A stretch of DNA of 64,000 nucleotides. It comes from Corynebacterium rhinophilum. Its GTDB lineage: Bacteria > Actinomycetota > Actinomycetes > Mycobacteriales > Mycobacteriaceae. The position numbers were made by a program, and so were the translations under genes. A model generated the notes under the pieces. The model was not told the origin of the DNA. It saw only the letters and a list, made by a program, of their open reading frames with translations, and did not search any database. Shown piece by piece: positions 1 through 64,000 of this stretch. Each line of letters begins with the position of its first letter. Positions within the stretch are counted from its first letter, which is position 1. The DNA is taken from positions 3,936 through 67,935 of the forward strand of contig NZ_JASPHQ010000015.1 of the NCBI RefSeq assembly GCF_030227225.1, read 5' to 3'.

Positions 1-863
1 ACCGCTTGATATGGCATATCGAAGGCAAGCTTCTCCAAGAATAGGTAGCCATCCTCATATGGCACGGCAACGCCGGTATGCCCGATGAAAAGTGTGGCCG
101 GTTCCGTCAAAGTATCGTGCGAGAATACCGAGACCACTCGGGCGTCCGTATCCGCGAACTCGATGCCACGGTCCTTAAAATAAGCCTTGATATCGGCGAT
201 GTGCTGTCCTGGATCTTGTTCCATGGTGGTTTCCACATTCCCATAGAAAGCCTCGAACTTGGCGCGCTCGGCTTCATCAAAGATTTGATCCGGCGCATTA
301 TCTAGGGACTGTTGATCTAAGAACAGCAAGGAGTCATTGGGGTTGTCCTGGTCGTCAACGGAAAAGAGCGAATCCGCCAAGGTGAAGGTATTGATGCGAC
401 AATTGGTACCCACATAGTCCGCATGATGGTCATTCCAGGCCTTTGAAATGGCCTCCACGTCGTATTCTGGGTCTTGCGTCCCGTAATCCACGAAGCCTTC
501 GGCCACCATGCTCTCCGTCGGTACGGCAGTGTTGTATTCGTCTACCAATTCAAAAAAGCCGTCGATGCTTTCTTGTGGCACTCCGGCATCGGCAAGCGCG
601 GTGCGGGCTACTTCTTGCGATTGATTATCAACGAGATTGCTCATCGTCATCCCAGCCAGAAGCTGCGACGCATCACCATCTGCGGTCGGAATTTCCGTGC
701 GCTGAGCGCTCGCCGCCTTTGACTGCGCGGCAGCACTGGAGGACGACGCAGATTCAGAACCACTCGGAGCCTGATTCGTGTCACCACTATCGGGATTCGA
801 GCAGGCTGCTAACAATAAACACGCTGTCACGGCGGGGACAGTCAGGTAGGAAAAGCGCATCAT
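1..863 (-). CDS. DUF4300-like lipoprotein, C-terminus cut by window edge
   Basis: Reading the minus strand from tandem ATG ATG codons at 863/860, the frame stays open to base 1, so about 287 codons are visible and the C-terminus lies outside. The N-terminus has a lipoprotein signal: basic MMRFSY, a hydrophobic stretch, then LLAACSN, giving a lipobox with Cys as the lipidated residue. A Ser/Ala/Gln-rich linker follows, then a globular domain with WNDHHADYVGTNCRINTF near residue 150-165. That segment and the overall plan resemble DUF4300 lipoproteins, whose function is unknown. It probably faces outward, anchored in the membrane. No strong ribosome binding site precedes the start. The lipobox is seen directly; the family name is from memory of the motif. 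Confidence 0.62.
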   Translation of the reverse strand, partial: MMRFSYLTVPAVTACLLLAACSNPDSGDTNQAPSGSESASSSSAAAQSKAASAQRTEIPTADGDASQLLAGMTMSNLVDNQSQEVARTALADAGVPQESIDGFFELVDEYNTAVPTESMVAEGFVDYGTQDPEYDVEAISKAWNDHHADYVGTNCRINTFTLADSLFSVDDQDNPNDSLLFLDQQSLDNAPDQIFDEAERAKFEAFYGNVETTMEQDPGQHIADIKAYFKDRGIEFADTDARVVSVFSHDTLTEPATLFIGHTGVAVPYEDGYLFLEKLAFDMPYQA

Positions 864-1012
864 CACATGCTAGCGAAAAGGGACCGTACACGATAGCCCC
901 TTGAAAAAGGCAGGCTTGATTTTCAACACGCCTCGCGGCACATCGTGTTGGTCCTTCATTGAGAAAACACCTCTATCCTAAGCTTTTTATACCCTACAAA
1001 GACATAAGCCTC

Positions 1013-1921
1013 CTAGCAGGAGACATCCTCATCAAACATCTTCTGATCCACCTTGATGGCAACGGCGGCTCCAGCTCCCATGGCTTGAGGCATCTGGTCT
1101 GGAGAGCTGATGACATTTCCGGCGGCCCAAATGCCCTCGCATGAAGTCATCCCAGAGTCCGCTTTAACCCAACCGTTTTCTACAGCGCATCCAGCTTTCC
1201 TGAGAATCGAATCATTGGGAACAAATTCAGGCCCAGTAAAGCAAGCTTTGTATTCTCTCTTTTCCTGCCCTACGTCAAGAAATACGCCACCATCAAATCG
1301 TTCAGATTCTGTAATCCCTTGCACTAAATTAAGTTCGATCGTGATTCCTAGCGATTCCATACGCCGCTGTTCCTCTTGCGGAAGCTCCAATCCATTTGGA
1401 TAGAAAGTCACTCGATCCGTCCACTTAGTGAGCAACTTTGCTATGCGGAAAGTAAAGGGAGGGTTCTTTCCACCAATGACGGCTAGTTTCTTATTTTTGA
1501 CCTCATAGCCATGACAGTAAGGGCAGTGAAAAACTCGTGAGCCCCACAGCCGCTCTAGTCCGGGAACATCTGGCAATTCGTCAGTGATACCTGTAGCAAC
1601 GATTACATGACGCGAGTAGATTACCTCACCGCTTTCCAATTCGGCTTTCCACCCAGCTGAGTCATCCTCAAAAGGAGAGAGCAACTTTGCCTTTTCAGAG
1701 ATAATCTCTCCTCCGAACGATTGAAATTCACGGTGGCCACTTTCCAGCAGTTGAATAGGCGAAGCTGACTCAAAACCTAAAACTCCGTGGGAATTCTCGC
1801 TAAACCTATTCCGTGGCTGATGTGAGTCCACTAAGACTACAGACCGGTTCGCGCGAGCCAAAGTAATAGCCGCAGAAGTGCCCGCAAAACCGCCACCAAT
1901 AATTACTACGTCCGCCCTCAT
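1013..1921 (-). CDS. Thioredoxin-reductase-like NAD(P)/FAD oxidoreductase
   Basis: A 302-residue flavoprotein of the thioredoxin reductase (class II pyridine nucleotide-disulfide reductase) group. Residues 4-12 carry the FAD Rossmann motif VIIGGGFAG. The redox-active pair is in CPYCHGYE near residue 135, followed by the NADPH-binding stretch AVIGGK, and the C-terminus has a second FAD motif (GIWAAGNV). The start is placed at ATG 1921 because AAAGGA lies six bases upstream; an upstream in-frame Met at 1954 has no such site. No thioredoxin gene is adjacent, so it may reduce another disulfide partner or act as a ferredoxin/flavodoxin-type reductase. Base composition is visibly more AT-rich than the neighbours, a possible sign of acquisition. 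Confidence 0.85.
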   Translation of the reverse strand: MRADVVIIGGGFAGTSAAITLARANRSVVLVDSHQPRNRFSENSHGVLGFESASPIQLLESGHREFQSFGGEIISEKAKLLSPFEDDSAGWKAELESGEVIYSRHVIVATGITDELPDVPGLERLWGSRVFHCPYCHGYEVKNKKLAVIGGKNPPFTFRIAKLLTKWTDRVTFYPNGLELPQEEQRRMESLGITIELNLVQGITESERFDGGVFLDVGQEKREYKACFTGPEFVPNDSILRKAGCAVENGWVKADSGMTSCEGIWAAGNVISSPDQMPQAMGAGAAVAIKVDQKMFDEDVSC

Positions 1922-2233
1922 AGAAATCCTTTCCCTTTTCAACTGCTTAGTCATTGATAACCGAGTTTTCCTAATCCCATCTTAAGACAAAGCGAATTAG
2001 GGAGCAGAGGCCAAATGGCTGCGGCTGCATTAATCGAGAATCCCACGAGTTAACAGATACGTTGAGGCAATACGCACCATTCGTACACATAGGCGATTTC
2101 TCTTACTCGCTCCCATACTTATGTCCAGACCGGTTGATTTAATAAAAGCCGTTGCTGCTTCACACCCTAGCCCGATGCCGGGGTGCGTACCGGCAACAAT
2201 CACTCGTTACTCCTCTTCCGAAAGACCCTAGCG
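1922..2233. other. Intergenic stretch, no gene seen
   Basis: About 310 AT-richer bases between the divergent oxidoreductase gene and a small membrane protein gene. I see no convincing ORF, tRNA or strong hairpin. It presumably holds the two divergent promoters, but no box stands out. Confidence 0.5.
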
Positions 2234-2674
2234 TTGGACAACTCTCCATATCAGACCCCCTATCCCGCACAACCGGCCCCAGTCCCCACAACAAAGCCGA
2301 AAAAGCCGCTTTTTAGGCGGTGGCGGTTCTGGCTATTACTCGTCGGGGCCACCTTCGTGGTGTTCGTGATCTTTATTTTTGCTGTACTAAAGATAAGCGA
2401 AGCCCAAGATACTGAGGCTGCTTTGGATAAATATCGCGAGCAAGTAACCAACCGGGCCAAGTATCCCGGCGGAGTCAGTTTTCCAGAAGAGATTGATATT
2501 CAGTCGCCAGATTCTATAACCGATTCGCCACGGACGTACCACGCCTTTGGCCAAGTTGATTTCCCCAATGGCTTTGGCACCCCAGTCCGGGAGTTCTATT
2601 CCTGCACCATCGTCGTTGATCTGGGTGATGTGCAAGATTCCACTGTCCATGTTGCTAAAGATCCACTTCGCTAA
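2234..2674 (+). CDS. Small single-pass membrane protein, unknown function
   Basis: A 146-residue protein if started at TTG 2234 (reads LDNSPYQTPYPAQPAP); an in-frame GTG at 2183 would add 17 residues that do not look like a natural N-terminus. Order of parts: Pro/Gln/Tyr-rich cytoplasmic tail, basic KPKKPLFRRWRFW, one transmembrane helix (LLLVGATFVVFVIFIFAVL), then an external domain of about 95 residues. The layout matches the next gene, suggesting a pair of related cell-envelope proteins. I do not recognise the external domain. The start is uncertain because no good ribosome binding site is present. Confidence 0.6.
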   Translation: MDNSPYQTPYPAQPAPVPTTKPKKPLFRRWRFWLLLVGATFVVFVIFIFAVLKISEAQDTEAALDKYREQVTNRAKYPGGVSFPEEIDIQSPDSITDSPRTYHAFGQVDFPNGFGTPVREFYSCTIVVDLGDVQDSTVHVAKDPLR

Positions 2675-2761
2675 TCTCTCTCGACCACAGTCACGACAAT
2701 GTGGCCAATGTCGGAAAACTTTCTTCCATATCCCTCACCCACATTGAAAGGAACGCTCACC

Positions 2762-3382
2762 ATGAGTACTCCCTCCCCTTCTCCCTCTCCGTATTCCAAT
2801 AACTCTCAACCCGCGGGCCAACCACAGGCTGGTCAACCACCAGCTGACGCGCCGCAGAAGAAAAAGGGCGGGTGCCTCAAATGGGGCGCAATCATCATTG
2901 GCGTCCTCATCGTTATCGCCATCATTGCCGGTTTAGGCGGCAGCGATGATGAAAACAGCAGCAGCACAGACTCCACGGACCAAACCACCCAGCAAGACGC
3001 GGTGGAGGCCACCCCGGAGGAAGAAGCCCAGGAAGCTGATGCAGGCGAAGATTCCCACGCCACGCAGGATGACCAGAACGTCCCGCGCGAATTCAAAAAT
3101 GCGTTAAAGAGTGCCAAAGTGTACTCAGATACCATGCACATGTCCAAGCAGGGATTGTACGACCAGCTCAGCAGCGAGTACGGCGAACAATTCAGCCCGG
3201 AAGCCGCCCAGTACGCCATTGATAATTTGGAAGCGGACTATCACGATAATGCTCTTCAAACGGCCCGCACCTACGAAGAAACGATGAGCATGTCACCCAA
3301 CGCCATCTATGACCAACTCGTGAGCGAATACGGCGAAAAGTTCACCGCTGAAGAAGCACAGTACGCAGTGGATAATCTGTAG
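2762..3382 (+). CDS. Ltp-repeat membrane protein (host cell surface-exposed lipoprotein family)
   Basis: A 206-residue protein starting at ATG 2762, with AAAGGA ten bases upstream. The N-terminus is rich in Ser, Pro and Gln, followed by KKKGGCLKWG and a transmembrane helix (residues about 42-60), an acidic Ser/Thr/Glu linker, then two tandem repeats of about 45 residues at the C-terminus. Each repeat has the pattern AxxYxxTMxMSxxxxYDQLxSEYGExFxxEAAQYAxDNL, the signature of the Ltp repeat (PF07553 type) found in actinobacterial surface proteins and in phage superinfection-exclusion lipoproteins. It probably displays the repeats outside the cell. There is no lipobox signal at the extreme N-terminus, so it is membrane-anchored rather than a true lipoprotein. 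Function here is unknown. Confidence 0.8.
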   Translation: MSTPSPSPSPYSNNSQPAGQPQAGQPPADAPQKKKGGCLKWGAIIIGVLIVIAIIAGLGGSDDENSSSTDSTDQTTQQDAVEATPEEEAQEADAGEDSHATQDDQNVPREFKNALKSAKVYSDTMHMSKQGLYDQLSSEYGEQFSPEAAQYAIDNLEADYHDNALQTARTYEETMSMSPNAIYDQLVSEYGEKFTAEEAQYAVDNL

Positions 3383-3431
3383 TCACCCTCACTAGCATTG
3401 AGGCACCATTGCACTCGAAAGGATTCCTGCC

Positions 3432-3581
3432 ATGAACGCTCCACACTCCACGTCTTCCCCAGAACCTGATGATGACGACTCGCAGGAGTCGTTGCCCCTG
3501 ACCAAGGATCCATTCCTCAGGTGGAGCGTTCTTGTCCTGATTATCCTTACCATCATCGCCATCGTCACCAACCTGCCTTAA
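3432..3581 (+). CDS. 49-residue single-pass membrane peptide
   Basis: A small ORF just downstream of the Ltp-repeat gene and preceded by AAAGGA (eight bases before the ATG). The product has an acidic N-terminal half (PEPDDDDSQES), then a hydrophobic helix WSVLVLIILTIIAIVTNLP reaching the C-terminus. It follows the same pattern of acidic tail plus one helix as the preceding genes and is probably co-transcribed with them. Function unknown. Confidence 0.55.
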   Translation: MNAPHSTSSPEPDDDDSQESLPLTKDPFLRWSVLVLIILTIIAIVTNLP

Positions 3582-3619
3582 AGCTGGCGACGCTGTAGGC
3601 CGATGACCCGTCTAAGCCG

Positions 3620-4336
3620 CTAGCGCTTGCGCCGGCCGCGACGAAATCCTTTTACCTCCGCCTTCTTGGCAATCGCGGCCACCTGTGCCGCGGTGTAGTT
3701 CACTGGCGCAACCCCGGCGCGGGGCAAGACCCATCCCCGCCAGTAAGAAATAATGGCCATGCCGCTGCCGACGATTGGGGAAACCACCATGCCCAAGGCG
3801 AATTGGTCATAGGATGCAAAGGTCACCATGACGATGCCGGTCACGATAGACGGCACTGCATAGAGGGGGCTGCCGCCGAAAATGGACGGGATCTGACCGG
3901 AGGCGACATCGCGGACCATTCCCCCGCCGACGGCGGTTAAGACACCTAAAAACACGCACGGGATCATAGGCATGCCCGCAGCCAGTGCCTTCACGCAACC
4001 GGTGGTAGACCACATACCCAAAATGATGGCATCGCCGTGCTCGCGAAAAATCTCCCACGCTTTTCCCTTCAGCTCCATGAGAAAGGCGGTCAGCGCCCCG
4101 GCGCAGGCAAGGCCCAGGTACCAGGGATCTGAAATGGCGGCGGCGGGGCCGTCATCGATAAGCATGTCGCGGATCATGCCGCCAGCCAGGCCGGAAAATA
4201 AGGCGAGGAAAATAAATCCGACGATGTCGAATTCGCGGCGGCGGGCAATCGTGCCACCGATGATGCCGTTCAAGGCCACTCCGATCAGATCGAAGGCCTG
4301 GTACATCGTGTTGATGAGGGGATCCACGTCGTGCAT
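3620..4336 (-). CDS. TRIC-type cation channel family protein (UPF0126)
   Basis: A 238-residue integral membrane protein made of two homologous halves, each with glycine-rich motifs typical of the family: FSGLAGGMIRDML near residue 55 and VLTAVGGGMVRDVASGQIP near residue 135. These GGxxRD motifs define the bacterial UPF0126/TRIC proteins (YadS, YicG relatives), which form trimeric channels for monovalent cations or transport small solutes. About seven transmembrane segments can be traced. The C-terminus is a basic tail (KKAEVKGFRRGRRKR). It faces away from the MFS gene; a 137-bp gap probably holds divergent promoters. Confidence 0.85.
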   Translation of the reverse strand: MHDVDPLINTMYQAFDLIGVALNGIIGGTIARRREFDIVGFIFLALFSGLAGGMIRDMLIDDGPAAAISDPWYLGLACAGALTAFLMELKGKAWEIFREHGDAIILGMWSTTGCVKALAAGMPMIPCVFLGVLTAVGGGMVRDVASGQIPSIFGGSPLYAVPSIVTGIVMVTFASYDQFALGMVVSPIVGSGMAIISYWRGWVLPRAGVAPVNYTAAQVAAIAKKAEVKGFRRGRRKR

Positions 4337-4473
4337 AACAACTACTGAACATAGCCGATCGCAGCGGTTTCGCCCTTTCTAGGGGTAGGAAGTGAGTAAA
4401 GTTGATAGACGGTCTCTTCTGACCGGATTACAGTGTTATCCCGCTTTGTCTCGGTTATCTCGAAAGTTCTTTC

Positions 4474-5670
4474 ATGTCTAACTCAAATGCCAGGTACTTC
4501 ATCTGGTCCAATGGCCTGCAAAATTTAGGCGACCAGATCGTTGCCTCCAAAACGGTGCTGCCGGCGCTCTTTAATGCGGCAGGCGTCCCCGCCTTCTTCA
4601 CCGGCTTGCTTACCCCTATCCGGGAATCTGGCTCCATGCTGCCGCAGGCCGCTCTTACCCCCTGGGTGACCACTCACCGCGCCCGCAAGCGCTTGTGGAT
4701 GATCGGCTCGACCGGCCAAGCTCTCTCCGCCGCCGTGATTGCCCTTGCAGCTTTCTTTATACGCGGCGCATGGTTGGGCGTGATCGTACTTCTTGCGTTG
4801 GCGGCGCTTTCCCTGTTCCGCGCGTTGTGTTCCATCGCTGGCAAAGACGTCCAAGCGCGCACGATTTCCAAGGGCCAGCGCGGTCAAGTCACCGGATCCG
4901 CAACGGCCTTGGGCGGCGGGGCCACCCTGCTTGCCGGTGTCAGCTTATTCCTCTTGGGGGATCTCACGATCTCTACTATGGGCATCGTTTTATTGGTCGG
5001 CGCTTCTACCTGGGCCATTGCCACGTGGGTATTTTCGCACGTGGAAGAGCCGGTGCCGGAGGGGGAACAAGAGGGCATCGATAAGAGCTGGTGGTCAGAT
5101 ACGTGGAAGCTTTTCACTGACGATGCCCAGTTCCGCAACTTCGTCATCGTTCGCGCACTACTGCTGGTCTCGGCGCTTTCTACCGCTTTTATCGTGCTGC
5201 TGCACGATGACCTATCTGGTGTCTTCGGCTTCGTGATTGCCTCTGGTTTGGCCTCACTTATCGGTGGGCGAGTTTCTGGCGTATTTTCGGATAAATCCTC
5301 CAAAAACACCATGGCTGCTGGTGCTGCCGCCTCCTCCGTTATCATCCTGCTCATCGTGGCTAGTTCCCACTGGGCCCCAGACGCTATGAATGCTTGGGTC
5401 ATGCCGCTCGGCTTCTTTGCCGTCAATCTCGCGCATACGTCTGTTCGCGTGGCGCGAAAGACCTACGTAGTGGATATGGCCGGTGGGGATAAAAGGACGC
5501 AGTACGTGGGTGCGGCTAACACCATGATGGGCATTATTTTGCTCATCGTGGGTGGTATTTCTTCCGTTATCGCTCTCGCGGGGCCAGAGGCAGCGTTGAT
5601 TTTCTTGGCGCTCGTCGGCTTTATTGGAGTGTGGCGCGCGGGCAGCCTTAAGGAGGTTTCTCGCACATAG
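4474..5670 (+). CDS. Major facilitator superfamily transporter
   Basis: A 398-residue membrane protein with roughly ten to twelve hydrophobic segments. The N-terminal half starts SNARYFIWSNGLQNLGDQIV, typical of atypical MFS members related to Bacillus YxiO/enterobactin-exporter types. A central acidic loop (EEPVPEGEQEGIDKSWW, about residue 190-205) separates two six-helix halves, and the second half has SGVFSDKSSKN in the equivalent of loop 2-3. The substrate cannot be told from the sequence. No partner gene is adjacent and glmU follows 60 bp later. Confidence 0.75.
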   Translation: MSNSNARYFIWSNGLQNLGDQIVASKTVLPALFNAAGVPAFFTGLLTPIRESGSMLPQAALTPWVTTHRARKRLWMIGSTGQALSAAVIALAAFFIRGAWLGVIVLLALAALSLFRALCSIAGKDVQARTISKGQRGQVTGSATALGGGATLLAGVSLFLLGDLTISTMGIVLLVGASTWAIATWVFSHVEEPVPEGEQEGIDKSWWSDTWKLFTDDAQFRNFVIVRALLLVSALSTAFIVLLHDDLSGVFGFVIASGLASLIGGRVSGVFSDKSSKNTMAAGAAASSVIILLIVASSHWAPDAMNAWVMPLGFFAVNLAHTSVRVARKTYVVDMAGGDKRTQYVGAANTMMGIILLIVGGISSVIALAGPEAALIFLALVGFIGVWRAGSLKEVSRT

Positions 5671-5733
5671 TTTAAATATGGACTATAAGATAAAGCCCGA
5701 AGAACTAATCAAACTCAACCCCCAGGAGTTTTG

Positions 5734-7185
5734 TTGACCGTGGAAGCAACTACCCCAAGTGCCGTCGTCGTCCTTGCGGCGGGCGCCGGCACGCGCATGA
5801 AATCCACAAAGCAAAAGACTTTGCACGAAATTGGCGGTCGCACGCTGCTTGGACACGCGCTGCACGCCGCGGCGGGTATTAACCCGGATCACCTCGTAAC
5901 CGTCGTGGGCCACCAGCGCGATCAGGTCTCACCCGTCGTGGAAAAAATTGCGAATGAGCTGGACCGCGAGGTCGTGCAGGCCGTGCAGGAAGAACAGCGC
6001 GGTACCGGCCATGCCGTGTCCTGCGGGATTTCCCCAATTTCTGATTTCGAAGGCACCATCATCGTCACCAACGGTGACGTGCCGCTTTTGACCCCAGAAA
6101 CCATCGAGGGGTTGCGCGATACCCATACCGCTCAAGGCAATGCGGTCACGGTATTATCCATGCGCCTTGCAGATGCCACCGGTTATGGCCGCATCATTCG
6201 CGACACAGACGGGTCTGTGTCCGCCATCGTGGAGCACAAGGATGCCACCGAAGAACAGCGCCTGGTTAATGAGGTCAACTCCGGTGTTTTCGCTTTCGAT
6301 GCGGCAGCATTGCGCGATGCCCTAACCAAGCTTGATACCAATAATGCGCAGGGCGAGCTCTACATTACCGATGTCCTCGAAATCGCCCGCACCGCCGGAC
6401 ATGGCGTGGGAGCTCACGTCGCCGGGGATCCGCAGGAACTCGCCGGGGTCAATGACCGCGTGCAGCTGGCCGCCGCCGGCCGCGAGCTCAATCGCCGCAT
6501 GGTGGAAAAAGCCATGCGCGGCGGCGCCACCATCATCGATCCGGAAACCACCTGGATTGGTGTCAATGTCACCATCGGCACCGATGTCACCATCCACCCC
6601 GGCACCCAGCTGTGGGGTGCAACGAGCATCGCCGATAATGCCGAGGTCGGACCGGATTCCACGTTGACGAATATGCAGATTGGTACCGGCGCATCCGTGG
6701 TCCGCACGCACGGCAGCGATTCCGTCATCGGCGTCAACGCCAAGATCGGGCCTTTTACCTTTATTCGCCCGAATACCATCGTGGGCGAAGACGGCAAGCT
6801 CGGCGGCTTCGTCGAGGCGAAGAATGCCGAGCTCGGCCGCGGTACCAAGGTGCCGCACCTTACCTATATTGGTGATGCCACCGTGGGCGAGGAATCCAAT
6901 ATCGGTGCGTCCTCCGTTTTCGTCAATTACGACGGTGTGAACAAGCACCACACCACCATTGGCAGCCACGTGCGCACCGGCTCAGATACGATGTTTATCG
7001 CTCCAGTCAATGTCGGTGATGGCGCGTACTCCGGTGCGGGTACAGTAATTAAAGACGATGTTCCCGCGGGAGCACTCGTAGTCTCCGGTGGCAAACAGCG
7101 CAATATCGAAGGCTGGGTTGAAAAGAAGCGTCCGGGCACCCCAGCGGCAGAAGCCGCAGCCCGTGCACAGGACAACGAAAAGTAA
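5734..7185 (+). CDS. glmU: Bifunctional GlmU: GlcN-1-P acetyltransferase / UDP-GlcNAc pyrophosphorylase
   Basis: Makes UDP-N-acetylglucosamine for peptidoglycan in two steps in the cytoplasm. The N-terminal uridyltransferase domain (residues about 8-230) shows VVVLAAGAGTRMKSTKQK, the nucleotide-binding GxGTRM...K loop, plus VTNGDVPLL. The C-terminal domain (about 250-450) is a left-handed beta helix with many hexapeptides, and the acetyl-CoA/active-site region NYDGVNKHHTTIGSH carries the expected catalytic His. Length about 483 is normal. Start: TTG TTG at 5731/5734 follows CAGGAG at 5723; the second TTG gives the better spacing, and GTG 5740 is also possible. prs follows after 16 bp, so the two are co-transcribed. 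Confidence 0.96.
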   Translation: MTVEATTPSAVVVLAAGAGTRMKSTKQKTLHEIGGRTLLGHALHAAAGINPDHLVTVVGHQRDQVSPVVEKIANELDREVVQAVQEEQRGTGHAVSCGISPISDFEGTIIVTNGDVPLLTPETIEGLRDTHTAQGNAVTVLSMRLADATGYGRIIRDTDGSVSAIVEHKDATEEQRLVNEVNSGVFAFDAAALRDALTKLDTNNAQGELYITDVLEIARTAGHGVGAHVAGDPQELAGVNDRVQLAAAGRELNRRMVEKAMRGGATIIDPETTWIGVNVTIGTDVTIHPGTQLWGATSIADNAEVGPDSTLTNMQIGTGASVVRTHGSDSVIGVNAKIGPFTFIRPNTIVGEDGKLGGFVEAKNAELGRGTKVPHLTYIGDATVGEESNIGASSVFVNYDGVNKHHTTIGSHVRTGSDTMFIAPVNVGDGAYSGAGTVIKDDVPAGALVVSGGKQRNIEGWVEKKRPGTPAAEAAARAQDNEK

Positions 7186-7201
7186 AGGGGCATATTCTCC
7201 T

Positions 7202-8176
7202 ATGACTGGCAAAGTAACTGGTAGTAGCAAGAACATGAAGCTCTTTTCTGGGCGCGCACACCCAGAATTGGCAGAGGCAGTGGCAAAGGAACTCAACACC
7301 GATCTGGTTCCTACCACCGCCCGGGACTTCGCCAATGGCGAAATCTTCATCCGCTTCGAAGAGTCCGTGCGCGGCGCTGACTGCTTCGTTATGCAATCGC
7401 ATTCCCAACCGCTCAATAAGTGGTTGATGGAACAGCTCATCATGATCGATGCACTAAAGCGTGGTTCCGCCAAGCGCATCACCGCAATTTTGCCGTTCTA
7501 CCCATATGCGCGTCAGGATAAAAAGCACTTGGGCCGCGAGCCCATCTCCGCCCGCTTGGTCGCAGACCTCCTGCAGGCAGCCGGCGCGGACCGTATCGTC
7601 TCGGTAGACCTGCACACGGACCAGATTCAAGGCTTCTTCGACGGCCCGGTGGACCACATGCACGCCCAGCCCATCTTGACCGACTACATCAAGTCCAAGT
7701 ACGCCACCGATAACATCGCCGTAGTCTCCCCCGATGCCGGCCGCGTGAAGGTCGCCGAAAAGTGGGCCCACGACCTGGGCGATGCCCCGCTGGCCTTCGT
7801 CCACAAGACCCGTTCCAATACCGAGGCCAATAAGACGGTCTCCAACCGCGTGGTGGGTGAAGTTGAGGGCAAGGACTGCGTGCTTCTCGATGACATGATT
7901 GACACCGGCGGCACCATCGCCGGCGCCGTGCGCGTACTCAAGGAAGCGGGTGCAAAGAAGGTCATCATCGCCTGCACCCACGGCGTCTTCTCCGACCCTG
8001 CCCGCGAGCGCCTCTCCGAGTGCGGTGCCGAGGAAGTCATCACCACCGATACCCTTCCGCAGTCCACCGAAGGCTGGTCCAACCTCAAGGTCCTGTCCAT
8101 TGCCCCACTGCTGGCTCGGACCATCCATGAGATCTTCGAAAACGGTTCCGTGACTACCCTTTTCGACCGCGCATAA
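7202..8176 (+). CDS. prs: Ribose-phosphate pyrophosphokinase (PRPP synthetase)
   Basis: Converts ribose 5-phosphate and ATP to PRPP for nucleotide, His, Trp and arabinogalactan precursor synthesis. The 324-residue product has FANGEIFIRFEESVRGAD, the ATP-loop region PYARQDKKH, and the PRPP-binding motif CVLLDDMIDTGGTIAGA near residue 220-235. The start ATG 7202 (MTGKVTGSSKNMKLFSGR) is preferred over upstream in-frame codons because those lie inside glmU; a later Met (MKLFSGR) is an alternative. It follows glmU by 16 bp and is closed by a strong terminator at 8203. Confidence 0.96.
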   Translation: MTGKVTGSSKNMKLFSGRAHPELAEAVAKELNTDLVPTTARDFANGEIFIRFEESVRGADCFVMQSHSQPLNKWLMEQLIMIDALKRGSAKRITAILPFYPYARQDKKHLGREPISARLVADLLQAAGADRIVSVDLHTDQIQGFFDGPVDHMHAQPILTDYIKSKYATDNIAVVSPDAGRVKVAEKWAHDLGDAPLAFVHKTRSNTEANKTVSNRVVGEVEGKDCVLLDDMIDTGGTIAGAVRVLKEAGAKKVIIACTHGVFSDPARERLSECGAEEVITTDTLPQSTEGWSNLKVLSIAPLLARTIHEIFENGSVTTLFDRA

Positions 8177-8202
8177 GCGTTTCGCCGGTCGCACTACAAC
8201 TC

Positions 8203-8252
8203 ACACCCCGCCCTTCGCGCTCACCGTGAACGGCGGGGTGTCGGTGTTTTCC
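8203..8252 (+). terminator. Rho-independent terminator of glmU-prs
   Basis: A perfect 10-bp stem ACACCCCGCC / GGCGGGGTGT (8203-8212 and 8232-8241) with a 19-base loop, followed by TCGGTGTTTTCC. Confidence 0.8.
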
Positions 8253-8390
8253 ATCCCCGTGAGCGCCAAAGGCGTCGCAGGTACACGCAAGCACTACCGC
8301 ACTACCGCCTGCCGTTCGCCCCACTCCTCCCTTCGCGCTCACCGCGTAACCCGAGCTACAGACATACGCGCTACCGGTGAGCGCGAAGGG
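8211..8390. repeat. Three copies of a 16-bp motif CCCTTCGCGCTCACCG
   Basis: The motif occurs at 8211-8226 and 8329-8344 in the plus orientation and at 8375-8390 inverted. The last two form an inverted pair 30 bases apart. A related core (CCCTTCGCGCTC) recurs at 63867-63878 inside another terminator hairpin. It may be a dispersed intergenic repeat family in this genome. No gene is visible in 8177-8646 apart from these repeats, the terminator, and the rplY promoter and leader. Confidence 0.55.
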
Positions 8391-8435
8391 CGTAATCAGA
8401 GGAGAGGGCGCGAAGGAAGATTAACGGGGTGAGTT

Positions 8436-8465
8436 TTGGTTTCATCGGCCGAAAGATGCTAATCT
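8436..8465 (+). promoter_or_regulatory. Probable rplY promoter
   Basis: TTGGTT at 8436-8441, an 18-base spacer, and TAATCT at 8460-8465. Transcription would start near 8472 and leave a leader of about 175 nt before rplY. Confidence 0.4.
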
Positions 8466-8548
8466 AACTCAGTCTCGGCGAGGGCGACTCAAAAATTGGG
8501 AAGCCGTTATCGACGCGATTGAAGTTAGAGCATGTTGCTTTTATTGAC

Positions 8549-8599
8549 GCCTGCGATGACTCGTCCAAGACGTTCATCGGCAGGCTTTCGTCGTTTTTA
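8549..8599 (+). promoter_or_regulatory. Terminator-like hairpin in the rplY leader
   Basis: GCCTGCGATGA (8549-8559) pairs with TCATCGGCAGGC (8574-8585), with one bulged G. It is followed by TTTCGTCGTTTTTA, so the structure looks like an intrinsic terminator placed between the presumed promoter and the rplY start. It could be an attenuator or autoregulatory leader for L25, or a fail-safe terminator for upstream reads. Confidence 0.5.
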
Positions 8600-8646
8600 T
8601 ACCTTCGATAGCCTCGCCGCACTACACCGACAAAGGAGATTGCATC

Positions 8647-9312
8647 ATGGCAGAGCGCCCAATTATTAAAGCAGAACCACGTACCGTCTTTGGCAAGGGC
8701 TACGCCCGCCGCCTGCGCCGCGACTGGAAGGTTCCCGGCGTAATCTACGGTAGCGACCAGGAGCCCGTACACTTCGCAGTGCCACTGCTGGACATCCAGT
8801 CCCTCGTTCGCAACAACGGTGTCAACGCCGTTCTGGAGCTTGAGCTTGAGGGCGAGCAGTACCTGACCATGGTCAAGAACGTTGACCAGAACGTGCTCAC
8901 CATGGACATCGACCACGTTGACTTGCTGCTGATTAAGCGCGGCGAGAAGGTCGAGGTTGAGGTTCCGATTACCCTGACCGGCGAGTCCGCACCGGGCACC
9001 ATGCACATTCAGGATGCAGACGTCCTCATGGTTGAGGCTGACGTACTAAGCATTCCGGAAGAGATCGAGCTGTCCATCGAGGGCCTCGAGGACGGCGAGG
9101 TCATCACCGCCGCCGACATCACCATGCCGGAAGGCACCACCCTGGTGGCAGACCCAGAGACCGTTATCCTCTCCATCTCCCTGCCTGAGGTTGACGAGGA
9201 GCTCGAAGAGGCCGCTGAGGCTGCTGAGGAAGGCGGCGCCGACGCTGGTGCCGACTCCGTCGACGAAGAGGCCGAAGGCGAGTCCTCCGAGTCCGACGAC
9301 TCCGAGGAGTAA
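8647..9312 (+). CDS. rplY: Ribosomal protein bL25 (long CTC form)
   Basis: A 221-residue protein of the CTC subfamily of L25, which binds 5S rRNA in the large subunit. The N-terminal 5S-binding domain (residues 1-95) reads RTVFGKGYARRLRRDWKVPGVIYG, and the C-terminal TL5/CTC domain (96-185) follows. The last 45 residues are a very acidic Ala/Glu/Asp/Ser tail, usual in Corynebacterium. The start ATG 8647 has AAAGGAG eight bases upstream. It is monocistronic between its own promoter/leader and the hairpin at 9333. Confidence 0.95.
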   Translation: MAERPIIKAEPRTVFGKGYARRLRRDWKVPGVIYGSDQEPVHFAVPLLDIQSLVRNNGVNAVLELELEGEQYLTMVKNVDQNVLTMDIDHVDLLLIKRGEKVEVEVPITLTGESAPGTMHIQDADVLMVEADVLSIPEEIELSIEGLEDGEVITAADITMPEGTTLVADPETVILSISLPEVDEELEEAAEAAEEGGADAGADSVDEEAEGESSESDDSEE

Positions 9313-9332
9313 TTTCCCACTCCCCCAAACGC

Positions 9333-9376
9333 ATATCGCCGTGAGCAGCAATGCTCACGGCGATATCGCAGTTTTA
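9333..9376. terminator. Strong terminator between rplY and the convergent small gene
   Basis: A perfect 15-bp stem, ATATCGCCGTGAGCA (9333-9347) with TGCTCACGGCGATAT (9352-9366), a 4-base loop, then CGCAGTTTTA. It probably serves both converging genes. Confidence 0.85.
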
Positions 9377-9385
9377 TAGATGGTT

Positions 9386-9541
9386 TTATAAATCTTGTCC
9401 GGCAAGTTCACGAATTCTAGGCGTGATTTCGATCTTGCCCTTGCCTTCCTTAGCGCGCTTGATAATGAGCCGCGCAGCAGCAACTTTGCCACTAGGAACA
9501 TTTTCGGTTTCGCGATCAACTTCAGGTGATTTTTCGGGCAT
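9386..9541 (-). CDS. Conserved-looking 51-residue protein, unknown
   Basis: A small minus-strand ORF with a very good ribosome binding site: AGGAGGTG begins 15 bases before ATG 9541. The product begins MPEKSPEVDRET and ends ITPRIRELAGQDL, with a basic helical middle (AAARLIIKRAKEGKGK) that could bind nucleic acid. It converges on rplY and ends 20 bases from the shared terminator. I do not recognise the family; the strong ribosome binding site and clean terminator are the main evidence that it is real. Confidence 0.6.
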   Translation of the reverse strand: MPEKSPEVDRETENVPSGKVAAARLIIKRAKEGKGKIEITPRIRELAGQDL

Positions 9542-9695
9542 GGGGCGCACCTCCTTAATCACTACGATACTTCCCCAAGTCCACCGCTGTAAGAGGTATT
9601 TTTAGCACCCAAGCAGCAGTGATACTCGGCGGCATATTCTATGGAGCATAGACTTGTATTTCCAATAGAATTTCAATCTATGCGACAATAATGCA

Positions 9696-10229
9696 GTGAC
9701 TCCACTACTCGTAGTAGGCCTTGGCAATCCTGGCCCGAAATATTCCGGCACGCGGCACAATATCGGCTTCGACGTTGCCGATGAGCTCGCCGGTGAATTA
9801 ATGAGCAGCTTTTCGGTGCATAAGAAGACTAATACCGAGGTCGCGGAAGGAATGCTATCCGGACGCAAGGTAATCTGCGCTAAACCGCGGTCCTTTATGA
9901 ACATGTCTGGCGGGCCGATCAAGGCACTCGCCCAGTACTTCCATCTGGCACCCGCAGATATTGTGGTGATGCACGATGAATTAGAACTCGACTTCGGGAC
10001 CGTGAAATTGCGCCAAGGCGGTGGCGATCACGGGCACAACGGTCTGCGCTCTACTACGAAGTCGCTCGGTACTAAGGACTATCAGCGCCTTTCTATCGGC
10101 ATCGGAAGGCCGCCAGGCCGGATGGATCCGGCATCGTTTGTGCTCAAGCCGTGGTCCAAACAAGAAAAGGTGGAGATCCCCATCCTCTGCGCTGACGCAG
10201 TAGCAGAAATAAGGAGTGCGCTAGACTAG
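9696..10229 (+). CDS. pth: Peptidyl-tRNA hydrolase, first copy
   Basis: Cleaves peptidyl-tRNA released during abortive translation. The 177-residue product has GLGNPGPKYSGTRHN with the catalytic His, FMNMSGGP, the catalytic Asp in VMHDELELD, and GGGDHGHNGLRS. The start is GTG 9696, with no Shine-Dalgarno and an AT-rich CAATAAT just upstream, so the transcript may be leaderless. It is closely similar to the pth at 20173 (both have SFSVHKK and SLGTKDY) but shorter at the C-terminus, ending AVAEIRSALD. The FAH-family gene starts six bases after its stop. Confidence 0.93.
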   Translation: MTPLLVVGLGNPGPKYSGTRHNIGFDVADELAGELMSSFSVHKKTNTEVAEGMLSGRKVICAKPRSFMNMSGGPIKALAQYFHLAPADIVVMHDELELDFGTVKLRQGGGDHGHNGLRSTTKSLGTKDYQRLSIGIGRPPGRMDPASFVLKPWSKQEKVEIPILCADAVAEIRSALD

Positions 10230-10234
10230 CTGGC

Positions 10235-11074
10235 ATGAAATTGGCTACTCTTCGCACCGCGTTCGGCACCTCTGCAATCCGCATTGAAGGCGATAATGTG
10301 GGAGTGGAGCTGGACTACGAGGACGTAGGCGCGCTGCTGCGCAGCGAAGATTGGCGCAAGGCCGCACAACTATCCGGCGAGCCGATAGTCTTTGAGCAGC
10401 ATGATTTAGAAGCAGTCGTCCCAACGCCAGGAAAGATCATCTGCGTAGGCCTTAATTACGCCAAGCATATCCGGGAAATGGGCCGCGACTTTCCCGAGCA
10501 CCCCACGCTATTTATCAAGTTCGCCGATGCTCTGACTGGCCCCTACGATGACGTCTATATCCCCGAGTACGCAACCCAGAAGCTGGACTATGAGGGTGAG
10601 CTAGCGGTGGTCATCGGCGAGCGCGCGCACCGCGTAACCCGCGCAGACGCATTAGATTACGCGGCGGGGTATTCCATCATGAATGACTACACCCTGCGCG
10701 ATTTTCAGCGTCAGACCAGCCAATTCCACGCGGGCAAGTCTTTTTATCGCACCGCAGGCTTTGGGCCTTGGCTGACCACCCCTGATGAATGGGCGCCGGG
10801 CAAAAGCGCGCGACTGACCACCACGGTTAATGGCGAGGTGCGCCAGCAGGACAATACTGATGACCTCATCTTTTCCATCGCTGAGCTCATCGAATTTTGC
10901 TCGCAGCTCTATCCCCTCAACCCCGGTGATGTCATCGTGACCGGTACGCCCGAAGGCGTTGGTTTTGCCCGCGACCCGCAGCAATTCCTCCAGAACGGCG
11001 ATACCGTCGCCATAGACGTCGAAGGGCTCGGTCATATTTCTAATACCACTCGCTACGGCGAGCCCGGCCTCTAA
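10235..11074 (+). CDS. Fumarylacetoacetate hydrolase family protein
   Basis: A 279-residue FAH-fold enzyme. The family's metal-binding and catalytic motifs are present: KIICVGLNYAKHIREMG (residue about 67), the acidic LDYEGELAVVIG (about 110), NDYTLRDFQ (about 150) and GDVIVTGTPEGVGFARDP near 235. Members hydrolyse or isomerise C-C bonds in acylpyruvates or 2-hydroxyhepta-dienedioates, or decarboxylate oxaloacetate. Length and the single C-terminal domain fit the acylpyruvase/oxaloacetate decarboxylase group. It is in an operon with pth, which says little about substrate. Confidence 0.88.
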   Translation: MKLATLRTAFGTSAIRIEGDNVGVELDYEDVGALLRSEDWRKAAQLSGEPIVFEQHDLEAVVPTPGKIICVGLNYAKHIREMGRDFPEHPTLFIKFADALTGPYDDVYIPEYATQKLDYEGELAVVIGERAHRVTRADALDYAAGYSIMNDYTLRDFQRQTSQFHAGKSFYRTAGFGPWLTTPDEWAPGKSARLTTTVNGEVRQQDNTDDLIFSIAELIEFCSQLYPLNPGDVIVTGTPEGVGFARDPQQFLQNGDTVAIDVEGLGHISNTTRYGEPGL

Positions 11075-11174
11075 GCCTGCTGCACATACCCCGCACAAGC
11101 TGTGGTTGGGTTCTCACTCCAACGAGGGCACACCAGTTTTCTAGATAGGGCCACCAAGCCGTTAAGCTGGAAGA

Positions 11175-12050
11175 ATGAGCACCAAAAGCAGCAAATCCCC
11201 TAAGAAGCTGAATAAGAAGGCCTACGAAAAAGAGCTCGAGCGGTTGCAAGCAGAGCTCGTTGATATGCAGCAGTGGGTCGTTGAAACCGGCGCCCGCGTG
11301 GTCATCATCATGGAAGGCCGCGACGCCGCCGGCAAGGGTTCTGCCATCAAGCGCATCACGCAGTATCTCAACCCCCGCACCTGCCGGATCGAGGCTCTTC
11401 CGGCCCCGAACTCGCGCGAACAGGGCCAGTGGTATTTCCAGCGCTACGTGGAAAAGCTGCCGACCAAGGGCGAAATCGTCATCTTTGACCGCTCTTGGTA
11501 CAACCGCGCCGGCGTTGAGCGCGTCATGGGCTTTTGCACCGACCAAGAATACGTCCGCTTCTTGCACCAGGCTCCCACCTTTGAGCAGATGCTTGTGGAA
11601 GACGGCATCATCCTGCGCAAGTACTGGTTCTCTGTCTCTGATGAAGAGCAGATTAAGCGCTTTGAATCCCGCCGCAATGATCCGCTGCGCCGCTGGAAGC
11701 TCTCCCCCATGGATCTCCAATCCATTACCCGCTGGGAAGACTATTCCCGCGCCAAGGATGCCATGTTCATCCACACCGATACCCCGACCGCGCCGTGGTA
11801 CACCGTGGAGTCTGAGGATAAAAAGCGCTCGCGCATCAACGTCATTTCGCACCTGCTCAATACCATCCCTTACGAAAAGATCGAGCGCGAGCTGCCGGAA
11901 ATCCCACACCGTCCCGATTCCGATGGCAAGACCTACGAGCGCCCAGACCGCGAAGAGTTCCGCTATGTGCCGGATGTAGCCGCCAAGCTAGAGGACTCGT
12001 CTAAAAAGAAGGGTAAGAAGAAAAGCAAGAAGAAGGACAAAAAGAAGTAG
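11175..12050 (+). CDS. ppk2: Polyphosphate kinase 2 family
   Basis: A 291-residue PPK2 enzyme that transfers phosphate between polyphosphate and nucleoside (di)phosphates. The Walker A motif is MEGRDAAGKGSAIKR (near residue 50), Walker B is IFDRSWYNRAGVERVMGF (near 110), and the lid module is RRNDPLRRWKLSPMD. These match class I PPK2, including the one-domain length. The C-terminus is a lysine-rich tail of about 17 residues (KKKGKKKSKKKDKKK), possibly for polyphosphate binding. It is monocistronic; a run of ten C residues directly follows its stop. Confidence 0.92.
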   Translation: MSTKSSKSPKKLNKKAYEKELERLQAELVDMQQWVVETGARVVIIMEGRDAAGKGSAIKRITQYLNPRTCRIEALPAPNSREQGQWYFQRYVEKLPTKGEIVIFDRSWYNRAGVERVMGFCTDQEYVRFLHQAPTFEQMLVEDGIILRKYWFSVSDEEQIKRFESRRNDPLRRWKLSPMDLQSITRWEDYSRAKDAMFIHTDTPTAPWYTVESEDKKRSRINVISHLLNTIPYEKIERELPEIPHRPDSDGKTYERPDREEFRYVPDVAAKLEDSSKKKGKKKSKKKDKKK

Positions 12051-12051
12051 T

Positions 12052-12061
12052 CCCCCCCCCC
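12052..12061. repeat. Homopolymer (C)10 tract
   Basis: Ten consecutive C between the ppk2 stop and the histidine kinase start at 12086. A TACTAT hexamer at 12071-12076 lies just downstream, so the tract may fall in a promoter spacer and be slippage-prone. Confidence 0.6.
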
Positions 12062-12085
12062 GAAGGCGTACTACTATGTCCGACT

Positions 12086-13264
12086 ATGAGCACTGACACC
12101 GTCGCCAGAACACGCTTGGGGGATAAAATCCTCACCGCGGTGGCAGCGCTCATCGCGGTGTTTTATCTCATTAGTGCATGGGCGAATCCCGGTGCTATCG
12201 AACTCATCCAAGCAGCGCTATCGCTTTTATTTTTACCCTTCATCTGGGTCTGGCGTACCAAACCGGTACTCAGCGCAGCTGGCTTTATCGTCCTCCTTGG
12301 TGCGTGGGCCGCGGCGTGGATAAGCCAGCTACCAGCAAACCTCGGGGTCACCCCATGGGCATTGACCGCGCCGATGGCCGTCTACGCTACTTCCCGCTAC
12401 GTGGAACGCCGCTCAATTCCCCGCGCGGTGCTTACCGCTGCGTTTATGGGTTCTCTTATATCGCCTGCTATGTGGCGCATTGACCCTGAGTCCTTTCTCT
12501 TATCTTTCCAGCTAGATCGCCGCTACATTACCTTGCTGGTGGTGCATTGGGCGGTGCTCGGCAGCGCCTATTTCATCGCCGCACGCTATTTTGATCTGGA
12601 TAGGCAACGCGAGCGCTTAGCTCAAGAACGGTTCCACCAAGCGCAGGAGGAAGAGCGCTTACTCATCGCCCGAGAATTGCACGATGTCTTGGCCCATTCC
12701 CTCACCTTGATCAAGGTTCAGGCCAATGCCGGGATTATCGCCGCTCGAATGGATACGACCGCTGCACAGGACACCTTGAAGAGTATTCGCGATGGTGCGG
12801 ATTCCGCGCTGGAGGAAGTGCGCGCCATCGTCACGGCGTTACGCAGTACGGGGCCTACGGCTTTGGAACCCGCTCAGCAGCTCGAGCATGTACAGGGCAT
12901 CATCGACGGCTTTCGCACCGCTGGCCTGAAGATTGACGCGAAATTGCCATCCTCCTACGAGGTTTCCGCGCTGACTCAGCTAGCCCTGGTGCGCATCATT
13001 TCTGAAGGGCTGACCAATGCCTTGCGTCATCAAGGCCCCGGCACGCATGTGCAGCTAAAACTTACGCTTTCCGATGCCGCACGAGTCACCCTCACCTCCA
13101 CCGCTACGTCCCCGACTCCCAGTGAAGTATCCGGCAGCGGCGTGGGTTTGGTGGGAGTAAAGGAACGCGCCCAAGCGTTGGGCGGAAGCTTAATAAACAG
13201 TGGCGATGCCCAGAAATTTACACTGGATGCGGAACTCCCATTACACAAGGACAACCATGCCTAA
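12086..13264 (+). CDS. Membrane sensor histidine kinase (NarL/DesK type)
   Basis: A 392-residue two-component kinase. About five or six transmembrane helices span residues 13-165. The dimerisation/phosphoacceptor helix is LLIARELHDVLAHSLTLI (residues about 190-208), with the phosphorylated His in RELHDVLAH, as in the HisKA_3 family. The ATPase domain has the N-box SEGLTNALRHQ near 310 and a glycine-rich GSGVGLVGVKERAQALGG near 350. It overlaps the response regulator by eight bases. The ABC exporter downstream is the likely target, a usual arrangement for antibiotic or bacteriocin stress systems. Confidence 0.92.
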   Translation: MSTDTVARTRLGDKILTAVAALIAVFYLISAWANPGAIELIQAALSLLFLPFIWVWRTKPVLSAAGFIVLLGAWAAAWISQLPANLGVTPWALTAPMAVYATSRYVERRSIPRAVLTAAFMGSLISPAMWRIDPESFLLSFQLDRRYITLLVVHWAVLGSAYFIAARYFDLDRQRERLAQERFHQAQEEERLLIARELHDVLAHSLTLIKVQANAGIIAARMDTTAAQDTLKSIRDGADSALEEVRAIVTALRSTGPTALEPAQQLEHVQGIIDGFRTAGLKIDAKLPSSYEVSALTQLALVRIISEGLTNALRHQGPGTHVQLKLTLSDAARVTLTSTATSPTPSEVSGSGVGLVGVKERAQALGGSLINSGDAQKFTLDAELPLHKDNHA

Positions 13265-13916
13265 GATTCGCGTCATGCTTGCAGACGATCAAGCAATGCT
13301 CGTCGCTGCCTTATCGACCATCTTGAACGCGCAGGAAGATATTGAGGTGGTGGCTACCGCAGCCTCCGGAGCCGACGCCGTCTCATTAGCTCTTCAATAC
13401 CGCATTGATGTGGCCATTTTGGATATACGAATGCCTGGCATGGATGGAATTGCCGCGGCTCAAGCTATTCTCTCCCGCACCCCTGACTGCCGAATTATCA
13501 TGCTTACCACGTTCAATGAAGAAGATCTGGTATCCCAATCTATTGCCGCCGGTGCGCATGGATTCTTGCTAAAAGATGCGGATCCTGAGGTGCTGGTAGA
13601 AGCAGTACGAGACGTTGCCAAGGGCGAGTCTGTCCTCGCCTCCCAAGTAACGGGCCCTGTTCTGGAGGGCTACCGCCGGGCACTAACGCACAGCCAGCTT
13701 AGTCCACACCAACGCCAAGGACTTAGCCTAGTCACACGACGCGAGATGGAGGTGCTCACACTCATTGCGCGCGGAGCTACCAATGGCGAGATTGCCGGCC
13801 ACATGTCTATCGCAGATACCACGGTAAAAACGCATGTCTCCGCGCTGATGTCCAAACTAGCTGCACGCGACCGCGTGGCTTTGGTGCTACTGGCGCACAA
13901 AGCTGGCATCGCCTAG
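13257..13916 (+). CDS. LuxR/NarL-type response regulator
   Basis: A 219-residue partner of the preceding kinase, starting at ATG 13257 inside the end of the kinase gene. The receiver domain (residues 1-120) has ADDQ at the N-terminus, the phosphoacceptor Asp in VAILDIRMPGMDG, and a conserved Lys in FLLKDADP. The C-terminal LuxR helix-turn-helix (about 155-215) reads LTRREMEVLTLIARGATNGE followed by STVKTHV-like DTTVKTHVSALMSK. It probably activates the ABC transporter genes that follow. Confidence 0.93.
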   Translation: MPKIRVMLADDQAMLVAALSTILNAQEDIEVVATAASGADAVSLALQYRIDVAILDIRMPGMDGIAAAQAILSRTPDCRIIMLTTFNEEDLVSQSIAAGAHGFLLKDADPEVLVEAVRDVAKGESVLASQVTGPVLEGYRRALTHSQLSPHQRQGLSLVTRREMEVLTLIARGATNGEIAGHMSIADTTVKTHVSALMSKLAARDRVALVLLAHKAGIA

Positions 13917-13919
13917 CCT

Positions 13920-13933
13920 CCTACCGTGGTAGG
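13920..13933. promoter_or_regulatory. Inverted repeat upstream of the ABC genes
   Basis: CCTACC-GT-GGTAGG, a perfect 6-bp dyad starting right after the response regulator stop and about 70 bp before the ABC ATPase start. It could be an operator for the response regulator; that is inference. Confidence 0.3.
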
Positions 13934-14001
13934 ACTGACCCGGCGCGAAGACCGCCTCGGGGGCGGAAGATTTTGGTAGTCGCGCGGCTCATACTTTTCA
14001 T

Positions 14002-14715
14002 ATGAGCTATGAGGTTTCCTTCGAACACATCACAAAGTCTTTCGGTTCCCAGGCAGTGCTGCGGGATATAAGTTTTCATATTTCACCTGGCCGCGTACAT
14101 GCAGTGCTCGGGAGAAATGGCGTCGGCAAGTCCACCCTGTTTTCCATTTTCCTTGGCCTGTTGCCCGCCGATTCGGGAACGGTGCGTGTGGCTGGCGAAC
14201 CATGGTCGCGCGAAGTCCTTGACCACGTTGGCGCCTCGGTCAATGGGCCAGCCTTCTACGGGCACCTGTCAGCCACAGATAACCTCCGCGTACATACCCG
14301 CCTGCTTGGATTGCCCGATTCTGAAATCGACCGTGTCTTGCACATTGCCGGTCTAGCCAGGGTTGGTGCTAAGAAGGCAAAATCTTTTTCCACCGGGATG
14401 AAAGCCCGTTTGGCATTAGCCCAGACCCTACTCGGGGATCCAGAAATCTTATTGCTCGATGAGCCGCAAAATGGACTCGATCCACAGGGCATCGCGGAGC
14501 TGCGCAAGCTCCTCCAGCAGCTCGCCGCCGCTGGGCACACCGTCGTGGTCAGCTCCCATCAACTCGGTGAGGTCCTTCACCTAGCCCACGACATCACTAT
14601 TTTGTCCCAAGGCACCATCCGGTACTCCGGATCCCTGCAAGAGCTCGCCCCGAGCGGTGAATTGGAAGCCGAATTCTTCCGCCTGACTTCTGCAGATGGT
14701 GAGACCGATGGTTAA
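14002..14715 (+). CDS. ABC transporter ATPase (ABC-2 exporter type)
   Basis: A 237-residue ATPase of the multidrug/bacteriocin exporter group. Walker A is LGRNGVGKSTLFS (residue about 36), the signature is FSTGMKARLALAQTLLG (about 130, a TGMKxR variant common in this group), and Walker B is LLLDEPQNGLDPQG, with the switch His in VSSHQLGE. The last eight bases overlap the permease start. Little Shine-Dalgarno signal precedes ATG 14002. Together with the kinase/regulator pair it probably forms a peptide- or antibiotic-sensing resistance module. Confidence 0.92.
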   Translation: MSYEVSFEHITKSFGSQAVLRDISFHISPGRVHAVLGRNGVGKSTLFSIFLGLLPADSGTVRVAGEPWSREVLDHVGASVNGPAFYGHLSATDNLRVHTRLLGLPDSEIDRVLHIAGLARVGAKKAKSFSTGMKARLALAQTLLGDPEILLLDEPQNGLDPQGIAELRKLLQQLAAAGHTVVVSSHQLGEVLHLAHDITILSQGTIRYSGSLQELAPSGELEAEFFRLTSADGETDG

Positions 14716-16204
14716 GCAGTATCGACGGTATCTTTCTGCAGAACTACTGCGGTGCCGCGGCAGCGCCGTGCAGTGGCTACCCTTACTCGCCCTGCCACTG
14801 GTGTTAATGACGGTATTCTTTTCTGCCTTTGCCTCCTCTGCCGAAGACGCTACAGGGGTTCTTGGCTGGCAATCCATGTTCATCACTGGCATGTACGCTC
14901 CGCTCATTGCACTTTTTGCTGGCATTCCAGAACGCCGCGAGGCACTCAACCGTAGCGGCGGCACCCTATGGCGCCGGCTTAACCCTCGCTATGAGCATGC
15001 CTCCCGGTTCCTCATCGTCGTGGCAAGCCTCGCAGTATTTCACCTACTTAATTTCGGTCTGTCCTGGGCGGCGGTTGCAATACAAGCTCGTGCAGAACAC
15101 CAGCTGCTTATCATCGCTGGAGCTTATTCTTTCCTTGGAGCGATCGGCATCGCGGGGCTTGCGACCGCAGGCGCCCGCAGGCTGGGCCTTGCCGTCACGC
15201 TTATCCTCGCGGTTATCTGGCAGGTCATTAGTGTGCTTCCTCGCGTTGTCGAGGGGCCGCTATGGTGGGCCTTTCCGCCCGCCTGGCCGCTACGGTTACT
15301 ATTGCCTGCGCTGCGCATCCACCAGAATTCAGTTCCGCTCGAGCCTGGCGATCCACTCCTGCAGGAAAGCCCGCTTCCGGCATTGGCGTTGTGCCTCATC
15401 CTCGCTGTAGCAGGCTCTTTGACCGCGACCATGACGCCTGGCCGAGTACGTCCGCTTTCCCGACGCCGGCGCGTTACGGCGCCCACGGTCAGTACCGCCG
15501 CCACGCCAGCTCAGGGTTGGCAGCCTGCCACTGTCTCTCGTGCCGCTGCCCACTCGCGCCGTGCCGATGCGCTGCGGGGGTTTCACCGGGCCATAATGAC
15601 ACCAGCGGTCATTACGTGCTTGGTATCAAGCGCCTTAGCTCTGTTCTTTATTGCCTTTATCTACCCACCACGTTATGTACAGGGATTCTTCGTATTTCTG
15701 CTTCTCCCCGTGGGTGCCGGTGTACTTCCTATGCTGGTCTGGCCGGGGTTCTCGGGCGCGTGGCCAATTGTTTATACAGAATCTCGCCACTGCTCTACTG
15801 CCCTTCTCCTGTGGTTACTGAGCATCATCACAGCGGTGTGCACGTGTGCTTCGCTCGCGGTTATCTTCGCCGGTGGTGCTGCCCTAACCGTACCAGCGCA
15901 ATTACCCCTAGCCATCGGCGTGGGATACGTCCTTACGGTGATATCTCTCATCGTCGTCATCCGCTTTGGTATTTGGAGCTCACTTGCTCTGACAATCGTC
16001 GGCACCATTGTCTCCGTGACGGTAGGCGGCGATGTCCTCGCGAAGACCGTCCTCTGGCTCGTTGCCTTCCCCGCCTGGCCGATGAATGCGGATTCTCCCG
16101 GACGCTACGCCTGTGCTGCGATAATGACCCTCCTTTTCGCCGCCATTACTTCGTGGGCCGCCAGGCGGTTGCTGCGCACACGGGCACTTCGCCCTACCGA
16201 TTAA
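14708..16204 (+). CDS. ABC-2 type permease, double length
   Basis: A 498-residue integral membrane protein starting at ATG 14708 inside the ATPase stop region. About twelve hydrophobic segments are visible, in two sets of six separated by a hydrophilic, basic stretch (residues about 250-295). This suggests a fused pair of ABC-2 permease units, so with one ATPase gene it could form the complete exporter. The middle loop contains RVRPLSRRRRV. Substrate unknown; the context suggests export of, or defence against, a cell-envelope-active compound. Confidence 0.8.
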   Translation: MVKQYRRYLSAELLRCRGSAVQWLPLLALPLVLMTVFFSAFASSAEDATGVLGWQSMFITGMYAPLIALFAGIPERREALNRSGGTLWRRLNPRYEHASRFLIVVASLAVFHLLNFGLSWAAVAIQARAEHQLLIIAGAYSFLGAIGIAGLATAGARRLGLAVTLILAVIWQVISVLPRVVEGPLWWAFPPAWPLRLLLPALRIHQNSVPLEPGDPLLQESPLPALALCLILAVAGSLTATMTPGRVRPLSRRRRVTAPTVSTAATPAQGWQPATVSRAAAHSRRADALRGFHRAIMTPAVITCLVSSALALFFIAFIYPPRYVQGFFVFLLLPVGAGVLPMLVWPGFSGAWPIVYTESRHCSTALLLWLLSIITAVCTCASLAVIFAGGAALTVPAQLPLAIGVGYVLTVISLIVVIRFGIWSSLALTIVGTIVSVTVGGDVLAKTVLWLVAFPAWPMNADSPGRYACAAIMTLLFAAITSWAARRLLRTRALRPTD

Positions 16205-16210
16205 ATAACT

Positions 16211-16237
16211 AAGGCCCGCGGGGACTCCGCGGGCCTT
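16211..16237. terminator. Bidirectional terminator
   Basis: A perfect 11-bp stem AAGGCCCGCGG (16211-16221) / CCGCGGGCCTT (16227-16237) with a 5-base loop, between the permease and the convergent gap remnant. AT-rich sequence flanks both sides. Confidence 0.85.
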
Positions 16238-16250
16238 AAATTATGCGAGC

Positions 16251-17258
16251 TTAAAGCTCAGAGGGAGATAAGCGCTTGGGCAGGACCACCGGGCGGGCAT
16301 TAGAAAGCCCCTCCACCACGCGGATGACCTGGTTGGAGTAGCCAAACTCGTTGTCGTACCAGACGTAGAGCACCAAGTGCTTGCCGGAGGCAATGGTGGC
16401 GATGCCATCAACGATGCCGGCATTGGTATTGCCCACGAAGTCACTAGAGACGACCTCTGGGGAGGCAATGTAGGAAATCTGCTGGCGCAGATCCGAGTGC
16501 AGGGAGACGTTGCGCAGGAAGTCATTGACCTCATCACGGTCGACTTCTTGCTCCAGCTCTAGGTTGAGCACCGCCATGGACACGTCCGGGGTGGGAACGC
16601 GGATGGCGTTACCGGTCAGCTTGCCTTCGAACTCAGGCAGGGCCTTGGCCACGGCCTTGGCAGCACCGGTGGCGGCAAGCACCATGTTCAGGCCAGCGGC
16701 GCGGCCGCGGCGCTCGCCCTTGTGGTAGTTATCAATGAGGTTTTGGTCATTGGTAAACGAGTGCGCGGTTTCCACGTGGCCGTGCGCCACGCCGTAGCGG
16801 TCATTGATGACCTTGAGCACCGGGGTAATGCCGTTGGTAGTACAGGAGGCTGCCGACAAAATGCTGTCAGACTCCTCGATAATGCTGTGGTTAATTCCGT
16901 AGACGATGTTCTTCACATCGCCCTTGCCCGGCGCGGTGAGCAGAACCTTGGAAACGCCCTTGGACTGCAGGTGCTGTGACAGCCCCTCACGGTCACGCCA
17001 GCGGCCGGTGTTGTCGATGACAATTGCATCGTTGAGGTCGTACGCGGTGTAGTCAACAGTAGCCGGGTCATTGGAGTAGATGACCTGGATCGGGGTGCCG
17101 TTTGCCCAAATAATGTTGTTTTCGCGGTCAACCGAGATAGTGCCGTCGAATGCACCGGGGACAGAGTCACGGCGCAGCAGCGAAGCACGCTTGACGATGT
17201 CGTCGTGGGAGACCAGGAAATTGTTGCCGTCCAGGTGGGTCGTGTGCTGCGGTGGCCT
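16251..17258 (-). pseudogene. gapX: 5'-truncated glyceraldehyde-3-phosphate dehydrogenase copy
   Basis: The C-terminal two-thirds of a GAPDH closely related to the full gene at 42179. It starts within DGNNFLVSHDDIVKRASLL and runs through the catalytic SAASCTTNGITPV to the stop at 16251. The NAD(P)-binding N-terminus, about 150 residues in the intact copy, is missing. The open frame continues to 17522 only through unrelated sequence. Beyond about 17258 the DNA belongs to the neighbouring mobile-element fragment, whose genes run the other way. The protein could not bind cofactor and is probably non-functional. The C-terminus (PKRLSPSEL) differs from the intact copy (PKRKHIDEL), while the middle is almost identical. 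This is therefore a mosaic remnant, not a simple partial duplication. Confidence 0.88.
16346..16826. repeat. 481-bp direct repeat, copy A (in truncated gap)
   Basis: Matches 42274-42754 with six mismatches by eye and no gaps, in the same orientation. Similarity drops sharply on both sides. The two copies flank the 25-kb insert. Confidence 0.9.
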
Positions 17259-17303
17259 GCCCGCCCGCTGCGCGAGGCGCTGGGGCTGGTGACCGGGAAA
17301 TGA
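17241..17303 (+). pseudogene. 3' end of an element gene cut at the gap junction
   Basis: A plus-strand frame reading RVLRWPARPLREALGLVTGK then stop at 17301-17303. Its stop overlaps the start of the next small ORF (ATGA), as between the following genes, so it is probably the tail of an upstream gene of the mobile element lost at the junction. Confidence 0.35.
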
Positions 17304-17425
17304 GCAGGAGCATGAAAAAGAAATTGGGCTACGTCGGCCTCGGCTTCCTGCTGGCCGGTGGCGGCGGAGCCGCTGCGGAAATCGACCCCAGCCAGCTACT
17401 CCACCTATTAGGAGGTCTGCTGTGA
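17300..17425 (+). CDS. 41-residue membrane peptide of the element fragment
   Basis: Starts MSRSMKKKLGYVGLGFLLAG and ends with a short amphipathic segment (IDPSQLLHLLGGLL). It has a basic N-terminus and a glycine-rich hydrophobic helix. It is linked to the genes on both sides by 4-base ATGA/GTGA overlaps, which supports translation. Function unknown; small membrane proteins are common in conjugative transfer operons of actinobacteria. Confidence 0.45.
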   Translation: MSRSMKKKLGYVGLGFLLAGGGGAAAEIDPSQLLHLLGGLL

Positions 17426-17475
17426 GTACACGGGAAAACGTCACAGTGACGCTTAGGTTGGAGGTAGCGGCATGA
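17422..17475 (+). CDS. 17-residue linking ORF
   Basis: Reads VSTRENVTVTLRLEVAA. It starts at GTG overlapping the previous stop and stops overlapping the next ATG. GGAGG lies about six bases upstream. It may be a translational coupler rather than a functional peptide. Confidence 0.35.
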   Translation: MSTRENVTVTLRLEVAA

Positions 17476-18104
17476 AATCGGTAATCCTCGACGTGCCGCC
17501 GTTTCACAGCGACGGCGCGCAAAGAGAGTTCGAAGAATTTTCTTCCACACTTCCCGGCCCGGAGCTACTTACCGCGAAATATGGCGGCGGCCGCCCGCAC
17601 CCGCGTGATGTGTCGCGTCTAGCGTATGCAGCCTGCACTACACGGGCACTGCTGACCGTGTGGCTGTGGCTGCCGCACGGCACCAGTGGCAGTGGTGAGA
17701 CGGTGACAGCTAGTCCGACCTCGACAGCCACCTCTACTCCGTCGCCTACGCCGTCCACTACATCGTCGCCGTACGAGCGCGGGCAGCAGCTTGTGGACCA
17801 CCTCGGCCAAGTCCGCCCCTACCGTCCCGACATATTAAAGGCCTGCTTCCAGTGGGTCGGCACTGGCACCCCGCCCGCTTTCCAAGTGAACTCTGACCCG
17901 GACGCGGACACCTACCTGGTGCCCGACGGCTGTGACTCCGGCTGGCGCGAGGAGCTGCCACAGGAAGCGTGGGTATGCGGCGAGGCCAGCGCCTCCAAGC
18001 GGTACTCGATATACAACGAGGCACTGGACGAGGGGCGCGTGAAGCAGCCCTATGCCACCTATCTCCTCGCCTACACCATGATTTGCGGAGGTAACGATGA
18101 ATGA
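17472..18104 (+). CDS. Element protein of unknown function with Ser/Thr/Pro linker
   Basis: A 210-residue product I do not recognise. The N-terminal part (1-55) is polar. A hydrophobic stretch around residue 55-70 (TTRALLTVWLWLPHG) could be a membrane anchor, then comes a Ser/Thr/Pro-rich linker (TASPTSTATSTPSPTPSTTS) and a C-terminal domain with four Cys (KACFQWVG, DGCDSGW, WVCGEAS, TMICGG) that may form disulfides. This suggests a secreted or surface-exposed domain. It overlaps the next gene by eight bases. GC content and codon use differ from the chromosomal backbone. Confidence 0.6.
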   Translation: MKSVILDVPPFHSDGAQREFEEFSSTLPGPELLTAKYGGGRPHPRDVSRLAYAACTTRALLTVWLWLPHGTSGSGETVTASPTSTATSTPSPTPSTTSSPYERGQQLVDHLGQVRPYRPDILKACFQWVGTGTPPAFQVNSDPDADTYLVPDGCDSGWREELPQEAWVCGEASASKRYSIYNEALDEGRVKQPYATYLLAYTMICGGNDE

Positions 18105-18777
18105 CGAAACCCGCGCCTTCTACCCAGTAGATAACGACGAGACGACCATCATGCAGCCGCTCGGCGACCCCGACATTGACTTCGCCCCGCCACAGGAGAC
18201 GGACAACCGCGCCGGGCTGCTCGACAGGCTGGGGCTTCCCCGCCCGCAGTGGAGCCTGCCGCACATCGACACTCCGCGGTGGCTGTGGCAGCCCACCTGG
18301 CGCAGGCGGTGGCTCCGCTGGCTCGCCGTGCTCGCCGCGCTGTATCTGGTCTCGGTGCTGCTGCACAATGCTGCTGCCGGGTACACGGCGGTCGCCGCCA
18401 TTGCCCTGTGGCTCGCCGCATGGTTCAGGGGTCGCCGGTACGAGGTACGGGTACCGCCACGCAGTGCCGTGACGGTCGTGTTCGACCAGAAGACAGGGCG
18501 CGGGCGCTTCGCTGATTTGGACGACGCTTTAGAGGCTGGCGGCCTGGCGAAGACCACCTACGACGAGAATGGCAAGGCTTTCCACACGGCCTGCTGCACC
18601 GTGTCGCTGACCCCACTAGCGGAAACTGGCAACGTGGAGGCGCGAGTGTCCGCGCCGTCGCAGTACCGCCTCGCTGACTTGGAAAAGAATGAGGAGCGCA
18701 TTCGTCGCCGCCTCAATGTGAAAAACCTTTTTGATTTCATATCGACCAGTCAAACGGCAATTTTGTGTTCACCATGA
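18097..18777 (+). CDS. Membrane-anchored element protein, unknown function
   Basis: A 226-residue protein. Residues 1-60 are cytoplasmic and acidic, followed by WRRRWLRWLAVLAALYLVSV and a second hydrophobic helix (about residues 68-110), then a soluble domain (RYEVRVPPRSAVTVVFDQKTGRGRF-like, about 115-226). Two close helices followed by a soluble domain, just upstream of an FtsK-type ATPase, resemble the membrane part of actinobacterial DNA-translocation (TraB/TraSA-like) systems. The C-terminus (ISTSQTAILCSP) looks unnatural, so it may be frameshifted. That role is inference. Confidence 0.5.
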   Translation: MNDETRAFYPVDNDETTIMQPLGDPDIDFAPPQETDNRAGLLDRLGLPRPQWSLPHIDTPRWLWQPTWRRRWLRWLAVLAALYLVSVLLHNAAAGYTAVAAIALWLAAWFRGRRYEVRVPPRSAVTVVFDQKTGRGRFADLDDALEAGGLAKTTYDENGKAFHTACCTVSLTPLAETGNVEARVSAPSQYRLADLEKNEERIRRRLNVKNLFDFISTSQTAILCSP

Positions 18778-18843
18778 CGACCGCTGACCGGCCGGACGCG
18801 GAGGTCGCAACGGAGTCATGGACAAACGTTTAGGAGTAAGAAA

Positions 18844-20130
18844 ATGGCTAAAGATTTTTTCGCCGGACTCGGCGACGACACCCTGCCGCAGGTTCCCGGT
18901 GACACGGAGCAAGTAGCAGAGACGGACACCGTGGACGAGGGTTTTTGCGGCCCCGCACTTATCAACGAGGCAGTCGCTGACCTCGCCAGCTACCGCGAAC
19001 GCTACTCACAGCTTGCCCAGCACGTAAAGGGCGGCTCGTTCCATGAGCCGGGGGTCGGCAAGCTGCCCGCTGACTCTGTGCACGAGCTGCTGCGTATCTA
19101 CGGCGCGGTGTTTTCCCCGCAGCCGTGGCACGAGCACGTGGTGCGGTTTGAGCCGGACAGCGTAGGCCTGACACTGGAACTCGACACCGGCGACGCGGTG
19201 GAAGCCCTGCGCTCCGCCGGTCTCTACGACGTAACCGGCAATGGCCTCACGGCGCAGGTCGCGGGTCACGACATGCAAGCCACCCGCGGCTATCAGCTCG
19301 TCAAGCGCGACGCGCGCGGCCTCTGGGAGCTGGTGCAGTCCACGACGCTGGCACACTGGAACCACACCATGCACAAGCTGGGTCTCGCCTACGTCACTAA
19401 ACGCGCGGACGGGGTGACCTCCTACCTCTGCCCTACTCCGCAGGGGTGGGGTGTGACAGGTGACGGTCGCGGTTACCTGTCAGTGAAACCCCGCCGACTG
19501 TTGGGTTCGACGTTTGGAACCGGACTGTTGAAAAGCTGCGCGGTGTCGTGAAATGCGACGTTGAACTGCGCCGTTTGGCCGCTGACCGAGTGGCAATCGT
19601 CACCCCGCCGAGGGCTGCCCGCATGACCCCTGGGTGCCTGGCGCAGACGAGCAACTCCATGTAACTGGCACCGACTCGTTGGAAGAGTTTTGCGCGTCAT
19701 CTGTTGCCGCGTATCCGCGCCTGGCGTGGGTGCAGGGCCGCACGGCGGACGGCGAAGTGCTGTCGGCTGCTATGGCGCGCTCACCGCACGCACTGGTCGG
19801 CGGCGGCACTGGTAGCGGTAAGTCGTTTTGGGCCTCATGGCTGCTGACTAGCTGCGTGCTCGCGGGTGCCGATGCAATGATTGCCGACGGTAAAGGTAGC
19901 TCGGACTACGTTCCCCTGGTGCAGCACCTACCCAATGTGGTGATGTACACGTCAACCGACGCGGAGCATGTCCGCCTTATCCAGTGGGCGCATGCGGAGA
20001 TGGAACACCGCTACGCGCAGCAGAAAGCCGCAGCTATCTCGGGCGAGGTGTACGAGCCGCGGCTCCTTGTAGTTTTGTTTGACGAGTACGGGGCGTTTTC
20101 AAAGTCAATCAACGTGAAGAGTCACCCGCA
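18844..20130 (+). pseudogene. Frameshifted, truncated FtsK/SpoIIIE (TraB-like) DNA translocase
   Basis: Three pieces of one gene. Frame 1 (18844-about 19490) encodes MAKDFFAGLGDDTLPQ and an alpha/beta N-terminal domain. A second frame (about 19490-19620) continues with TVGFDVWNRTVEKLRGVV. A third frame (about 19622-20130) continues with DPWVPGADEQLHVTGTDSLE and the ATPase: Walker A VGGGTGSGKSFWA and Walker B LLVVLFDEYGAFS. Two single-base indels therefore break it, and the 3' end is lost at the junction with pth at 20173, so the C-terminal part of the motor domain is missing. FtsK/SpoIIIE ATPases of this kind move double-stranded DNA in actinobacterial conjugation. The element fragment is thus not transfer-competent. 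Confidence 0.7.
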
Positions 20131-20172
20131 GAAAAATCATAAGACCGTGCACGGTGTGCCAAGATTGAACTC

Positions 20173-20781
20173 ATGAACGCCTCCACCACGCCTCTGCTTG
20201 TCGTGGGGCTCGGCAACCCTGGGCCCAAATATGAACTCACCCGCCATAACGTCGGACATCTGGTGCTAGATGAACTAGCCAGCCGGACTTCTCCGATGCC
20301 TTCGTCGTTTAGCGTGCACAAGAAATCGAATGCTGAGATTGTGCAGACTCGGTTTAAAATCTCCGATGGTGGCGAGCGACAGGTGATTCTGGCTAAGCCC
20401 CGGACGTACATAAATCTGTCGGGTGGGCCGGTCGCGGCGCTGGCGAAGTTCTTCAATGTCGCACCTAGCGACGTCGTGGTGGTCCACGATGAGCTGGACC
20501 TAGACCCGGGTGTGGTGCGCCTTAAGCGCGGCGGGAGCGAGAATGGCCACAATGGCCTGCGTTCGACATCGAAGTCATTGGGCACGAAGGACTACATGCG
20601 CGTGCGCATTGGCATTGGTCGTCCTCCGGGCCGCCAGGATCCAGCTGATTATGTGCTGCGCAACTTCAATGCCAAGGAGCGCGAGGAACTCGCTTTCACC
20701 CTGCCCACCGCGGCGGAGGCAGTGGAGCTAATCGCCAGCCACGGGCTGGAAATTGCTCAAAACCAGGTGCACGGGCGGTAG
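20173..20781 (+). CDS. pth: Peptidyl-tRNA hydrolase, second copy
   Basis: A complete 202-residue enzyme with GLGNPGPKYELTRHN (catalytic His), YINLSGGP, the Asp in VVHDELDLD and GGSENGHNGLRS. It is closer to the copy at 9696 than to the one at 44728 (shared SFSVHKK, SLGTKDY), but its C-terminus is full length (EIAQNQVHGR). It begins 40 bases after the truncated translocase and ends in its own terminator. It may have arrived with the imported DNA. All catalytic residues are intact, so it is probably active. Confidence 0.93.
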   Translation: MNASTTPLLVVGLGNPGPKYELTRHNVGHLVLDELASRTSPMPSSFSVHKKSNAEIVQTRFKISDGGERQVILAKPRTYINLSGGPVAALAKFFNVAPSDVVVVHDELDLDPGVVRLKRGGSENGHNGLRSTSKSLGTKDYMRVRIGIGRPPGRQDPADYVLRNFNAKEREELAFTLPTAAEAVELIASHGLEIAQNQVHGR

Positions 20782-20804
20782 TAGCTAGCGGCAAGGCAGC
20801 AAAG

Positions 20805-20854
20805 AGCCCCCTTCCCTCCCAGCTTTCACGGGAATGAGGAAGAGGGCTATTTTC
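20805..20854 (+). terminator. Terminator of the second pth
   Basis: AGCCCCCTTCC (20805-20815) pairs with GGAAGAGGGCT (20838-20848) with one mismatch, followed by ATTTTC. The next 150 bases to the metallophore operon hold no gene I can support. Confidence 0.75.
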
Positions 20855-21007
20855 GCTTTCTAGGAAGCTTCAGCCTTACAGCTCGTCGGTGTTCGTGCTG
20901 CTCGGCGTTTTCGTCGGCGGTTTCGCTCTGCCCACCGAGCGCCTGGCGGTGGGATTCGGGAAGCTGCGGCAGGGCGGCCCGTGAGGGCATCGACCAGGTG
21001 ATGAGGA

Positions 21008-22741
21008 TCAGGCGCCCGAGGAGCTCCCCGTCCGACACGCCCACGACTCGGCGTAGCGGCCGCCCTTCGCCAGCAATTCATCGTGCGTGCCCCGTTCTGC
21101 GACCGTCCCGTCCTCCGAAAGCACGACGATGAGGTCGGCATCGCGGACGGTGTGCAGGCGATGGGCGACGACGATCACGGTGCGATCGCCGCGCAACGCC
21201 TCCATCGTGCCGACGATCGCCCGCTCAGTGGCCGCATCCAGCGAGGACGTCGGCTCGTCGAGAAGCACCACCGGGGAATCCTTCAGAAGCGCCCGGGCGA
21301 TGGCGAGGCGCTGCCGCTCGCCTCCCGACAGCAGCGTCCCCTCCTCCCCCACCGGGGTATCCCACCCGGAAGGCAGCAGCTCCACGATGCGGTCCACCCC
21401 GGAACGCCGAGCGGCCTCGCGCAAGCGGTCCCCGTCACCGGGCCCGGAACCGAATTCGGGGTCGGCGAAGACCACGTTGTCCCGCACGGACGCGTCGAAA
21501 AGGAACGTCTCCTGGAACACCGGGGTCACCAGCGAGTTCACGCCGTCGGTGCCGATCCGAGGCAAGGGCACCCCGCCGATGAGGATCTCCCCCGAGTCCG
21601 GATCATGAAAACGCGACAGCAGCCGCATGACCGTCGTCTTGCCCGCCCCCGACGGTCCCACTACAGCAACCAGCGCTCCCTGAGGTGCACGGAAGCTGAC
21701 GCCGTCGAGAACCTTCTTATCCCCGTACCCGAAGCTCACGCCGCGGAACTCCACGTCATGCCCGTTGGGCAGCTCCGGTGCGGTCGGTTCGGGAAGGGCG
21801 GGGATCGCCCGAAGGTCACGCAACGCAGCCAACGTGTTGCGGCCCGCACCGAAACCGCCGGACAACGCTCCCGCCGTGGTGATCGGTCCGGTGAACTGGA
21901 CGACCACGATGAGCATTGGCGCCAACTGCGCCGGCGCCATCCCGCCCGTCGCGGCGACTGCTACGGCGACGATTACCGCCGCCGTGAACACCGCATGGAC
22001 GACCGAACTCAACCGTCCGATGGCCGCCCCCTGCGTCGACGTCGCCTTCGCGAACGTATCGTGTTGGGCCCGGATCGCCTCATCCACCATCGCGTCCGCC
22101 GCCGAACCGTCGCTCGCGGCGCGAATCGCCTGCTGGCAGCGGGTGAACTCGATCAGCCTGCCGGAGACGGCAGCGACGGCGTCAGCATGCGCTTCGTCCG
22201 ACTCCCCGCCGACCCGGCCAATGGCCCGGTAGGCGAAGAAGAGCACCGGCGCCGACGCGACGAGAACCAAACCGACGCGCCAATCCACCGCCAGAATTCC
22301 GAAGGCGATGACGGTCGGCGCAACCACCGCGGCGATGACGGGCCGCAGGATCACGTGCGGCACGGACGCCGCGAACGCGATACCCGACGACGCCATCTCC
22401 GAAAAGCGGCCGGCCGTGGACTTGGTGACGTACCCGAGTGGCAACGTCAGCACGCGTTTGCCCAGGGAACGCAGCAGGGACGACAGCACCGCTGCGGAAT
22501 TCGCCCTGCCGACCATCCCCGCGGCGAGGGACAGCACCGCATGGGCGACCGCGAGGCCGGCGATGACGCCGGTGAAACGCCACGCCGTCGCATCATCTCC
22601 CTCGGCCAGAGCCGACAGCAGCGGCAGCAGCGCGACGAACGCCGCTCCCTGGGCCAGCGAGGCAAGCGCGGCCAACGCAATGAGCCACGCCAGCGTCATT
22701 CTCGAGCGCCGATCCGTCATCGACCACAAGTCCCGAATCAT
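21008..22741 (-). CDS. ABC half-transporter, YbtQ/IrtB-like
   Basis: A 577-residue type IV (exporter-fold) ABC protein and the last gene of the metallophore operon. The transmembrane domain is residues about 1-310. The ATPase follows with Walker A VVGPSGAGKTTVMRL (about 370), signature LLSGGERQRLAIARALL (about 470) and Walker B PVVLLDEPTSSLDAATE, plus the switch His in VAHRLHTVRDAD. It starts by a 4-base ATGA overlap with its partner upstream, so the two form a heterodimer. In yersiniabactin (YbtPQ) and mycobactin (IrtAB) systems, pairs with this fold import the ferric siderophore. Here there is no siderophore-interacting reductase domain. Import is inferred from the cluster type; export cannot be excluded. 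Confidence 0.88.
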   Translation of the reverse strand: MIRDLWSMTDRRSRMTLAWLIALAALASLAQGAAFVALLPLLSALAEGDDATAWRFTGVIAGLAVAHAVLSLAAGMVGRANSAAVLSSLLRSLGKRVLTLPLGYVTKSTAGRFSEMASSGIAFAASVPHVILRPVIAAVVAPTVIAFGILAVDWRVGLVLVASAPVLFFAYRAIGRVGGESDEAHADAVAAVSGRLIEFTRCQQAIRAASDGSAADAMVDEAIRAQHDTFAKATSTQGAAIGRLSSVVHAVFTAAVIVAVAVAATGGMAPAQLAPMLIVVVQFTGPITTAGALSGGFGAGRNTLAALRDLRAIPALPEPTAPELPNGHDVEFRGVSFGYGDKKVLDGVSFRAPQGALVAVVGPSGAGKTTVMRLLSRFHDPDSGEILIGGVPLPRIGTDGVNSLVTPVFQETFLFDASVRDNVVFADPEFGSGPGDGDRLREAARRSGVDRIVELLPSGWDTPVGEEGTLLSGGERQRLAIARALLKDSPVVLLDEPTSSLDAATERAIVGTMEALRGDRTVIVVAHRLHTVRDADLIVVLSEDGTVAERGTHDELLAKGGRYAESWACRTGSSSGA

Positions 22742-24516
22742 CGGTTCCCCGCCTTTTCATCGTCTGATTCAGTGCCCCGCGGAGCGGATGGTTCGTCGTC
22801 GAGCGCGAACGCGCGCCACAAATCCCGGTAGCGGCCACCGCGCGCAAGCAACTCGTCGTGGGTACCCGCCTCCGCGACCGCTCCCCCATCGAGAACGAGG
22901 ATGCGGTCGGCGTTGCGGATCGTGCTCAACCTGTGCGCGATCACAATCACCGTCCGCGAACGGGCCAAACGCTCGATTGCGGACTGGATGAGGGCCTCGG
23001 AAGCCGGATCCGCATAAGCGGTTGCCTCATCGAAGATGAGCACCGGCGCGTCCGTGACGATCGACCTCGCGATGGCCACGCGCTGCGCCTCACCGCCGGA
23101 AAAGGTCACGTCGACGTTGACCACCGAATCCAGACGCTTCGGCAGCGCCGCGATGACCGCATCGAGGTTCGCGAGCTTCGCGGCCGCCATGATTTCGCCG
23201 TCGGTGGCGTCTCTCCTGGCCAGCCGGATGTTCTCCCGCAACGGCAGCGTGAGCAACTGCGGATCTTGGAACACCACCGACACCGAGCGGTGCACGTCGC
23301 GCACGGCGATGTCGCGAAGATCGGCGCCGCCCAGCAGCACCGAGCCTTCAACGGGGTCGTGGAAACGCGCCAACAGCCGGGCGACGGTGGACTTTCCGGA
23401 ACCGGAGGTCCCCACCAGCGCAGTGAGGGTCCCCGGTTCGAACGTCGCGGACATCCCGTCGAGGACCCGCGGCCCATCGCCGTAGGAGAAGACCAGGTTC
23501 CGGACCTCGAGCGCGCCTCCGCGCACGGGCACCGGATCGGCGGGCTCGGCGATTGGCGGCGTGCCCAGCACCTCCGCGATGGACTTCAGGGCGGCAATCC
23601 CCGCGATGATGGGTTCGGAGTTCATGGCCACCCGCACGATCGCCGCGGAGAGTCCAAGGCTGAGAACCAGCCCGGCGACGAGACCCTCCGGTATGCCGCC
23701 CGCGGCGTCCCTCAGAGCGAGGCCGGCCCAGCACACCACTGCGAGGACTGTGATCGGGGACGTCACCACGTCGATGAACCCGAGATAGATGTTCGATTGC
23801 CGGGACCAGGCGGACCACGCGCGGACGAACGACAACGCCGCGGCATCGTAGCGACCCGCGCCCTGGTTGGCGCGTCCGAAGGACTTCATCACCGGGATAC
23901 CGCGCACCAACTCGATGACCGCGGCCGTCACTCCTTCGGAGGCTCGCTCGTAGTCGCGCTGAAGACCGGCTCCGCGCGAAATCATCACGCCCATCAGGGC
24001 GAAGGTGACCAGCACCGGGACGATCGCCACCGCCGCGATCCGCCAATCCACCGCGACGAGCGCGATGAGGGAAAGCAGGGGAACCAGCACCGCCACCACG
24101 GTCTCACCGACGGTGTGGCCCATGAGCTGGTGGACAGCCGCGACGTCCTTCTCAACCGACCCGATGATTCCCGACGAGCGCCGGGCGTCCAGCCAGCCCA
24201 GCGGCAACTTCCGGATTTGGGCGACCAGCCGGCGCCGGAGGTGGAGCTGCAGGTCGTTATCCGCCCGGTGCGAGAGCATGCCGGCGGCGCCGTCCGCGGC
24301 CATGCGCACCGTTGCGGCGACGACGATGACAGCCACGGCCAACCACGTCCGATGCTCCGGGGCCTCCGGGTACGTCATCGCGATGTCGATGATGCCGACC
24401 AGCGAAGCGACGGTAGCCACCGACGACAGGACGGATAACGCGACCACCGCACGCATCCGCGTCCGGATCGGGGCGAGCAGCGACCACGGGCCTACGGTCC
24501 CGTCCACGGCGCTCAC
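22738..24516 (-). CDS. ABC half-transporter, YbtP/IrtA-like
   Basis: A 592-residue exporter-fold ABC protein started at GTG 24516, where GTGA overlaps the methyltransferase stop; longer readings run into that gene. Six helices cover residues about 15-300. The ATPase has Walker A LVGTSGSGKSTVARLLA (about 370), a degenerate signature TFSGGEAQRVAIARSIV and Walker B PVLIFDEATAYADPASE. The ATYADP variant in the D-loop region also occurs in YbtP/IrtA-type proteins. It is the partner of the following gene, and the pair probably handles the metal-loaded product. Confidence 0.88.
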   Translation of the reverse strand: MSAVDGTVGPWSLLAPIRTRMRAVVALSVLSSVATVASLVGIIDIAMTYPEAPEHRTWLAVAVIVVAATVRMAADGAAGMLSHRADNDLQLHLRRRLVAQIRKLPLGWLDARRSSGIIGSVEKDVAAVHQLMGHTVGETVVAVLVPLLSLIALVAVDWRIAAVAIVPVLVTFALMGVMISRGAGLQRDYERASEGVTAAVIELVRGIPVMKSFGRANQGAGRYDAAALSFVRAWSAWSRQSNIYLGFIDVVTSPITVLAVVCWAGLALRDAAGGIPEGLVAGLVLSLGLSAAIVRVAMNSEPIIAGIAALKSIAEVLGTPPIAEPADPVPVRGGALEVRNLVFSYGDGPRVLDGMSATFEPGTLTALVGTSGSGKSTVARLLARFHDPVEGSVLLGGADLRDIAVRDVHRSVSVVFQDPQLLTLPLRENIRLARRDATDGEIMAAAKLANLDAVIAALPKRLDSVVNVDVTFSGGEAQRVAIARSIVTDAPVLIFDEATAYADPASEALIQSAIERLARSRTVIVIAHRLSTIRNADRILVLDGGAVAEAGTHDELLARGGRYRDLWRAFALDDEPSAPRGTESDDEKAGNR

Positions 24517-25307
24517 TTGCCCGCCTCCCCGATCGCGCTTTTCTTCGTGAGAGTGCAGAAGTACACCATGCCGGCGTGTGAGGCTCCGCCCAGCTTCAGC
24601 CCGTTGGCTTCGGCGAGGTCCTCGAGCTCGCTGCCCCGGAACACCCGGTGGCCCATCTTCGCCATGACGGCCATGTCGACCCGCTCGTTCACGTCGGGAT
24701 CCTCGGCGAACGTCTGCACGTAAGCGATGCCGCCGTCGGCGAGCAGACCGGCGACCCTGCCGAGCGCGGCACCCGCATCCTTCATTTGGTGGAGCGCGCC
24801 GCACACCCAGATTTCATCGGTCCTGCCGGGCTCTCCCGCGAGCGGCGCGAGGACATCGGCGACGTGGAATTCCGTCCGGGCCCCGAGCCTTTCGACGGCG
24901 GCGCGTTCGCGGGCGATGCGGATCGCATTGGGCGACAGGTCGTAGCCGACGATGTTCGCCCTGCGATAGCGAGGCTCGGCGGCGAGCATGCGGGCGAGCC
25001 ACCCGGTTCCGCAACCGAGGTCGAGAACCCGGGCCGGCGCATCCGGCCCGGGATCCAGCGCACGGAGCTTCCGATACACGGCGGCGGCGTCCATCGGTTC
25101 ACGCGCATAGCGGCTGAGGAACCTCGGCTGGACCTTGTCCTCGTAGGCCGCGAGGAGTCTGCGGTTGTTCTGGACGATCTGGGCAATCGACTTCATCTGG
25201 TTCTGTCTCCGGGGTGTGTGGGCCGCGTCCACGCGGCGGTTTCGGGTTAGGTGCTCGGGTTCGCGGGCCGTCGTCGGCGGCGCCGCCCCCGTGGACGTGC
25301 CCGTCAT
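24513..25307 (-). CDS. Class I SAM-dependent methyltransferase
   Basis: A 264-residue enzyme with motif I ARVLDLGCGTGWLARMLA (residue about 92), acidic motif II in IVGYDLSPNAIRIARERA, and FHVADVLAPLAG as motif III. ATG 25307 overlaps the upstream permease stop (ATGA); an internal Met (MKSIAQIVQ) about 37 residues later is an alternative start, and the intervening stretch is low-complexity. The NRPS in this operon lacks an in-line methyltransferase domain, so this enzyme may methylate the peptide or a thiazoline carbon or nitrogen in trans. The methyl acceptor cannot be told from sequence. Confidence 0.85.
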   Translation of the reverse strand: MTGTSTGAAPPTTAREPEHLTRNRRVDAAHTPRRQNQMKSIAQIVQNNRRLLAAYEDKVQPRFLSRYAREPMDAAAVYRKLRALDPGPDAPARVLDLGCGTGWLARMLAAEPRYRRANIVGYDLSPNAIRIARERAAVERLGARTEFHVADVLAPLAGEPGRTDEIWVCGALHQMKDAGAALGRVAGLLADGGIAYVQTFAEDPDVNERVDMAVMAKMGHRVFRGSELEDLAEANGLKLGGASHAGMVYFCTLTKKSAIGEAGK

Positions 25308-26041
25308 GCAGACTCCCCCGGCCTCGTTTTCACGGCGATGCCCCACGCCGCGAGCACGGCGATGCCTAAGAACCAGGCCGCGCAGACCACCAGACCCGCA
25401 GCCCCGGTGCCGTTGACGGCCTCGCCTGCCGCGGATACGGGGGTGTGCCCGGCGATTCCGCGCAGGAGGGGACGGAAGTGGTCGGCGGGCATGAGCACCG
25501 TGTTGACGAACATCGCAACGATGATTAACGGGATGAGGGCCACGGACCCCTGGGGGCTGGTGATGGAGAACGCGATGTACGTGCCGGTGCATGCGGCCGC
25601 CGCGGCAACCATCGCCCCGGTCACCGCGATCCTCCACCACCAGGACACCTCCGGGGGGCCGTCGGAAAGCAAGGCGGCCACCGCCGCGACGACGGCCGTC
25701 ATCGCCATGATCCGGATGAACTCGGCAATGATCCGTGCGGCCGACACGGCCGCGTACGGTGACGGCATGGTGATTAACCGCTCGTGGAAGCCATTGCTGC
25801 GTTCAACGAACACGGTGGACGATCCCGTGATGGCCAGGATGAACGCCCACGCCGTCACGACCAGGATGACCGCGTTCCGGAGTTCGAACTCTCCGGTGAG
25901 CTGCCTGACCAGGCCACCGAACATGCGGTTGACGATGAACAGGTACACGAGCGGAGCAATGAACGTCATGAACCAGAAGTCGGGGCGCCGCAGCCAAATG
26001 TGGGCGATGCGCCGCAGATGCACGAAGATGGCGCCGATCAT
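25304..26041 (-). CDS. ABC-2 type permease, second subunit
   Basis: A 245-residue, six-helix ABC-2 permease. It starts at ATG 26041, overlapping the previous stop by ATGA. Typical ABC-2 features are the first helix FWFMTFIAPLVYLFIVNRMFGG, the central RSNGFHERLITMPSPY loop (residues about 85-100), and the last helix near the C-terminus. With the preceding permease and the DrrA-like ATPase it makes a complete three-gene exporter, probably for the newly made metallophore. Confidence 0.85.
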   Translation of the reverse strand: MIGAIFVHLRRIAHIWLRRPDFWFMTFIAPLVYLFIVNRMFGGLVRQLTGEFELRNAVILVVTAWAFILAITGSSTVFVERSNGFHERLITMPSPYAAVSAARIIAEFIRIMAMTAVVAAVAALLSDGPPEVSWWWRIAVTGAMVAAAAACTGTYIAFSITSPQGSVALIPLIIVAMFVNTVLMPADHFRPLLRGIAGHTPVSAAGEAVNGTGAAGLVVCAAWFLGIAVLAAWGIAVKTRPGESA

Positions 26042-26790
26042 GATTCGCTCCTCGAGGTGAACCGGCGGATGAACAGGACGATTCCGGCGACCACCGCGAC
26101 ACCGAGCCACAGGGCTGCCTCTTCCCCGGCGCTATCCGGGAAGGCGTCCGGGGACGCCGCCCTGATCACCTCGATCATCGGCGAAAACGGCATGTGACGT
26201 ACGACGTCGCGCAGGGAGCCGTCCAAAGCGGTCGCCGGAATGAACGCGGTAGAGAACATGAGCAGCAGCATTTCCAGCGCCTGGATCGATGAGGCCGTCG
26301 ACACCGGGGCGGGCACCATCAGGATCACCCCGTCCGTGACCAGGGACAGGACCGCCGCGGCGAGCAGCGACCACAGGACAGTCCACGCGACGTCACCGAC
26401 AGCCATGTCGAGGCCGCAGGCCCACGCGACGACCAGCAGCGCCGCGATCGACGCGGACATCCGCAGCACATCGGTGGCGAGCCTGCCGGCGACATAGCCG
26501 CCTGTGGCCCCGGGCAACACGCGCACGCGGTCAACGAGCCCGGATTCGACGTCCTGTCCCACCGCCATCGCCGACGCCGCGGCGGTGAACATCGCCGCCT
26601 GGAACAGGCAGCCGCCGAGCACGAAACGCAGGTACCCGAAGCCGGATTGCCCCGCCGAGTATCCAAACACCGCGTACAGGCACAGCAGGAAGAGGGGCGG
26701 AACTACGAACATGGAGATCAGCGACGCGGTGTTGCGTCGCAACAGCAGCAGATCCCGACGGAGAAACGCCGCGACCGACGTCGCACTCAT
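26038..26790 (-). CDS. ABC-2 type permease, first subunit
   Basis: A 250-residue permease from ATG 26790, where ATGA overlaps the ATPase stop; an upstream extension of the frame lies antisense to nothing useful and is rejected. It has six hydrophobic segments and the family loop ESGLVDRVRVLPGATGGYVAGR (shown here only as its ends, residues about 80-100). It resembles DrrB-type drug-efflux permeases. The two different permease subunits suggest a heterodimeric channel. Confidence 0.85.
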   Translation of the reverse strand: MSATSVAAFLRRDLLLLRRNTASLISMFVVPPLFLLCLYAVFGYSAGQSGFGYLRFVLGGCLFQAAMFTAAASAMAVGQDVESGLVDRVRVLPGATGGYVAGRLATDVLRMSASIAALLVVAWACGLDMAVGDVAWTVLWSLLAAAVLSLVTDGVILMVPAPVSTASSIQALEMLLLMFSTAFIPATALDGSLRDVVRHMPFSPMIEVIRAASPDAFPDSAGEEAALWLGVAVVAGIVLFIRRFTSRSES

Positions 26791-27839
26791 CGCGCCGCAC
26801 CCCCCGCGTTCATCGATATGAACACCTCGTTGAGGGTGGGTGACGACACGCTCAGCGAATCCGGCGACGCTTCCGAGGCCTCCATCGCCTGCGCCGCCGC
26901 CTCGAGGACCCGCGGTCCGGGGTCGACGTCGAGGGACACCAACTTCCCCGCGACGCGGGCGCCGTCTAGGCACGTTCCCCCGAGGCAGCAGGCGAACGCC
27001 TCCGCCTCGGCGGCGGTGGCGAAGGACACGCGGAGCACGTGCGACCCGAAGTCGCGGCGCAATTCCTCCGGCGTTCCGCTGGCGACGATGCGGCGATCCT
27101 TGAGCAGATGGACGTGGTCGGCCAGCGCCTCCGCCTCTTCCAGGTACTGGGTGGTCAGCACCAGGGTCATTCCGTCGTCGCGCAGTTGCCGGATGAAGCC
27201 CCACAGCTCTTCGCGGCTGACAGGGTCCAGCCCCGTTGTGGGTTCGTCGAGGAACAGCAGCCTGGGCACGACGCACAGCGACGCGGCGATGTCGAGACGG
27301 CGCCGCATGCCACCCGAATAGGCCGACGCCAGCGTCGAGGCACTGTCCACGAGCGAGAATTGCGCGAGCAGTTCCGTCGCGCGGGCGGCCGCGGCGGCGC
27401 GGTCGAGCCCGCGCAGCCGCCCGAAGAACTCCAGGTTCTCCCGGCCGGTGAGGTTCTCGTCGATCGCCGCGAATTGGCCGGTGGTGGCAATGTCGGCGCG
27501 CACGCCCGCCGGGTCCTCTTTCACATCGCGCGAGAAGATGCTCACCTCGCCGGAGTCGGCGGTGATGAGCGTCGACAGGATTCGGATGAGGGTGGTCTTG
27601 CCTGCACCGTTGTGGCCGAGGAACGACACGATCGCCCCGGCGGGCACGGTAAAACTCACGCCGTCGAGCACATGCTTGCGCATCCGGGCGCCGCGCTTTC
27701 CCTTGCGCCCGCCGTCCGGCGGGGCACCTGCCCCGCCTTCGGGCGGGGTGCCCGCATTGCCCGCATTGCCCGCAATCGGGTAGCTCTTCGTGAGGTCGCG
27801 GACGACGATCGCCGCACCTCGTTCAGCTTGATCCGTCAT
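26787..27839 (-). CDS. DrrA-type ABC ATPase
   Basis: A 350-residue ATPase of the daunorubicin-exporter group. Walker A is FLGHNGAGKTTLIRIL (residue about 75), signature YSGGMRRRLDIAASL (about 170) and Walker B LLFLDEPTTGLDP, followed by the Q-loop-type TTGQFAAIDENLTGRENLEF typical of DrrA. A C-terminal regulatory domain follows (about 260-350). An unusual low-complexity insert (GNAGNAGTPPEGGAGAPPDG) splits the first beta strands near residue 22. It overlaps the reductase gene by four bases and drives the two permeases that follow. Confidence 0.9.
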   Translation of the reverse strand: MTDQAERGAAIVVRDLTKSYPIAGNAGNAGTPPEGGAGAPPDGGRKGKRGARMRKHVLDGVSFTVPAGAIVSFLGHNGAGKTTLIRILSTLITADSGEVSIFSRDVKEDPAGVRADIATTGQFAAIDENLTGRENLEFFGRLRGLDRAAAAARATELLAQFSLVDSASTLASAYSGGMRRRLDIAASLCVVPRLLFLDEPTTGLDPVSREELWGFIRQLRDDGMTLVLTTQYLEEAEALADHVHLLKDRRIVASGTPEELRRDFGSHVLRVSFATAAEAEAFACCLGGTCLDGARVAGKLVSLDVDPGPRVLEAAAQAMEASEASPDSLSVSSPTLNEVFISMNAGGAAR

Positions 27840-29014
27840 CGTTTCCCCTTTTCTTTGGTATCGCAGTGGGCCGCTGTCGGCAGCGGCCCCGTGGTCGGGT
27901 TGTCATGCGGCACCTCGATATGGATGCCCGCATCGCGGGCGAAGGCGAGGACCGGTTCGAGGAGCCGGGGGTGGCCGACGAGATCCCGGCACCCCGGCGC
28001 GACCGGCTTCCCCGCGACCGCCACAACGGTGGCGGCAGCAATCGCCGCGGTCATTTTGTAGGAACCCGGGCCGGTCGCCCGGACGACGGTCGTCTCGGCC
28101 GTCGGCCCCGCATCGCCCGCGCCGGCGGACAACAGTGCGACGACCAGCTCGGCGGGTTGCGGAGTGCCCTTCACCCGCGCCTTCCGCGATGTCACGGCCG
28201 CCCCGAGACGGGCGAGCAGACCGGAGACAACGGGCATCGCGTACAGTCTCGACGTGCAGATCTTCTCCACCGACTCATCGGGGAGAGCATCGAAGGCGAC
28301 GTGGTAGGAATAGCCGCGGATCGAGGGGCACACCTCGCGTACGACGTCGATGTCCGGGCATTCATAGCCGATTCCGCTTTGCGACGACACCGGGTTGCGC
28401 CGTACTTCGACAATGGCGCCGCCGAGCATTGCGCGGTATCCGCCGCGAATGGTCCGGAACATCGACTCGACCGACGCGGCCCCGGATTCCTGGTCGGCGC
28501 CGATTCGCAGATCGACCCGCACATCGCGGACCTCTTCGACCCCCGCAGCGCGGGCCCCGAGAATCAACAGTGCCGTCGACAAGCCCGGGCACAGGCCGAA
28601 CCCGGTGAGCACGGGAACCCCCTCCCGCCGGGCATCCCCGTCGAGAGCCATGATTGCGCGGCGGGCGTCGATCGAATCGTTGACGTCGATGTACCCGGTA
28701 CCTGAGTCGATGCAAGCACGGGCGAGTGAGTCTGCGTGCACCTCGAACGGGCCGGTGCAGTTGACCACCCAATCGTGTTTTCGGAAGACCCTGCAGATCT
28801 CGTTGTGGCCGGCGGCGATCCTCAGCGGGAAGTGCCGCCCCGGGCCATCGTCTGGCTTCTGCCGGGAAGTGTAGGCCAGCTCAATCCCGTCGACGACGCC
28901 GAGCATCCCCCGGACGAGCCGTCCGGTGACGCCGGTACCTCCGGCCACCAGCACTTTCACGGGTTCGCCCGCGTCGCGGTCCCGTGCTTCCCCGCCGTTT
29001 CGTCGGTCAGTCAT
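27836..29014 (-). CDS. Saccharopine-dehydrogenase-like reductase
   Basis: A 392-residue NAD(P)-dependent enzyme. The Rossmann motif is VLVAGGTGVTGRLVRGML (residues about 20-37), followed by VVNCTGPFEVHADSLARACI and TGYIDVNDS, which place it in the saccharopine dehydrogenase / trans-acting enoyl reductase superfamily. It starts inside the end of the NRPS gene (eight-base overlap). In yersiniabactin and pyochelin pathways a thiazolinyl imine reductase (YbtU/PchG, Gfo/Idh family) reduces one thiazoline. No such gene is present here, so this unrelated reductase may take that role. That role is inferred only from position. Confidence 0.75.
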   Translation of the reverse strand: MTDRRNGGEARDRDAGEPVKVLVAGGTGVTGRLVRGMLGVVDGIELAYTSRQKPDDGPGRHFPLRIAAGHNEICRVFRKHDWVVNCTGPFEVHADSLARACIDSGTGYIDVNDSIDARRAIMALDGDARREGVPVLTGFGLCPGLSTALLILGARAAGVEEVRDVRVDLRIGADQESGAASVESMFRTIRGGYRAMLGGAIVEVRRNPVSSQSGIGYECPDIDVVREVCPSIRGYSYHVAFDALPDESVEKICTSRLYAMPVVSGLLARLGAAVTSRKARVKGTPQPAELVVALLSAGAGDAGPTAETTVVRATGPGSYKMTAAIAAATVVAVAGKPVAPGCRDLVGHPRLLEPVLAFARDAGIHIEVPHDNPTTGPLPTAAHCDTKEKGKR

Positions 29015-32000
29015 TTTCCATCTCGTTTCCCCGGTCCCGCGACCGGTCGATTCCTTCGGACGACGGGTCCGCTGCCCTGTCGTCCGTTTCCGGCGCCCGG
29101 CGCCGGCGTTCGATGTACTCCCCGATGAGGGCCCCGGTCAACGCGGCATCCTCTCCGAGGACGAACGAATAGTGGTTTCCCGCGACGCCGGCGACGCAGA
29201 GGTCATCGACGAGGTGGTCCCGCCACTGGTCGTGGTTGTGAGCCTCGCCGTCATCGGGGAGAACGAACAGCGCCTCCCTCACCCGCCCCCCGGGCCGGTA
29301 CCGGGTGCGGGCATCGATGAGCGAGCGCAGCGAGTTGAACTCCGTCGCCGTCACCCGGTCGCCGGAAAGCCCAAGGTCCTCCAGGAGCGTCGGTGCGACC
29401 GCTGCGGCCAGGGCACGCAAACGGGCCCCCCGTTCCCCGTCGGTCTCGTCGACCCCGCCGAACTCCGCCCAGAGGCGGGCAACCGGCGTTCCGTGCGGGA
29501 GATCGGCAATCGAGGGCACCACCCGGGACAGCAGCCCCTTTTCGGATTCCGCGCCGAAATCCCCGACGTCGACCGCGATCCCCGGAGCCAGGCTGTCGAG
29601 AAACACCAGCGCGGGATCAAGATCGGCCAAACGGAGCACCATCTCGGCCGCGATGGTGCCGCCGAGGCTCCATCCGACGATCGCCGGGGCGGCACCGTCG
29701 ACGAGCACCTCGCGGACCCGGCCCGAGTAGTGGGCCGCGATGTCGCCGATGCCGATGGCGTGGGGGAATGGTCTCTCGAACTCCGCGAAGCCGACGCCCC
29801 ACACCTGCCCGCCACCGGGGATCGCGAGGGCCAGGTCTCGGTAGATGTCGACGGTGCCGAATCCGCCGTGGACGAGGAAGATCGGGCGCGCCTCATCGCC
29901 GCTGCGCAATAGGACCAGCGAATGGTCCGCGGCCGACGCGCCGGGGTCATCCACGTCCCGCCGGTCGGTCGGCGTGGCCGTCGACTGGCCGACGAGCTCG
30001 GCCACGCCACGTGGCGTCGGCCTGGCCAGCGCTTCCGCGAGCGGTACCGACGCCCCGGTGATGTCCTGGATCCGCTGCATCAGATTCACGAATCCCAGGG
30101 AGTCGTAGCCGAGGAGGAACAGGTCGTCGTCCGCGCCGGCTTCAGCGCCGCCTAGGTCGGCCCGGACCATCCCGGTGATGACCGTCAGGTATTCGCGAAC
30201 TCGGCCCATCAGGTCCCCGGATGCGATCCTCGAGATCGAGCCCGACCTGTCGCGCTCCGCCGATGACGCGCCCGCGACGCCGTCGCCGATCGCCCCACCG
30301 CTGGAAGAAGTGCCCCCGACCGCCAGGCGCAGGCGCCGAACCTGGCCGACGCTCAGCGGCGCCGCTTCGGGGCAGCCCCCGGCGAAGCCCGACACCGACC
30401 TGATGTAGTGGTCGAAGATGTCCTCCACCAGTTCCGGTTCCAGGATCTGCTCGACGAAATCCCAGGCGACGTTGATACGCCCGCCGACCTCCATCACTTG
30501 GTTGTCCAACAGCACCTGCGGGGTCTGGGAGATGGCGTAATCGACGTCACCCAGGACGTGGGCATCCCTACCCGAGCCATCGCCTGCCGCGGAACCCTCG
30601 CCGAACAGCAACGAGGTGTACACGAACGGCGCGATGGCCTGTCCGACGGGCAGACCCCGGTGGCGCGCGATGGCGCCGAGCAACGACACCCCGGAGTACC
30701 CGGCCGCCATGTGCCCGAGCAGCCGGTCGCGCAGTTCCGCCGTCCACCAACGGAGGTCATAGTCGGCGGCCGCTTTCACCGGCATCAGAATGACGCCGGT
30801 GAAATCACCGAAGACGCCGGCGAAGTCGGCGATTTCGGGATCACGGTTGTACGTGGTGATGTTGATGCCGACCGAATCCCCCCTCGACCACAGCGACAGG
30901 CTCGTCGCATAGCAGGCGAGAAGCAGTGCGGACACGCTGCCGTCGGCGGCGCTGGCCCGTTCCCGCAACAGTGCGGTTTCCTCAGCGGTGAACGTGTGCG
31001 ACAGGCGACGCATCCGCGGCACATCCACGTCCGCGGCCGCACCGATTGATGGAAGGGTGTTGCCGGGCGGGAAGTCCTCGACCACCGTCCGAGTCAACGT
31101 CTCATCGCCACGCCCGACCGCCGAAGCCTCCCGGCGCTTCATCTCCAAGACGTACGTGCGGTAGTCGCCGGTGACGGGCGGAAGCTCCGTTCCCCGGTAC
31201 AGCTTGTCCAGGTCGTCGATGAAAATCCGTTGGCTCGCCCCGTCTCCGATGATCATGTCCACGCTGAAGAACAGGCGGTGCCTCCCGTCCGGGAGCGCGA
31301 ACGCCGACAGATGAAACAAGGGCCAGCTGCCCAGATCGAATACCTGGTGGCTCAGCTCATCGCGCTTGCGCCGCACCGCCTCGACCACGGTCGCCTCATC
31401 GGCGGCCCGGTAGTCGGCGACGGCAATGCGGTAGCGCGGAACCTCCGGCAGAATCCGCTGCGTGGCTTGTGCGGTGAACACGACGCGCAGCATCGGATGC
31501 CTGCGGATGAGGTTGTCGAGGGCGTCCTCCAGGCGGTCGATGTCGGTACCGGGTTCGGTGACGGATTCGATGTAGTAGTGCTCGGTGACGCCGCCCAGCT
31601 CGAACCCGGAGTTCCGGCCGACGTAGTAGGCCTTCTGCATGTCGGTCAGGGGGAACGGCGCGTGGGGGTCGTCCCCGAATTGTTCCACCGGATCCTTCCC
31701 GTGGGCACTCGCGGAGGATTCTCGGGCACCTCCTGCGGCTGAACCGGCACCGCCGGCACAATCGAGGGAAGACACTGCCTCGGCGACGGCTTCAGACTCG
31801 GCACCGGACTCCCGCATGGCCTCCGAGACAAGGCCGGCGATGTGCGCGATGGTCGGGTCGGCGATGACGTCGCGGAAACGGAGCCGGACGCCCGTCTTCT
31901 GCCGGATCGCGCGCATCATAACCTGGAATTGCAGAGAATCGCCGCCGCGGCGGAAGAAGGACTCTCCCGCGCCGCACGCCGGATCCGCCCCACTCGTCGA

Positions 32001-35000
32001 CGGGGCTTCCCCGAGGATCTCGTCGAAGACTCCGGATACCAACTCGATCGCCCCGGGGGCGGCGACGGAACCAGCCGCGCCCGCGGCTCCGGCCTCCGCC
32101 CCGGCGACCTCGCCATCGGCCGTTGCCCCGCCGCCCGCGGCACCGACGTGCCTACGAATTTCCTCCTGATCCAGTTTCCCGTTGACGGTGACGGGCAGGT
32201 GCGCCACGGGCAGCAGGACCGTCGGTACCATGTACGCTGGCAAGCAGCGGGCGAGCTCGGCCCGGACGGCATCCCGCGAGCCGGTCATGTCGTCCGCCGG
32301 AACGTAAAGGCACGCCAGGAGTCCCCGACCGCCCGATTCGACGACCGCCGCCATCGACGCGGTCACCAGGCCGGACCGCTCGAGGACCGATTCGATTTCT
32401 CCGAGTTCGACGCGGAAGCCCGCGATTTTCACCTGACGATCGCGGCGGCCGAGAAATTCCACGAAACCCTCCGCGTTGAAGATGCCCACGTCTCCGGTTC
32501 GGTAGCAGCGCCCGATGCCTGGGACATCCCCGAAGGCGGCAGCGGTCCGCTCCGGATCGGCCGCATACCCCTGCGCGACGCCGAGACCGCTGATGTGGAT
32601 TTCCCCCGGCACGCCGACGGGGCAATGCACCCCGTCGGGCGCGAGCACGTGGATGCCCTGGTTCGCCAGCGGGTACCCGTAGGGAATGCGGTTTTCCAGG
32701 CTGTCGCGTAGCAGCGGGCAGTGGATGGACCAAATGCTTCCTTCGGTCGCACCGCCGAGGCTATTGATCGACGCGTTCGGGAACATGTCCATGGCGCGCG
32801 CCGGAAGCCCCGCTGCGATGCGATCGCCGCTGAGCAATACGGTGCGCACATCCGGGAACACGTCGTCGTCCGCCGCCCGGACCAGGGCGAGCTCCAAAAG
32901 GGCGGGCGCGGAGTTCCACAGCGTGACCCGCTCTTCCCGCAAGACGTCGAGGATTTCATCGGCGTCGCGCTCGTCTCTGACCATCGTCACCGTCGCGCCT
33001 GCCGCGAACGCCCCGAACACGTCGTAGACCGACAGGTCGAATCCCAGCGACGACAATCCGATGATGCGATCGGCGGAGGTGACCCCATACCGCCGGTTCA
33101 CGTCGAGGATGGTGTTGATGCAGTTGCGGTGACTGATTCGCACACCCTTTGGCCGGCCCGTCGTCCCCGAGGTGAAGATTACGTAGGCAAGGTCGTCAGG
33201 GGCAGTGCCAAGCGAAGGGTGCGCACCCGCGCTGCCCGCGCGGTCGCAGACTTCCGCGGCTGCGGGCTTGCCGACGCCCGCCACTCCGCTTTGGTCCAGT
33301 TCATCGATCACGCCGGTGTCCAGAATCGGGCCCGACGCACCTGAGGCTTCCACGACGTATTCCTGTCGCTGGGCCGGCATGCCCGCGTCGACGGGGACGA
33401 ATGCGGCTCCCGCACGCAATGCGCCGACCATGTTAACGATGTCGTCGGGATGCTTGGTGTAGCGCACGATCACCGCGTCCCCCGCCCCGACGCCGGAATC
33501 TGAGAGATGGCGGGCGATGCGTCCGGCCCGGGCCCAGACCTCGGCGTAGGTGTACGAGATGTCCCGGGCGGCGAGGCGCACGGCCGGCGCGTCCGGAGTC
33601 GCCGCGTATGCGGCTTCGACAAGCGAAACCAGGGTGTCATCGTGGATCGGGCCCGCAGCGTCATTGTAGCGGGCGACGGCCCCCTCCGTCTCCGCATGAC
33701 GGATGGGCAGAGCCTCTCCCCCCTCCGCCACCACGTCCAGGGCCTCCGCAACGACCCCGAACATCGTATCTGCCGCAGGGAAGTAATCGTCGACCACGTC
33801 CCACGACAACGTCATCCCGCCCGATGCCGGCATCACTTGGATGTCGAGGCACACCTGCGCGGTTTGCGTGTAGATGCGTTCGATGACCGGGCTGCGCCCG
33901 CTGCCCCGCTCGCCGCCGAGGTAGCTGGTGAACACCACCGGAGCAGTGGCCTGGGTCTGATTGGCCGCGTCCCGGAGGAATCGCTGTAGCACCTCCACAC
34001 CGGAAACGCCGCGGTGGGACAGCCCTTCACGGATGTCCAGGTCGATCGCCTCCGCCAACCCATCGATGGTCGCAGCTCTCCCGGCGTCGACGCCGATGAG
34101 CATCGATGAAGTGAAATCTCCCATCACCCTCGTGCCCGCGGCGAGGCCGCTGCGTTCGCTGACAGTCACGTTGACCGTCAACGCCGATTCGGGCAGCCAC
34201 CTGCAGACGACGGCGGCGTTGACGGCCATTACCAGCGACGACAGGGTAACTCCAATGCGGCGGGCCCGTTCGCCGAGCTTGGCGGTGATCTCCGCGTCGA
34301 GCACCGTGCCCAAGCGCCGGGTCGACCAATCGTCGTCACCCCTCACGGCCGCCGGGAACTCCGGGCGCCGCGGCAGATCTGCGGCCTTCTTCTCCCAATA
34401 GGCGAGGTCCTCGGCCCGTTTCCCTTCGCGCCGGCGCGCAGAGATTGCCGCCAGGGCATCCCCATATTTGGAAGCCGGAGCCGGCGGCTCCCCGGCCAGC
34501 AGAGATTCGAGCTCGTCGAAGAACAGGTACACCGAACCCGCATCCATGACGATCATGTTGAAGTAGATGAACATCCTGCACCCGCCCGCATCTGCGAGCA
34601 GCCTCGCGGCGACCATGGGACCGTCCTCGTTCGACGATCGCGCCGCGGTTCGCATGTCCCGACGGATCTCCCCCACCGCCGCGTCGACATCGTCGCCGGA
34701 CCCGACTACCTCGACGGTGGCGAGGCACGCGCCGGTCGGGCTCAAGACCCCGGCATCGACGTCGAGCCGATGGAACAGTACGTCGTGACGCCCGAAGACC
34801 ACCCGCACGGCCTCCTCCACCTGCGGCAACGAATAGTCGTGCCGGGATTCCGCGTAAATGTACGTCGCTTGGCCGCCAAGCTCGATGTCCTCGTCCGCGC
34901 CGAGCAGGTAGGCGGTCTGAATTGGATTGAGCGGGACCGCATCCGCGGGACCGGCCCCATTTTTGCCGGCACAGCCGTCATCCGACTCACCCGTCGCTAC

Positions 35001-35339
35001 AGCGGGGTCGGCCCCGGCAGCGGCGCCTGCGGCAGATCCGGCATCAGCGCCACCCCGGGCGGCGTCGATGACGGCCGCCAAATCAGCGACCGTGACCCCG
35101 GGGTCCATCGCCGCGTAATCGATGGTCACCCCGTACTCGTCCTCCAGCGCCAGCAGCATCTGGAGGAAAGTCAGGGAGTTCGGGATGTGGTCGCGGAGTT
35201 TCACGTCCGCCGAATCCAGGTGCACGCCGATGGCGTCGGCGATGGACTCCGACAGCCGTTCGGGGGCGACTCGGTCCCCGGTGCGAGCTCCTCCCACGGC
35301 GGTAGATGCGACGGCCGGCGCGATCGTTTCATTGGTCAT
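29007..35339 (-). CDS. NRPS: carrier-Cy-A(Cys)-PCP-Cy-PCP-thioesterase
   Basis: A protein of about 2,110 residues, the metallophore assembly line. Domains: N-terminal carrier (about 25-100, Ser in DHIPNSLTF); Cy1 (about 145-560, NMIVMDAGS in place of DxxxxDxxS; QTAQVCLDIQV; SWDVVDDYFP); adenylation (about 580-1080, FTSGTTGRPKG, YRTGDVG, NGKL); PCP1 (about 1110-1190, GGDSL); Cy2 (about 1235-1670, DMIIGDGAS intact; QTPQVLLDNQV); PCP2 (about 1710-1790, LGYDSLGF); thioesterase (about 1815-2085, GWSLGG, His in GNHYSF). Residues lining the A pocket (D, L, Y from FDLSVYD; N from WNSAP; L, S from VLLSGD; L, I, W from LGGATEGSIW; K) match the Cys code of HMWP2. With one A and two PCPs it should load Cys twice and make two thiazolines, like HMWP2 with a thioesterase added. 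Start: ATG 35345 or, with better spacing from GAGGAG, ATG 35339. Confidence 0.93.
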   Translation of the reverse strand: MTNETIAPAVASTAVGGARTGDRVAPERLSESIADAIGVHLDSADVKLRDHIPNSLTFLQMLLALEDEYGVTIDYAAMDPGVTVADLAAVIDAARGGADAGSAAGAAAGADPAVATGESDDGCAGKNGAGPADAVPLNPIQTAYLLGADEDIELGGQATYIYAESRHDYSLPQVEEAVRVVFGRHDVLFHRLDVDAGVLSPTGACLATVEVVGSGDDVDAAVGEIRRDMRTAARSSNEDGPMVAARLLADAGGCRMFIYFNMIVMDAGSVYLFFDELESLLAGEPPAPASKYGDALAAISARRREGKRAEDLAYWEKKAADLPRRPEFPAAVRGDDDWSTRRLGTVLDAEITAKLGERARRIGVTLSSLVMAVNAAVVCRWLPESALTVNVTVSERSGLAAGTRVMGDFTSSMLIGVDAGRAATIDGLAEAIDLDIREGLSHRGVSGVEVLQRFLRDAANQTQATAPVVFTSYLGGERGSGRSPVIERIYTQTAQVCLDIQVMPASGGMTLSWDVVDDYFPAADTMFGVVAEALDVVAEGGEALPIRHAETEGAVARYNDAAGPIHDDTLVSLVEAAYAATPDAPAVRLAARDISYTYAEVWARAGRIARHLSDSGVGAGDAVIVRYTKHPDDIVNMVGALRAGAAFVPVDAGMPAQRQEYVVEASGASGPILDTGVIDELDQSGVAGVGKPAAAEVCDRAGSAGAHPSLGTAPDDLAYVIFTSGTTGRPKGVRISHRNCINTILDVNRRYGVTSADRIIGLSSLGFDLSVYDVFGAFAAGATVTMVRDERDADEILDVLREERVTLWNSAPALLELALVRAADDDVFPDVRTVLLSGDRIAAGLPARAMDMFPNASINSLGGATEGSIWSIHCPLLRDSLENRIPYGYPLANQGIHVLAPDGVHCPVGVPGEIHISGLGVAQGYAADPERTAAAFGDVPGIGRCYRTGDVGIFNAEGFVEFLGRRDRQVKIAGFRVELGEIESVLERSGLVTASMAAVVESGGRGLLACLYVPADDMTGSRDAVRAELARCLPAYMVPTVLLPVAHLPVTVNGKLDQEEIRRHVGAAGGGATADGEVAGAEAGAAGAAGSVAAPGAIELVSGVFDEILGEAPSTSGADPACGAGESFFRRGGDSLQFQVMMRAIRQKTGVRLRFRDVIADPTIAHIAGLVSEAMRESGAESEAVAEAVSSLDCAGGAGSAAGGARESSASAHGKDPVEQFGDDPHAPFPLTDMQKAYYVGRNSGFELGGVTEHYYIESVTEPGTDIDRLEDALDNLIRRHPMLRVVFTAQATQRILPEVPRYRIAVADYRAADEATVVEAVRRKRDELSHQVFDLGSWPLFHLSAFALPDGRHRLFFSVDMIIGDGASQRIFIDDLDKLYRGTELPPVTGDYRTYVLEMKRREASAVGRGDETLTRTVVEDFPPGNTLPSIGAAADVDVPRMRRLSHTFTAEETALLRERASAADGSVSALLLACYATSLSLWSRGDSVGINITTYNRDPEIADFAGVFGDFTGVILMPVKAAADYDLRWWTAELRDRLLGHMAAGYSGVSLLGAIARHRGLPVGQAIAPFVYTSLLFGEGSAAGDGSGRDAHVLGDVDYAISQTPQVLLDNQVMEVGGRINVAWDFVEQILEPELVEDIFDHYIRSVSGFAGGCPEAAPLSVGQVRRLRLAVGGTSSSGGAIGDGVAGASSAERDRSGSISRIASGDLMGRVREYLTVITGMVRADLGGAEAGADDDLFLLGYDSLGFVNLMQRIQDITGASVPLAEALARPTPRGVAELVGQSTATPTDRRDVDDPGASAADHSLVLLRSGDEARPIFLVHGGFGTVDIYRDLALAIPGGGQVWGVGFAEFERPFPHAIGIGDIAAHYSGRVREVLVDGAAPAIVGWSLGGTIAAEMVLRLADLDPALVFLDSLAPGIAVDVGDFGAESEKGLLSRVVPSIADLPHGTPVARLWAEFGGVDETDGERGARLRALAAAVAPTLLEDLGLSGDRVTATEFNSLRSLIDARTRYRPGGRVREALFVLPDDGEAHNHDQWRDHLVDDLCVAGVAGNHYSFVLGEDAALTGALIGEYIERRRRAPETDDRAADPSSEGIDRSRDRGNEMEND

Positions 35340-35349
35340 CGTCATCTCC

Positions 35350-37122
35350 TCAGAGCAAAGCCTCGAGCTTGCGGCGGAGCTTCTTGCCGTTCGACGCGAC
35401 GGGCAGCTCGTCGACCCACAGAACCCGGGAGACGGGCACCCCGGCGACGCGCATCAGTTCGGTCGTCGCGGACCGGGCCACCGCCTGTTCAGAGATCGGA
35501 GGTTCATCCCCGTCCGATCGCCCGGCACCGGTCGCATCGTCGGCCTTACGATCGGTCGGGGTCCGCCTGGCCAAGAACACGGCGATCTCCTCTTCGCCCG
35601 TGGCTGGGTTGCTCCGGCCGAGAACGGCAACATCGCGGTCAAGCGCATTCTCCAGCACGGCTTCCAAATCAGCCGAATAGTAGTTCCGGCCGTTGACGAA
35701 GATGATGTCCTTCTTCCGGCCGAGGACGAACAACTCGCCGTCGCGGAGAATGCCCATGTCCCCCGTTGCGAACGCCCCGTCATCGGTGAGCTCGTGCTCC
35801 ACGATCCCCTCTGCTGTGATCGCGGCTCGGGTCATCGGAGCGCCGGCGATGTGGATTTCACCGACGGTGCCGTCGCCGAGGACCCCGCCCCCGTCATCGC
35901 GGATGGTCAACGAGATCCCCGGGACGGCCTTGCCCAAGGCGACGAACTCAGCTCCGGACTCGCTCTCGATGTCCTCGAAACGCTGCCCCGTGGCGATGCC
36001 CGTCCGGTCAAGTCGCACCGTGGACAGACCCGAGTAGATGTCCCGGGTCGTAACCAGGAGGCAAGCTTCGGACATTCCGTAGGCGGAGGTCAGGGCATCC
36101 TCCCGGAGGCCCATGGCGGACATCGCCACGAGGAACTTCCGGGCCAATGGAGCGTCGATGGGTTCAGAACCGCTCATCAGCTTCTGGACGTTGGAGAAGT
36201 CGTAACCGTGGTCATCCCCGAGGGGCCGGCGCTCGAGATGGCGCAGGAAATGCTTGAACGCGAAGTTCGGGCACACTGTCACCGTCGGCTGGTGCCTGGT
36301 CACGGCCTCGAACCACCTCGGGGGATCGGCGACCACCTCGGAAACCGGCAGCAACACCTGGTCGTACCCACGAAAAAGGGCGTAGACGTGGAAACCGATC
36401 AGCGAAAGGTTGTGGGTCAAAGGCAGCCACGTGAGCATCTTGTTCTCGTACCGGTGCGCGTGGCGTGGGATCGTCGCGCGCAGACCGTTCAGCACGGACT
36501 CGTTGGTTACGATGACGCCCTTTGGCGATCCCGTGGAGCCGGACGAAAACTGGATGAGGGCTTCGCCGGCCGTCCCACCTCGCACCGGGAACGCGGGGAC
36601 CGCCCCGTCGCCATCCCCGGAATCCACGTCCCCCGCCTGGGAGAAGTCCGATTCAGCATCACCCGGCATCGCCGCACCCGGGTCCGCGGCAGCGTCATTG
36701 ACGATGGACACGTCGAGCAGCCGGTCCTCGCCCACGACCACGGCACCGTTTGCGCCGGTGAGCAGCGTGTGACTGCGTTCGTCGACCAGGATCGGGGCCC
36801 CGGGCATCATGTCCGAGAGCGTCCGCACCCTGTCGACGTCAACCGGGCCCGACACCGGCGGCGCAAGCGCCGGAACCGCGCCGGCGTAGACGCAGCCCCA
36901 GAACGCCCGGATGAGCCCGCGGTTCTCCGAAACTTGGAAGATCACGCGATCACCGGGGCCGATGCCGGCTTCAGCCAACCGAGTCGCAGCCGCCACCGCC
37001 TCCGCGTGGACCCGGCCATACGGGACGAAGACGTCCCGCCGATTCTCGACGAAGGTGATCCCCTTTTTCGTCTCATCGGCCTTGTCCCGAAGCACGTCGC
37101 TGATGGTCCGGATCGTGTTCAT
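35350..37122 (-). CDS. Acyl/aryl-AMP ligase loading the starter unit
   Basis: A 590-residue ANL-superfamily ligase. ATG 37122 has AAAGAGG six bases upstream; the longer frame to 37224 has no such site. The phosphate loop is IQFSSGSTGSPKGVIV (residue about 190). Next comes WLPLTHNLSLIGFHVY, where fatty acyl-AMP ligases usually have WLPLYHDMGLIG and aryl-acid ligases (DhbE, YbtE) have HN. Then come SGSEPID, AYGMSEACLL, and a C-terminal domain with FVLGRKKDIIFVNGRNYY and the catalytic Lys region NGKKLRRK. It is placed directly before the NRPS (5 bases apart), so it probably activates an acid and loads it on the NRPS N-terminal carrier. The sequence is intermediate between fatty-acyl and aryl ligases, so the acid is uncertain. 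Confidence 0.85.
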   Translation of the reverse strand: MNTIRTISDVLRDKADETKKGITFVENRRDVFVPYGRVHAEAVAAATRLAEAGIGPGDRVIFQVSENRGLIRAFWGCVYAGAVPALAPPVSGPVDVDRVRTLSDMMPGAPILVDERSHTLLTGANGAVVVGEDRLLDVSIVNDAAADPGAAMPGDAESDFSQAGDVDSGDGDGAVPAFPVRGGTAGEALIQFSSGSTGSPKGVIVTNESVLNGLRATIPRHAHRYENKMLTWLPLTHNLSLIGFHVYALFRGYDQVLLPVSEVVADPPRWFEAVTRHQPTVTVCPNFAFKHFLRHLERRPLGDDHGYDFSNVQKLMSGSEPIDAPLARKFLVAMSAMGLREDALTSAYGMSEACLLVTTRDIYSGLSTVRLDRTGIATGQRFEDIESESGAEFVALGKAVPGISLTIRDDGGGVLGDGTVGEIHIAGAPMTRAAITAEGIVEHELTDDGAFATGDMGILRDGELFVLGRKKDIIFVNGRNYYSADLEAVLENALDRDVAVLGRSNPATGEEEIAVFLARRTPTDRKADDATGAGRSDGDEPPISEQAVARSATTELMRVAGVPVSRVLWVDELPVASNGKKLRRKLEALL

Positions 37123-37296
37123 TGGTACCTCTTTCGGTTGTCGGCGCCATGCCGGTGCCGGGCGGACCGAGCCCGCATGGCGTGACCCGGAGGATGTGTC
37201 TGAAGGGTTGAAAGGGTGAAGCAACTGGGTGGGGCGCGTCTCCGCACAAGCTCGGAAACGCTCGCGGGCCCGGGACCCGCCGGTTCCGGGTGCCCG

Positions 37297-39654
37297 TCAA
37301 GTCACTGCGGACACCAGGGCGGCGACGAAGGCCGCGGCGGACGCTGCGGCCGCGAACCCGTCACGCACTCGCCAGGGGTGATCGGTGCGGAAGGTGCGCC
37401 GCGGATGACGGCCGAAGTTGCGCATCGCCAGGGTCATGGACAGCTTTTCGGCGCAGCGCACAGCGCTGACGAACAAGGGAAAGGCGATGCACGCGGGCGT
37501 CGTCGCGCGAATGAAGCCGGAGCGGAAAGACTGCCCCGGTCGCATCGAGCGCAATCTAATCGCCCATGTCAGATGGGGGATTTCGCTGCGCAGGAACGCC
37601 GCGATGCTCACCCCGGAAATCGCTATGGTGCACCATGTGTAGGGAACCCGGAGGCGTTGCACCATGGCGTCGAAAAGCTCCTCGACGCGCATGCACGCGG
37701 AGACCAGGACCGTCCCCGCGAACACGGCCGTCAGCAGCAGTCCGTGATGAATGCCGTGGCGGACGGCCTCCGCCGGATCCCCACCGCCGTAGAACTCGGA
37801 GCGCCACCCGAGCAGGCCGAAGAACACCCCGATCAACAGGACGAGGAGGACCTTCCCCGCCGTCGCCCGAACGTCGCGTTCCGCGATCGCAGCGAGTGCG
37901 AGGAACGCAACCCCCGTCAGCGCGAGAACGGCGTCTCCGCCGGAGAGCAGCCCGGCGACGAGAACGAGCATCACCGCCGCGACGATCGTGATGGCGTTCA
38001 ACCCCGCGCGCCTCCGAGCGTCGGATTCACCGGTCCAGGGGCTTTCGTCCCCGGACGTCCGTGCGCCGGCCGCGGGCAGTGCGCGATCCCGCCGGGACGA
38101 CTCCGGGGCAGCCGGCACGTCGGTCGCGGGACCGGACCAGGCGACCTTCCCTTCGGCGACGATGCTCGCCCGATCCGCCCACGTTCGCGCGACACGGCGG
38201 TCGTGGCACGTGAACACAACGGTTCCGCCGGCCCCAGCGTATTCCGCCAGCGCATCCAGCACGGTGCGCGAGCTCGGCGAATCCAGGTGCGCCAACGGCT
38301 CGTCGAGAAGCAGCAAACGGCGATTGGCCGCCACCGCCAGGAAGATGCCCAACCGTCTTTTCTGTCCGCCCGACAGGACGAACGGCGAGACGGGGTCAAG
38401 TGCCCGGGGGCACAGGGTTTCCCGCAGTTTCCGCAGCTCATCGGCGCCGAGTGGCCCGTGCGGGTCCGTGCCGGCCAGCGCGGAGTCGATTTCTGCGGCG
38501 ACGGTCGCGCGGGTGAACTGGTGCTCGGGGTTCTGGAACGCCCACGACGCGAAGGCGTCGGGGGCGCGCCGGGCTGGCTCGCCGTCGATCCGGAGGTCCG
38601 CTCCCGCCTTCATCTGGCCCGACAGCACCGCCAGCAAGGTGGACTTACCGGCTCCGTTGGTGCCGACCAGGGCATGGATCTCGCCCCGTTCCAGTGTCAG
38701 ATCGGCCCCATTCAGGATCCGCTCCCTGCCCCGGGCCACATGGGCTCCGGTCAAGGCCAGCAGTGGAACGGCGTCCGCCTCCGATTCCGGATCGGCGCCA
38801 TCCCCGGCTCCCCGGGGCCTTCGCCGCCGGTCCGGACTGAGACGGTCCGGTGCCCCCGTGCCCGGCGTACTGGCGTCCGGCGCTCCGGCGGTCGCGGCCG
38901 ACGTCGCAATGCCCTTCACCGCGATGCCCTCCGGCGCTCCGTGCGCGGCGACGCTCCCGTCCGCATCGAGGATTGTCACCGTATCGACCCACCCGTCGAA
39001 CGGGCGGAGGTCGTGCTCGATGAGCAGGATGACGCGACCCGGGGCCCGCAAATCACGGATGGCGGCGAACAGCGACCGGCGACCGTCCTCGTCGACGTGG
39101 GCCGCGGGCTCGTCGAAGATCATGACCTCCGGCGCCCTGGCCACCGCACCGGCGATGGCCATCCGCTGGCGTTGCCCACCCGACAAAGCCCACGGATCCT
39201 TCTCCGCGAGCTCTGACAGCCCGAGCTCCGATAGGGCCTCGGCTGATCGCTTGGCGACGATGCCGGCTTCCACGAGGGAAAACTCGAGGGCCATGGACAC
39301 GTCATCGACGACTCGGAGCGTGAGCACCTGCGTCGCCGGGTCTTGCCCGACGAAGGTGACCCGGTCCCCGTCCACGGGGCGTTCGGTGCCGTCGGCATCG
39401 ACGATGTGCACGAATCCGGCATGGTCGATGGGGATGTGCGAGGGGATCAGTCCAGCGATAAGGTGGGCCAGGCTCGTCTTTCCGCATCCCACGGGTCCCG
39501 TGATGGCGTTGATCGTGCCGAAATCGAAGGAGAGATCCACCATGTCGGGTGCCCATCGCCCATCGGCATGCCGCACGCCCGCGCCACTAACCCGTAACCG
39601 GGCCGGGGCCGTCCCGCGTGTCGCACCGGCGCACGCGGGTGCTCCGGCGGTCAC
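37297..39654 (-). CDS. Single-chain ECF transporter: ATPase-ATPase-EcfT fusion (YkoD-YkoC-like)
   Basis: A 785-residue fusion, started at GTG 39654, where GTGA overlaps the S-component stop. ATPase 1 (about 25-250): Walker A ITGPVGCGKTSLAHL, signature LSGGQRQRMAIAGAV, Walker B VMIFDEPAAHVDEDG. A Pro/Gly/Ala-rich linker follows. ATPase 2 (about 280-490): LVGTNGAGKSTLLAVL, LSGGQKRRLGIFLAV, LLLLDEPLAHLDSP. EcfT-like membrane domain (about 530-785): several helices and the coupling motif RSMRPGQSFRSG-like segment. Group I ECF importers use separate A, A' and T proteins; YkoD already fuses the two ATPases, and here T is fused as well. It should partner the YkoE-like protein upstream to import a small ligand. 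Confidence 0.85.
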   Translation of the reverse strand: MTAGAPACAGATRGTAPARLRVSGAGVRHADGRWAPDMVDLSFDFGTINAITGPVGCGKTSLAHLIAGLIPSHIPIDHAGFVHIVDADGTERPVDGDRVTFVGQDPATQVLTLRVVDDVSMALEFSLVEAGIVAKRSAEALSELGLSELAEKDPWALSGGQRQRMAIAGAVARAPEVMIFDEPAAHVDEDGRRSLFAAIRDLRAPGRVILLIEHDLRPFDGWVDTVTILDADGSVAAHGAPEGIAVKGIATSAATAGAPDASTPGTGAPDRLSPDRRRRPRGAGDGADPESEADAVPLLALTGAHVARGRERILNGADLTLERGEIHALVGTNGAGKSTLLAVLSGQMKAGADLRIDGEPARRAPDAFASWAFQNPEHQFTRATVAAEIDSALAGTDPHGPLGADELRKLRETLCPRALDPVSPFVLSGGQKRRLGIFLAVAANRRLLLLDEPLAHLDSPSSRTVLDALAEYAGAGGTVVFTCHDRRVARTWADRASIVAEGKVAWSGPATDVPAAPESSRRDRALPAAGARTSGDESPWTGESDARRRAGLNAITIVAAVMLVLVAGLLSGGDAVLALTGVAFLALAAIAERDVRATAGKVLLVLLIGVFFGLLGWRSEFYGGGDPAEAVRHGIHHGLLLTAVFAGTVLVSACMRVEELFDAMVQRLRVPYTWCTIAISGVSIAAFLRSEIPHLTWAIRLRSMRPGQSFRSGFIRATTPACIAFPLFVSAVRCAEKLSMTLAMRNFGRHPRRTFRTDHPWRVRDGFAAAASAAAFVAALVSAVT

Positions 39655-40292
39655 CGGGTGACCCCGCGGCTGCGAAGCCCCTTTGCGACGGCAAAGCCCA
39701 GGACCAAAAACACCAGGCTCGATGCCAAGGCTACGGCGAAGCTGATCAGGGCCATGGGCGTGGTCAGCGAGTCGACGCCGACTGCGCGCGGGGCCATCGT
39801 TCCCATCAGCGCGGAGAACAACATCGCCGACGCCACGAACTGGGGACGCGTCCACCGCCGGTACAGGGTGACCATGAACGGAAGCTCGATGAGCAATCCT
39901 TCCACAATCAGCGCCCCGATTGCGGCGACGCCGAATGGGGTGGTCGCCGCGGACACGACGCCCATGGCAAAGCATGCGATGAGGCTCGCGCCAGGCTTGC
40001 GGACGACGATGAGGGGAACAACGCACTGCAGGAACCACAACCCGAGCGTCGCCGCGACGAGATAAACGTGGGCGATGCCGGCGAACACCTGCAGGTAAGT
40101 CAGGGGCACGATGATGAGAGACCCCGCGACGCCAATCGCGGCGGCGACGAGCATGTCGCGGGTGGATGGTCGGCCACCCGCTGCGACCGGTGCGACGTGC
40201 ACCAACCGCCCGTCATCCGTCTGCGACGCCACCGCGTCCCCGGCTCCCCCTCCGGAGAGGGGTTCTCCCGTCGATCCACGTTTTCCGTTCAT
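39651..40292 (-). CDS. ECF transporter S component, YkoE-like
   Basis: A 213-residue membrane protein, the first gene of the operon, 58 bases downstream of the DtxR box. After a polar N-terminus of about 45 residues, six helices follow. The core RKPGASLIACFAMGVVSAAT ... LYRRW resembles the YkoE family, whose Bacillus member binds a thiamine pyrimidine precursor. Placement in an iron-regulated metallophore operon suggests that this relative binds a metallophore, a metal complex or a biosynthetic precursor instead. GAGG precedes ATG 40292. Substrate is inference; the family is from motif resemblance. Confidence 0.75.
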   Translation of the reverse strand: MNGKRGSTGEPLSGGGAGDAVASQTDDGRLVHVAPVAAGGRPSTRDMLVAAAIGVAGSLIIVPLTYLQVFAGIAHVYLVAATLGLWFLQCVVPLIVVRKPGASLIACFAMGVVSAATTPFGVAAIGALIVEGLLIELPFMVTLYRRWTRPQFVASAMLFSALMGTMAPRAVGVDSLTTPMALISFAVALASSLVFLVLGFAVAKGLRSRGVTR

Positions 40293-40349
40293 CGTCGCCG
40301 CCTCGCTTCCGTTGCCGATTCCCGATCGGGAACACCACCTGAACCAGTA

Positions 40350-40368
40350 TTAGGTTAGGCAATGCTTA
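40350..40368. promoter_or_regulatory. DtxR/IdeR iron box
   Basis: TTAGGTTAGGCAATGCTTA matches the 19-bp DtxR consensus TTAGGTTAGSCTAACCTAA at 15 of 19 positions, with the first 11 perfect. On the minus strand it overlaps a plausible -10 (TAACCT) with TTGCGT 18 bases upstream as -35. Fe(II)-DtxR bound here would block transcription of the whole ten-gene operon. Confidence 0.75.
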
Positions 40369-40633
40369 TCGCATTACGCAAGGCTCAATTTACTGACCCT
40401 ACCCCCTCACCCCCCGTTACCGTGATGGTGCCCCTCACGGGGCGCGGTCACCGGGCCCGGTATGGCTTATCTGCGTGAACATTTCCATAATCCGGGGGTG
40501 TTGCCACCGGACACCGGGGACAACCGCTGACAGCTAATAGGGACACGGACCAAACAGAGGTCTCGTCGTAACGTGGGTGCCTGCAACGGATGTCCAAGAC
40601 ACCGGCGACCAGCCGCAACAGAAGGACACCACC
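40369..40633. other. Boundary of metallophore operon and IS110 left end
   Basis: Non-coding. It contains the -35 region of the operon promoter (minus strand, TTGCGT near 40382), a small GCCCC-TCAC-GGGGC hairpin near 40428-40442, and then the probable non-coding left end of the IS110-family element. In IS110-group elements this segment encodes the bridge RNA. No ORF is supported. Confidence 0.4.
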
Positions 40634-41900
40634 ATGGAACCGTCCACAACACCCGAAATCATCATCGGCCTCAATGTCGGCAAAACCGGCCACCATGCCT
40701 GCGCGCTGACCAACACCGGCGAGAGAATTTACGACAAACCACTGCCCCAAGACGAAGCCGCACGACGCGAAATCTTCGCGTCCATGCAAGCCCACGGCAG
40801 CGTTCTCATGGTCATCGATCAACCCAACACGATCGGCGCCCTGCCCATCGCCGTGGCCCGCGACTGCGGTTGCACGGTCGGAGACCTCCCCGACCTAGCC
40901 ATGCGAAAAGCAGCCGATCTCTACCCTGGACGATCAAAAACCGCCGCCGGAATGCATTCATCATCGCCGACACCGCCCGCACCATTCCGCACACACTGCG
41001 GGCAGTCGACCGCGACGACGAGACACTAGCAGCGCTGAAGATGCTCGCCGGATTCCACGACGACATCGCCAAAGACGCCACCCGAACGAAAAACCGCCTT
41101 CGCAGCGTGCTCACACAGATTCACCCCGCACTCGAGCGCGTCTTTGCAGGCGAGATTCTCTCGCGCACGCTGGTGCTGGACTCGCTCATCCACTACGAAG
41201 GTCCGACAGAACTGGCCGCCGCAGGTCGAGGCCGGGTCCTGAAGTGGATGCGCAACCGCGCCAAGAAGGATCCTGCTTCCCTGGTTGACGCAATTTTCGC
41301 CGCCCTTGCCGAGCAAACTGTCACGGTACCCGGCACTGCGGCAGCAGAATTGGTCATTCCCCAGCTGGCGGCGAACATCAAAGCGCTTCTAGCACAGCGC
41401 GACACGATCGCCGGACAAGTCGAGGAGATGCTCGAATCGTTCTCTCTTACCCAGGTCTTGATGTCGATGCCCGGCGTAGGCATCGAGACCGCCTCTAGCA
41501 TCTTGTTGTCCATCGGCGATTGCCAGGACTTCGCCGACGCCGCGCACTTGGCCGCTTACGCCGGCATCGCGCCGACCACCCGGCAGTCGGGTACGTCGGC
41601 CCGCGGCGAGTTTCCCACCAAGGCCGACAATAAACAGTTGAAAAACGCGATGTTTCGATCGGCGTGGATCGCGTCGAACTGCCATCCCGCATCGCGCGAC
41701 TACTACCTGCGTAAACGGGCTGAAGGACAGAAACACAATGCCGCGGTGATGTGGCTTGCCCGGAGCCGCTGCAACGTCATCTATGCCCTGTTGACTCGGT
41801 GTGAGTTCTTCCGAGAAATCCCTGCTAGAACCATCGCCACGGCTGCGTAGGCCGCTGCGCTGATCACCGCCGGCCCGCACGATGCGGCCCGGCGATCAGT
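40500..41900 (+). mobile_element. IS110-family insertion sequence, degenerate
   Basis: One DEDD-type transposase gene with a non-coding stretch of about 150-190 bases upstream, as in IS110-group elements. These lack obvious terminal inverted repeats, so the ends are approximate. It lies exactly between the metallophore operon and the gapX side of the island. Confidence 0.55.
40634..41850 (+). pseudogene. IS110-family transposase with frameshift and D-to-N change
   Basis: The N-terminal part starts at ATG 40634 (MEPSTTPEIIIGLNVGKTGHH) and runs in one frame to LYPGRSKTAAG near 40945. The rest (NAFIIADTARTIPHTLRAVD ... ) is in another frame, so about one base is missing in the GCCGCCGG region at 40941-40950. 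The C-terminal Tnp domain is otherwise complete, with MSMPGVGIETASSIL and RQSGTS carrying the expected catalytic Ser. The first catalytic residue of the DEDD domain, normally GLDVGK, is Asn here (GLNVGK). Both changes argue that the element cannot move by itself. A sequencing error could explain the frameshift but would not easily explain both. Confidence 0.88.
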
Positions 41901-42178
41901 CATGGCTACCCCCATACGATGTACGTGAAAGTCTCGCCTGACTATTGACAATCCACATAGGGACCCCCACGCGAATCGGGACCGAGTGGCGGCCGACCCC
42001 TCGGCCCAACAGCGCCCGGGGCCGCGCAGAACCAGGTCCACCAGCGGTAGGCGATAGCGGCCTCCCGCACCGAAAGCTCCGTCCCCCTCCCCTGCCCTCC
42101 CCATCGCCTCACCCCCGTGATTTAGGAGGGGGAAGAGGGCGTTCGAGGGTTCAACAGCTCAAGCCCAGGACCGCCGAC
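41851..42178. other. Right end of IS110 and gapX downstream region
   Basis: About 330 non-coding bases between the transposase and the gapX stop. I see short GC-rich inverted stretches (GATCACCGCCGGCC and GGCCCGGCGATCA just after the transposase) but no gene and no strong terminator. Confidence 0.4.
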
Positions 42179-43633
42179 TTAGAGCTCGTCGATGTGCTTG
42201 CGCTTCGGGTAAACACGCGGGCGAGCACCGGCAATCTCCTCAGCGATGCGAACGACCTGGTTGGAGTAACCGAACTCGTTGTCGTACCAGACGTAGAGCA
42301 CCAAGTGCTTGCCGGAGGCAATGGTGGCGATGCCATCAACGATGCCGGCATTGGTATTGCCCACGAAGTCACTAGAGACGACCTCTGGGGAGGCAATGTA
42401 GGAAATCTGCTGGCGCAGATCCGAATGCAGGGAGACATTGCGCAGGAAGTCATTGACCTCATCACGGTCGACTTCTTGCTCCAGCTCCAGGTTAAGCACC
42501 GCCATGGACACGTCCGGGGTGGGAACGCGGATGGCGTTACCGGTCAGCTTGCCTTCGAACTCAGGCAGGGCCTTGGCCACGGCCTTGGCAGCACCGGTGG
42601 CGGCAAGCACCATGTTCAGGCCAGCGGCGCGGCCACGGCGCTCGCCCTTGTGATAGTTATCAATGAGGTTTTGGTCATTGGTAAACGAGTGCGCGGTTTC
42701 CACGTGGCCGTGCGCCACGCCGTAGCGGTCATTGATGACCTTGAGCACCGGGGTGATGCCGTTGGTGGTGCACGATGCGGCGGAGAGGATCTTATCGTCA
42801 TCGGTAATGGCGGAATCATTGATGCCAAAGACGATGTTTTTAATATCTCCCTTGCCCGGTGCGGTCAGCAGCACGCGGGCCACTCCCTTGGCCTTAAGGT
42901 GCTGGGACAGGCCTTCCTTATCGCGCCAAACACCGGTGTTATCTACCAGCACGGCGTTGTTGATGCCGTATTCGGTGTAATCAATCGTGGCTGGATCGTT
43001 GGCGTAGATCATCTGGATCTTCGTGCCATTGGCCCAGATAACCTGTTCTTCCTCGTCCACGCTGATAGTGCCGTTGAAAGCGCCGTGGACGGAATCGCGG
43101 CGCAGAAGGCTGGCGCGCTTGATGATGTCCCCTTCGCCCTTATTGCGCACCACAATCGCACGCAGGCGCACGCCGCCGTAAGCTGCCTCGCGGGCGACGA
43201 GGATGCGGGCAAGGAGGCGGCCGATGCGGCCAAAGCCGTAGAGCACGACATCGGTTGGGTCGATGTCTTCACCGGCACCGACGATTTCCGTGAGTTCATC
43301 TTCGAGGTAGCGGCGCAGCTCATCTTCGCCCGACTCTTCAAAGCCCAAAAGGAGGCGTCCGACGTCGATGGATGCGGAGCTTAGGTTCATATCCGCAAGT
43401 TCGGACAGGATGGGCAGGGTTTCTGCCGTAGAGAGCTGGCGCTGGGCAATGCGGCGTCCGTAGCGGTGGGACTTAATGATGTCGATATCGGTCTGCCCAA
43501 CCAACGGGCGGCCGAAGATGGTGGCGACGACGTTGTTATTGCGGTGCAGTTGGTGGATGAGGGGAATCATCTGTTGCGCCAATTCCAGGCGCTCGTTCCA
43601 GTCATCATGTCCAATATGTGCGTTCGCAGTCAC
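42179..43633 (-). CDS. gapX: Glyceraldehyde-3-phosphate dehydrogenase, long gluconeogenic type
   Basis: A 484-residue GAPDH with an N-terminal extension of about 125 residues before the Rossmann fold (VVLYGFGRIGRLLARILV, residues about 128-145). This is the layout of corynebacterial GapB/GapX, which is thought to work in the gluconeogenic direction with NADP. The catalytic Cys is in SAASCTTNGITPVLK (about 285), the catalytic His region is YGVAHGHVETAHSFTNDQN, and substrate-binding residues lie in ATGAAKAVAKALPE. It starts at ATG 43633. A truncated second copy lies at 16251, and the two share a near-identical 481-bp block. Confidence 0.92.
   Translation of the reverse strand: MTANAHIGHDDWNERLELAQQMIPLIHQLHRNNNVVATIFGRPLVGQTDIDIIKSHRYGRRIAQRQLSTAETLPILSELADMNLSSASIDVGRLLLGFEESGEDELRRYLEDELTEIVGAGEDIDPTDVVLYGFGRIGRLLARILVAREAAYGGVRLRAIVVRNKGEGDIIKRASLLRRDSVHGAFNGTISVDEEEQVIWANGTKIQMIYANDPATIDYTEYGINNAVLVDNTGVWRDKEGLSQHLKAKGVARVLLTAPGKGDIKNIVFGINDSAITDDDKILSAASCTTNGITPVLKVINDRYGVAHGHVETAHSFTNDQNLIDNYHKGERRGRAAGLNMVLAATGAAKAVAKALPEFEGKLTGNAIRVPTPDVSMAVLNLELEQEVDRDEVNDFLRNVSLHSDLRQQISYIASPEVVSSDFVGNTNAGIVDGIATIASGKHLVLYVWYDNEFGYSNQVVRIAEEIAGARPRVYPKRKHIDEL
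42274..42754. repeat. 481-bp direct repeat, copy B (in intact gapX)
   Basis: Partner of 16346-16826, same orientation, 25,928 bases apart, six mismatches counted by eye (all silent). Recombination between the two would delete the island and leave one gap gene. Confidence 0.9.
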
Positions 43634-43696
43634 GAGGCTCCATCCATTTCTATTTCGGGGGTGGCTAGAAATCTTCGCCCCAAATTTTAGCGTGTA

Positions 43697-44692
43697 TCAG
43701 TGTTTGTTTTGGCATAGGGAGTCCAGAATGTCTGCGACACTACCCCCGCGGATTTTTGTCGCCGGCTCACCTACGAGGCAGTAGTCTACGGCGGCATCGT
43801 GCTGCGCTCGGCGTTCCTTGAGCACGGAATTAAGCATGGGATATACCGGGGGTAAACCGGGGTGGGTGCGGGTGTAGTCGGTCTCTAAGCCGCGCGCATG
43901 CCGCCCGGAAAAGGCGCGGGTGGATACGGTGGCCCCTCCGCGCCGGAGAAGCTTACGGTTGTAGTCACTGGTTCCGGCTTCTTTACTCAACAAGAAGGCA
44001 GAGCCGCACGATGCGGCGGCCACGCCGGGCAGGCTTAATACCTGGGTTACCTCTACTGCCGTGCGCAGCCCACCTGCGGCAATCAGCGGGATGCTCGGTG
44101 CGACGGCGTGGACGGCTTCGTGGACTGCGGCGATGAGATCTGGCAGGGGTCGATCGTCTGGAAGCGCGGTGCGGTCCCACGTGCCGCGGTGCCCGCCGGC
44201 ATAAGGGCCCTGTACGCACAGCGCATCCACTCCCAGCTTGGCGGCGGCGCGGGCCTCGCCTGGCGTGGTGACGGTGGTCCAAGCCTCGGCACCCGCGGCG
44301 TGGATGCGGGCAAGCTGCTCAGAGTCAAAGGTGCCGAACATGGACCACACGACGCGCGCGCCGCCCTGCAGCGCCAGCTCGAGCTTGTCGTGGAAGCCAA
44401 AGGAATAATCGGGATCCGGTAGCGAGGCATCTTCGGCCGCGGCCAGTTCCGCGACGGCGGCCAACTGCTCAGGAGTTAACGGATCCTGCGGGCAAAACAG
44501 GTTCACCCCAAAGGGGATGCCGGCGCAGGCATCAATCTGGCTGCGGGCAGAATCCACGCTGGCAGACCCAAGCCCCAAGGTGCCAAAGGAGCCGGCCTGA
44601 TGCGCAGCGCGCACCAGATCCACGGTGGTAGGCCCGCCCGCCATGGGCGCTGGTATTACGGTTCGGCGCAAAGATTGAATAACCTGGCTCAT
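43697..44692 (-). CDS. Nitronate monooxygenase / 2-nitropropane dioxygenase-like
   Basis: A 331-residue FMN enzyme of the NPD family with a TIM-barrel fold. The N-terminus RRTVIPAPMAGGPTTVDLV carries the AP(M)xG FMN-contact motif. GVDALCVQGPYAGGHRG (about residue 155) resembles the conserved QGxEAGGHxG motif, and AAGGLRTAVEVTQVLSLPGV (about 210) is the phosphate-binding segment. It oxidises toxic nitronates such as propionate-3-nitronate. It is divergent from the pth at 44728 with only 35 bases between the starts. Confidence 0.88.
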   Translation of the reverse strand: MSQVIQSLRRTVIPAPMAGGPTTVDLVRAAHQAGSFGTLGLGSASVDSARSQIDACAGIPFGVNLFCPQDPLTPEQLAAVAELAAAEDASLPDPDYSFGFHDKLELALQGGARVVWSMFGTFDSEQLARIHAAGAEAWTTVTTPGEARAAAKLGVDALCVQGPYAGGHRGTWDRTALPDDRPLPDLIAAVHEAVHAVAPSIPLIAAGGLRTAVEVTQVLSLPGVAAASCGSAFLLSKEAGTSDYNRKLLRRGGATVSTRAFSGRHARGLETDYTRTHPGLPPVYPMLNSVLKERRAQHDAAVDYCLVGEPATKIRGGSVADILDSLCQNKH

Positions 44693-44727
44693 AGGAAACT
44701 ACTGTACCGAGCTAGAAAGGCGCATTC

Positions 44728-45375
44728 GTGGCAGCTTTGAAAGATTTTATTGCCCGGTTTTTCGGCGGGCCCCCGCAAGCGCAGCAGGGGCAGGATCCGG
44801 CCGAGTTAGAAGCAGACTGGCTCATCATTGGCCTGGGCAACCCCGGGGCGAAATACGCCGCCACGCGCCATAACGTGGGATACATGGCCGTGGACGATGT
44901 GCTGGCCCAAGGCGGCGACGTGCTCGAGCCGGTGCGCGGGATGGACCTCGAGGTAGCCCCGCTGCGCTGGGGCGATACCCGCGTCCTGGCGGTGCGCACG
45001 ACAACGTTTATGAATCTCTCCGGTGATCCGATTGCCCCGCTGGCGCAAGCTTTGGGAATTGCGGCGGACCACATCATCGTCATTCACGATGAACTAGATC
45101 TGCCTGCCAATAAAATTCGACTAAAGCAAGGCGGCAATGAAAATGGGCACAACGGGCTGAAATCGCTGACGCACAACCTGGGCACGCGGGATTATGTGCG
45201 CGTGCGCATTGGCATTGCGCGCCCGCCGAAGGGTTCGTCGATTCCGGATTATGTCTTAGCGCCTGTCGATGCCGGCCCCGGCTTCGATACCGCCATTGCG
45301 TCCGCCGCCGAAGCCGCCCGGCTCATCGCCACGCACGGGCTCGTACAAGCGCAAAACCGCATTCATTCGCGCTAG
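44728..45375 (+). CDS. pth: Peptidyl-tRNA hydrolase, third copy
   Basis: A 215-residue enzyme with a 30-residue N-terminal extension (AALKDFIARFFGGPPQAQQG) before LIIGLGNPGAKYAATRHNVG. Catalytic His and Asp (VIHDELDLP) and GGNENGHNGLKS are present. It starts at GTG 44728 with GAAAGG upstream. It is clearly distinct from the two other copies in the window (EPVRGMDLEVAPL in place of SFSVHKK) and probably represents the second native pth that Corynebacterium species often carry. It ends four bases past the KtrA stop on the opposite strand. Confidence 0.93.
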   Translation: MAALKDFIARFFGGPPQAQQGQDPAELEADWLIIGLGNPGAKYAATRHNVGYMAVDDVLAQGGDVLEPVRGMDLEVAPLRWGDTRVLAVRTTTFMNLSGDPIAPLAQALGIAADHIIVIHDELDLPANKIRLKQGGNENGHNGLKSLTHNLGTRDYVRVRIGIARPPKGSSIPDYVLAPVDAGPGFDTAIASAAEAARLIATHGLVQAQNRIHSR

Positions 45376-46064
45376 GACTGGGAAAATTTCTCCAGCGCCT
45401 GTGGGCTGCCGGCGGCGACGATGAAGTCGGTGGGGGCGAGCTGGGTGGCATCGGCAAGCGGGGCCCAAGCACCCTCCGCCTGGCAGACCGACACCAACTG
45501 CACGTGGTGGGTGCGCCAAACCTCGCCCAAATCGAGCGGGCGGCCCGTGACCGAGGAGGGCGCGGCCATCTGGGTCACGCCGTAGTACGGGGCGATCTCA
45601 GCAAAGTCGCGGAAGCGCCCGCCCAAGAGGTAGGCTACGCGACGGCCGGTATCGCGCTCGGGGCGGATGACGTGGTGGGCGCCAATCTGGCGCAGGATGC
45701 GTTCGTGGGCCTCCGAATTAGCCTTGGCCCAAATATCTTTGACCCCTAGCTCCACCAAATTGGAGACGGTGAGGATAGACGCCTCCAGGTGCGAGCCGAT
45801 GCCCACGATGACCCGCTCCACCTCGTCGATGCCCAGCTGGCGCAGCGCCGCCGGATCGGTGGTATCGGCCGAAATGGCCTCGGTTAAGTGCGGCGCTCGT
45901 TCGCGCACGATCTTTTCATCGGAGTCGATTCCAAGGACCTCTACCCCATGGCCCATGAGCTCGCTAGCCAGGGAGCAACCAAACCGCCCCAAGCCAATGA
46001 CGACGACAGGGGCAATGTCGAGGGTGGCGCGGGAGTGGCCCAACGCCTTAAAAATGCTAGCCAA
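45372..46064 (-). CDS. KtrA/TrkA-type potassium uptake regulatory subunit
   Basis: A 230-residue cytoplasmic RCK protein. The RCK_N domain (about 18-140) has VVVIGLGRFGCSLASELMGH with a GxGxxG dinucleotide motif and VLGIDSDEK; the RCK_C domain (about 150-228) follows. It gates the KtrB channel in response to nucleotides. Its gene overlaps ktrB by eight bases. Confidence 0.92.
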   Translation of the reverse strand: MASIFKALGHSRATLDIAPVVVIGLGRFGCSLASELMGHGVEVLGIDSDEKIVRERAPHLTEAISADTTDPAALRQLGIDEVERVIVGIGSHLEASILTVSNLVELGVKDIWAKANSEAHERILRQIGAHHVIRPERDTGRRVAYLLGGRFRDFAEIAPYYGVTQMAAPSSVTGRPLDLGEVWRTHHVQLVSVCQAEGAWAPLADATQLAPTDFIVAAGSPQALEKFSQS

Positions 46065-47409
46065 TGAAGGGCCTTTCTTCGGGGTAGCTATAGCGGCGAC
46101 TGAGGTTCTTGGCCGCCAACGCTGCTACCAGGGTGGTTGGACCAACGCGGCCCAGGTACATGATGAAACACAGCACGATTTGTGAGGGTGCGGACAAGCT
46201 GGCGGTAATCCCGGTGGATAGGCCCACGGTGGCAAAGGCGGACATGACCTCAAAGGAGACCTGATCACCGCTAAATTGCGGGTCGAAAAAGCGCAGTGCC
46301 GCCACGCCCAGGGTCACCACCAGCACGCCAGCAAAGCTCAATGCTAGCGCCTGTCGGGTCACACTATGGGGAAGGCTGCGGTGGTAGATGGAGGTCTTTT
46401 CCTTGCCCAAGAACTCAGCGGCCATGGCGGCCAATAGCACGCACGCCGTGGTGACCTTAATGCCGCCGGCGGTACCGGCCGAGCCGCCGCCGATAAACAT
46501 CAAGATATCGGTGCCCATGAGCGTCACCGGGTGGACCTCGCCGTAGTCAAAGGTATTAAAACCGGCCGTGCGCGGGGATACGCTGGCAAAGAACGAGTTG
46601 AGGAGCTTGTCGCCCCACGCCATCGGTGCCAGTACGCCATTCCACTCCGTCAAGGCAAAAAATATCGTGCCGGCCACAATGAGCACGCCGGTTGCCGCCA
46701 GCGTCATCCGCGCGGTAATAGAGATGCGACGCGTCGCCTCCGACCCGCGCCGCAGGTGGCGCATCAATTCCGCCCAGACTGGAAAACCCAGTCCGCCGCC
46801 GATGACCGCTCCGGCCAGCGGCATTAGTATCCAGGCATCGCCCACAAACGGCACGAGGTTATCGCTATTGGTGCTAAACCCAGCGTTATTGAACGCCGAA
46901 ATGGCATGAAAGATGCCCTCCCATAACGCCCGCGGGAAGGAATGCCCGTAGCCCACCATCAGGCGCGCGGTGACCGCCACAGCGATAATGCTTTCTACCA
47001 CCGCGGTAAAGGCGAAGGTAAAAATCAGGGTGCGGCGGATGCCACCGGCGAGGATGGGCCGGCTTTCATAGGCACCGGTCTTGCGCGCCTTAAAGCTAAT
47101 CCGGCCGGTTAAAAGCCAACCGGAAAGCGAGGCCAGCGACATAATCCCCAAACCGCCCAGTTGGATAAGGGCCAAGATGACCACTTGCCCTGCTGGACTC
47201 CAGAAACTGCCGGTATCGACCACGACCAGCCCGGTCAACGAGACCGCGGAGGTCGCGGTAAAAAGGGCGGATAAAAACGAGGCGCGGGAATCTCCCGCCT
47301 CGGCGAACGGCAGCAATAACAAAGCCGTTCCTATCAGAATGAGCAGTAGGAACCCGGTGGCGGTTAGCCGCGCTGGTCCCCATTGCCGCAGAAAAAGCAG
47401 GCGCTTCAC
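46057..47409 (-). CDS. KtrB/TrkH-type potassium transporter
   Basis: A 450-residue membrane protein of the SKT family with four M1-P-M2 repeats. Selectivity-filter-like glycine motifs include TSAVSLTGLVVVDT (first pore) and FIGGGSAGTAGGIKVTT (third pore, with the gating loop). GTG 47409 (VKRLLFLRQWGPARL) is preferred; the longer frame to 47478 reads into divergent promoter sequence. It works with the KtrA protein encoded downstream to take up K+, with Na+ coupling in known systems. Confidence 0.92.
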   Translation of the reverse strand: MKRLLFLRQWGPARLTATGFLLLILIGTALLLLPFAEAGDSRASFLSALFTATSAVSLTGLVVVDTGSFWSPAGQVVILALIQLGGLGIMSLASLSGWLLTGRISFKARKTGAYESRPILAGGIRRTLIFTFAFTAVVESIIAVAVTARLMVGYGHSFPRALWEGIFHAISAFNNAGFSTNSDNLVPFVGDAWILMPLAGAVIGGGLGFPVWAELMRHLRRGSEATRRISITARMTLAATGVLIVAGTIFFALTEWNGVLAPMAWGDKLLNSFFASVSPRTAGFNTFDYGEVHPVTLMGTDILMFIGGGSAGTAGGIKVTTACVLLAAMAAEFLGKEKTSIYHRSLPHSVTRQALALSFAGVLVVTLGVAALRFFDPQFSGDQVSFEVMSAFATVGLSTGITASLSAPSQIVLCFIMYLGRVGPTTLVAALAAKNLSRRYSYPEERPFIG

Positions 47410-47511
47410 AAGCCGGAAGTATAGACCTGTCCAGCCCCACGCGGAACTGTGCGGCGCGACGCCGCGGACAAATATCACGAACGAATGTCGCGGACGAATG
47501 TCGCGTCCATA

Positions 47512-47524
47512 GCTAGAATCTAGC
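47512..47524. promoter_or_regulatory. 13-bp palindrome before the SDR gene
   Basis: GCTAGA-A-TCTAGC, perfect, ending two bases before the SDR ATG. It includes TAGAAT, which could be a -10 for a leaderless transcript. A 12-bp direct repeat ACGAATGTCGCG (47481 and 47494) lies just upstream. Confidence 0.35.
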
Positions 47525-47526
47525 CT

Positions 47527-48363
47527 ATGACTTCGCCGTACTCCGCTGCTAGGACCATCGTGATCACCGGGGCATCGTCAGGCATTGGTGCCGCAGCCGC
47601 CCAGCAGATTCACCGCACCCGCCCGCAGGATAACCTCGTCATCATCGGCCGCAATCCGGACAAGACCAAGGCCGTTGCACAGGAAGTGGACGGGCAGTAT
47701 TTCCTCGCCGATTTCGAATCGCTTGCTGAGGTCCGCCAACTGGCTGATGACCTGCAACAACTAGAGCGCATCGATGCCTTGGGCAATAATGCCGGCGGCA
47801 TCTTCGATGGCCCTACCATGACCGCTGATGGGTTCGAGCGCACGTGGCAGGTCAATGTCGTCGCACCTTTCCTTTTGACATCTCTGTTGCAAGAAAAGCT
47901 GCGCGATAGTAGCGCCACCGTGGTCAATACGGCGTCGTTGGCCAATATGCTGATCTCAAATTTCGATCCGGCAGATCCCAATACGCTGGAGCATTTCAGC
48001 CCAGAGCGCGCATACGGCAATGCCAAGCTAGCGGATATCTTGCTCGCCCGCTTTATCGATGCCCACGGCATCAACGCGGTGTCCTTTCACCCAGGCGTTT
48101 TAGCCACCGAGTTTGGCAAGTCCTCGAAAGGGCTTACCGGCAAGGTGTACTCCGGGGTCATCGGCAAGGCCTTTGGCACCGCAGAGGCCGGCGGCGAGAA
48201 CTTGGCCTACTTCCTCACCGGCACCGAGGGCATCCATTTCCAGTCCGGGGAATACTACAATAATAAACGCACGCTGGGCATGCAGCGCCCGATTGCGAAG
48301 AATACCTCTGTGGCACACCGCGTCTTTGAGGATCTGGGCCGCCGCCTCAATGTGGAGTGGTAG
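47527..48363 (+). CDS. Short-chain dehydrogenase/reductase
   Basis: A 278-residue SDR. The cofactor motif is VITGASSGIGAAAA (residue about 12-25) with NNAGGIF (about 93) as the NNAG motif. The catalytic Ser is in NTASLAN, and Tyr/Lys are in ERAYGNAKLADILLARF (YxxxK, about 162-166). The arrangement resembles retinol-dehydrogenase-like SDRs. ATG 47527 has no ribosome binding site and a possible -10 immediately upstream, so translation may be leaderless. prfC starts 24 bases after its stop. Confidence 0.88.
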   Translation: MTSPYSAARTIVITGASSGIGAAAAQQIHRTRPQDNLVIIGRNPDKTKAVAQEVDGQYFLADFESLAEVRQLADDLQQLERIDALGNNAGGIFDGPTMTADGFERTWQVNVVAPFLLTSLLQEKLRDSSATVVNTASLANMLISNFDPADPNTLEHFSPERAYGNAKLADILLARFIDAHGINAVSFHPGVLATEFGKSSKGLTGKVYSGVIGKAFGTAEAGGENLAYFLTGTEGIHFQSGEYYNNKRTLGMQRPIAKNTSVAHRVFEDLGRRLNVEW

Positions 48364-48387
48364 CGGGAAACCACTAGACTATGGCGC

Positions 48388-50022
48388 ATGAGTTCTGTCG
48401 CTTTTGAGGCCTCGCGCCGCCGCACGTTCGCCGTTATCGCCCACCCGGATGCCGGTAAGTCCACGCTGACGGAGGCGCTGGCGCTGCATGCGCACGTGAT
48501 TAATGAGGCCGGCGCGGTCCACGGCAAGGGCAACCGCAAGTCCACCGTGTCTGACTGGATGGACATGGAGAAAAACCGCGGTATCTCCGTCGCCTCGTCC
48601 GCGCTGCAGTTTGAATACGCCCCGGAGGGACACGAGGGCGAGCCTTATATGATCAACCTGGTTGATACCCCAGGTCACGCGGACTTTTCGGAGGATACCT
48701 ACCGCGTGCTCACCGCGGTGGATGCCGCAGTGATGCTTATCGATGCCGCCAAGGGCCTCGAGCCACAAACCCTCAAGCTCTTCCGCGTTTGTAAGGCGCG
48801 CGGGCTGCCCATCGTCACAGTGATCAACAAGTGGGACCGCGTGGGCCGCGAGCCACTCGAGCTCGTTGATGAGATCGTAAACGAAATCCAGTTGCAGCCC
48901 ACCCCGCTGTACTGGCCGGTGGGCATCGCGGGCGATTTCCGCGGCCTGGCCCACATCAATGATGACGGCGAGGCCGATAACTACATCCACTTCATCCGCA
49001 CCGCCGGTGGTTCCACCATCGCGCCGGAAGAGCACTACGATCCTGCCGCCGCAGAAGAAAAGGAAGAGGACGTGTGGGAAACCGCGGTAGAGGAAGCCGA
49101 GCTGCTTGCTGCCGATGGCGCCCTGCACGATCAAGAACTTTTTGAGCAGTGCGTGACCTCCCCGCTCATCTTCGCCTCGGCCATGCTGAACTTCGGTGTC
49201 CACCAGATCCTGGATACCTTGTGCGCCATCGCCCCGGCGCCGCATTCCCGCGAATCCGATCCCAAGGCCGTGGAGGCAGCCACCAGCGCTATCGATGAGG
49301 TCCGCGAGGTAGCCGATGACTTCTCCGGCGTCGTCTTCAAGGTGCAGGCGGGCATGGACCAAAAACACCGCGACAACTTGGCGTTTATGCGCGTGGTCTC
49401 CGGCGAATTCGAGCGCGGAATGCAGGTCAACCACGCCCAATCCGGCCGCAGTTTTTCCACCAAGTATGCGCTGACGGTCTTTGGCCGCACCCGCGATACC
49501 GTGGATACCGCTTACCCAGGCGATATCGTGGGCCTCGTCAACGCGGGCTCGCTAGCACCCGGTGACACCATCTATTCCGGCAAAAAGGTGCAGTTCAAGC
49601 CCATGCCCCAATTCGCCCCGGAGGCCTTCCGCATCTTGCGCGCGAAATCGCTGGGCAAGTACAAGGCCTTCCGCAAGGGCTTGGAACAGCTCTCGGCCGA
49701 AGGCGTAGTGCAGGTCCTGCGCAACGATGCGCGCGGTGATGCTTCCCCGGTCATGGCGGCAGTCGGCCCCATGCAGTTCGAGGTCATGCAGGCCCGCATG
49801 GAATTCGAGTACAACGTCGAAACCGTCACCGAGCCCATCCCCTACTCCGTGGCGCGGCGCACCGATGCCGAATCCGCACCGGAACTCGGCCGCCAGCGCG
49901 GCGTGGAGATCTTCACCCGCCAAGACGGCGAGCTCATCGCCCTATTTGGCGATAAGTGGAAGCTCGCCTTCATTGAGAAGGAACACCCAGAGCTGACCAT
50001 GGAGACCTTGGTCGCGGATTAA
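48388..50022 (+). CDS. prfC: Peptide chain release factor 3
   Basis: A 544-residue translational GTPase that recycles RF1/RF2 from the ribosome. G1 is AHPDAGKSTLTEAL (residue about 17), G2 region RGISVASS, G3 DTPGHADFSEDTYR (about 92), G4 NKWD (about 147). Domains II and III (about 300-540) show GMQVNHAQSGRSF and NVETVTEPIPYSVARRT, typical of RF3 and not EF-G. Length and order are normal. Confidence 0.95.
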   Translation: MSSVAFEASRRRTFAVIAHPDAGKSTLTEALALHAHVINEAGAVHGKGNRKSTVSDWMDMEKNRGISVASSALQFEYAPEGHEGEPYMINLVDTPGHADFSEDTYRVLTAVDAAVMLIDAAKGLEPQTLKLFRVCKARGLPIVTVINKWDRVGREPLELVDEIVNEIQLQPTPLYWPVGIAGDFRGLAHINDDGEADNYIHFIRTAGGSTIAPEEHYDPAAAEEKEEDVWETAVEEAELLAADGALHDQELFEQCVTSPLIFASAMLNFGVHQILDTLCAIAPAPHSRESDPKAVEAATSAIDEVREVADDFSGVVFKVQAGMDQKHRDNLAFMRVVSGEFERGMQVNHAQSGRSFSTKYALTVFGRTRDTVDTAYPGDIVGLVNAGSLAPGDTIYSGKKVQFKPMPQFAPEAFRILRAKSLGKYKAFRKGLEQLSAEGVVQVLRNDARGDASPVMAAVGPMQFEVMQARMEFEYNVETVTEPIPYSVARRTDAESAPELGRQRGVEIFTRQDGELIALFGDKWKLAFIEKEHPELTMETLVAD

Positions 50023-50038
50023 TAGAGCGGCTGCCCCG

Positions 50039-51610
50039 TCAGAGCAGCATGACCGGGATGACCACGATCTTCATGAACTGCGCCACCACGATGGTGGAGG
50101 TATAGCCGGTAAGTATTCGCGAATCCGAGCTGGCGCCCGTGGCGTAATTGACCACCGCGGGCTGGCCAAAGAGGCCGGAAATTCCGCCGGAGGTGCGGGT
50201 TTCGGATTGCCCCATAAAACGGCTGGCCACCGCGAAAATCCCAATGATGATAACGGCAATGATCGCGGCCAGCACCATGGATTTCAGCCCCATCCAAGAA
50301 AAGGCGGTGGACACAAAGGCCTCGCCGGAGGACAGGCCTACTGAGGCCAAGAAGATGGCAAGCCCCCACTGCTGAAATGCAGTATTAATCGGGGACGGGA
50401 TCTGCCACGGAATGCGGCTGGTGCGGTGCAGGGCGCCGAGGACTAGGCCGGTGATCAGTGGGCCCAGCGCGAACCCGAGCTCGAAGGACGCACCACCAGG
50501 CAGCGGAATCACGATGAGGGAAATCAGGTAGCCGATGGTCAGCCCACCGCCGAGTGCTACCCAATTAAGCTGCGAGTATGCGGTCACGGAATCGCCAAAA
50601 TAATCGCGAACATCACCCAGGCGGTCATGCTTGACCACGATTTCTAGATCATCGCCGGATTCAAGGTGGGTTTCATTGGTGGCAAGGAATTCCTCATCGC
50701 CGCGGCGCACCCGCACAATCCGCGCGCCGTAACGCGAAAAGAGGTTTAACTCCTTGACCTTGCGGCCCTCAATATCCTCATTGGAAATGGCCACGGTCTC
50801 ATTGACCAGGCGCTTATCCACAAACGGGGTTTGGGGCTGGCGCTTTCCCAGGGCACCCGTAAGCTCCTTAGCCTTTGCCTTGGTCACCAGCACGCGCAGG
50901 ACATCGCCGCGGTGCAATTCTGGGTTATCGCCCGGCACGTCGATGTCACGGCCGCGGCGGATGGTGGCGATGATGAAATGATCCGCGAATTTCTCGCGCA
51001 GCTCGGGATAGGAAATTTCGCGGGTGACCTTAATCGTCCGCGAGCGGAAAATCTTTTCCGCCGAGTGGTCCTGGTCCTTCTGCGCGGGCCAACTATGCCG
51101 CAGGATGAATGCCACGAGGAGGATGGCCACGGCCACGCCGACTGGATAGGCCAAGGAATAGCCCACGGCGGGCAGCTCCTCGCCGGATTGCTGCTGCGCC
51201 ACGGCCAGCGATGCCGTGGACGTCGTCGCGCCGGAGAATACGCCGGTCACCGCCAGCGGCGATAGCCCCATGAGGCTGCCTATGCCCAGCGCCGCGGCCG
51301 CCGCGGCTATTACCGCCACCGTGGCGAGCAACATGTGCTTTAGCTGGGTAGAAAAGCCCTTAAAGAAGGCCTCGCCGGCAGAGAGCCCCTGCATATAGAT
51401 AAAGAGGCCCAAACCCAGCTCCTGCAAGGAACTAAGGATATTGTCATCCAGATCTATAAAGGATCCGAAGGCTAAGCCAACAAAAAGGGTACCCGCCGCA
51501 CCGAAGCGCAGCGGGCCAAAGGGAATCATGCCAAAAAGCGTGCCGAGCACGATCATGAAGAAAATGCTCAGCCAAATATTGCCATCAAAAATCGCTAACA
51601 CGCTGTGCAA
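50039..51610 (-). CDS. AspT/YidE-family transporter (SucE-like)
   Basis: A 523-residue membrane protein of the aspartate:alanine antiporter family, with two membrane halves (about 1-165 and 360-523) separated by two RCK_C (TrkA-C) domains (about 190-350). Family glycine motifs occur in both halves: FIYMQGLSAGEAFF and GLAIFLASVGLSSGEAFV. The corynebacterial member SucE exports succinate, so export of a dicarboxylate or amino acid is likely, but the substrate is not readable from sequence. It converges on prfC with 16 bases between stops. Confidence 0.88.
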   Translation of the reverse strand: MHSVLAIFDGNIWLSIFFMIVLGTLFGMIPFGPLRFGAAGTLFVGLAFGSFIDLDDNILSSLQELGLGLFIYMQGLSAGEAFFKGFSTQLKHMLLATVAVIAAAAAALGIGSLMGLSPLAVTGVFSGATTSTASLAVAQQQSGEELPAVGYSLAYPVGVAVAILLVAFILRHSWPAQKDQDHSAEKIFRSRTIKVTREISYPELREKFADHFIIATIRRGRDIDVPGDNPELHRGDVLRVLVTKAKAKELTGALGKRQPQTPFVDKRLVNETVAISNEDIEGRKVKELNLFSRYGARIVRVRRGDEEFLATNETHLESGDDLEIVVKHDRLGDVRDYFGDSVTAYSQLNWVALGGGLTIGYLISLIVIPLPGGASFELGFALGPLITGLVLGALHRTSRIPWQIPSPINTAFQQWGLAIFLASVGLSSGEAFVSTAFSWMGLKSMVLAAIIAVIIIGIFAVASRFMGQSETRTSGGISGLFGQPAVVNYATGASSDSRILTGYTSTIVVAQFMKIVVIPVMLL

Positions 51611-51696
51611 TCTTAGGAGCTTGGCGCGATTTAGCTAGCTGAGAAGGCTTGGCACCGTGCACCGAATACCGCCATTAGTGCAGCGCACGCGAATAT

Positions 51697-51726
51697 CCCT
51701 CCTGATGCCACAAAGAATCAGGAGGG
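51697..51726. terminator. Hairpin between the AspT-type and patatin genes
   Basis: A perfect 10-bp stem CCCTCCTGAT (51697-51706) / ATCAGGAGGG (51717-51726) with a 10-base loop. It has no U-run in either direction, so it may be a weak terminator for the patatin gene or a processing site. Confidence 0.45.
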
Positions 51727-51754
51727 CGATCTCACACCACGGCCCAGAGGTGAG

Positions 51755-52624
51755 CTAGTCCAGCAGGAATTCTTTCCACTTTGGCCACTCGGCATGGGTT
51801 TGCGCCTTGCCGGCCTGGTAATTCGCGCGCAACTTATCCACATTGCGCTCGGTAGAGGCCACCTGCATATCTTCCGGGAAAAACAGCTGCGCCTTGCCCT
51901 GGCGCTCTAGCTCGAGGAGCCGGTCCTTGGCCGCGTTATAGATGGGCGGGCGGCCAATGAGGGCATCGGCAATAGCGGGGTACTTGCGGAAGATGCGGCG
52001 GGTAATCGCCGGGCGCGCTACCTCGGGGCGGACATATCCGCGCGGCTTGGAGCCGATGAAGAGGAATTTCTCGTAGCCAGCCTCTTCCGCCTGCTCGATG
52101 GTAATGCCGCCGGACGAGCCCAAGGCGCCGTCCACATAGGGCGAGCCATCGATGATGCGAATGGGCATAAGCAGCGGCAGCGTAGAGGAGGCGCGCACCC
52201 GCACATACAGATCTTCTGGTTCCTTCACATCATCGCGGGTCCAATACACGGATTCGCCGGTATCGGCCCGCGCGGCGGCAAGCACCATATCCGCTGGGTG
52301 CTTGCGGTACGCATCCCAGTCAAAGGGCATATCCTTATCCGCGGAGCGCTCATAGATATATTCCGCATTGAAATAGCCATTGCCGCGCACCAGCGAGCCC
52401 ACGCCGCCAAAGCTGGGGTTATTGACAAAATCCGTGAAGGATTCCTCCGCGCGCTTGGCATCGTGCGAGAGGTAATTAACCGTGTGGGAGGCGCCGGCAG
52501 ATACTCCGCCTACCCATCCAAAGGTGGCGTTTTCTTGGATGAGTTTGACTATGCAGGCGGCGGTATAGGAATTGCGCATTCCGCCGCCTTCGATAACAAG
52601 GGCGGTGTTGCTGGCATCAATCAT
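51755..52624 (-). CDS. Patatin-like phospholipase
   Basis: A 289-residue serine hydrolase. The oxyanion-hole motif is VIEGGGMRNSY (residue about 10), the nucleophile is GVSAGAS (GxSxG, about 40), and the dyad Asp is in YVDGALGSSGG (DGA/G, about 165). ATG 52624 (MIDASNTALVIEGG) is preferred to the upstream frame because it places the motif at the usual distance. Related proteins (RssA/YjjU type) hydrolyse phospholipids. It faces away from the small gene at 52700. Confidence 0.9.
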   Translation of the reverse strand: MIDASNTALVIEGGGMRNSYTAACIVKLIQENATFGWVGGVSAGASHTVNYLSHDAKRAEESFTDFVNNPSFGGVGSLVRGNGYFNAEYIYERSADKDMPFDWDAYRKHPADMVLAAARADTGESVYWTRDDVKEPEDLYVRVRASSTLPLLMPIRIIDGSPYVDGALGSSGGITIEQAEEAGYEKFLFIGSKPRGYVRPEVARPAITRRIFRKYPAIADALIGRPPIYNAAKDRLLELERQGKAQLFFPEDMQVASTERNVDKLRANYQAGKAQTHAEWPKWKEFLLD

Positions 52625-52699
52625 GGTCTCCCATAATACGCGCGGCGATGTTACGGCGGTCAACCCCGCTTCCTGGCTGCGCGGCTAGACTTGAACGCT

Positions 52700-53104
52700 A
52701 TGGGATTATTGGACGCTCTTGCCAAACTTACCGGGAATGGGGCGCCGCACTTGGCGCGGCCTGATTCCGCCGCGACGACCGTGCAGGTGGACCGGCTAGA
52801 TATTAGGACCGCCGGCCAGCTGATCATCATTATCACCGGCCAGCAGGGCGCGCGGGCCCTTGCTGAGCTCGCCGGTTCGCGCGAGTCCGCGACCCTTATC
52901 TCCCCCACCACCACGGCGCATTTTCCCGCCGTAACGAAGGATGTGCTGCCGGTCAAAGATCCCAAGCACGGCTGGATCATCCCCATCACGCCGACGCTGG
53001 CGAGCGCGCTCTCCCAGGCCGAGCTTGCGGGTGCCCCGCTTGCCGATGCCCCCATCTCCGGCGAGTACGAGCTATCCCCCAGCCTCGCGGTGGTGGTGGA
53101 ATAA
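52700..53104 (+). CDS. Hypothetical protein upstream of gamma carbonic anhydrase
   Basis: A 134-residue protein from ATG 52700 (MGLLDALAKLTGNGAPH); a TTG at 52691 is also in frame. It is predicted soluble, alpha/beta, with IRTAGQLIIIITGQQGARAL in the middle. No family is recognised. Its stop overlaps the next ATG (TAATG), so it is co-translated with the carbonic-anhydrase-like gene. A functional link is possible but not shown. Confidence 0.65.
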   Translation: MGLLDALAKLTGNGAPHLARPDSAATTVQVDRLDIRTAGQLIIIITGQQGARALAELAGSRESATLISPTTTAHFPAVTKDVLPVKDPKHGWIIPITPTLASALSQAELAGAPLADAPISGEYELSPSLAVVVE

Positions 53105-53643
53105 TGCCTATTTATCCCTTCCAAGGCGCGCGCCCGCGCATCCACCGCAGCGCTTGGATCGCGCCGAATGCCACCATCATTGGTGATGTGGAAATCGGCC
53201 CGGATTCTTCCGTATTTTATGGCTGCGTGCTGCGCGGCGATGTCGGCCCCATCCGCATTGGCAGCCGGTGCAATATTCAAGACAATAGCGTTATCCACGT
53301 GGAACGGGAGGCACCGTGCATCCTTGAAGACGATGTCACGGTAGGCCACATGGCCATGCTCCACGGCACCCATGTGGGCGCTGGCAGCCTGGTGGGCATG
53401 TCCGCTACCCTGCTATCTCGCTCCACCATCGGGCCCGGTTCACTCATCGCCGCCGACGCGCTGGTGCGCGAGGGCGCGGAAATCCCGGCCCGCTCCTTGG
53501 CCGCCGGCGTCCCGGCCACCGTGCGTCGCGAGCTTTCCACCGAGCAGTCCGCGGCATTTATCCCGCACGCCGCGCGCTACGTGAACATAGCTAAGCAGCA
53601 ATCTGGCACCGAACTGACGCTGGATGATGTCTACTTTGACTAG
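53104..53643 (+). CDS. Gamma carbonic anhydrase family protein
   Basis: A 179-residue left-handed beta helix (YrdA/CaiE/PaaY group). The metal ligands are visible: His in DNSVIHVE and the pair in VTVGHMAMLHGTHVG, the usual three-His set. Hexapeptide repeats cover residues about 15-130, followed by a C-terminal helix. It may be a Zn/Fe carbonic anhydrase or an acyl-CoA related enzyme; many homologues are uncharacterised. Confidence 0.9.
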   Translation: MPIYPFQGARPRIHRSAWIAPNATIIGDVEIGPDSSVFYGCVLRGDVGPIRIGSRCNIQDNSVIHVEREAPCILEDDVTVGHMAMLHGTHVGAGSLVGMSATLLSRSTIGPGSLIAADALVREGAEIPARSLAAGVPATVRRELSTEQSAAFIPHAARYVNIAKQQSGTELTLDDVYFD

Positions 53644-53650
53644 CGCATAC

Positions 53651-54304
53651 CTATAGGTTCACGACACCCATGATGATAAGGAAGGCGGCAACTACATAGC
53701 CGCTGATGAGCGCAACCCGTGTGCTGTTTTCGCGCGCCGCCGCAAAGACTCGGCCCGCAGCTGAGTCTGGGTGGGCGCGCACCACGGCGATGAAAAGGCC
53801 GCACACCACCGGCAGGGAAAGCGCCAGGGTGGCGTACCACAGAAGGCCGCCGTATTGGGCGGCGAGCGACAGATCCTCGGTGGCTAAGAACATGAGGCCA
53901 AAATAAAACGGCACGGAGGTCAGCGATTGCACCACGCCCATCACGAACCCGATAAGCACGGTGGTGATAGAAGGCCTGCGCAGCGGTTGCAGCATGCGCC
54001 CGATCAAGGCATTGGGTTTTCCCTGGGAATGCCAGGCGGCGAAGGCCAGGGCGATGCCGACGATGATGAGGATGCCGCCGGCAATCGGTGACTCCAAAAT
54101 GGCCGCTATCTGTTCGCGCACGCCCAATAGGACGAACATGACCACGGCCGCGGCGGTAAGAACTCCCAACCAATCGCCCAGGATGACTAGGCCGGCAATC
54201 CAGCGGTACTTCCCGCGCGGGAGCATGATGCCGATGGCCACGAGGATGCCAATGAGCAAGGCATTGACCGAATCCAAGAGAGCGAAACTTACCGCGTGAA
54301 TCAT
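53651..54304 (-). CDS. Six-helix membrane protein of unknown function
   Basis: A 217-residue protein from ATG 54304 (MIHAVSFALLDSVNALLIG); the longer frame to 54370 has an unlikely N-terminus. Six transmembrane segments can be traced, with a cytoplasmic loop containing QPLRRPS after the third. The overall pattern resembles LysE/GAP-type small-solute exporters, but I see no diagnostic motif. It converges on the carbonic-anhydrase gene and is divergent from the MMPL operon. Confidence 0.7.
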   Translation of the reverse strand: MIHAVSFALLDSVNALLIGILVAIGIMLPRGKYRWIAGLVILGDWLGVLTAAAVVMFVLLGVREQIAAILESPIAGGILIIVGIALAFAAWHSQGKPNALIGRMLQPLRRPSITTVLIGFVMGVVQSLTSVPFYFGLMFLATEDLSLAAQYGGLLWYATLALSLPVVCGLFIAVVRAHPDSAAGRVFAAARENSTRVALISGYVVAAFLIIMGVVNL

Positions 54305-54404
54305 GCGCGATAGTCTACCTATCCTTCGCGCCACCCTGTGCACTCTGGGCTGGGCTGGGTTATAGGTCACATTAAAGAGCTACTATGCCTACCTGCACCT
54401 TATT

Positions 54405-54440
54405 TTGCACCATTTCCGCAAGATTGCATAGACTATGCAA
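54405..54440 (+). promoter_or_regulatory. MMPL/TetR promoter with palindromic operator
   Basis: TTGCAC (54405-54410), 18-base spacer, TAGACT (54429-54434). The -10 lies within a perfect 17-bp palindrome TTGCATAG-A-CTATGCAA (54424-54440), a convincing operator for the TetR protein encoded at the end of the operon. Confidence 0.65.
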
Positions 54441-54487
54441 GGTTTTAGAAGCAGTGCCCACACCTCTCACGCATAAAGGAGCTCACC

Positions 54488-56866
54488 ATGTCCAGATTCC
54501 TCTACCGGCTGGGAAGCTGGTCCTACCGCACGGTATGGCCCTTCCTCGCCTTCTGGATCATCGTCTTGATGGCGATGGTCGGCCTCACCGCCGGCTTTGC
54601 CAAAACCCCGAACCCCAACTTCGCCATGCCGGAGATGGACTCCACCACTACTCAAGAAGAGATGATGGAGCACTTCGATCAAGATACCGATGCCATGAGC
54701 GCCCCAGAGGGCACCGTGGTCATCCAGGCCCCTGCGGGCAAGGAGCTGAGCGATGATGCCGTTGCCGGGGACATCGACAAGCTGCTCCAAGATCTCAAGG
54801 ACACCGGTGCGCTGAAGAACGAGGATGAGTTGGTCAGCCCGGTCCTCGCCGCCGCTGGCATGGAAAAGCAAATGGGCGAGCAGATGCGGGCCCAAGGCAT
54901 ACCCGAAGAGCAGGTTGCGAAGAACCTGCAGCAGCTTTCCCCGCTGAGCGAGGATAGGACCACCGGCACCGTCACCATCGCCTTCGATGCCGCTGATGTC
55001 ATGGACATCAACGATGACGATATGGCTGCGGTAACGGATGTCCTGCACGAGCATGACGGCGAAGGCCTCTCCGTTAAGTACCAGGGCAATGCCTTTGCGA
55101 TGGCCGAGGCTGGCATGAATGGCAGCGCCGAACTTATCGGCATGGTGGTTGCCGCCATCGTATTGCTGGTGACCTTCGGCTCCTTCGTAGCTGCCGGCAT
55201 GCCGCTGATTTCCGCCGTCATCGGCGTGGGCATCGGCATCCTCGGCGTACAGCTGGCCACCATCTTTACCGATACCGTCTCCGATATGACCCCGACGCTA
55301 GCCTCCATGATCGGCCTTGCCGTGGGCATCGACTACGCCCTGTTCATTGTCAACCGCTTCCGCAATGAGCTCATCACCTCCTCGGGCCTGAATAACCTGA
55401 CACCAAAGGAACTGGCCAAGGAACTGAAGAAGATGGATAAGGGCACCCGCGCTCACGCCATGGGCATGGCGCTGGGCACCGCCGGCGGCTCCGTCGTCTT
55501 CGCCGGTACCACCGTGGTCATCGCCCTGGCGGCCCTGACTATTATCGGCATCCCATTCCTATCCACCATGGCTATCACCGCCGCGGGCACCGTGGTCATC
55601 GCCGTGCTAGTGGCCAATACCTTCATCCCCGCCGTGCTGGGCCTGCTGGGCACCAAGATCTTCGCCGGGCGCGTGCCCGGACCCAAGGTTCCAGACCCCG
55701 AGGACGAGAAGCCAACCATGGGCCTGCGCTGGGTCCGCCGCGTGCGCGCTCACCCGTGGCTGCACCTAGGCGTAGGCGTTATCGTACTTGCCATCCTGGC
55801 CATCCCATTTGCGAATATGCGCCTGGCCATGCCTACCGATGGCTCCGCTAAACCCGGCACCCCACAGCGCGAGGCCTACGAGATGTCCGAGGAGGCCTTT
55901 GGTCCAGGCCGCAATGCCCCGATGATCGCCTTTGTCAATGTGGAAGACGTCTCCGAACAAGACCGCATGCCGGCCTTCCAGGATCTGCTCCACAAGTTCA
56001 ACGACACCGAGGGCGTGGATAACGCCCAAATCATCCAAACCACGGATAACGGCGATGCCGCCCAGATCATGATCACGCCAACCACCGGCGCAACCGATGA
56101 GAAAACCACCGAGACCTTGGAGCACCTGCGCGAGTACCAGGGCGAATTTTCTAAGGACGGCGGCTCCTACGGCATTACCGGTATCACCCCGATCTTCGAC
56201 GATATTTCTGAGCGCCTGAGTAGCGTGCTCGTACCGTACGTGGCCATCGTCTTGGGCCTTGCCTTCATCGTCTTAATGCTGGTCTTCCGCTCCATTTGGG
56301 TTCCACTCATTGCCGCCGCGGGCTACGGGCTTTCCGTGGCCGCCACCTTCGGCATTACCGTTGGCATCTGGCAAGAGGGCATGTTCGGCCTCGTCAACGA
56401 CCCGCAGCCGCTGCTATCCTTCCTGCCCATCATGCTCATCGGCCTAACCTTTGGCCTGGCCATGGACTACCAGGTCTTCTTGGTCACCCGCATGCGCGAG
56501 GGCTACGTCAGCGGCAAGACCGCCGCCAACGCAACCTCGAATGGCTTTAAGCACGGCGCGCGCGTGGTCACGGCCGCAGCGCTCATCATGATTTCGGTCT
56601 TCGCGGCATTCATCCTGATGGACGAGCCATTCATTAAGACCATGGGCTTCGCCCTGGCAATGGGCGTGCTTATCGATGCCTTCGTTATCCGCATGATGGT
56701 CATCCCCGCCACCATGTTCCTCTTGGGAGACAAGGCGTGGTGGTTCCCTAAGTGGTTGAATAAGATCGTGCCTAATATGGATATCGAGGGCGAGGCCCTG
56801 CACAAGGAGCGCGAGACACTCATGCGCTTTCAGCACGACAAGGTAGGAAAGGTTCATCGTGACTAG
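54488..56866 (+). CDS. MMPL-family RND transporter
   Basis: A 792-residue MMPL protein (YdfJ-like) with two homologous halves: helix 1 (about 20-40), an extracellular domain (about 45-205), helices 2-6 (about 210-385), then helix 7, a second extracellular domain (about 450-580) and helices 8-12 (about 585-750). Proton-relay-type residues appear in GLAVGIDYALFIVNR (half 1) and LTFGLAMDYQVFLVTR (half 2), the GxxxDY motifs of MmpL proteins. Corynebacterial MmpL proteins export mycolates or drugs; the local TetR gene suggests drug efflux. AAAGGAG precedes ATG 54488. Confidence 0.92.
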   Translation: MSRFLYRLGSWSYRTVWPFLAFWIIVLMAMVGLTAGFAKTPNPNFAMPEMDSTTTQEEMMEHFDQDTDAMSAPEGTVVIQAPAGKELSDDAVAGDIDKLLQDLKDTGALKNEDELVSPVLAAAGMEKQMGEQMRAQGIPEEQVAKNLQQLSPLSEDRTTGTVTIAFDAADVMDINDDDMAAVTDVLHEHDGEGLSVKYQGNAFAMAEAGMNGSAELIGMVVAAIVLLVTFGSFVAAGMPLISAVIGVGIGILGVQLATIFTDTVSDMTPTLASMIGLAVGIDYALFIVNRFRNELITSSGLNNLTPKELAKELKKMDKGTRAHAMGMALGTAGGSVVFAGTTVVIALAALTIIGIPFLSTMAITAAGTVVIAVLVANTFIPAVLGLLGTKIFAGRVPGPKVPDPEDEKPTMGLRWVRRVRAHPWLHLGVGVIVLAILAIPFANMRLAMPTDGSAKPGTPQREAYEMSEEAFGPGRNAPMIAFVNVEDVSEQDRMPAFQDLLHKFNDTEGVDNAQIIQTTDNGDAAQIMITPTTGATDEKTTETLEHLREYQGEFSKDGGSYGITGITPIFDDISERLSSVLVPYVAIVLGLAFIVLMLVFRSIWVPLIAAAGYGLSVAATFGITVGIWQEGMFGLVNDPQPLLSFLPIMLIGLTFGLAMDYQVFLVTRMREGYVSGKTAANATSNGFKHGARVVTAAALIMISVFAAFILMDEPFIKTMGFALAMGVLIDAFVIRMMVIPATMFLLGDKAWWFPKWLNKIVPNMDIEGEALHKERETLMRFQHDKVGKVHRD

Positions 56867-57458
56867 TTTGCGCGAATCCAAGAAGCGAGCAACGCGCCAG
56901 GCCATGTCTGATGCCGCGGCCCGCCTCGCCTTGGACGGCGGCGCTGAGGCAGTCACGGTCTCAAATATCACCAGCGCCGTCGGGGTCTCCCCGCGCACGT
57001 TCCACAATTATTTTTCTTCCGTGGCCGATTCCCTCTTGCATTACACCGCGGATGTCCTCGAGGCATTCGCAGAGGATATTCCCACCGCATTTCCCGGCGA
57101 GCCCATCTCTACTGTCTTGGAATACACGCTCATTGATGCCCTGGACAATGAAGACATGGAGCTGCGCTCGCTGCACAGCCTGTTCAAGATCGGCGAGGCG
57201 ATGGAAAACCTCAGCCACACCGCCGAGGAAAAGAAGAAATTCGATAGCGTCACGCACCGTGTCGTCGTTGCCTTTCAAGAGCGCTACCCCGAATATTCGG
57301 CCTTCGAGCTCACCATCATCTTGACCGCGTGCGGCAGCACCGGCAATGCCTGCCAGCAAGAGCTGAAAAGGCGCTGCGAATTGGGCAGGTCCCCCGGCAA
57401 AAGGGAACGCGATGAGCTGGTCCACCACGCCTTTGCCACCCTGCGCGGCCTCGTATGA
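56859..57458 (+). CDS. TetR-family repressor of the MMPL operon
   Basis: A 199-residue regulator starting at GTG 56859 within the last eight bases of the transporter gene. The helix-turn-helix is VSNITSAVGVSPRTFHNYFS (residues about 27-46), and the rest is helical for ligand binding and dimerisation. Autoregulation is likely because a perfect palindrome overlaps the promoter of the operon. Confidence 0.9.
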   Translation: MTSLRESKKRATRQAMSDAAARLALDGGAEAVTVSNITSAVGVSPRTFHNYFSSVADSLLHYTADVLEAFAEDIPTAFPGEPISTVLEYTLIDALDNEDMELRSLHSLFKIGEAMENLSHTAEEKKKFDSVTHRVVVAFQERYPEYSAFELTIILTACGSTGNACQQELKRRCELGRSPGKRERDELVHHAFATLRGLV

Positions 57459-57483
57459 GGTTTCAGTATCCTCGTAGGTAATT

Positions 57484-58677
57484 ATGGATACTTCGAATTC
57501 GCTTGCCCAGGCCACCCGCGATGCCTGCTTTATTCAGTCGGGCCTTGATGCCGCCTTCCTGGCCCGCCTGGGCGATACCACCGACGTGGAATTTAATTTC
57601 CTCACCCCCTCAACGGATTCCGAGGGGCGCCTTAACCACAATCAGCCCGTGGAGATTCGCTGCAGCTCTCCCTCCGGTGTCAAAGACTTCCGGGGCACAC
57701 GCATCGCCGTCATCGATCGCGCCGATTCGCCTACCTGGCAGTGGGCGATGCAGGCGGAGGCCGACCTGCCGCAGGGCGGGGATGCCCCGGCGAAGTTCAT
57801 CCCCCTCGCTCGCCTCTTGGCCGGCAATGCCCCGGTACTGCGGGCACAACAAGGAGATCATGAGGCGATTATTGCTGTGGATTTTCACCCTCGCCTCGAC
57901 TTTCCCACCAGCGTTGCAGCAGGCATTCGCCGCAGCGCGCCGGACATTGATGAGCAACGCGCGGTGCACGAACTCGCCCACCACTTAGGCATCACGGCCG
58001 CAGAGGTCGGCGCGGAATCTGCCGCAGACTCCACTGCGGAGTCCGTCGAGCATTTTTCCGATGGAACGACGCTGTATTTTTCTAGCGCAGCGGGCGCGCC
58101 GCAGATCACCGCCATCGAGCCGGGCATGAAAGATACCCGCATCATCGAGGATGCCTTTTATTACGGCATGGAGCACCAGATGTACTTCCAGGGCAATTTC
58201 CCCGAGGCCACGGTGCACCTCAATGCGAACGAGGCAACGGCGGAGATCCGCTATTCTGGCGGGAAGGCCGAGGCCACGGCGGTACTCATCGCCACCATTT
58301 CGGAGGAGCGATTCCTGTGGGCGTGGGCCGATCCTGAGGTCAAGGACACCGCAGCCGCGCAGGCTGCCGCGAACCTGTACCGCTTCGGCATCGATCACCA
58401 GGTGCCGGCGCTAATCCGGCCCGCGCTACCGCTGGACTACGCGCGCGCCCGGCAGGTACCCCAGCTGGCCCTGCCTATCTTGGGCATGTGGACTTTGGTG
58501 GGCACCACGCTTGCCGATGGCCGCGTCGGCCTCGTCCTCCTCGATTCCGAAGCGCTGCATTTGCCGCAGCCCACATCCGCGGCCACGGAGGCAACGCTGG
58601 CGGCTACCCCACCCCGAGAAATCAATGAGGCGCGGGCCCGATCGGCCTACGCCTCCTTCCGCGGGATTAATCTTTAG
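57484..58677 (+). CDS. DUF6882-like protein, unknown
   Basis: A 397-residue soluble protein. A repeated element can be seen: the segment around IAVIDRADSPTWQWAMQ (about 75) and the one around ATISEERFLWAWADPEVKD (about 270) both have a W-x-W-A core, suggesting two related halves. This pattern is shared with DUF6882-type actinobacterial proteins. It has no signal peptide or membrane helix. The last codons overlap the opposite-strand gene by 11 bases. Function unknown. Confidence 0.6.
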   Translation: MDTSNSLAQATRDACFIQSGLDAAFLARLGDTTDVEFNFLTPSTDSEGRLNHNQPVEIRCSSPSGVKDFRGTRIAVIDRADSPTWQWAMQAEADLPQGGDAPAKFIPLARLLAGNAPVLRAQQGDHEAIIAVDFHPRLDFPTSVAAGIRRSAPDIDEQRAVHELAHHLGITAAEVGAESAADSTAESVEHFSDGTTLYFSSAAGAPQITAIEPGMKDTRIIEDAFYYGMEHQMYFQGNFPEATVHLNANEATAEIRYSGGKAEATAVLIATISEERFLWAWADPEVKDTAAAQAAANLYRFGIDHQVPALIRPALPLDYARARQVPQLALPILGMWTLVGTTLADGRVGLVLLDSEALHLPQPTSAATEATLAATPPREINEARARSAYASFRGINL

Positions 58678-59701
58678 CTAATACATCGCGGATGGCGTCT
58701 ACATCCACATCCGCGACGCTTGCCGGTTTGAATGCCGCGTCATTGGATTTATCCACCAATACCGCGCGCACGCCATCGGAAAAGTCATCGCGGCGATACA
58801 TATAAGCACCCAGCTTCTTTTCCAGCTCAAGGGCATCGCGAATGCTCGAGCACTCCGCCTCTGCTCGGTAGAGCTCCAGCGCGGCCACGATGGAGGTCGG
58901 GCAGGCCTGCGCGGTAAGCTTTTCTACCAGCTCCTTCAGTTCTGGGTACTCCTCTGCGGCAGCGGTGATGTCCTGCCAGGAATCGTGGCGGAAGCTGGCC
59001 TCAATCCCCTCGATGAGCTCCGCAAGCGGGGCCTCGTCTTCCGGCTGCACGGAGTGCTGTTCCAGCGCGGCGTCAATGCCTTTGTCAATGACGTCGCTGG
59101 CAAAGGCATCGCCGTCTTTTACGTAGTCAGTGGCCAGCCCGCTCCACACGAGGTCGGCGGCGTACATGCGGTAGCCGGTAATACCCCAGAACTTCGCGAG
59201 CTCTGGCGAGGCCTTACCGCGCGTGCCTACGGCGTTTTGGGAGGCATACGCCATGCCCACATCCGTGACGTAGCCAATATTCATCTCCGGCATGGAGGCG
59301 AAAGTCTTATCCGTGACCACGCAGTGCGAGCCGTGCGCGGAGACACCAAGACCGCCGCCCATAGCGATGCCATCCACCAGCGCGATGACCGGCTTGGGGT
59401 ATTCCGCGATATCCCCGTTGAGGGTGTACTCCGAGGCGAAGAAGTCATCGACCTCGTCGTACTTGCCGTCCACGATGCCGTCGCGGGCCAAGCGGACATC
59501 GCCACCCGCGCAATAGGCCTTGGGATTGGTAGAGGTCAAAAGGACCTGCTCTACCTCGTCATCATCACGCCACTTATCCAAAGCGGCGGCAATGAGATCG
59601 ATCATTTCTGGGCTCAGGGAGTTGAGAGCCTTTGGGCGGTTGAGCTCAATGACTCCGGTATGGTTGCGGATTGAGGACACGATAGGTGCATCATTAGTCA
59701 T
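58667..59701 (-). CDS. Enoyl-CoA hydratase family, likely 3-hydroxyisobutyryl-CoA hydrolase
   Basis: A 344-residue crotonase-fold protein from ATG 59701, with AGGGG just upstream. Motifs are VIELNRPKALNSLS (about 17), the CoA/oxyanion-hole segment AYCAGGDVRLARDG (about 60) and KPVIALVDGIAMGGGLGVS (about 100). Length and the long C-terminal part fit 3-hydroxyisobutyryl-CoA hydrolase (valine degradation) better than a plain hydratase. It is divergent from the HAD gene. Confidence 0.88.
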   Translation of the reverse strand: MTNDAPIVSSIRNHTGVIELNRPKALNSLSPEMIDLIAAALDKWRDDDEVEQVLLTSTNPKAYCAGGDVRLARDGIVDGKYDEVDDFFASEYTLNGDIAEYPKPVIALVDGIAMGGGLGVSAHGSHCVVTDKTFASMPEMNIGYVTDVGMAYASQNAVGTRGKASPELAKFWGITGYRMYAADLVWSGLATDYVKDGDAFASDVIDKGIDAALEQHSVQPEDEAPLAELIEGIEASFRHDSWQDITAAAEEYPELKELVEKLTAQACPTSIVAALELYRAEAECSSIRDALELEKKLGAYMYRRDDFSDGVRAVLVDKSNDAAFKPASVADVDVDAIRDVLAKD

Positions 59702-59769
59702 ATCCCCTATTGTGACACACAACTCATATACCTAGCTACCGTTTGCGACTTCACAGATAGGTCTTAATT

Positions 59770-60561
59770 TTGCTTCCACAGCTTATCGCCCTAGACATGG
59801 ATGGCACCCTGCTCGATGGAAATGGCGACTTGCCGCCAGGATTCGCGGAGACTAGCCAGCGCGCAACCGAGCTTGGCGTCACCCTCGTTCCAGCATCGGG
59901 GCGTCAGCTCGCCACCCTGCAAGAGATGTTTCCTCATGAAGAGACCTTTATTGCGGAAAATGGCTCCGTGGTTGTGCACAATAACGAGCTGCTGAGCACT
60001 ACGCCCCTGCCGTCATCGGCCGTCCACGCTGCGGTGAGAGCGCTCGACGCGGTAGCCCGACCCCACACCGTGGTGCTGTGCACGCCGGCAACGGCGTTTG
60101 TGGAAACGGGCATCGACGAGCAAGCCTCCGCCGAAATTTCCAAGTACTATAAATCCATCACCTGGGTGGATAACCTGCACGATCTGCTCGATGAGGACAT
60201 TATCAAAATCGCGGCCTTCTGCGCCGATGGCAGCGAGAAACACCTCCACGATCCGCTGCGCGAGGCGGTGCCCGAGCACAATATTGCGGTATCTGGGGCA
60301 GTGTGGCTCGATGTGATGGCGGCCGGGGTCAATAAGGGGGTGGCGCTAGAAACCATGGCATCGCTGCTGGGTATCCCCCAATCTCGCACCGCGGCGTTTG
60401 GGGATTTCCTCAATGATTTCGAACTCCTCCAAGCCGCTGGCACCGCCATTGCCATGGACAATGCGCATCCTAAGCTCAAAGCCATTGCCGATACAATCGC
60501 CCCGCCCAATACCGAGTATGGGGTGCTGACAGTGCTGAATCAGCTTTTTGCCAGCCAATAG
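59770..60561 (+). CDS. HAD superfamily (Cof-type) phosphatase
   Basis: A 263-residue class II HAD hydrolase. Motif I is LIALDMDGTLLDGNGDL with nucleophile and acid/base Asp, motif II is VPASGRQ, the motif III Lys is in GVNKGVALE, and motif IV is FGDFLNDFELLQAAG (DxxxD). The C2 cap lies between residues about 85 and 190. The start is TTG 59770 with no ribosome binding site; a leaderless transcript is plausible. Members dephosphorylate sugar phosphates, FMN or pyridoxal phosphate. Confidence 0.9.
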   Translation: MLPQLIALDMDGTLLDGNGDLPPGFAETSQRATELGVTLVPASGRQLATLQEMFPHEETFIAENGSVVVHNNELLSTTPLPSSAVHAAVRALDAVARPHTVVLCTPATAFVETGIDEQASAEISKYYKSITWVDNLHDLLDEDIIKIAAFCADGSEKHLHDPLREAVPEHNIAVSGAVWLDVMAAGVNKGVALETMASLLGIPQSRTAAFGDFLNDFELLQAAGTAIAMDNAHPKLKAIADTIAPPNTEYGVLTVLNQLFASQ

Positions 60562-60693
60562 GATTAGACTCTTTTCTTTCACCATCTATCCGTTAAATAT
60601 TGCCAATCTCCCGCGCCACGCCGTGCTCTCTACTTTGGGTAATGGCGCTGCTCGCGGTCTAAAATTGGCCGATTAGTACATTTTCGTAGTGCA

Positions 60694-63600
60694 ATGGGAG
60701 TTCATGTGAATCGTTTTCTGCGCTCGCTGCTGGGGAAGAAAGATTCCGAGCGTAATGAGGCCACGCCGCCTTCGACGCGGCAAAAGGATGGGCCTACAGG
60801 TGATTCCTCCACTGAGGCTTCCACGCCTAAATCCACCGCACCCGCCGAACCGAATGCGGAAAGCCACACTGATAAAGGCGCGCGGAAGCAACAACAGGCT
60901 CCCCGCTCGAGTGGGCAAAACAGCAAGTCAACACCACAGGACAAAGGCAAGCAGGACAGTAAGAAAGCTGCACAAACAAAGCCTACGGACATCAACCGTG
61001 GTCTCGCGCGCCAGTCGCGCCAGATAGGTACGCCCACGCCGCAACAAAAGCAGGCAACTCGCACCCAAAATGCGAAGGGCGACAAATCCGCTCCAACTAA
61101 GGGCACTACACAAAACAAGCAAAACGGTTCCGCGCAGAAAAAAGCCGAAGCGAAAAAGCGCCAACCGATAAAGCCAGCCACGCCCAAAGGATCTAAGAAA
61201 CCGCAGCAACCCGCGGCCGAGACGAAGGAATTCCCAGCGAGCCCCGGCGGTACGTCCAGCAGTCCTAGTACTTCCCGCCCTAAAAACTCCGCTAGCGCAT
61301 CCCAGTCTTCCGGTACTACTCGGTCCTCCGACGCCGCTCGTCCTTCGGGTACGACTAAGCCTTCTGGCCCTGCAAAGCCTGCCGATGATTCGGCGAACGC
61401 CGCACAAGGAACCCCTGAATTTCCCACCCAGCAGTCTTGGCCCGCCCAAAAGCCCAAACAACACACGCCTGAGCAAGCTAAGCCCAAACAACACACGCCT
61501 GAGCAAGCTAAGCCCAAACAGCACAAGCCTGAACAGCGCGCATCTAGTCGCAAGCGACCAGAACAGCGCCAAACCACACAAGAATCCGCCGCGGCACAGG
61601 GCCCCGCCTCCGTCCAGGAGCCTGCCTCTATCCAGGGGTCCGCCTCTGCGCAAGAACAAAAGCCTGGGAACCCAAGCGGAGAGAAGACCGCGCCCACGAT
61701 GGCCTTTCAGGCTAAGCGCCCTGCCGAAGAGAACGCGCGAGAACAACAACCTGCAGCCAATCACTCTGCGGAGCAGTCGTCTGCGCAAGGCAAGCAGGGC
61801 GCCAATAAATCGAAATACCCCTTGCAGAATCAACAAAACGACTCTGAAGTACTTGCAATACCGCCAGAGGATAAAAACGTGCGCAAGAAGCGGCACGCGC
61901 GGCTACGCCAAGTCAAGGGCCTCGATGGCCTGCGCGGCCTAGCCGTTCTCGCCGTTGTCTTTTACCACTTTTTCGACGACGCCCTACCCGGCGGTTACTT
62001 GGGCGTGGACATGTTCTTCGTCCTCTCCGGATTTCTTATTACGTCACTCCTCGTGCGCGAATACCGCACGTCCGGGACGATTAGCCTGAAAGACTTTTGG
62101 GTCCGACGCTTCAGGCGCATCCTGCCGGCCGCCGTCGCCGTGCTCGTTTTCTGTACGGCAATCGTTGCGTGGGTTGGCGGCGATTTGGCCGTCGGCCTGC
62201 GTCAGCAATTCTTCGGCACCCTGTTCTTTGTCAATAACTGGACGCAGATTGCGACCTCGCAATCCTATTTCGCCGATAACGAGATCCAGGTATTCGCCCA
62301 CTACTGGTCACTCGCCGTAGAAGAGCAGTTCTACCTCATCTGGCCACTGCTCATGCTGGGTATTTTCCGCATCTCGTCACGCCAGCCGCGCCGCCTTCCG
62401 GTCGTCGTCGCCAGCGTGCTGGGGCTTGCCTCCTTCGCAGCCATGTGGTTTATCTTTACGCCAGGTGAAGACCCCACCCGCGTGTACTACGGCACGGATA
62501 CCCACGCATTCGGCCTGTTGACCGGCGCTGTCCTCTCCTTGTTGGTGACCTCTACGAAGTCCGATCCCAACGCGGATTCTTGGGCATCCTCCGGCAAGGT
62601 AGAAACCCGTGCCGCCGGCATCATTGGCTTCTTGGCGCTCATCGGCTATGTCGCGCAGCTATTCCTCATGCCTGACGATGCCGAATTTACCTACCGCGGC
62701 GGGCTCTTTATCACCAGCATCCTTGGTGCCCTCATGGTGTGGGGTGTCATCCACGAGTACGGCCCGATGACGCCGCTGTTTAGGACGAAGGTCAGTCGGT
62801 GGTTGGGTCAGCGTTCCTTCTCGCTGTACCTGTGGCACTGGCCAGTCATCATGATTTTGGAGGCGCTATTCCACGGCAATCAGAATTCTGAGAATACTTG
62901 GATTCTGGGTCTTGTCGCCGTCCCCATCTCCCTGATCCTTTCGGAGATCTCTTATCAGTTCATCGAGAATCCTTTCCGCCGCGGCGGATACAAGAAGACG
63001 TGGAAGAACTACTGGGCCTCGCGCCCGAGCTTCAGCGAACTCAAGGATGGTTTTGGCAAGGCCATGTGGCCTGTCGTCCCGTTCTTGGTCGTCGCCTCTC
63101 TGGTGGGCGTTGTGTACGGCGTAGTTAATTCCAGCGACAAGACCGAATTGGAGCAGCAGCTCGACCAGCTCCAGCAGCAAAACGAAAGCAATAACCCACC
63201 TCCACCGGAGGCATCCGCTCCGTCAACAACATCGACTGAAGACGATAAAGACGAAGCAAAGGATGACGCCAAGACCCGCCCCATCCCGAAGGGGACAGAT
63301 ATTACCGCGATCGGTGATTCGGTGATGCTGGCGGCTAGCGATGCCCTCAGCCAACGTTTCCCCGGAATTTATATCGATGCCCAGGAATCCCGCCACTACA
63401 CGGTGGGTATCCAAATCCTTCAACAAATGAAGGACGCCGGCACGTTGCGCGATACCGTATTCTTGGGCTTCGGCACCAACGGCGCCGCCCAGCCAAATCA
63501 AATCAGCCAGGCCATGGACATCATCGGCAAGGACCATACCGTGGTAATGGTTGTTCCCTACGGTGATCGCGAGTGGATGGCGCAGTCCCAGCAGGACGTC

Positions 63601-63798
63601 ATCGACGCCGCCAAGGAATACGACAATGCCTATATCGCCGACTGGTGTGGCTATGCCGAAAATAATCCGGACATGCTCTACTCCGATGGCGTGCACCCGC
63701 TTCCCGAAGGCGCCACCGGCTATTCCGACGCCTTCTATGACGCTTTGAAGCAATATTCCAAATACGACAAGAGCGTATCCTCACAATGCCAGGCTTAA
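60694..63798 (+). CDS. Acyltransferase-3 / SGNH protein with very long disordered N-terminus
   Basis: A 1,034-residue, OatA-like envelope acyltransferase. Residues 1-400 are low-complexity, rich in Lys, Gln, Pro, Ser, Thr and Ala, and contain tandem PKQHTPEQAK repeats. The acyltransferase-3 domain (about 410-790) begins VKGLDGLRGLAVLAVVFYHF with the family R/H residues and has about ten helices, including VDMFFVLSGFLI. After one more helix and a Gln-rich coiled segment, the SGNH domain (about 870-1034) has ITAIGDSVM (Ser), GFGTNGA and the Asp/His pair in DGVHPLPEG. Such proteins O-acetylate peptidoglycan or surface glycans. Start is ATG 60694 or GTG 60706. A 400-residue cytoplasmic N-terminus is unusual for the family. 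Confidence 0.9.
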   Translation: MGVHVNRFLRSLLGKKDSERNEATPPSTRQKDGPTGDSSTEASTPKSTAPAEPNAESHTDKGARKQQQAPRSSGQNSKSTPQDKGKQDSKKAAQTKPTDINRGLARQSRQIGTPTPQQKQATRTQNAKGDKSAPTKGTTQNKQNGSAQKKAEAKKRQPIKPATPKGSKKPQQPAAETKEFPASPGGTSSSPSTSRPKNSASASQSSGTTRSSDAARPSGTTKPSGPAKPADDSANAAQGTPEFPTQQSWPAQKPKQHTPEQAKPKQHTPEQAKPKQHKPEQRASSRKRPEQRQTTQESAAAQGPASVQEPASIQGSASAQEQKPGNPSGEKTAPTMAFQAKRPAEENAREQQPAANHSAEQSSAQGKQGANKSKYPLQNQQNDSEVLAIPPEDKNVRKKRHARLRQVKGLDGLRGLAVLAVVFYHFFDDALPGGYLGVDMFFVLSGFLITSLLVREYRTSGTISLKDFWVRRFRRILPAAVAVLVFCTAIVAWVGGDLAVGLRQQFFGTLFFVNNWTQIATSQSYFADNEIQVFAHYWSLAVEEQFYLIWPLLMLGIFRISSRQPRRLPVVVASVLGLASFAAMWFIFTPGEDPTRVYYGTDTHAFGLLTGAVLSLLVTSTKSDPNADSWASSGKVETRAAGIIGFLALIGYVAQLFLMPDDAEFTYRGGLFITSILGALMVWGVIHEYGPMTPLFRTKVSRWLGQRSFSLYLWHWPVIMILEALFHGNQNSENTWILGLVAVPISLILSEISYQFIENPFRRGGYKKTWKNYWASRPSFSELKDGFGKAMWPVVPFLVVASLVGVVYGVVNSSDKTELEQQLDQLQQQNESNNPPPPEASAPSTTSTEDDKDEAKDDAKTRPIPKGTDITAIGDSVMLAASDALSQRFPGIYIDAQESRHYTVGIQILQQMKDAGTLRDTVFLGFGTNGAAQPNQISQAMDIIGKDHTVVMVVPYGDREWMAQSQQDVIDAAKEYDNAYIADWCGYAENNPDMLYSDGVHPLPEGATGYSDAFYDALKQYSKYDKSVSSQCQA
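61451..61540 (+). repeat. 30-bp tandem repeat in the acyltransferase gene
   Basis: Two exact copies (61451-61480, 61481-61510) and one diverged copy (to about 61540) of a unit encoding PKQHTPEQAK. Copy number may vary between strains. Confidence 0.8.
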
Positions 63799-63860
63799 CG
63801 GAGAGCGCGGCCGGAGGTAGCTAGCACATCTGGGTCGGCCTCCTACCTCAGCCTCACCCT

Positions 63861-63885
63861 CGCCCGCCCTTCGCGCTCGCGGGCG
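63861..63885 (+). terminator. Hairpin downstream of the acyltransferase
   Basis: CGCCCGC (63861-63867) / GCGGGCG (63879-63885), with the CCCTTCGCGCTC repeat core in the loop, as in the terminator at 8203. Confidence 0.5.
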
Positions 63886-63886
63886 G

Positions 63887-63927
63887 TTCATTCTCACGGG
63901 GCGGGTTCCCCGCCCCGTGAGAATGAA
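63887..63927. terminator. Perfect 19-bp inverted repeat
   Basis: TTCATTCTCACGGGGCGGG (63887-63905), 3-base loop, and its exact complement (63909-63927). It is one of the strongest hairpins in the window, with no U-run after it. It could be a terminator, a barrier to insertion-sequence readthrough, or a repeat element. Confidence 0.6.
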
Positions 63928-63930
63928 CTG

Positions 63931-64000
63931 GCCCCCGAAAGTTGGACTGGTTTAATTCTAGGCGGTGAGGGGTTCAAGGGTCTGATTCCGATATTGCATC
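63931..64000. mobile_element. Possible insertion-sequence end, cut by window
   Basis: The sequence TGGCCCCCGAAAGTTGGACT and what follows resembles the terminal repeats of IS3-group elements, many of which have CCCCC and AAGTTGGAC near the tip. No coding sequence is visible in the remaining 50 bases. This is a judgement by resemblance only. Confidence 0.35.

What the first reader, a model, noticed from the sequence alone, without database searches (positions are those of the whole stretch)
21008..40368. Complete iron-regulated thiazoline metallophore operon on a GC-rich island
Ten minus-strand genes encode starter ligase, Cys-activating NRPS with two cyclization domains, reductase, methyltransferase, an ABC-2 exporter, a YbtPQ/IrtAB-like pair and an ECF importer, behind one DtxR box. 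Yersiniabactin-like logic (HMWP2, YbtPQ) is recognisable, and clostridial/streptococcal equibactin-type loci share the general idea, but the gene set here is distinct. It has a reductase of a different superfamily, no salicylate synthase, a thioesterase in cis with the HMWP2-like module, and an ECF system. Corynebacterial siderophores I know of use other chemistry, so the product may be new.
Basis: partly seen in the sequence, partly recalled or inferred. Interest (0 to 1): 0.88.

Follow-up and report, generated by a model that had tools for sequence, protein, structure and literature searches.

The report
Mobile iron-scavenger operon, often import-only
A gene cluster that spreads between corynebacteria looks built to make, export and re-import an iron-binding molecule, and in most of the related species found to carry it the synthesis genes have been cut out while the transport genes were kept, as if these bacteria now live off a molecule that others make.

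Summary
Confirmed: an eleven-gene (not ten) minus-strand operon, 21008-40292, behind one DtxR box (40350-40368; 1 match, 0.01 expected), at 68% GC in a 59% GC window. NRPS: ACP-Cy-A(Cys)-PCP-Cy-PCP-TE. Corrections: the starter ligase is nearest to fatty-acyl-AMP ligases, not aryl ligases, so the product is probably an acyl-capped, pyochelin-like acid; and several "distinct" features (no salicylate synthase, saccharopine-dehydrogenase-type enzyme, YbtPQ-like pair) are shared with published equibactin. New: complete copies are 95-97% identical across Corynebacterium species in differing surroundings. Of 242 genus genomes, 18 hold an assessable recent copy: 6 complete, 12 without the NRPS. The 12 show seven different deletions; six of seven spare every transporter gene, and the P, Q and ABC-2 frames stay essentially full-length in 12 of 12. 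Under uniform placement that has probability about 3e-6 (2e-4 for the four deletions that cannot derive from one another). Two further species carry a DtxR-boxed S-ECF-P-Q cassette without biosynthetic genes nearby. Best reading: an iron-repressed metallophore operon repeatedly turned into import-only alleles. The molecule, its metal, uptake and selection on the kept genes are unproven.

The parts
40350..40368 (-). DtxR-type operator in front of the operon
   Evidence: 1 match with up to 3 mismatches to the recalled consensus TWAGGTWAGSCTWACCTWA in 64 kb, 0.01 expected; right half-site found in 19 of 19 loci compared, intact and deleted
39651..40292 (-). ECF transporter S component, 213 aa
   Evidence: PF09819 65 bits, cut-off 25.2; AlphaFold model pLDDT 82, six helices; only PDB match at E<0.001 is 5edl, an ECF S component, TM 0.72/0.77
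37297..39654 (-). ECF energising module, two ATPase domains fused to a CbiQ-like T domain, 785 aa; GTG start overlaps the S stop codon
   Evidence: ABC_tran, two stretches; CbiQ 21.7 bits, below its cut-off of 25; EcfA-type chains among the PDB matches
35350..37122 (-). starter ligase nearest to fatty-acyl-AMP ligases, 590 aa
   Evidence: AMP-binding; best NCBIfam models are acyl-CoA/acyl-AMP ligases incl. FadD32, none over its cut-off; best PDB matches 6ulx/6ulw and McyG, then FAALs and FadD32; salicylate-AMP ligase only 52 bits
29007..35345 (-). NRPS, 2112 aa, ACP-Cy1-A(Cys)-PCP-Cy2-PCP-TE
   Evidence: Pfam domains; residues D-L-Y-N-L-S-L-I-W plus Lys at the specificity positions, carrier serines, TE Ser/Asp/His (13-row alignment); PDB matches to BmdB, PchE, Irp2/HMWP2 Cy
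27836..29014 (-). putative thiazoline (imine) reductase of saccharopine-dehydrogenase fold, 392 aa
   Evidence: PF03435 21.2 bits, under its cut-off of 25.1; AlphaFold model pLDDT 86 matches L-lysine, carboxyspermidine and saccharopine dehydrogenases
26787..27839 (-). ABC-2 exporter ATPase, DrrA-like
   Evidence: TIGR01188 276 bits, cut-off 312
26038..26790 (-). ABC-2 exporter permease 1
   Evidence: PF01061, scanned on the longer ORF 26038-27276
25304..26041 (-). ABC-2 exporter permease 2
   Evidence: PF01061, scanned on the longer ORF 25304-26110
24513..25307 (-). SAM methyltransferase (distant homologues align only from residue 35-38, so the true start may be internal)
   Evidence: PF13489 and others, scanned on the longer ORF; alignment starts
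22738..24516 (-). P: half ABC transporter of IrtA/YbtP type
   Evidence: match to IrtA chains 323 bits and to 6p6i chain A 274 bits; P-glycoprotein-type transporters score higher, up to 381 bits (scanned on the longer ORF)
21008..22741 (-). Q: half ABC transporter of IrtB/YbtQ type
   Evidence: full-length match to IrtB 284 bits and YbtQ 278 bits; other ABC transporters up to 350 bits
21000..40415 (.). unit shared between species at about 95-97% identity in complete copies
28101..37104 (.). stretch within which six of the seven NRPS deletions of other genomes lie (their left breaks 36285-37104, right breaks 28101-29628)

Best explanation
This is an iron-repressed operon for a small thiazoline metallophore. 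The ligase (FAAL type) activates a carboxylic acid as its adenylate and loads it on the N-terminal carrier domain of the NRPS; the single Cys-type A domain charges both PCPs; Cy1 and Cy2 condense and cyclise two cysteines; the saccharopine-dehydrogenase-type enzyme reduces one thiazoline to a thiazolidine, the methyltransferase N-methylates it, and the TE releases a free acid: in effect pyochelin with a different cap (all inferred from domains). The ABC-2 transporter exports or recycles the molecule; the ECF system and the IrtAB/YbtPQ-like pair take up the loaded form. The operon travels between Corynebacterium species and has repeatedly lost ligase plus NRPS by deletion while the transport genes stayed intact, giving import-only alleles that would live on the metallophore made by neighbours. 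Shown: gene content, box, near-identity across species, different deletions, open transporter frames. Inferred: the molecule, the metal, uptake and the social interpretation.
For: Domain and residue evidence. DtxR box, half-site kept in intact and deleted copies. Same gene order at 27-58% protein identity in two further Corynebacterium (G196, G025), without P/Q in G126. Transfer: 97.3% identity to G005 from 20133 to 41799 while the adjoining gap-gene stretch is 76.2%; at least two left and three right contexts, with transposases beside G219's copy. Deletions: 12 of 18 assessable carriers among 242 genomes lack the NRPS; seven different junctions; P and the ABC-2 genes full-length in 12 of 12, Q full in 11 and three residues short in 1; S open in 10 of 10 (start shifted in G056) and ECF in 9 of 10 d1-d6 carriers; uniform placement gives 2.7e-6 for six or more of seven sparing all transporters, 1.8e-4 for the four non-nested deletions. 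d2, d3, d6 and d7 fusion proteins also occur in the protein database. S-ECF-P-Q cassettes without homologues of the biosynthetic genes in 20 kb in G036 and G143, each with an 18-of-19 DtxR box that 0 of 400 control windows reach. Literature: most nasal Corynebacterium species tested made no siderophore and could use staphyloferrins of S. aureus (PMC11296517, passages).
Against: No chemistry or growth data; in the cited nasal survey only C. propinquum among the corynebacterial isolates scored as a siderophore producer, so no carrier is known to make anything. Two features do not fit a simple cheater: the exporter genes are kept as faithfully as the importers, and in allele d7 S and ECF are lost. 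The selection test is weak: pN/pS of transporters within deletion alleles (0.24-0.39; 4 pairs, 3 for S+ECF) equals that in complete copies (0.22-0.37; 2 pairs), but remnants of the broken ligase and reductase genes also give only 0.36, so part of the divergence predates the deletions or was exchanged by recombination. Cy1 carries Asn (12 of 13) or Ala (1 of 13) for the first Asp of DxxxxDxxS, so the first ring is less certain. A FAAL-type ligase need not use a fatty acid. Both half-transporters score higher to P-glycoprotein-type transporters than to IrtAB/YbtPQ.
Confidence: 0.67

Rival explanations
1. The NRPS product is an antibiotic-like or toxic chelator, and the genes kept after NRPS loss are immunity: exporters protect non-producers from neighbours that still make it.
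For: DrrAB-like exporter genes and both ABCB-type half transporters stay open in 12 of 12 NRPS-less copies, and d7 keeps these but lost S and ECF.
Against: S and ECF are kept in six of seven alleles, and importing a poison is not immunity; DtxR-type box; stand-alone DtxR-boxed S-ECF-P-Q cassettes.
Confidence: 0.13
2. The deletions are neutral decay at a deletion-prone stretch; the remaining genes are simply not yet lost.
For: Most junctions lie at short shared sequences; remnants show pN/pS 0.36, so the selection test lacks power; some losses look recent: in G222 the ABC-2, P and Q genes are 100.0% (rounded) identical to complete copies.
Against: Break points differ in all seven alleles yet six of seven spare every transporter gene; transporter frames stay open in alleles that differ by several percent.
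Confidence: 0.14
3. It is an ordinary aryl-capped siderophore of the equibactin/yersiniabactin type; the ligase activates salicylate or another aryl acid taken from outside.
For: Equibactin production in defined medium needs added salicylate (PMC3672683); the ligase's best PDB matches include McyG, which by recollection activates phenylpropanoids; one FAAL-ACP accepts aromatic acids (PMC11837247, passages).
Against: Ligase is nearer FAALs than any aryl-AMP ligase listed; no salicylate synthase over the cut-off in the genome, 3 sub-threshold hits.
Confidence: 0.15
4. The metallophore serves a metal other than iron (for instance Zn or Cu).
For: Without a phenolate the predicted ligand set is weak for Fe(III) (inference); compounds likened to a related siderophore contain zinc (transvalencin A and a uniformide, as told in PMC10080011, passages).
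Against: DtxR-type boxes in front of this operon and of the import-only cassettes.
Confidence: 0.12

Closest known systems
Equibactin locus eqbA-N of Streptococcus equi (and C. kluyveri relatives)
   Same: DtxR-type control, Cys-type A domain with Cy domains, no salicylate synthase, saccharopine-dehydrogenase-family enzyme, YbtPQ-like pair, separate importer, carried on a mobile element (PMC3672683, passages and section 6)
   Different: eqb has a YbtE-like salicylate ligase, two synthetases with three Cy domains, a YbtU-like reductase, PPTase, regulator and type II TE in the locus; here a FAAL-type ligase, one synthetase with two Cy domains, DrrAB-type exporter. Eqb sequences were not compared directly here
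Pyochelin / enantio-pyochelin pathway
   Same: Two cysteines, one ring reduced and N-methylated, TE release as acid (pathway recalled); PchE is among the NRPS matches
   Different: Starter is not salicylate by ligase type; one protein instead of PchE plus PchF; free-standing methyltransferase; reductase of saccharopine-dehydrogenase fold
Yersiniabactin HMWP2 and YbtPQ
   Same: HMWP2-like ArCP-Cy-A-PCP-Cy-PCP order (HMWP2 order recalled); Irp2 Cy match 170 bits, YbtQ match 278 bits
   Different: TE in cis, no HMWP1/PKS in the operon, no YbtE or YbtU type enzyme in the operon, ECF importer
Coelibactin / sorangibactin / mupirochelin clusters
   Same: Saccharopine-dehydrogenase-type enzyme beside an oligothiazoline-type NRPS; replacing it together with two methyltransferase genes abolishes sorangibactin A (PMC10127202); mch also lists ABC transporter genes (PMC10080011); passages read
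   Different: Aryl starters with an oxazoline or oxazole ring, P450 gene, other hosts
S. lugdunensis NRPS with ECF importer
   Same: Equibactin-like NRPS reported together with an ECF transporter, product unknown (PMC12709192, passages)
   Different: Firmicute locus; not compared by sequence here
Siderophore non-producers that keep receptors (e.g. pyoverdine non-producers, 13.7% of Pseudomonas strains)
   Same: Synthesis lost, uptake kept (PMC11734721, passages)
   Different: Here deletions cut within one operon-like unit that moves between species of a Gram-positive genus, and NRPS-less copies outnumber complete ones 12 to 6 among the assessable genomes

Membership tests
Thiazoline NRPS metallophore operon | Cy domains with cyclodehydration residues and a Cys-specific A domain | tested here: met
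   Thr and Asp invariant in both Cy domains; Cys code invariant except one Phe for Tyr, in 13 aligned rows; meaning of the residues recalled
Thiazoline NRPS metallophore operon | Intact DxxxxDxxS motif in each Cy domain | tested here: inconclusive
   Cy2 intact in 13 of 13; Cy1 has Asn (12) or Ala (1) at the first Asp
Thiazoline NRPS metallophore operon | Product that binds a metal | not testable with these tools
   needs LC-MS and metal binding
Equibactin/yersiniabactin (aryl-capped) | Aryl-AMP ligase of YbtE/DhbE type as starter enzyme | tested here: not met
   nearest are FAAL-type enzymes, 122-188 bits, against 52 bits for salicylate-AMP ligase and 55 for a dihydroxybenzoate-AMP ligase
Equibactin/yersiniabactin (aryl-capped) | YbtU/PchG-type thiazoline reductase in the cluster | tested here: not met
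   the operon's only reductase is of saccharopine-dehydrogenase fold; rest of the genome not searched for one
FAAL | Closest to FAALs, with the FAAL-specific insertion | tested here: inconclusive
   nearest by sequence; 44 residues between YGMSE and GKAVPG, no reference enzymes measured; substrate untested; no NCBIfam cut-off reached
ECF transporter | S component plus two ATPase domains and a T domain | tested here: met
   PF09819 over cut-off, two ABC_tran stretches; 5edl as sole fold match at E<0.001; CbiQ match slightly under its cut-off
IrtAB/YbtPQ importers | Heterodimer of ABC-exporter-fold halves acting in import | tested here: inconclusive
   full-length matches to IrtA, IrtB, YbtQ but P-glycoprotein-type transporters score higher; co-location with S-ECF in biosynthesis-free cassettes favours import; direction untested
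Siderophore cheater (non-producer with uptake genes) | Synthesis lost, uptake genes intact | tested here: met
   12 of 18 assessable carriers, with S/ECF lost in the two d7 carriers and ECF split in G075; use of a foreign product not tested
Siderophore cheater (non-producer with uptake genes) | Purifying selection on uptake genes after the loss | tested here: inconclusive
   pN/pS equal to intact copies, but remnants are not neutral either

The most novel reading that the evidence does not exclude
A horizontally mobile metallophore operon circulates among corynebacteria as a public-goods system in two allelic states, complete 'producer' and import-only 'consumer'. Consumer alleles have arisen again and again by deletions that end at the edges of the transport genes, and already outnumber producers among carrier species. 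The compound is an acyl-capped pyochelin-like thiazoline metallophore, taken up by an ECF transporter working with an IrtAB-like pair, a pairing not known to me for siderophore import.
Probability: 0.5. Interest if true: 0.8.

Novelty: new variant of a known kind. Interest (0 to 1): 0.68.

Why it matters
Most nasal corynebacteria tested make no siderophore but consume those of others (PMC11296517, passages). This locus gives a genomic record of how that state can arise: one mobile operon, several separate losses of synthesis, transport kept. It offers natural, nearly identical allele pairs (the five ABC-2, P and Q genes of G222, which lacks the NRPS, are 100.0%, rounded, identical to those of complete copies) for testing producer/consumer dynamics, a probably new metallophore, and a case in which an ECF transporter would import a siderophore.

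Tried and rejected
Rejected: aryl starter as the default. Rejected: that lack of a salicylate synthase, the saccharopine-dehydrogenase-type enzyme or a separate importer sets this apart from equibactin. Considered and not claimed: identity with GCF-50 of the lsaBGC study (PMC10210951; section 8 and passages), an NRPS predicted to make a siderophore that has moved between corynebacteria; its gene list was not visible and the C. jeikeium genome paper is not held, so horizontal spread of this operon may already be partly in print. A mobile-element mechanism was sought and not found: 10 flank ORFs of two genomes (G219, G136) include three transposases but no integrase of a known island type, and I saw no terminal repeat by eye in the boundary sequences of 12 copies. 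Cluster sizes of database proteins were not used as counts of deletion alleles, because 90% clusters may mix intact and fused forms. Row P0001 of alignment A1 is a d2 fusion protein; its odd start was visible when A1 was made, yet A1 was used as it stood; A3 leaves P0001 out. In one search the ECF query was out of frame by my error; one search repeats that comparison with the right frame. Searches for prior reports of import-only corynebacterial siderophore loci: 25 of 100 papers listed; 12 of 56; 15 of 23; 8 of 8; no listed title or abstract start reports one, and papers without the held licences are not searched. Chemistry searches.
Full report
WHAT IS THERE. The window holds an eleven-gene minus-strand operon, in order of transcription: S component 39651-40292, ECF A-A-T fusion 37297-39654, ligase 35350-37122, NRPS 29007-35345, reductase 27836-29014, ABC-2 ATPase 26787-27839 and two permeases 26038-26790 and 25304-26041, methyltransferase 24513-25307, half transporters P 22738-24516 and Q 21008-22741. 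Nine of the ten gene junctions are tight (overlaps, or a gap of 4 bases), eight if the methyltransferase starts internally; ECF-ligase has a gap of 174 bases (coordinates; sequence). A DtxR-type box lies at 40350-40368: one match in 64 kb with up to three mismatches, 0.01 expected (consensus recalled). GC is 68.0% for 21000-40415 and 59.0% for the rest of the window.

THE SYNTHETASE. The NRPS reads ACP-Cy-A-PCP-Cy-PCP-TE. A search of 5.8 billion proteins gave a compact family of 13 (P0023 at 99%, then P0024-P0035 at 68% to 43% identity, all 1898-2124 aa and with a TE), then a drop to other synthetases at 36% or less among the 120 listed of 834. In an alignment of the window protein with P0024-P0035 (13 rows) the positions that I read as the specificity code give D-L-Y-N-L-S-L-I-W plus the lysine, invariant except one Phe for Tyr; this is the cysteine code as I recall it. 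All three carrier serines, the TE triad and the Thr/Asp pair of both Cy domains are invariant. Cy1 has Asn (12 of 13) or Ala (1 of 13) for the first Asp of DxxxxDxxS; Cy2 is canonical. PDB sequence matches are to bacillamide synthetase, PchE and Irp2/HMWP2 cyclisation domains among others.

THE STARTER. The ligase is closest to fatty-acyl-AMP-ligase-type enzymes (NCBIfam models up to 249 bits, none reaching its cut-off; PDB 6ulx 188, McyG 180, FAALs and FadD32 122-149 bits, against 52-55 bits for salicylate- and dihydroxybenzoate-AMP ligases). The genome has three hits to the salicylate synthase model, all far below its cut-off (82-154 against 325 bits). So the cap is probably not salicylate. 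One FAAL-ACP is reported to take aromatic acids too (PMC11837247, passages), hence the acid stays open.

TAILORING. The reductase has no strong family (PF03435 21 bits). Its model (pLDDT 86) matches L-lysine, carboxyspermidine and saccharopine dehydrogenases, enzymes that handle imines (recalled). Proteins of this kind sit in equibactin (EqbM, needed for production; PMC3672683), sorangibactin (replacing SrbE together with two methyltransferase genes abolishes sorangibactin A; PMC10127202) and mupirochelin (MchE; PMC10080011) loci. Here it is the only reductase of the operon. With a free-standing methyltransferase and a TE, the predicted product is acyl-thiazoline-N-methylthiazolidine-carboxylate, a pyochelin with another cap. 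This is inference.

TRANSPORT. The S component belongs to PF09819 (65 bits); its model has six helices and one significant PDB match, 5edl, an ECF S component (TM 0.72/0.77). P and Q align over their length with IrtA/IrtB and with the 6p6i and 8vsi (YbtQ) chains, although P-glycoprotein-type transporters score higher. The ABC-2 set is DrrA/DrrB-like. One PPTase hit and three DtxR-family repressor hits lie elsewhere in the genome.

RELATIVES. All eleven genes in the same order are found in two more Corynebacterium genomes (G196, G025) at 27-54% identity; G126 has the set (34-58%) without P/Q in the 40 kb read (ECF 27-35%). L030 (Propionibacteriaceae MAG) has ligase, NRPS, reductase, methyltransferase, S and ECF in another arrangement; L032 (Acidipropionibacterium jensenii), where only 9 kb lie upstream of the match, shows broken NRPS pieces, reductase, ABC-2 genes and methyltransferase but no S or ECF. 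Upstream sites scoring 14-15 of 19 in G196, G025 and G126 are weak.

MOBILITY. Complete copies in five other genomes are 95.3-97.3% identical to the window's over the unit; deleted copies are 94.5-98.9% identical piece by piece, except a 0.3 kb piece of d7 at 80%. In G005 the stretch 20133-41799 is 97.3% identical while the adjoining gap-gene stretch is 76.2%. Flanks fall into a few contexts, not one per copy: six genomes share the window's left flank (G005, G006, G083, G235, G112, G056); nine of the others share about 0.4 kb of left flank with G136, and G219 shares only the last 0.1 kb by eye; on the right there are at least three contexts. In 11 of 18 other copies identity to the window stops at 40406-40420 and 21000-21005. 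An IS110 transposase lies at 40573-41850 here and three other transposases left of G219's copy. That several of these species come from human skin is recalled, not from a call.

THE DELETIONS. The genus search covered 242 genomes with the NRPS, S and the reductase. Six hold the complete recent copy (G000, G005, G006, G219, G238, G239). Twelve hold a copy without the NRPS core and most of the ligase (G136, G188, G083, G235, G112, G073, G159, G010, G056, G075, G220, G222). Two cannot be judged and are left out: G223 (3.3 kb contig with the NRPS start) and G086 (reductase end at a contig edge, identity not shown). L026, labelled Brevibacterium sp. HMSC07C04, has the G136 allele, 100.0% (rounded) identical in five genes, and is not counted. 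Seven deletions were mapped in window coordinates: d1 37060-29628 (G136), d2 36956-28758 (G075, G159), d3 36285-28101 (G083, G235, G112, G056), d4 36876-28127 (G073), d5 37104-29176 (G010), d6 36894-29135 with further losses (G188), d7 40140-28436 (G220, G222). The junctions differ; most lie at short shared sequences by eye. d1, d3, d4 and d6 cannot derive from one another; d5 contains d1, d2 contains d6, and d7 contains d1, d2, d5 and d6, so at least four and probably seven events occurred. G010, G056, G083, G136 and G222 are assemblies of one to three contigs, so assembly error is unlikely for d1, d3, d5 and d7.

WHAT IS KEPT. P and the three ABC-2 genes match the whole query in one frame in 12 of 12 deleted copies; Q in 11, and to residue 574 of 577 in G112. 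Among the ten d1-d6 carriers S is open in 10 (start in another frame in G056) and ECF in 9 (split at residue 205 in G075). The methyltransferase is broken in G188 and has internal losses in G010 and G112; the reductase is whole in 2 of 12 (G136, G010). The DtxR right half-site is kept in all, with one later base changed in G188. Six of seven deletions touch no transporter gene; d7 removes most of S and all of ECF. Placing deletions of the observed lengths uniformly in 21000-40415 gives 2.7e-6 for six or more of seven sparing all seven transporter genes (4.2e-6 if S must survive for detection), and 1.8e-4 for d1, d3, d4 and d6 alone. pN/pS in pairs within deletion alleles (S+ECF 0.39, P+Q 0.24, ABC-2 0.24, methyltransferase 0.30) matches complete copies (0.37, 0.23, 0.22, 0.35), but the remnants of ligase and reductase also give 0.36 (complete 0.26), so the test has little power (per-gene values, where the d7 reductase remnant alone gave 0.84). 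The ABC-2, P and Q genes of G222 (d7) are 100.0% (rounded) identical to those of the complete copies G238/G239, those of G220 (same deletion) 99.3%, so some losses are recent or were moved by recombination. Proteins with the d2, d3, d6 and d7 fusions, and a possible eighth junction (P0004), appear among the database homologues.

IMPORT-ONLY CASSETTES. G036 and G143 carry S-ECF-P-Q at 28-43% identity with no homologue of ligase, NRPS, reductase, ABC-2 genes or methyltransferase in the 20 kb read and DtxR boxes matching 18 of 19 positions just upstream; 0 of 400 other windows of the same loci reach that score, best 14. G113 and G231 have S-ECF without P/Q, and sites of 14 of 19 that control windows reach as well (5 and 7 of 400). 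The ECF system and the IrtAB-like pair thus recur, in two genomes, as a DtxR-boxed module apart from synthesis, which favours import for both. Weaker S hits in G205 and G124 were not followed.

MECHANISM AND DOUBTS. The simplest account is an iron-repressed metallophore operon of which many carriers keep only transport. Retention of the exporter fits recycling or detoxification of an imported molecule (inference; recalled from mycobacteria) but also fits immunity to a toxic product. Loss of the ECF importer in d7 shows that it is not always kept. In the nasal survey that I cite, C. propinquum was the only corynebacterium that scored as a producer (PMC11296517, passages), so no carrier is known to make the compound. 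The metal, the molecule and uptake are unproven.

RELATION TO WHAT IS KNOWN. Equibactin is the nearest described system in logic; it fails here as a family label on the ligase type and the YbtU-type reductase. Horizontal spread of an NRPS siderophore cluster among corynebacteria is in print for GCF-50 (PMC10210951), whose identity with this operon I could not check. NRPS clusters of unknown product in skin and respiratory corynebacteria are in print (PMC10683109; PMC12188740; PMC12542688; passages). Siderophore non-producers with receptors are a known kind (PMC11734721, passages). I found no report of repeated import-only conversion of this operon in the listings.

Noticed in passing
40573-41850 (+): IS110-family transposase directly upstream of the operon; it lies within the high-identity stretch shared with G005 and G006.
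   Followed up: partly
20173-20781 (+): Peptidyl-tRNA hydrolase gene just beyond the operon lies inside the 97% identical stretch shared with G005 although a nearby core gene is 76% identical: it may travel with the island in this context.
   Followed up: no
NRPS 29007-35345, residue 263: Asn (12 of 13) or Ala (1 of 13) in place of the first Asp of the Cy1 DxxxxDxxS motif across the family; meaning for ring formation unknown.
   Followed up: partly
G032, G081, G082, G086, G183, G222, G227, G238 (table): A different NRPS in an open frame of 3629 aa scores almost identically in these eight genomes, suggesting a second recently spread synthetase; possibly the GCF-50 of the lsaBGC paper (guess).
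   Followed up: no
P0004: Database protein joining ligase residues 1-81 to the reductase from its residue 1 through an unassigned stretch: a possible eighth NRPS deletion.
   Followed up: partly
G126 (L045, L046): Diverged operon without the P/Q pair in the 40 kb read, so P/Q are not always part of the set.
   Followed up: partly
L026: Record labelled Brevibacterium sp. HMSC07C04 carries a copy nearly identical to that of Corynebacterium genome G136; mislabelling, contamination or very recent transfer.
   Followed up: no
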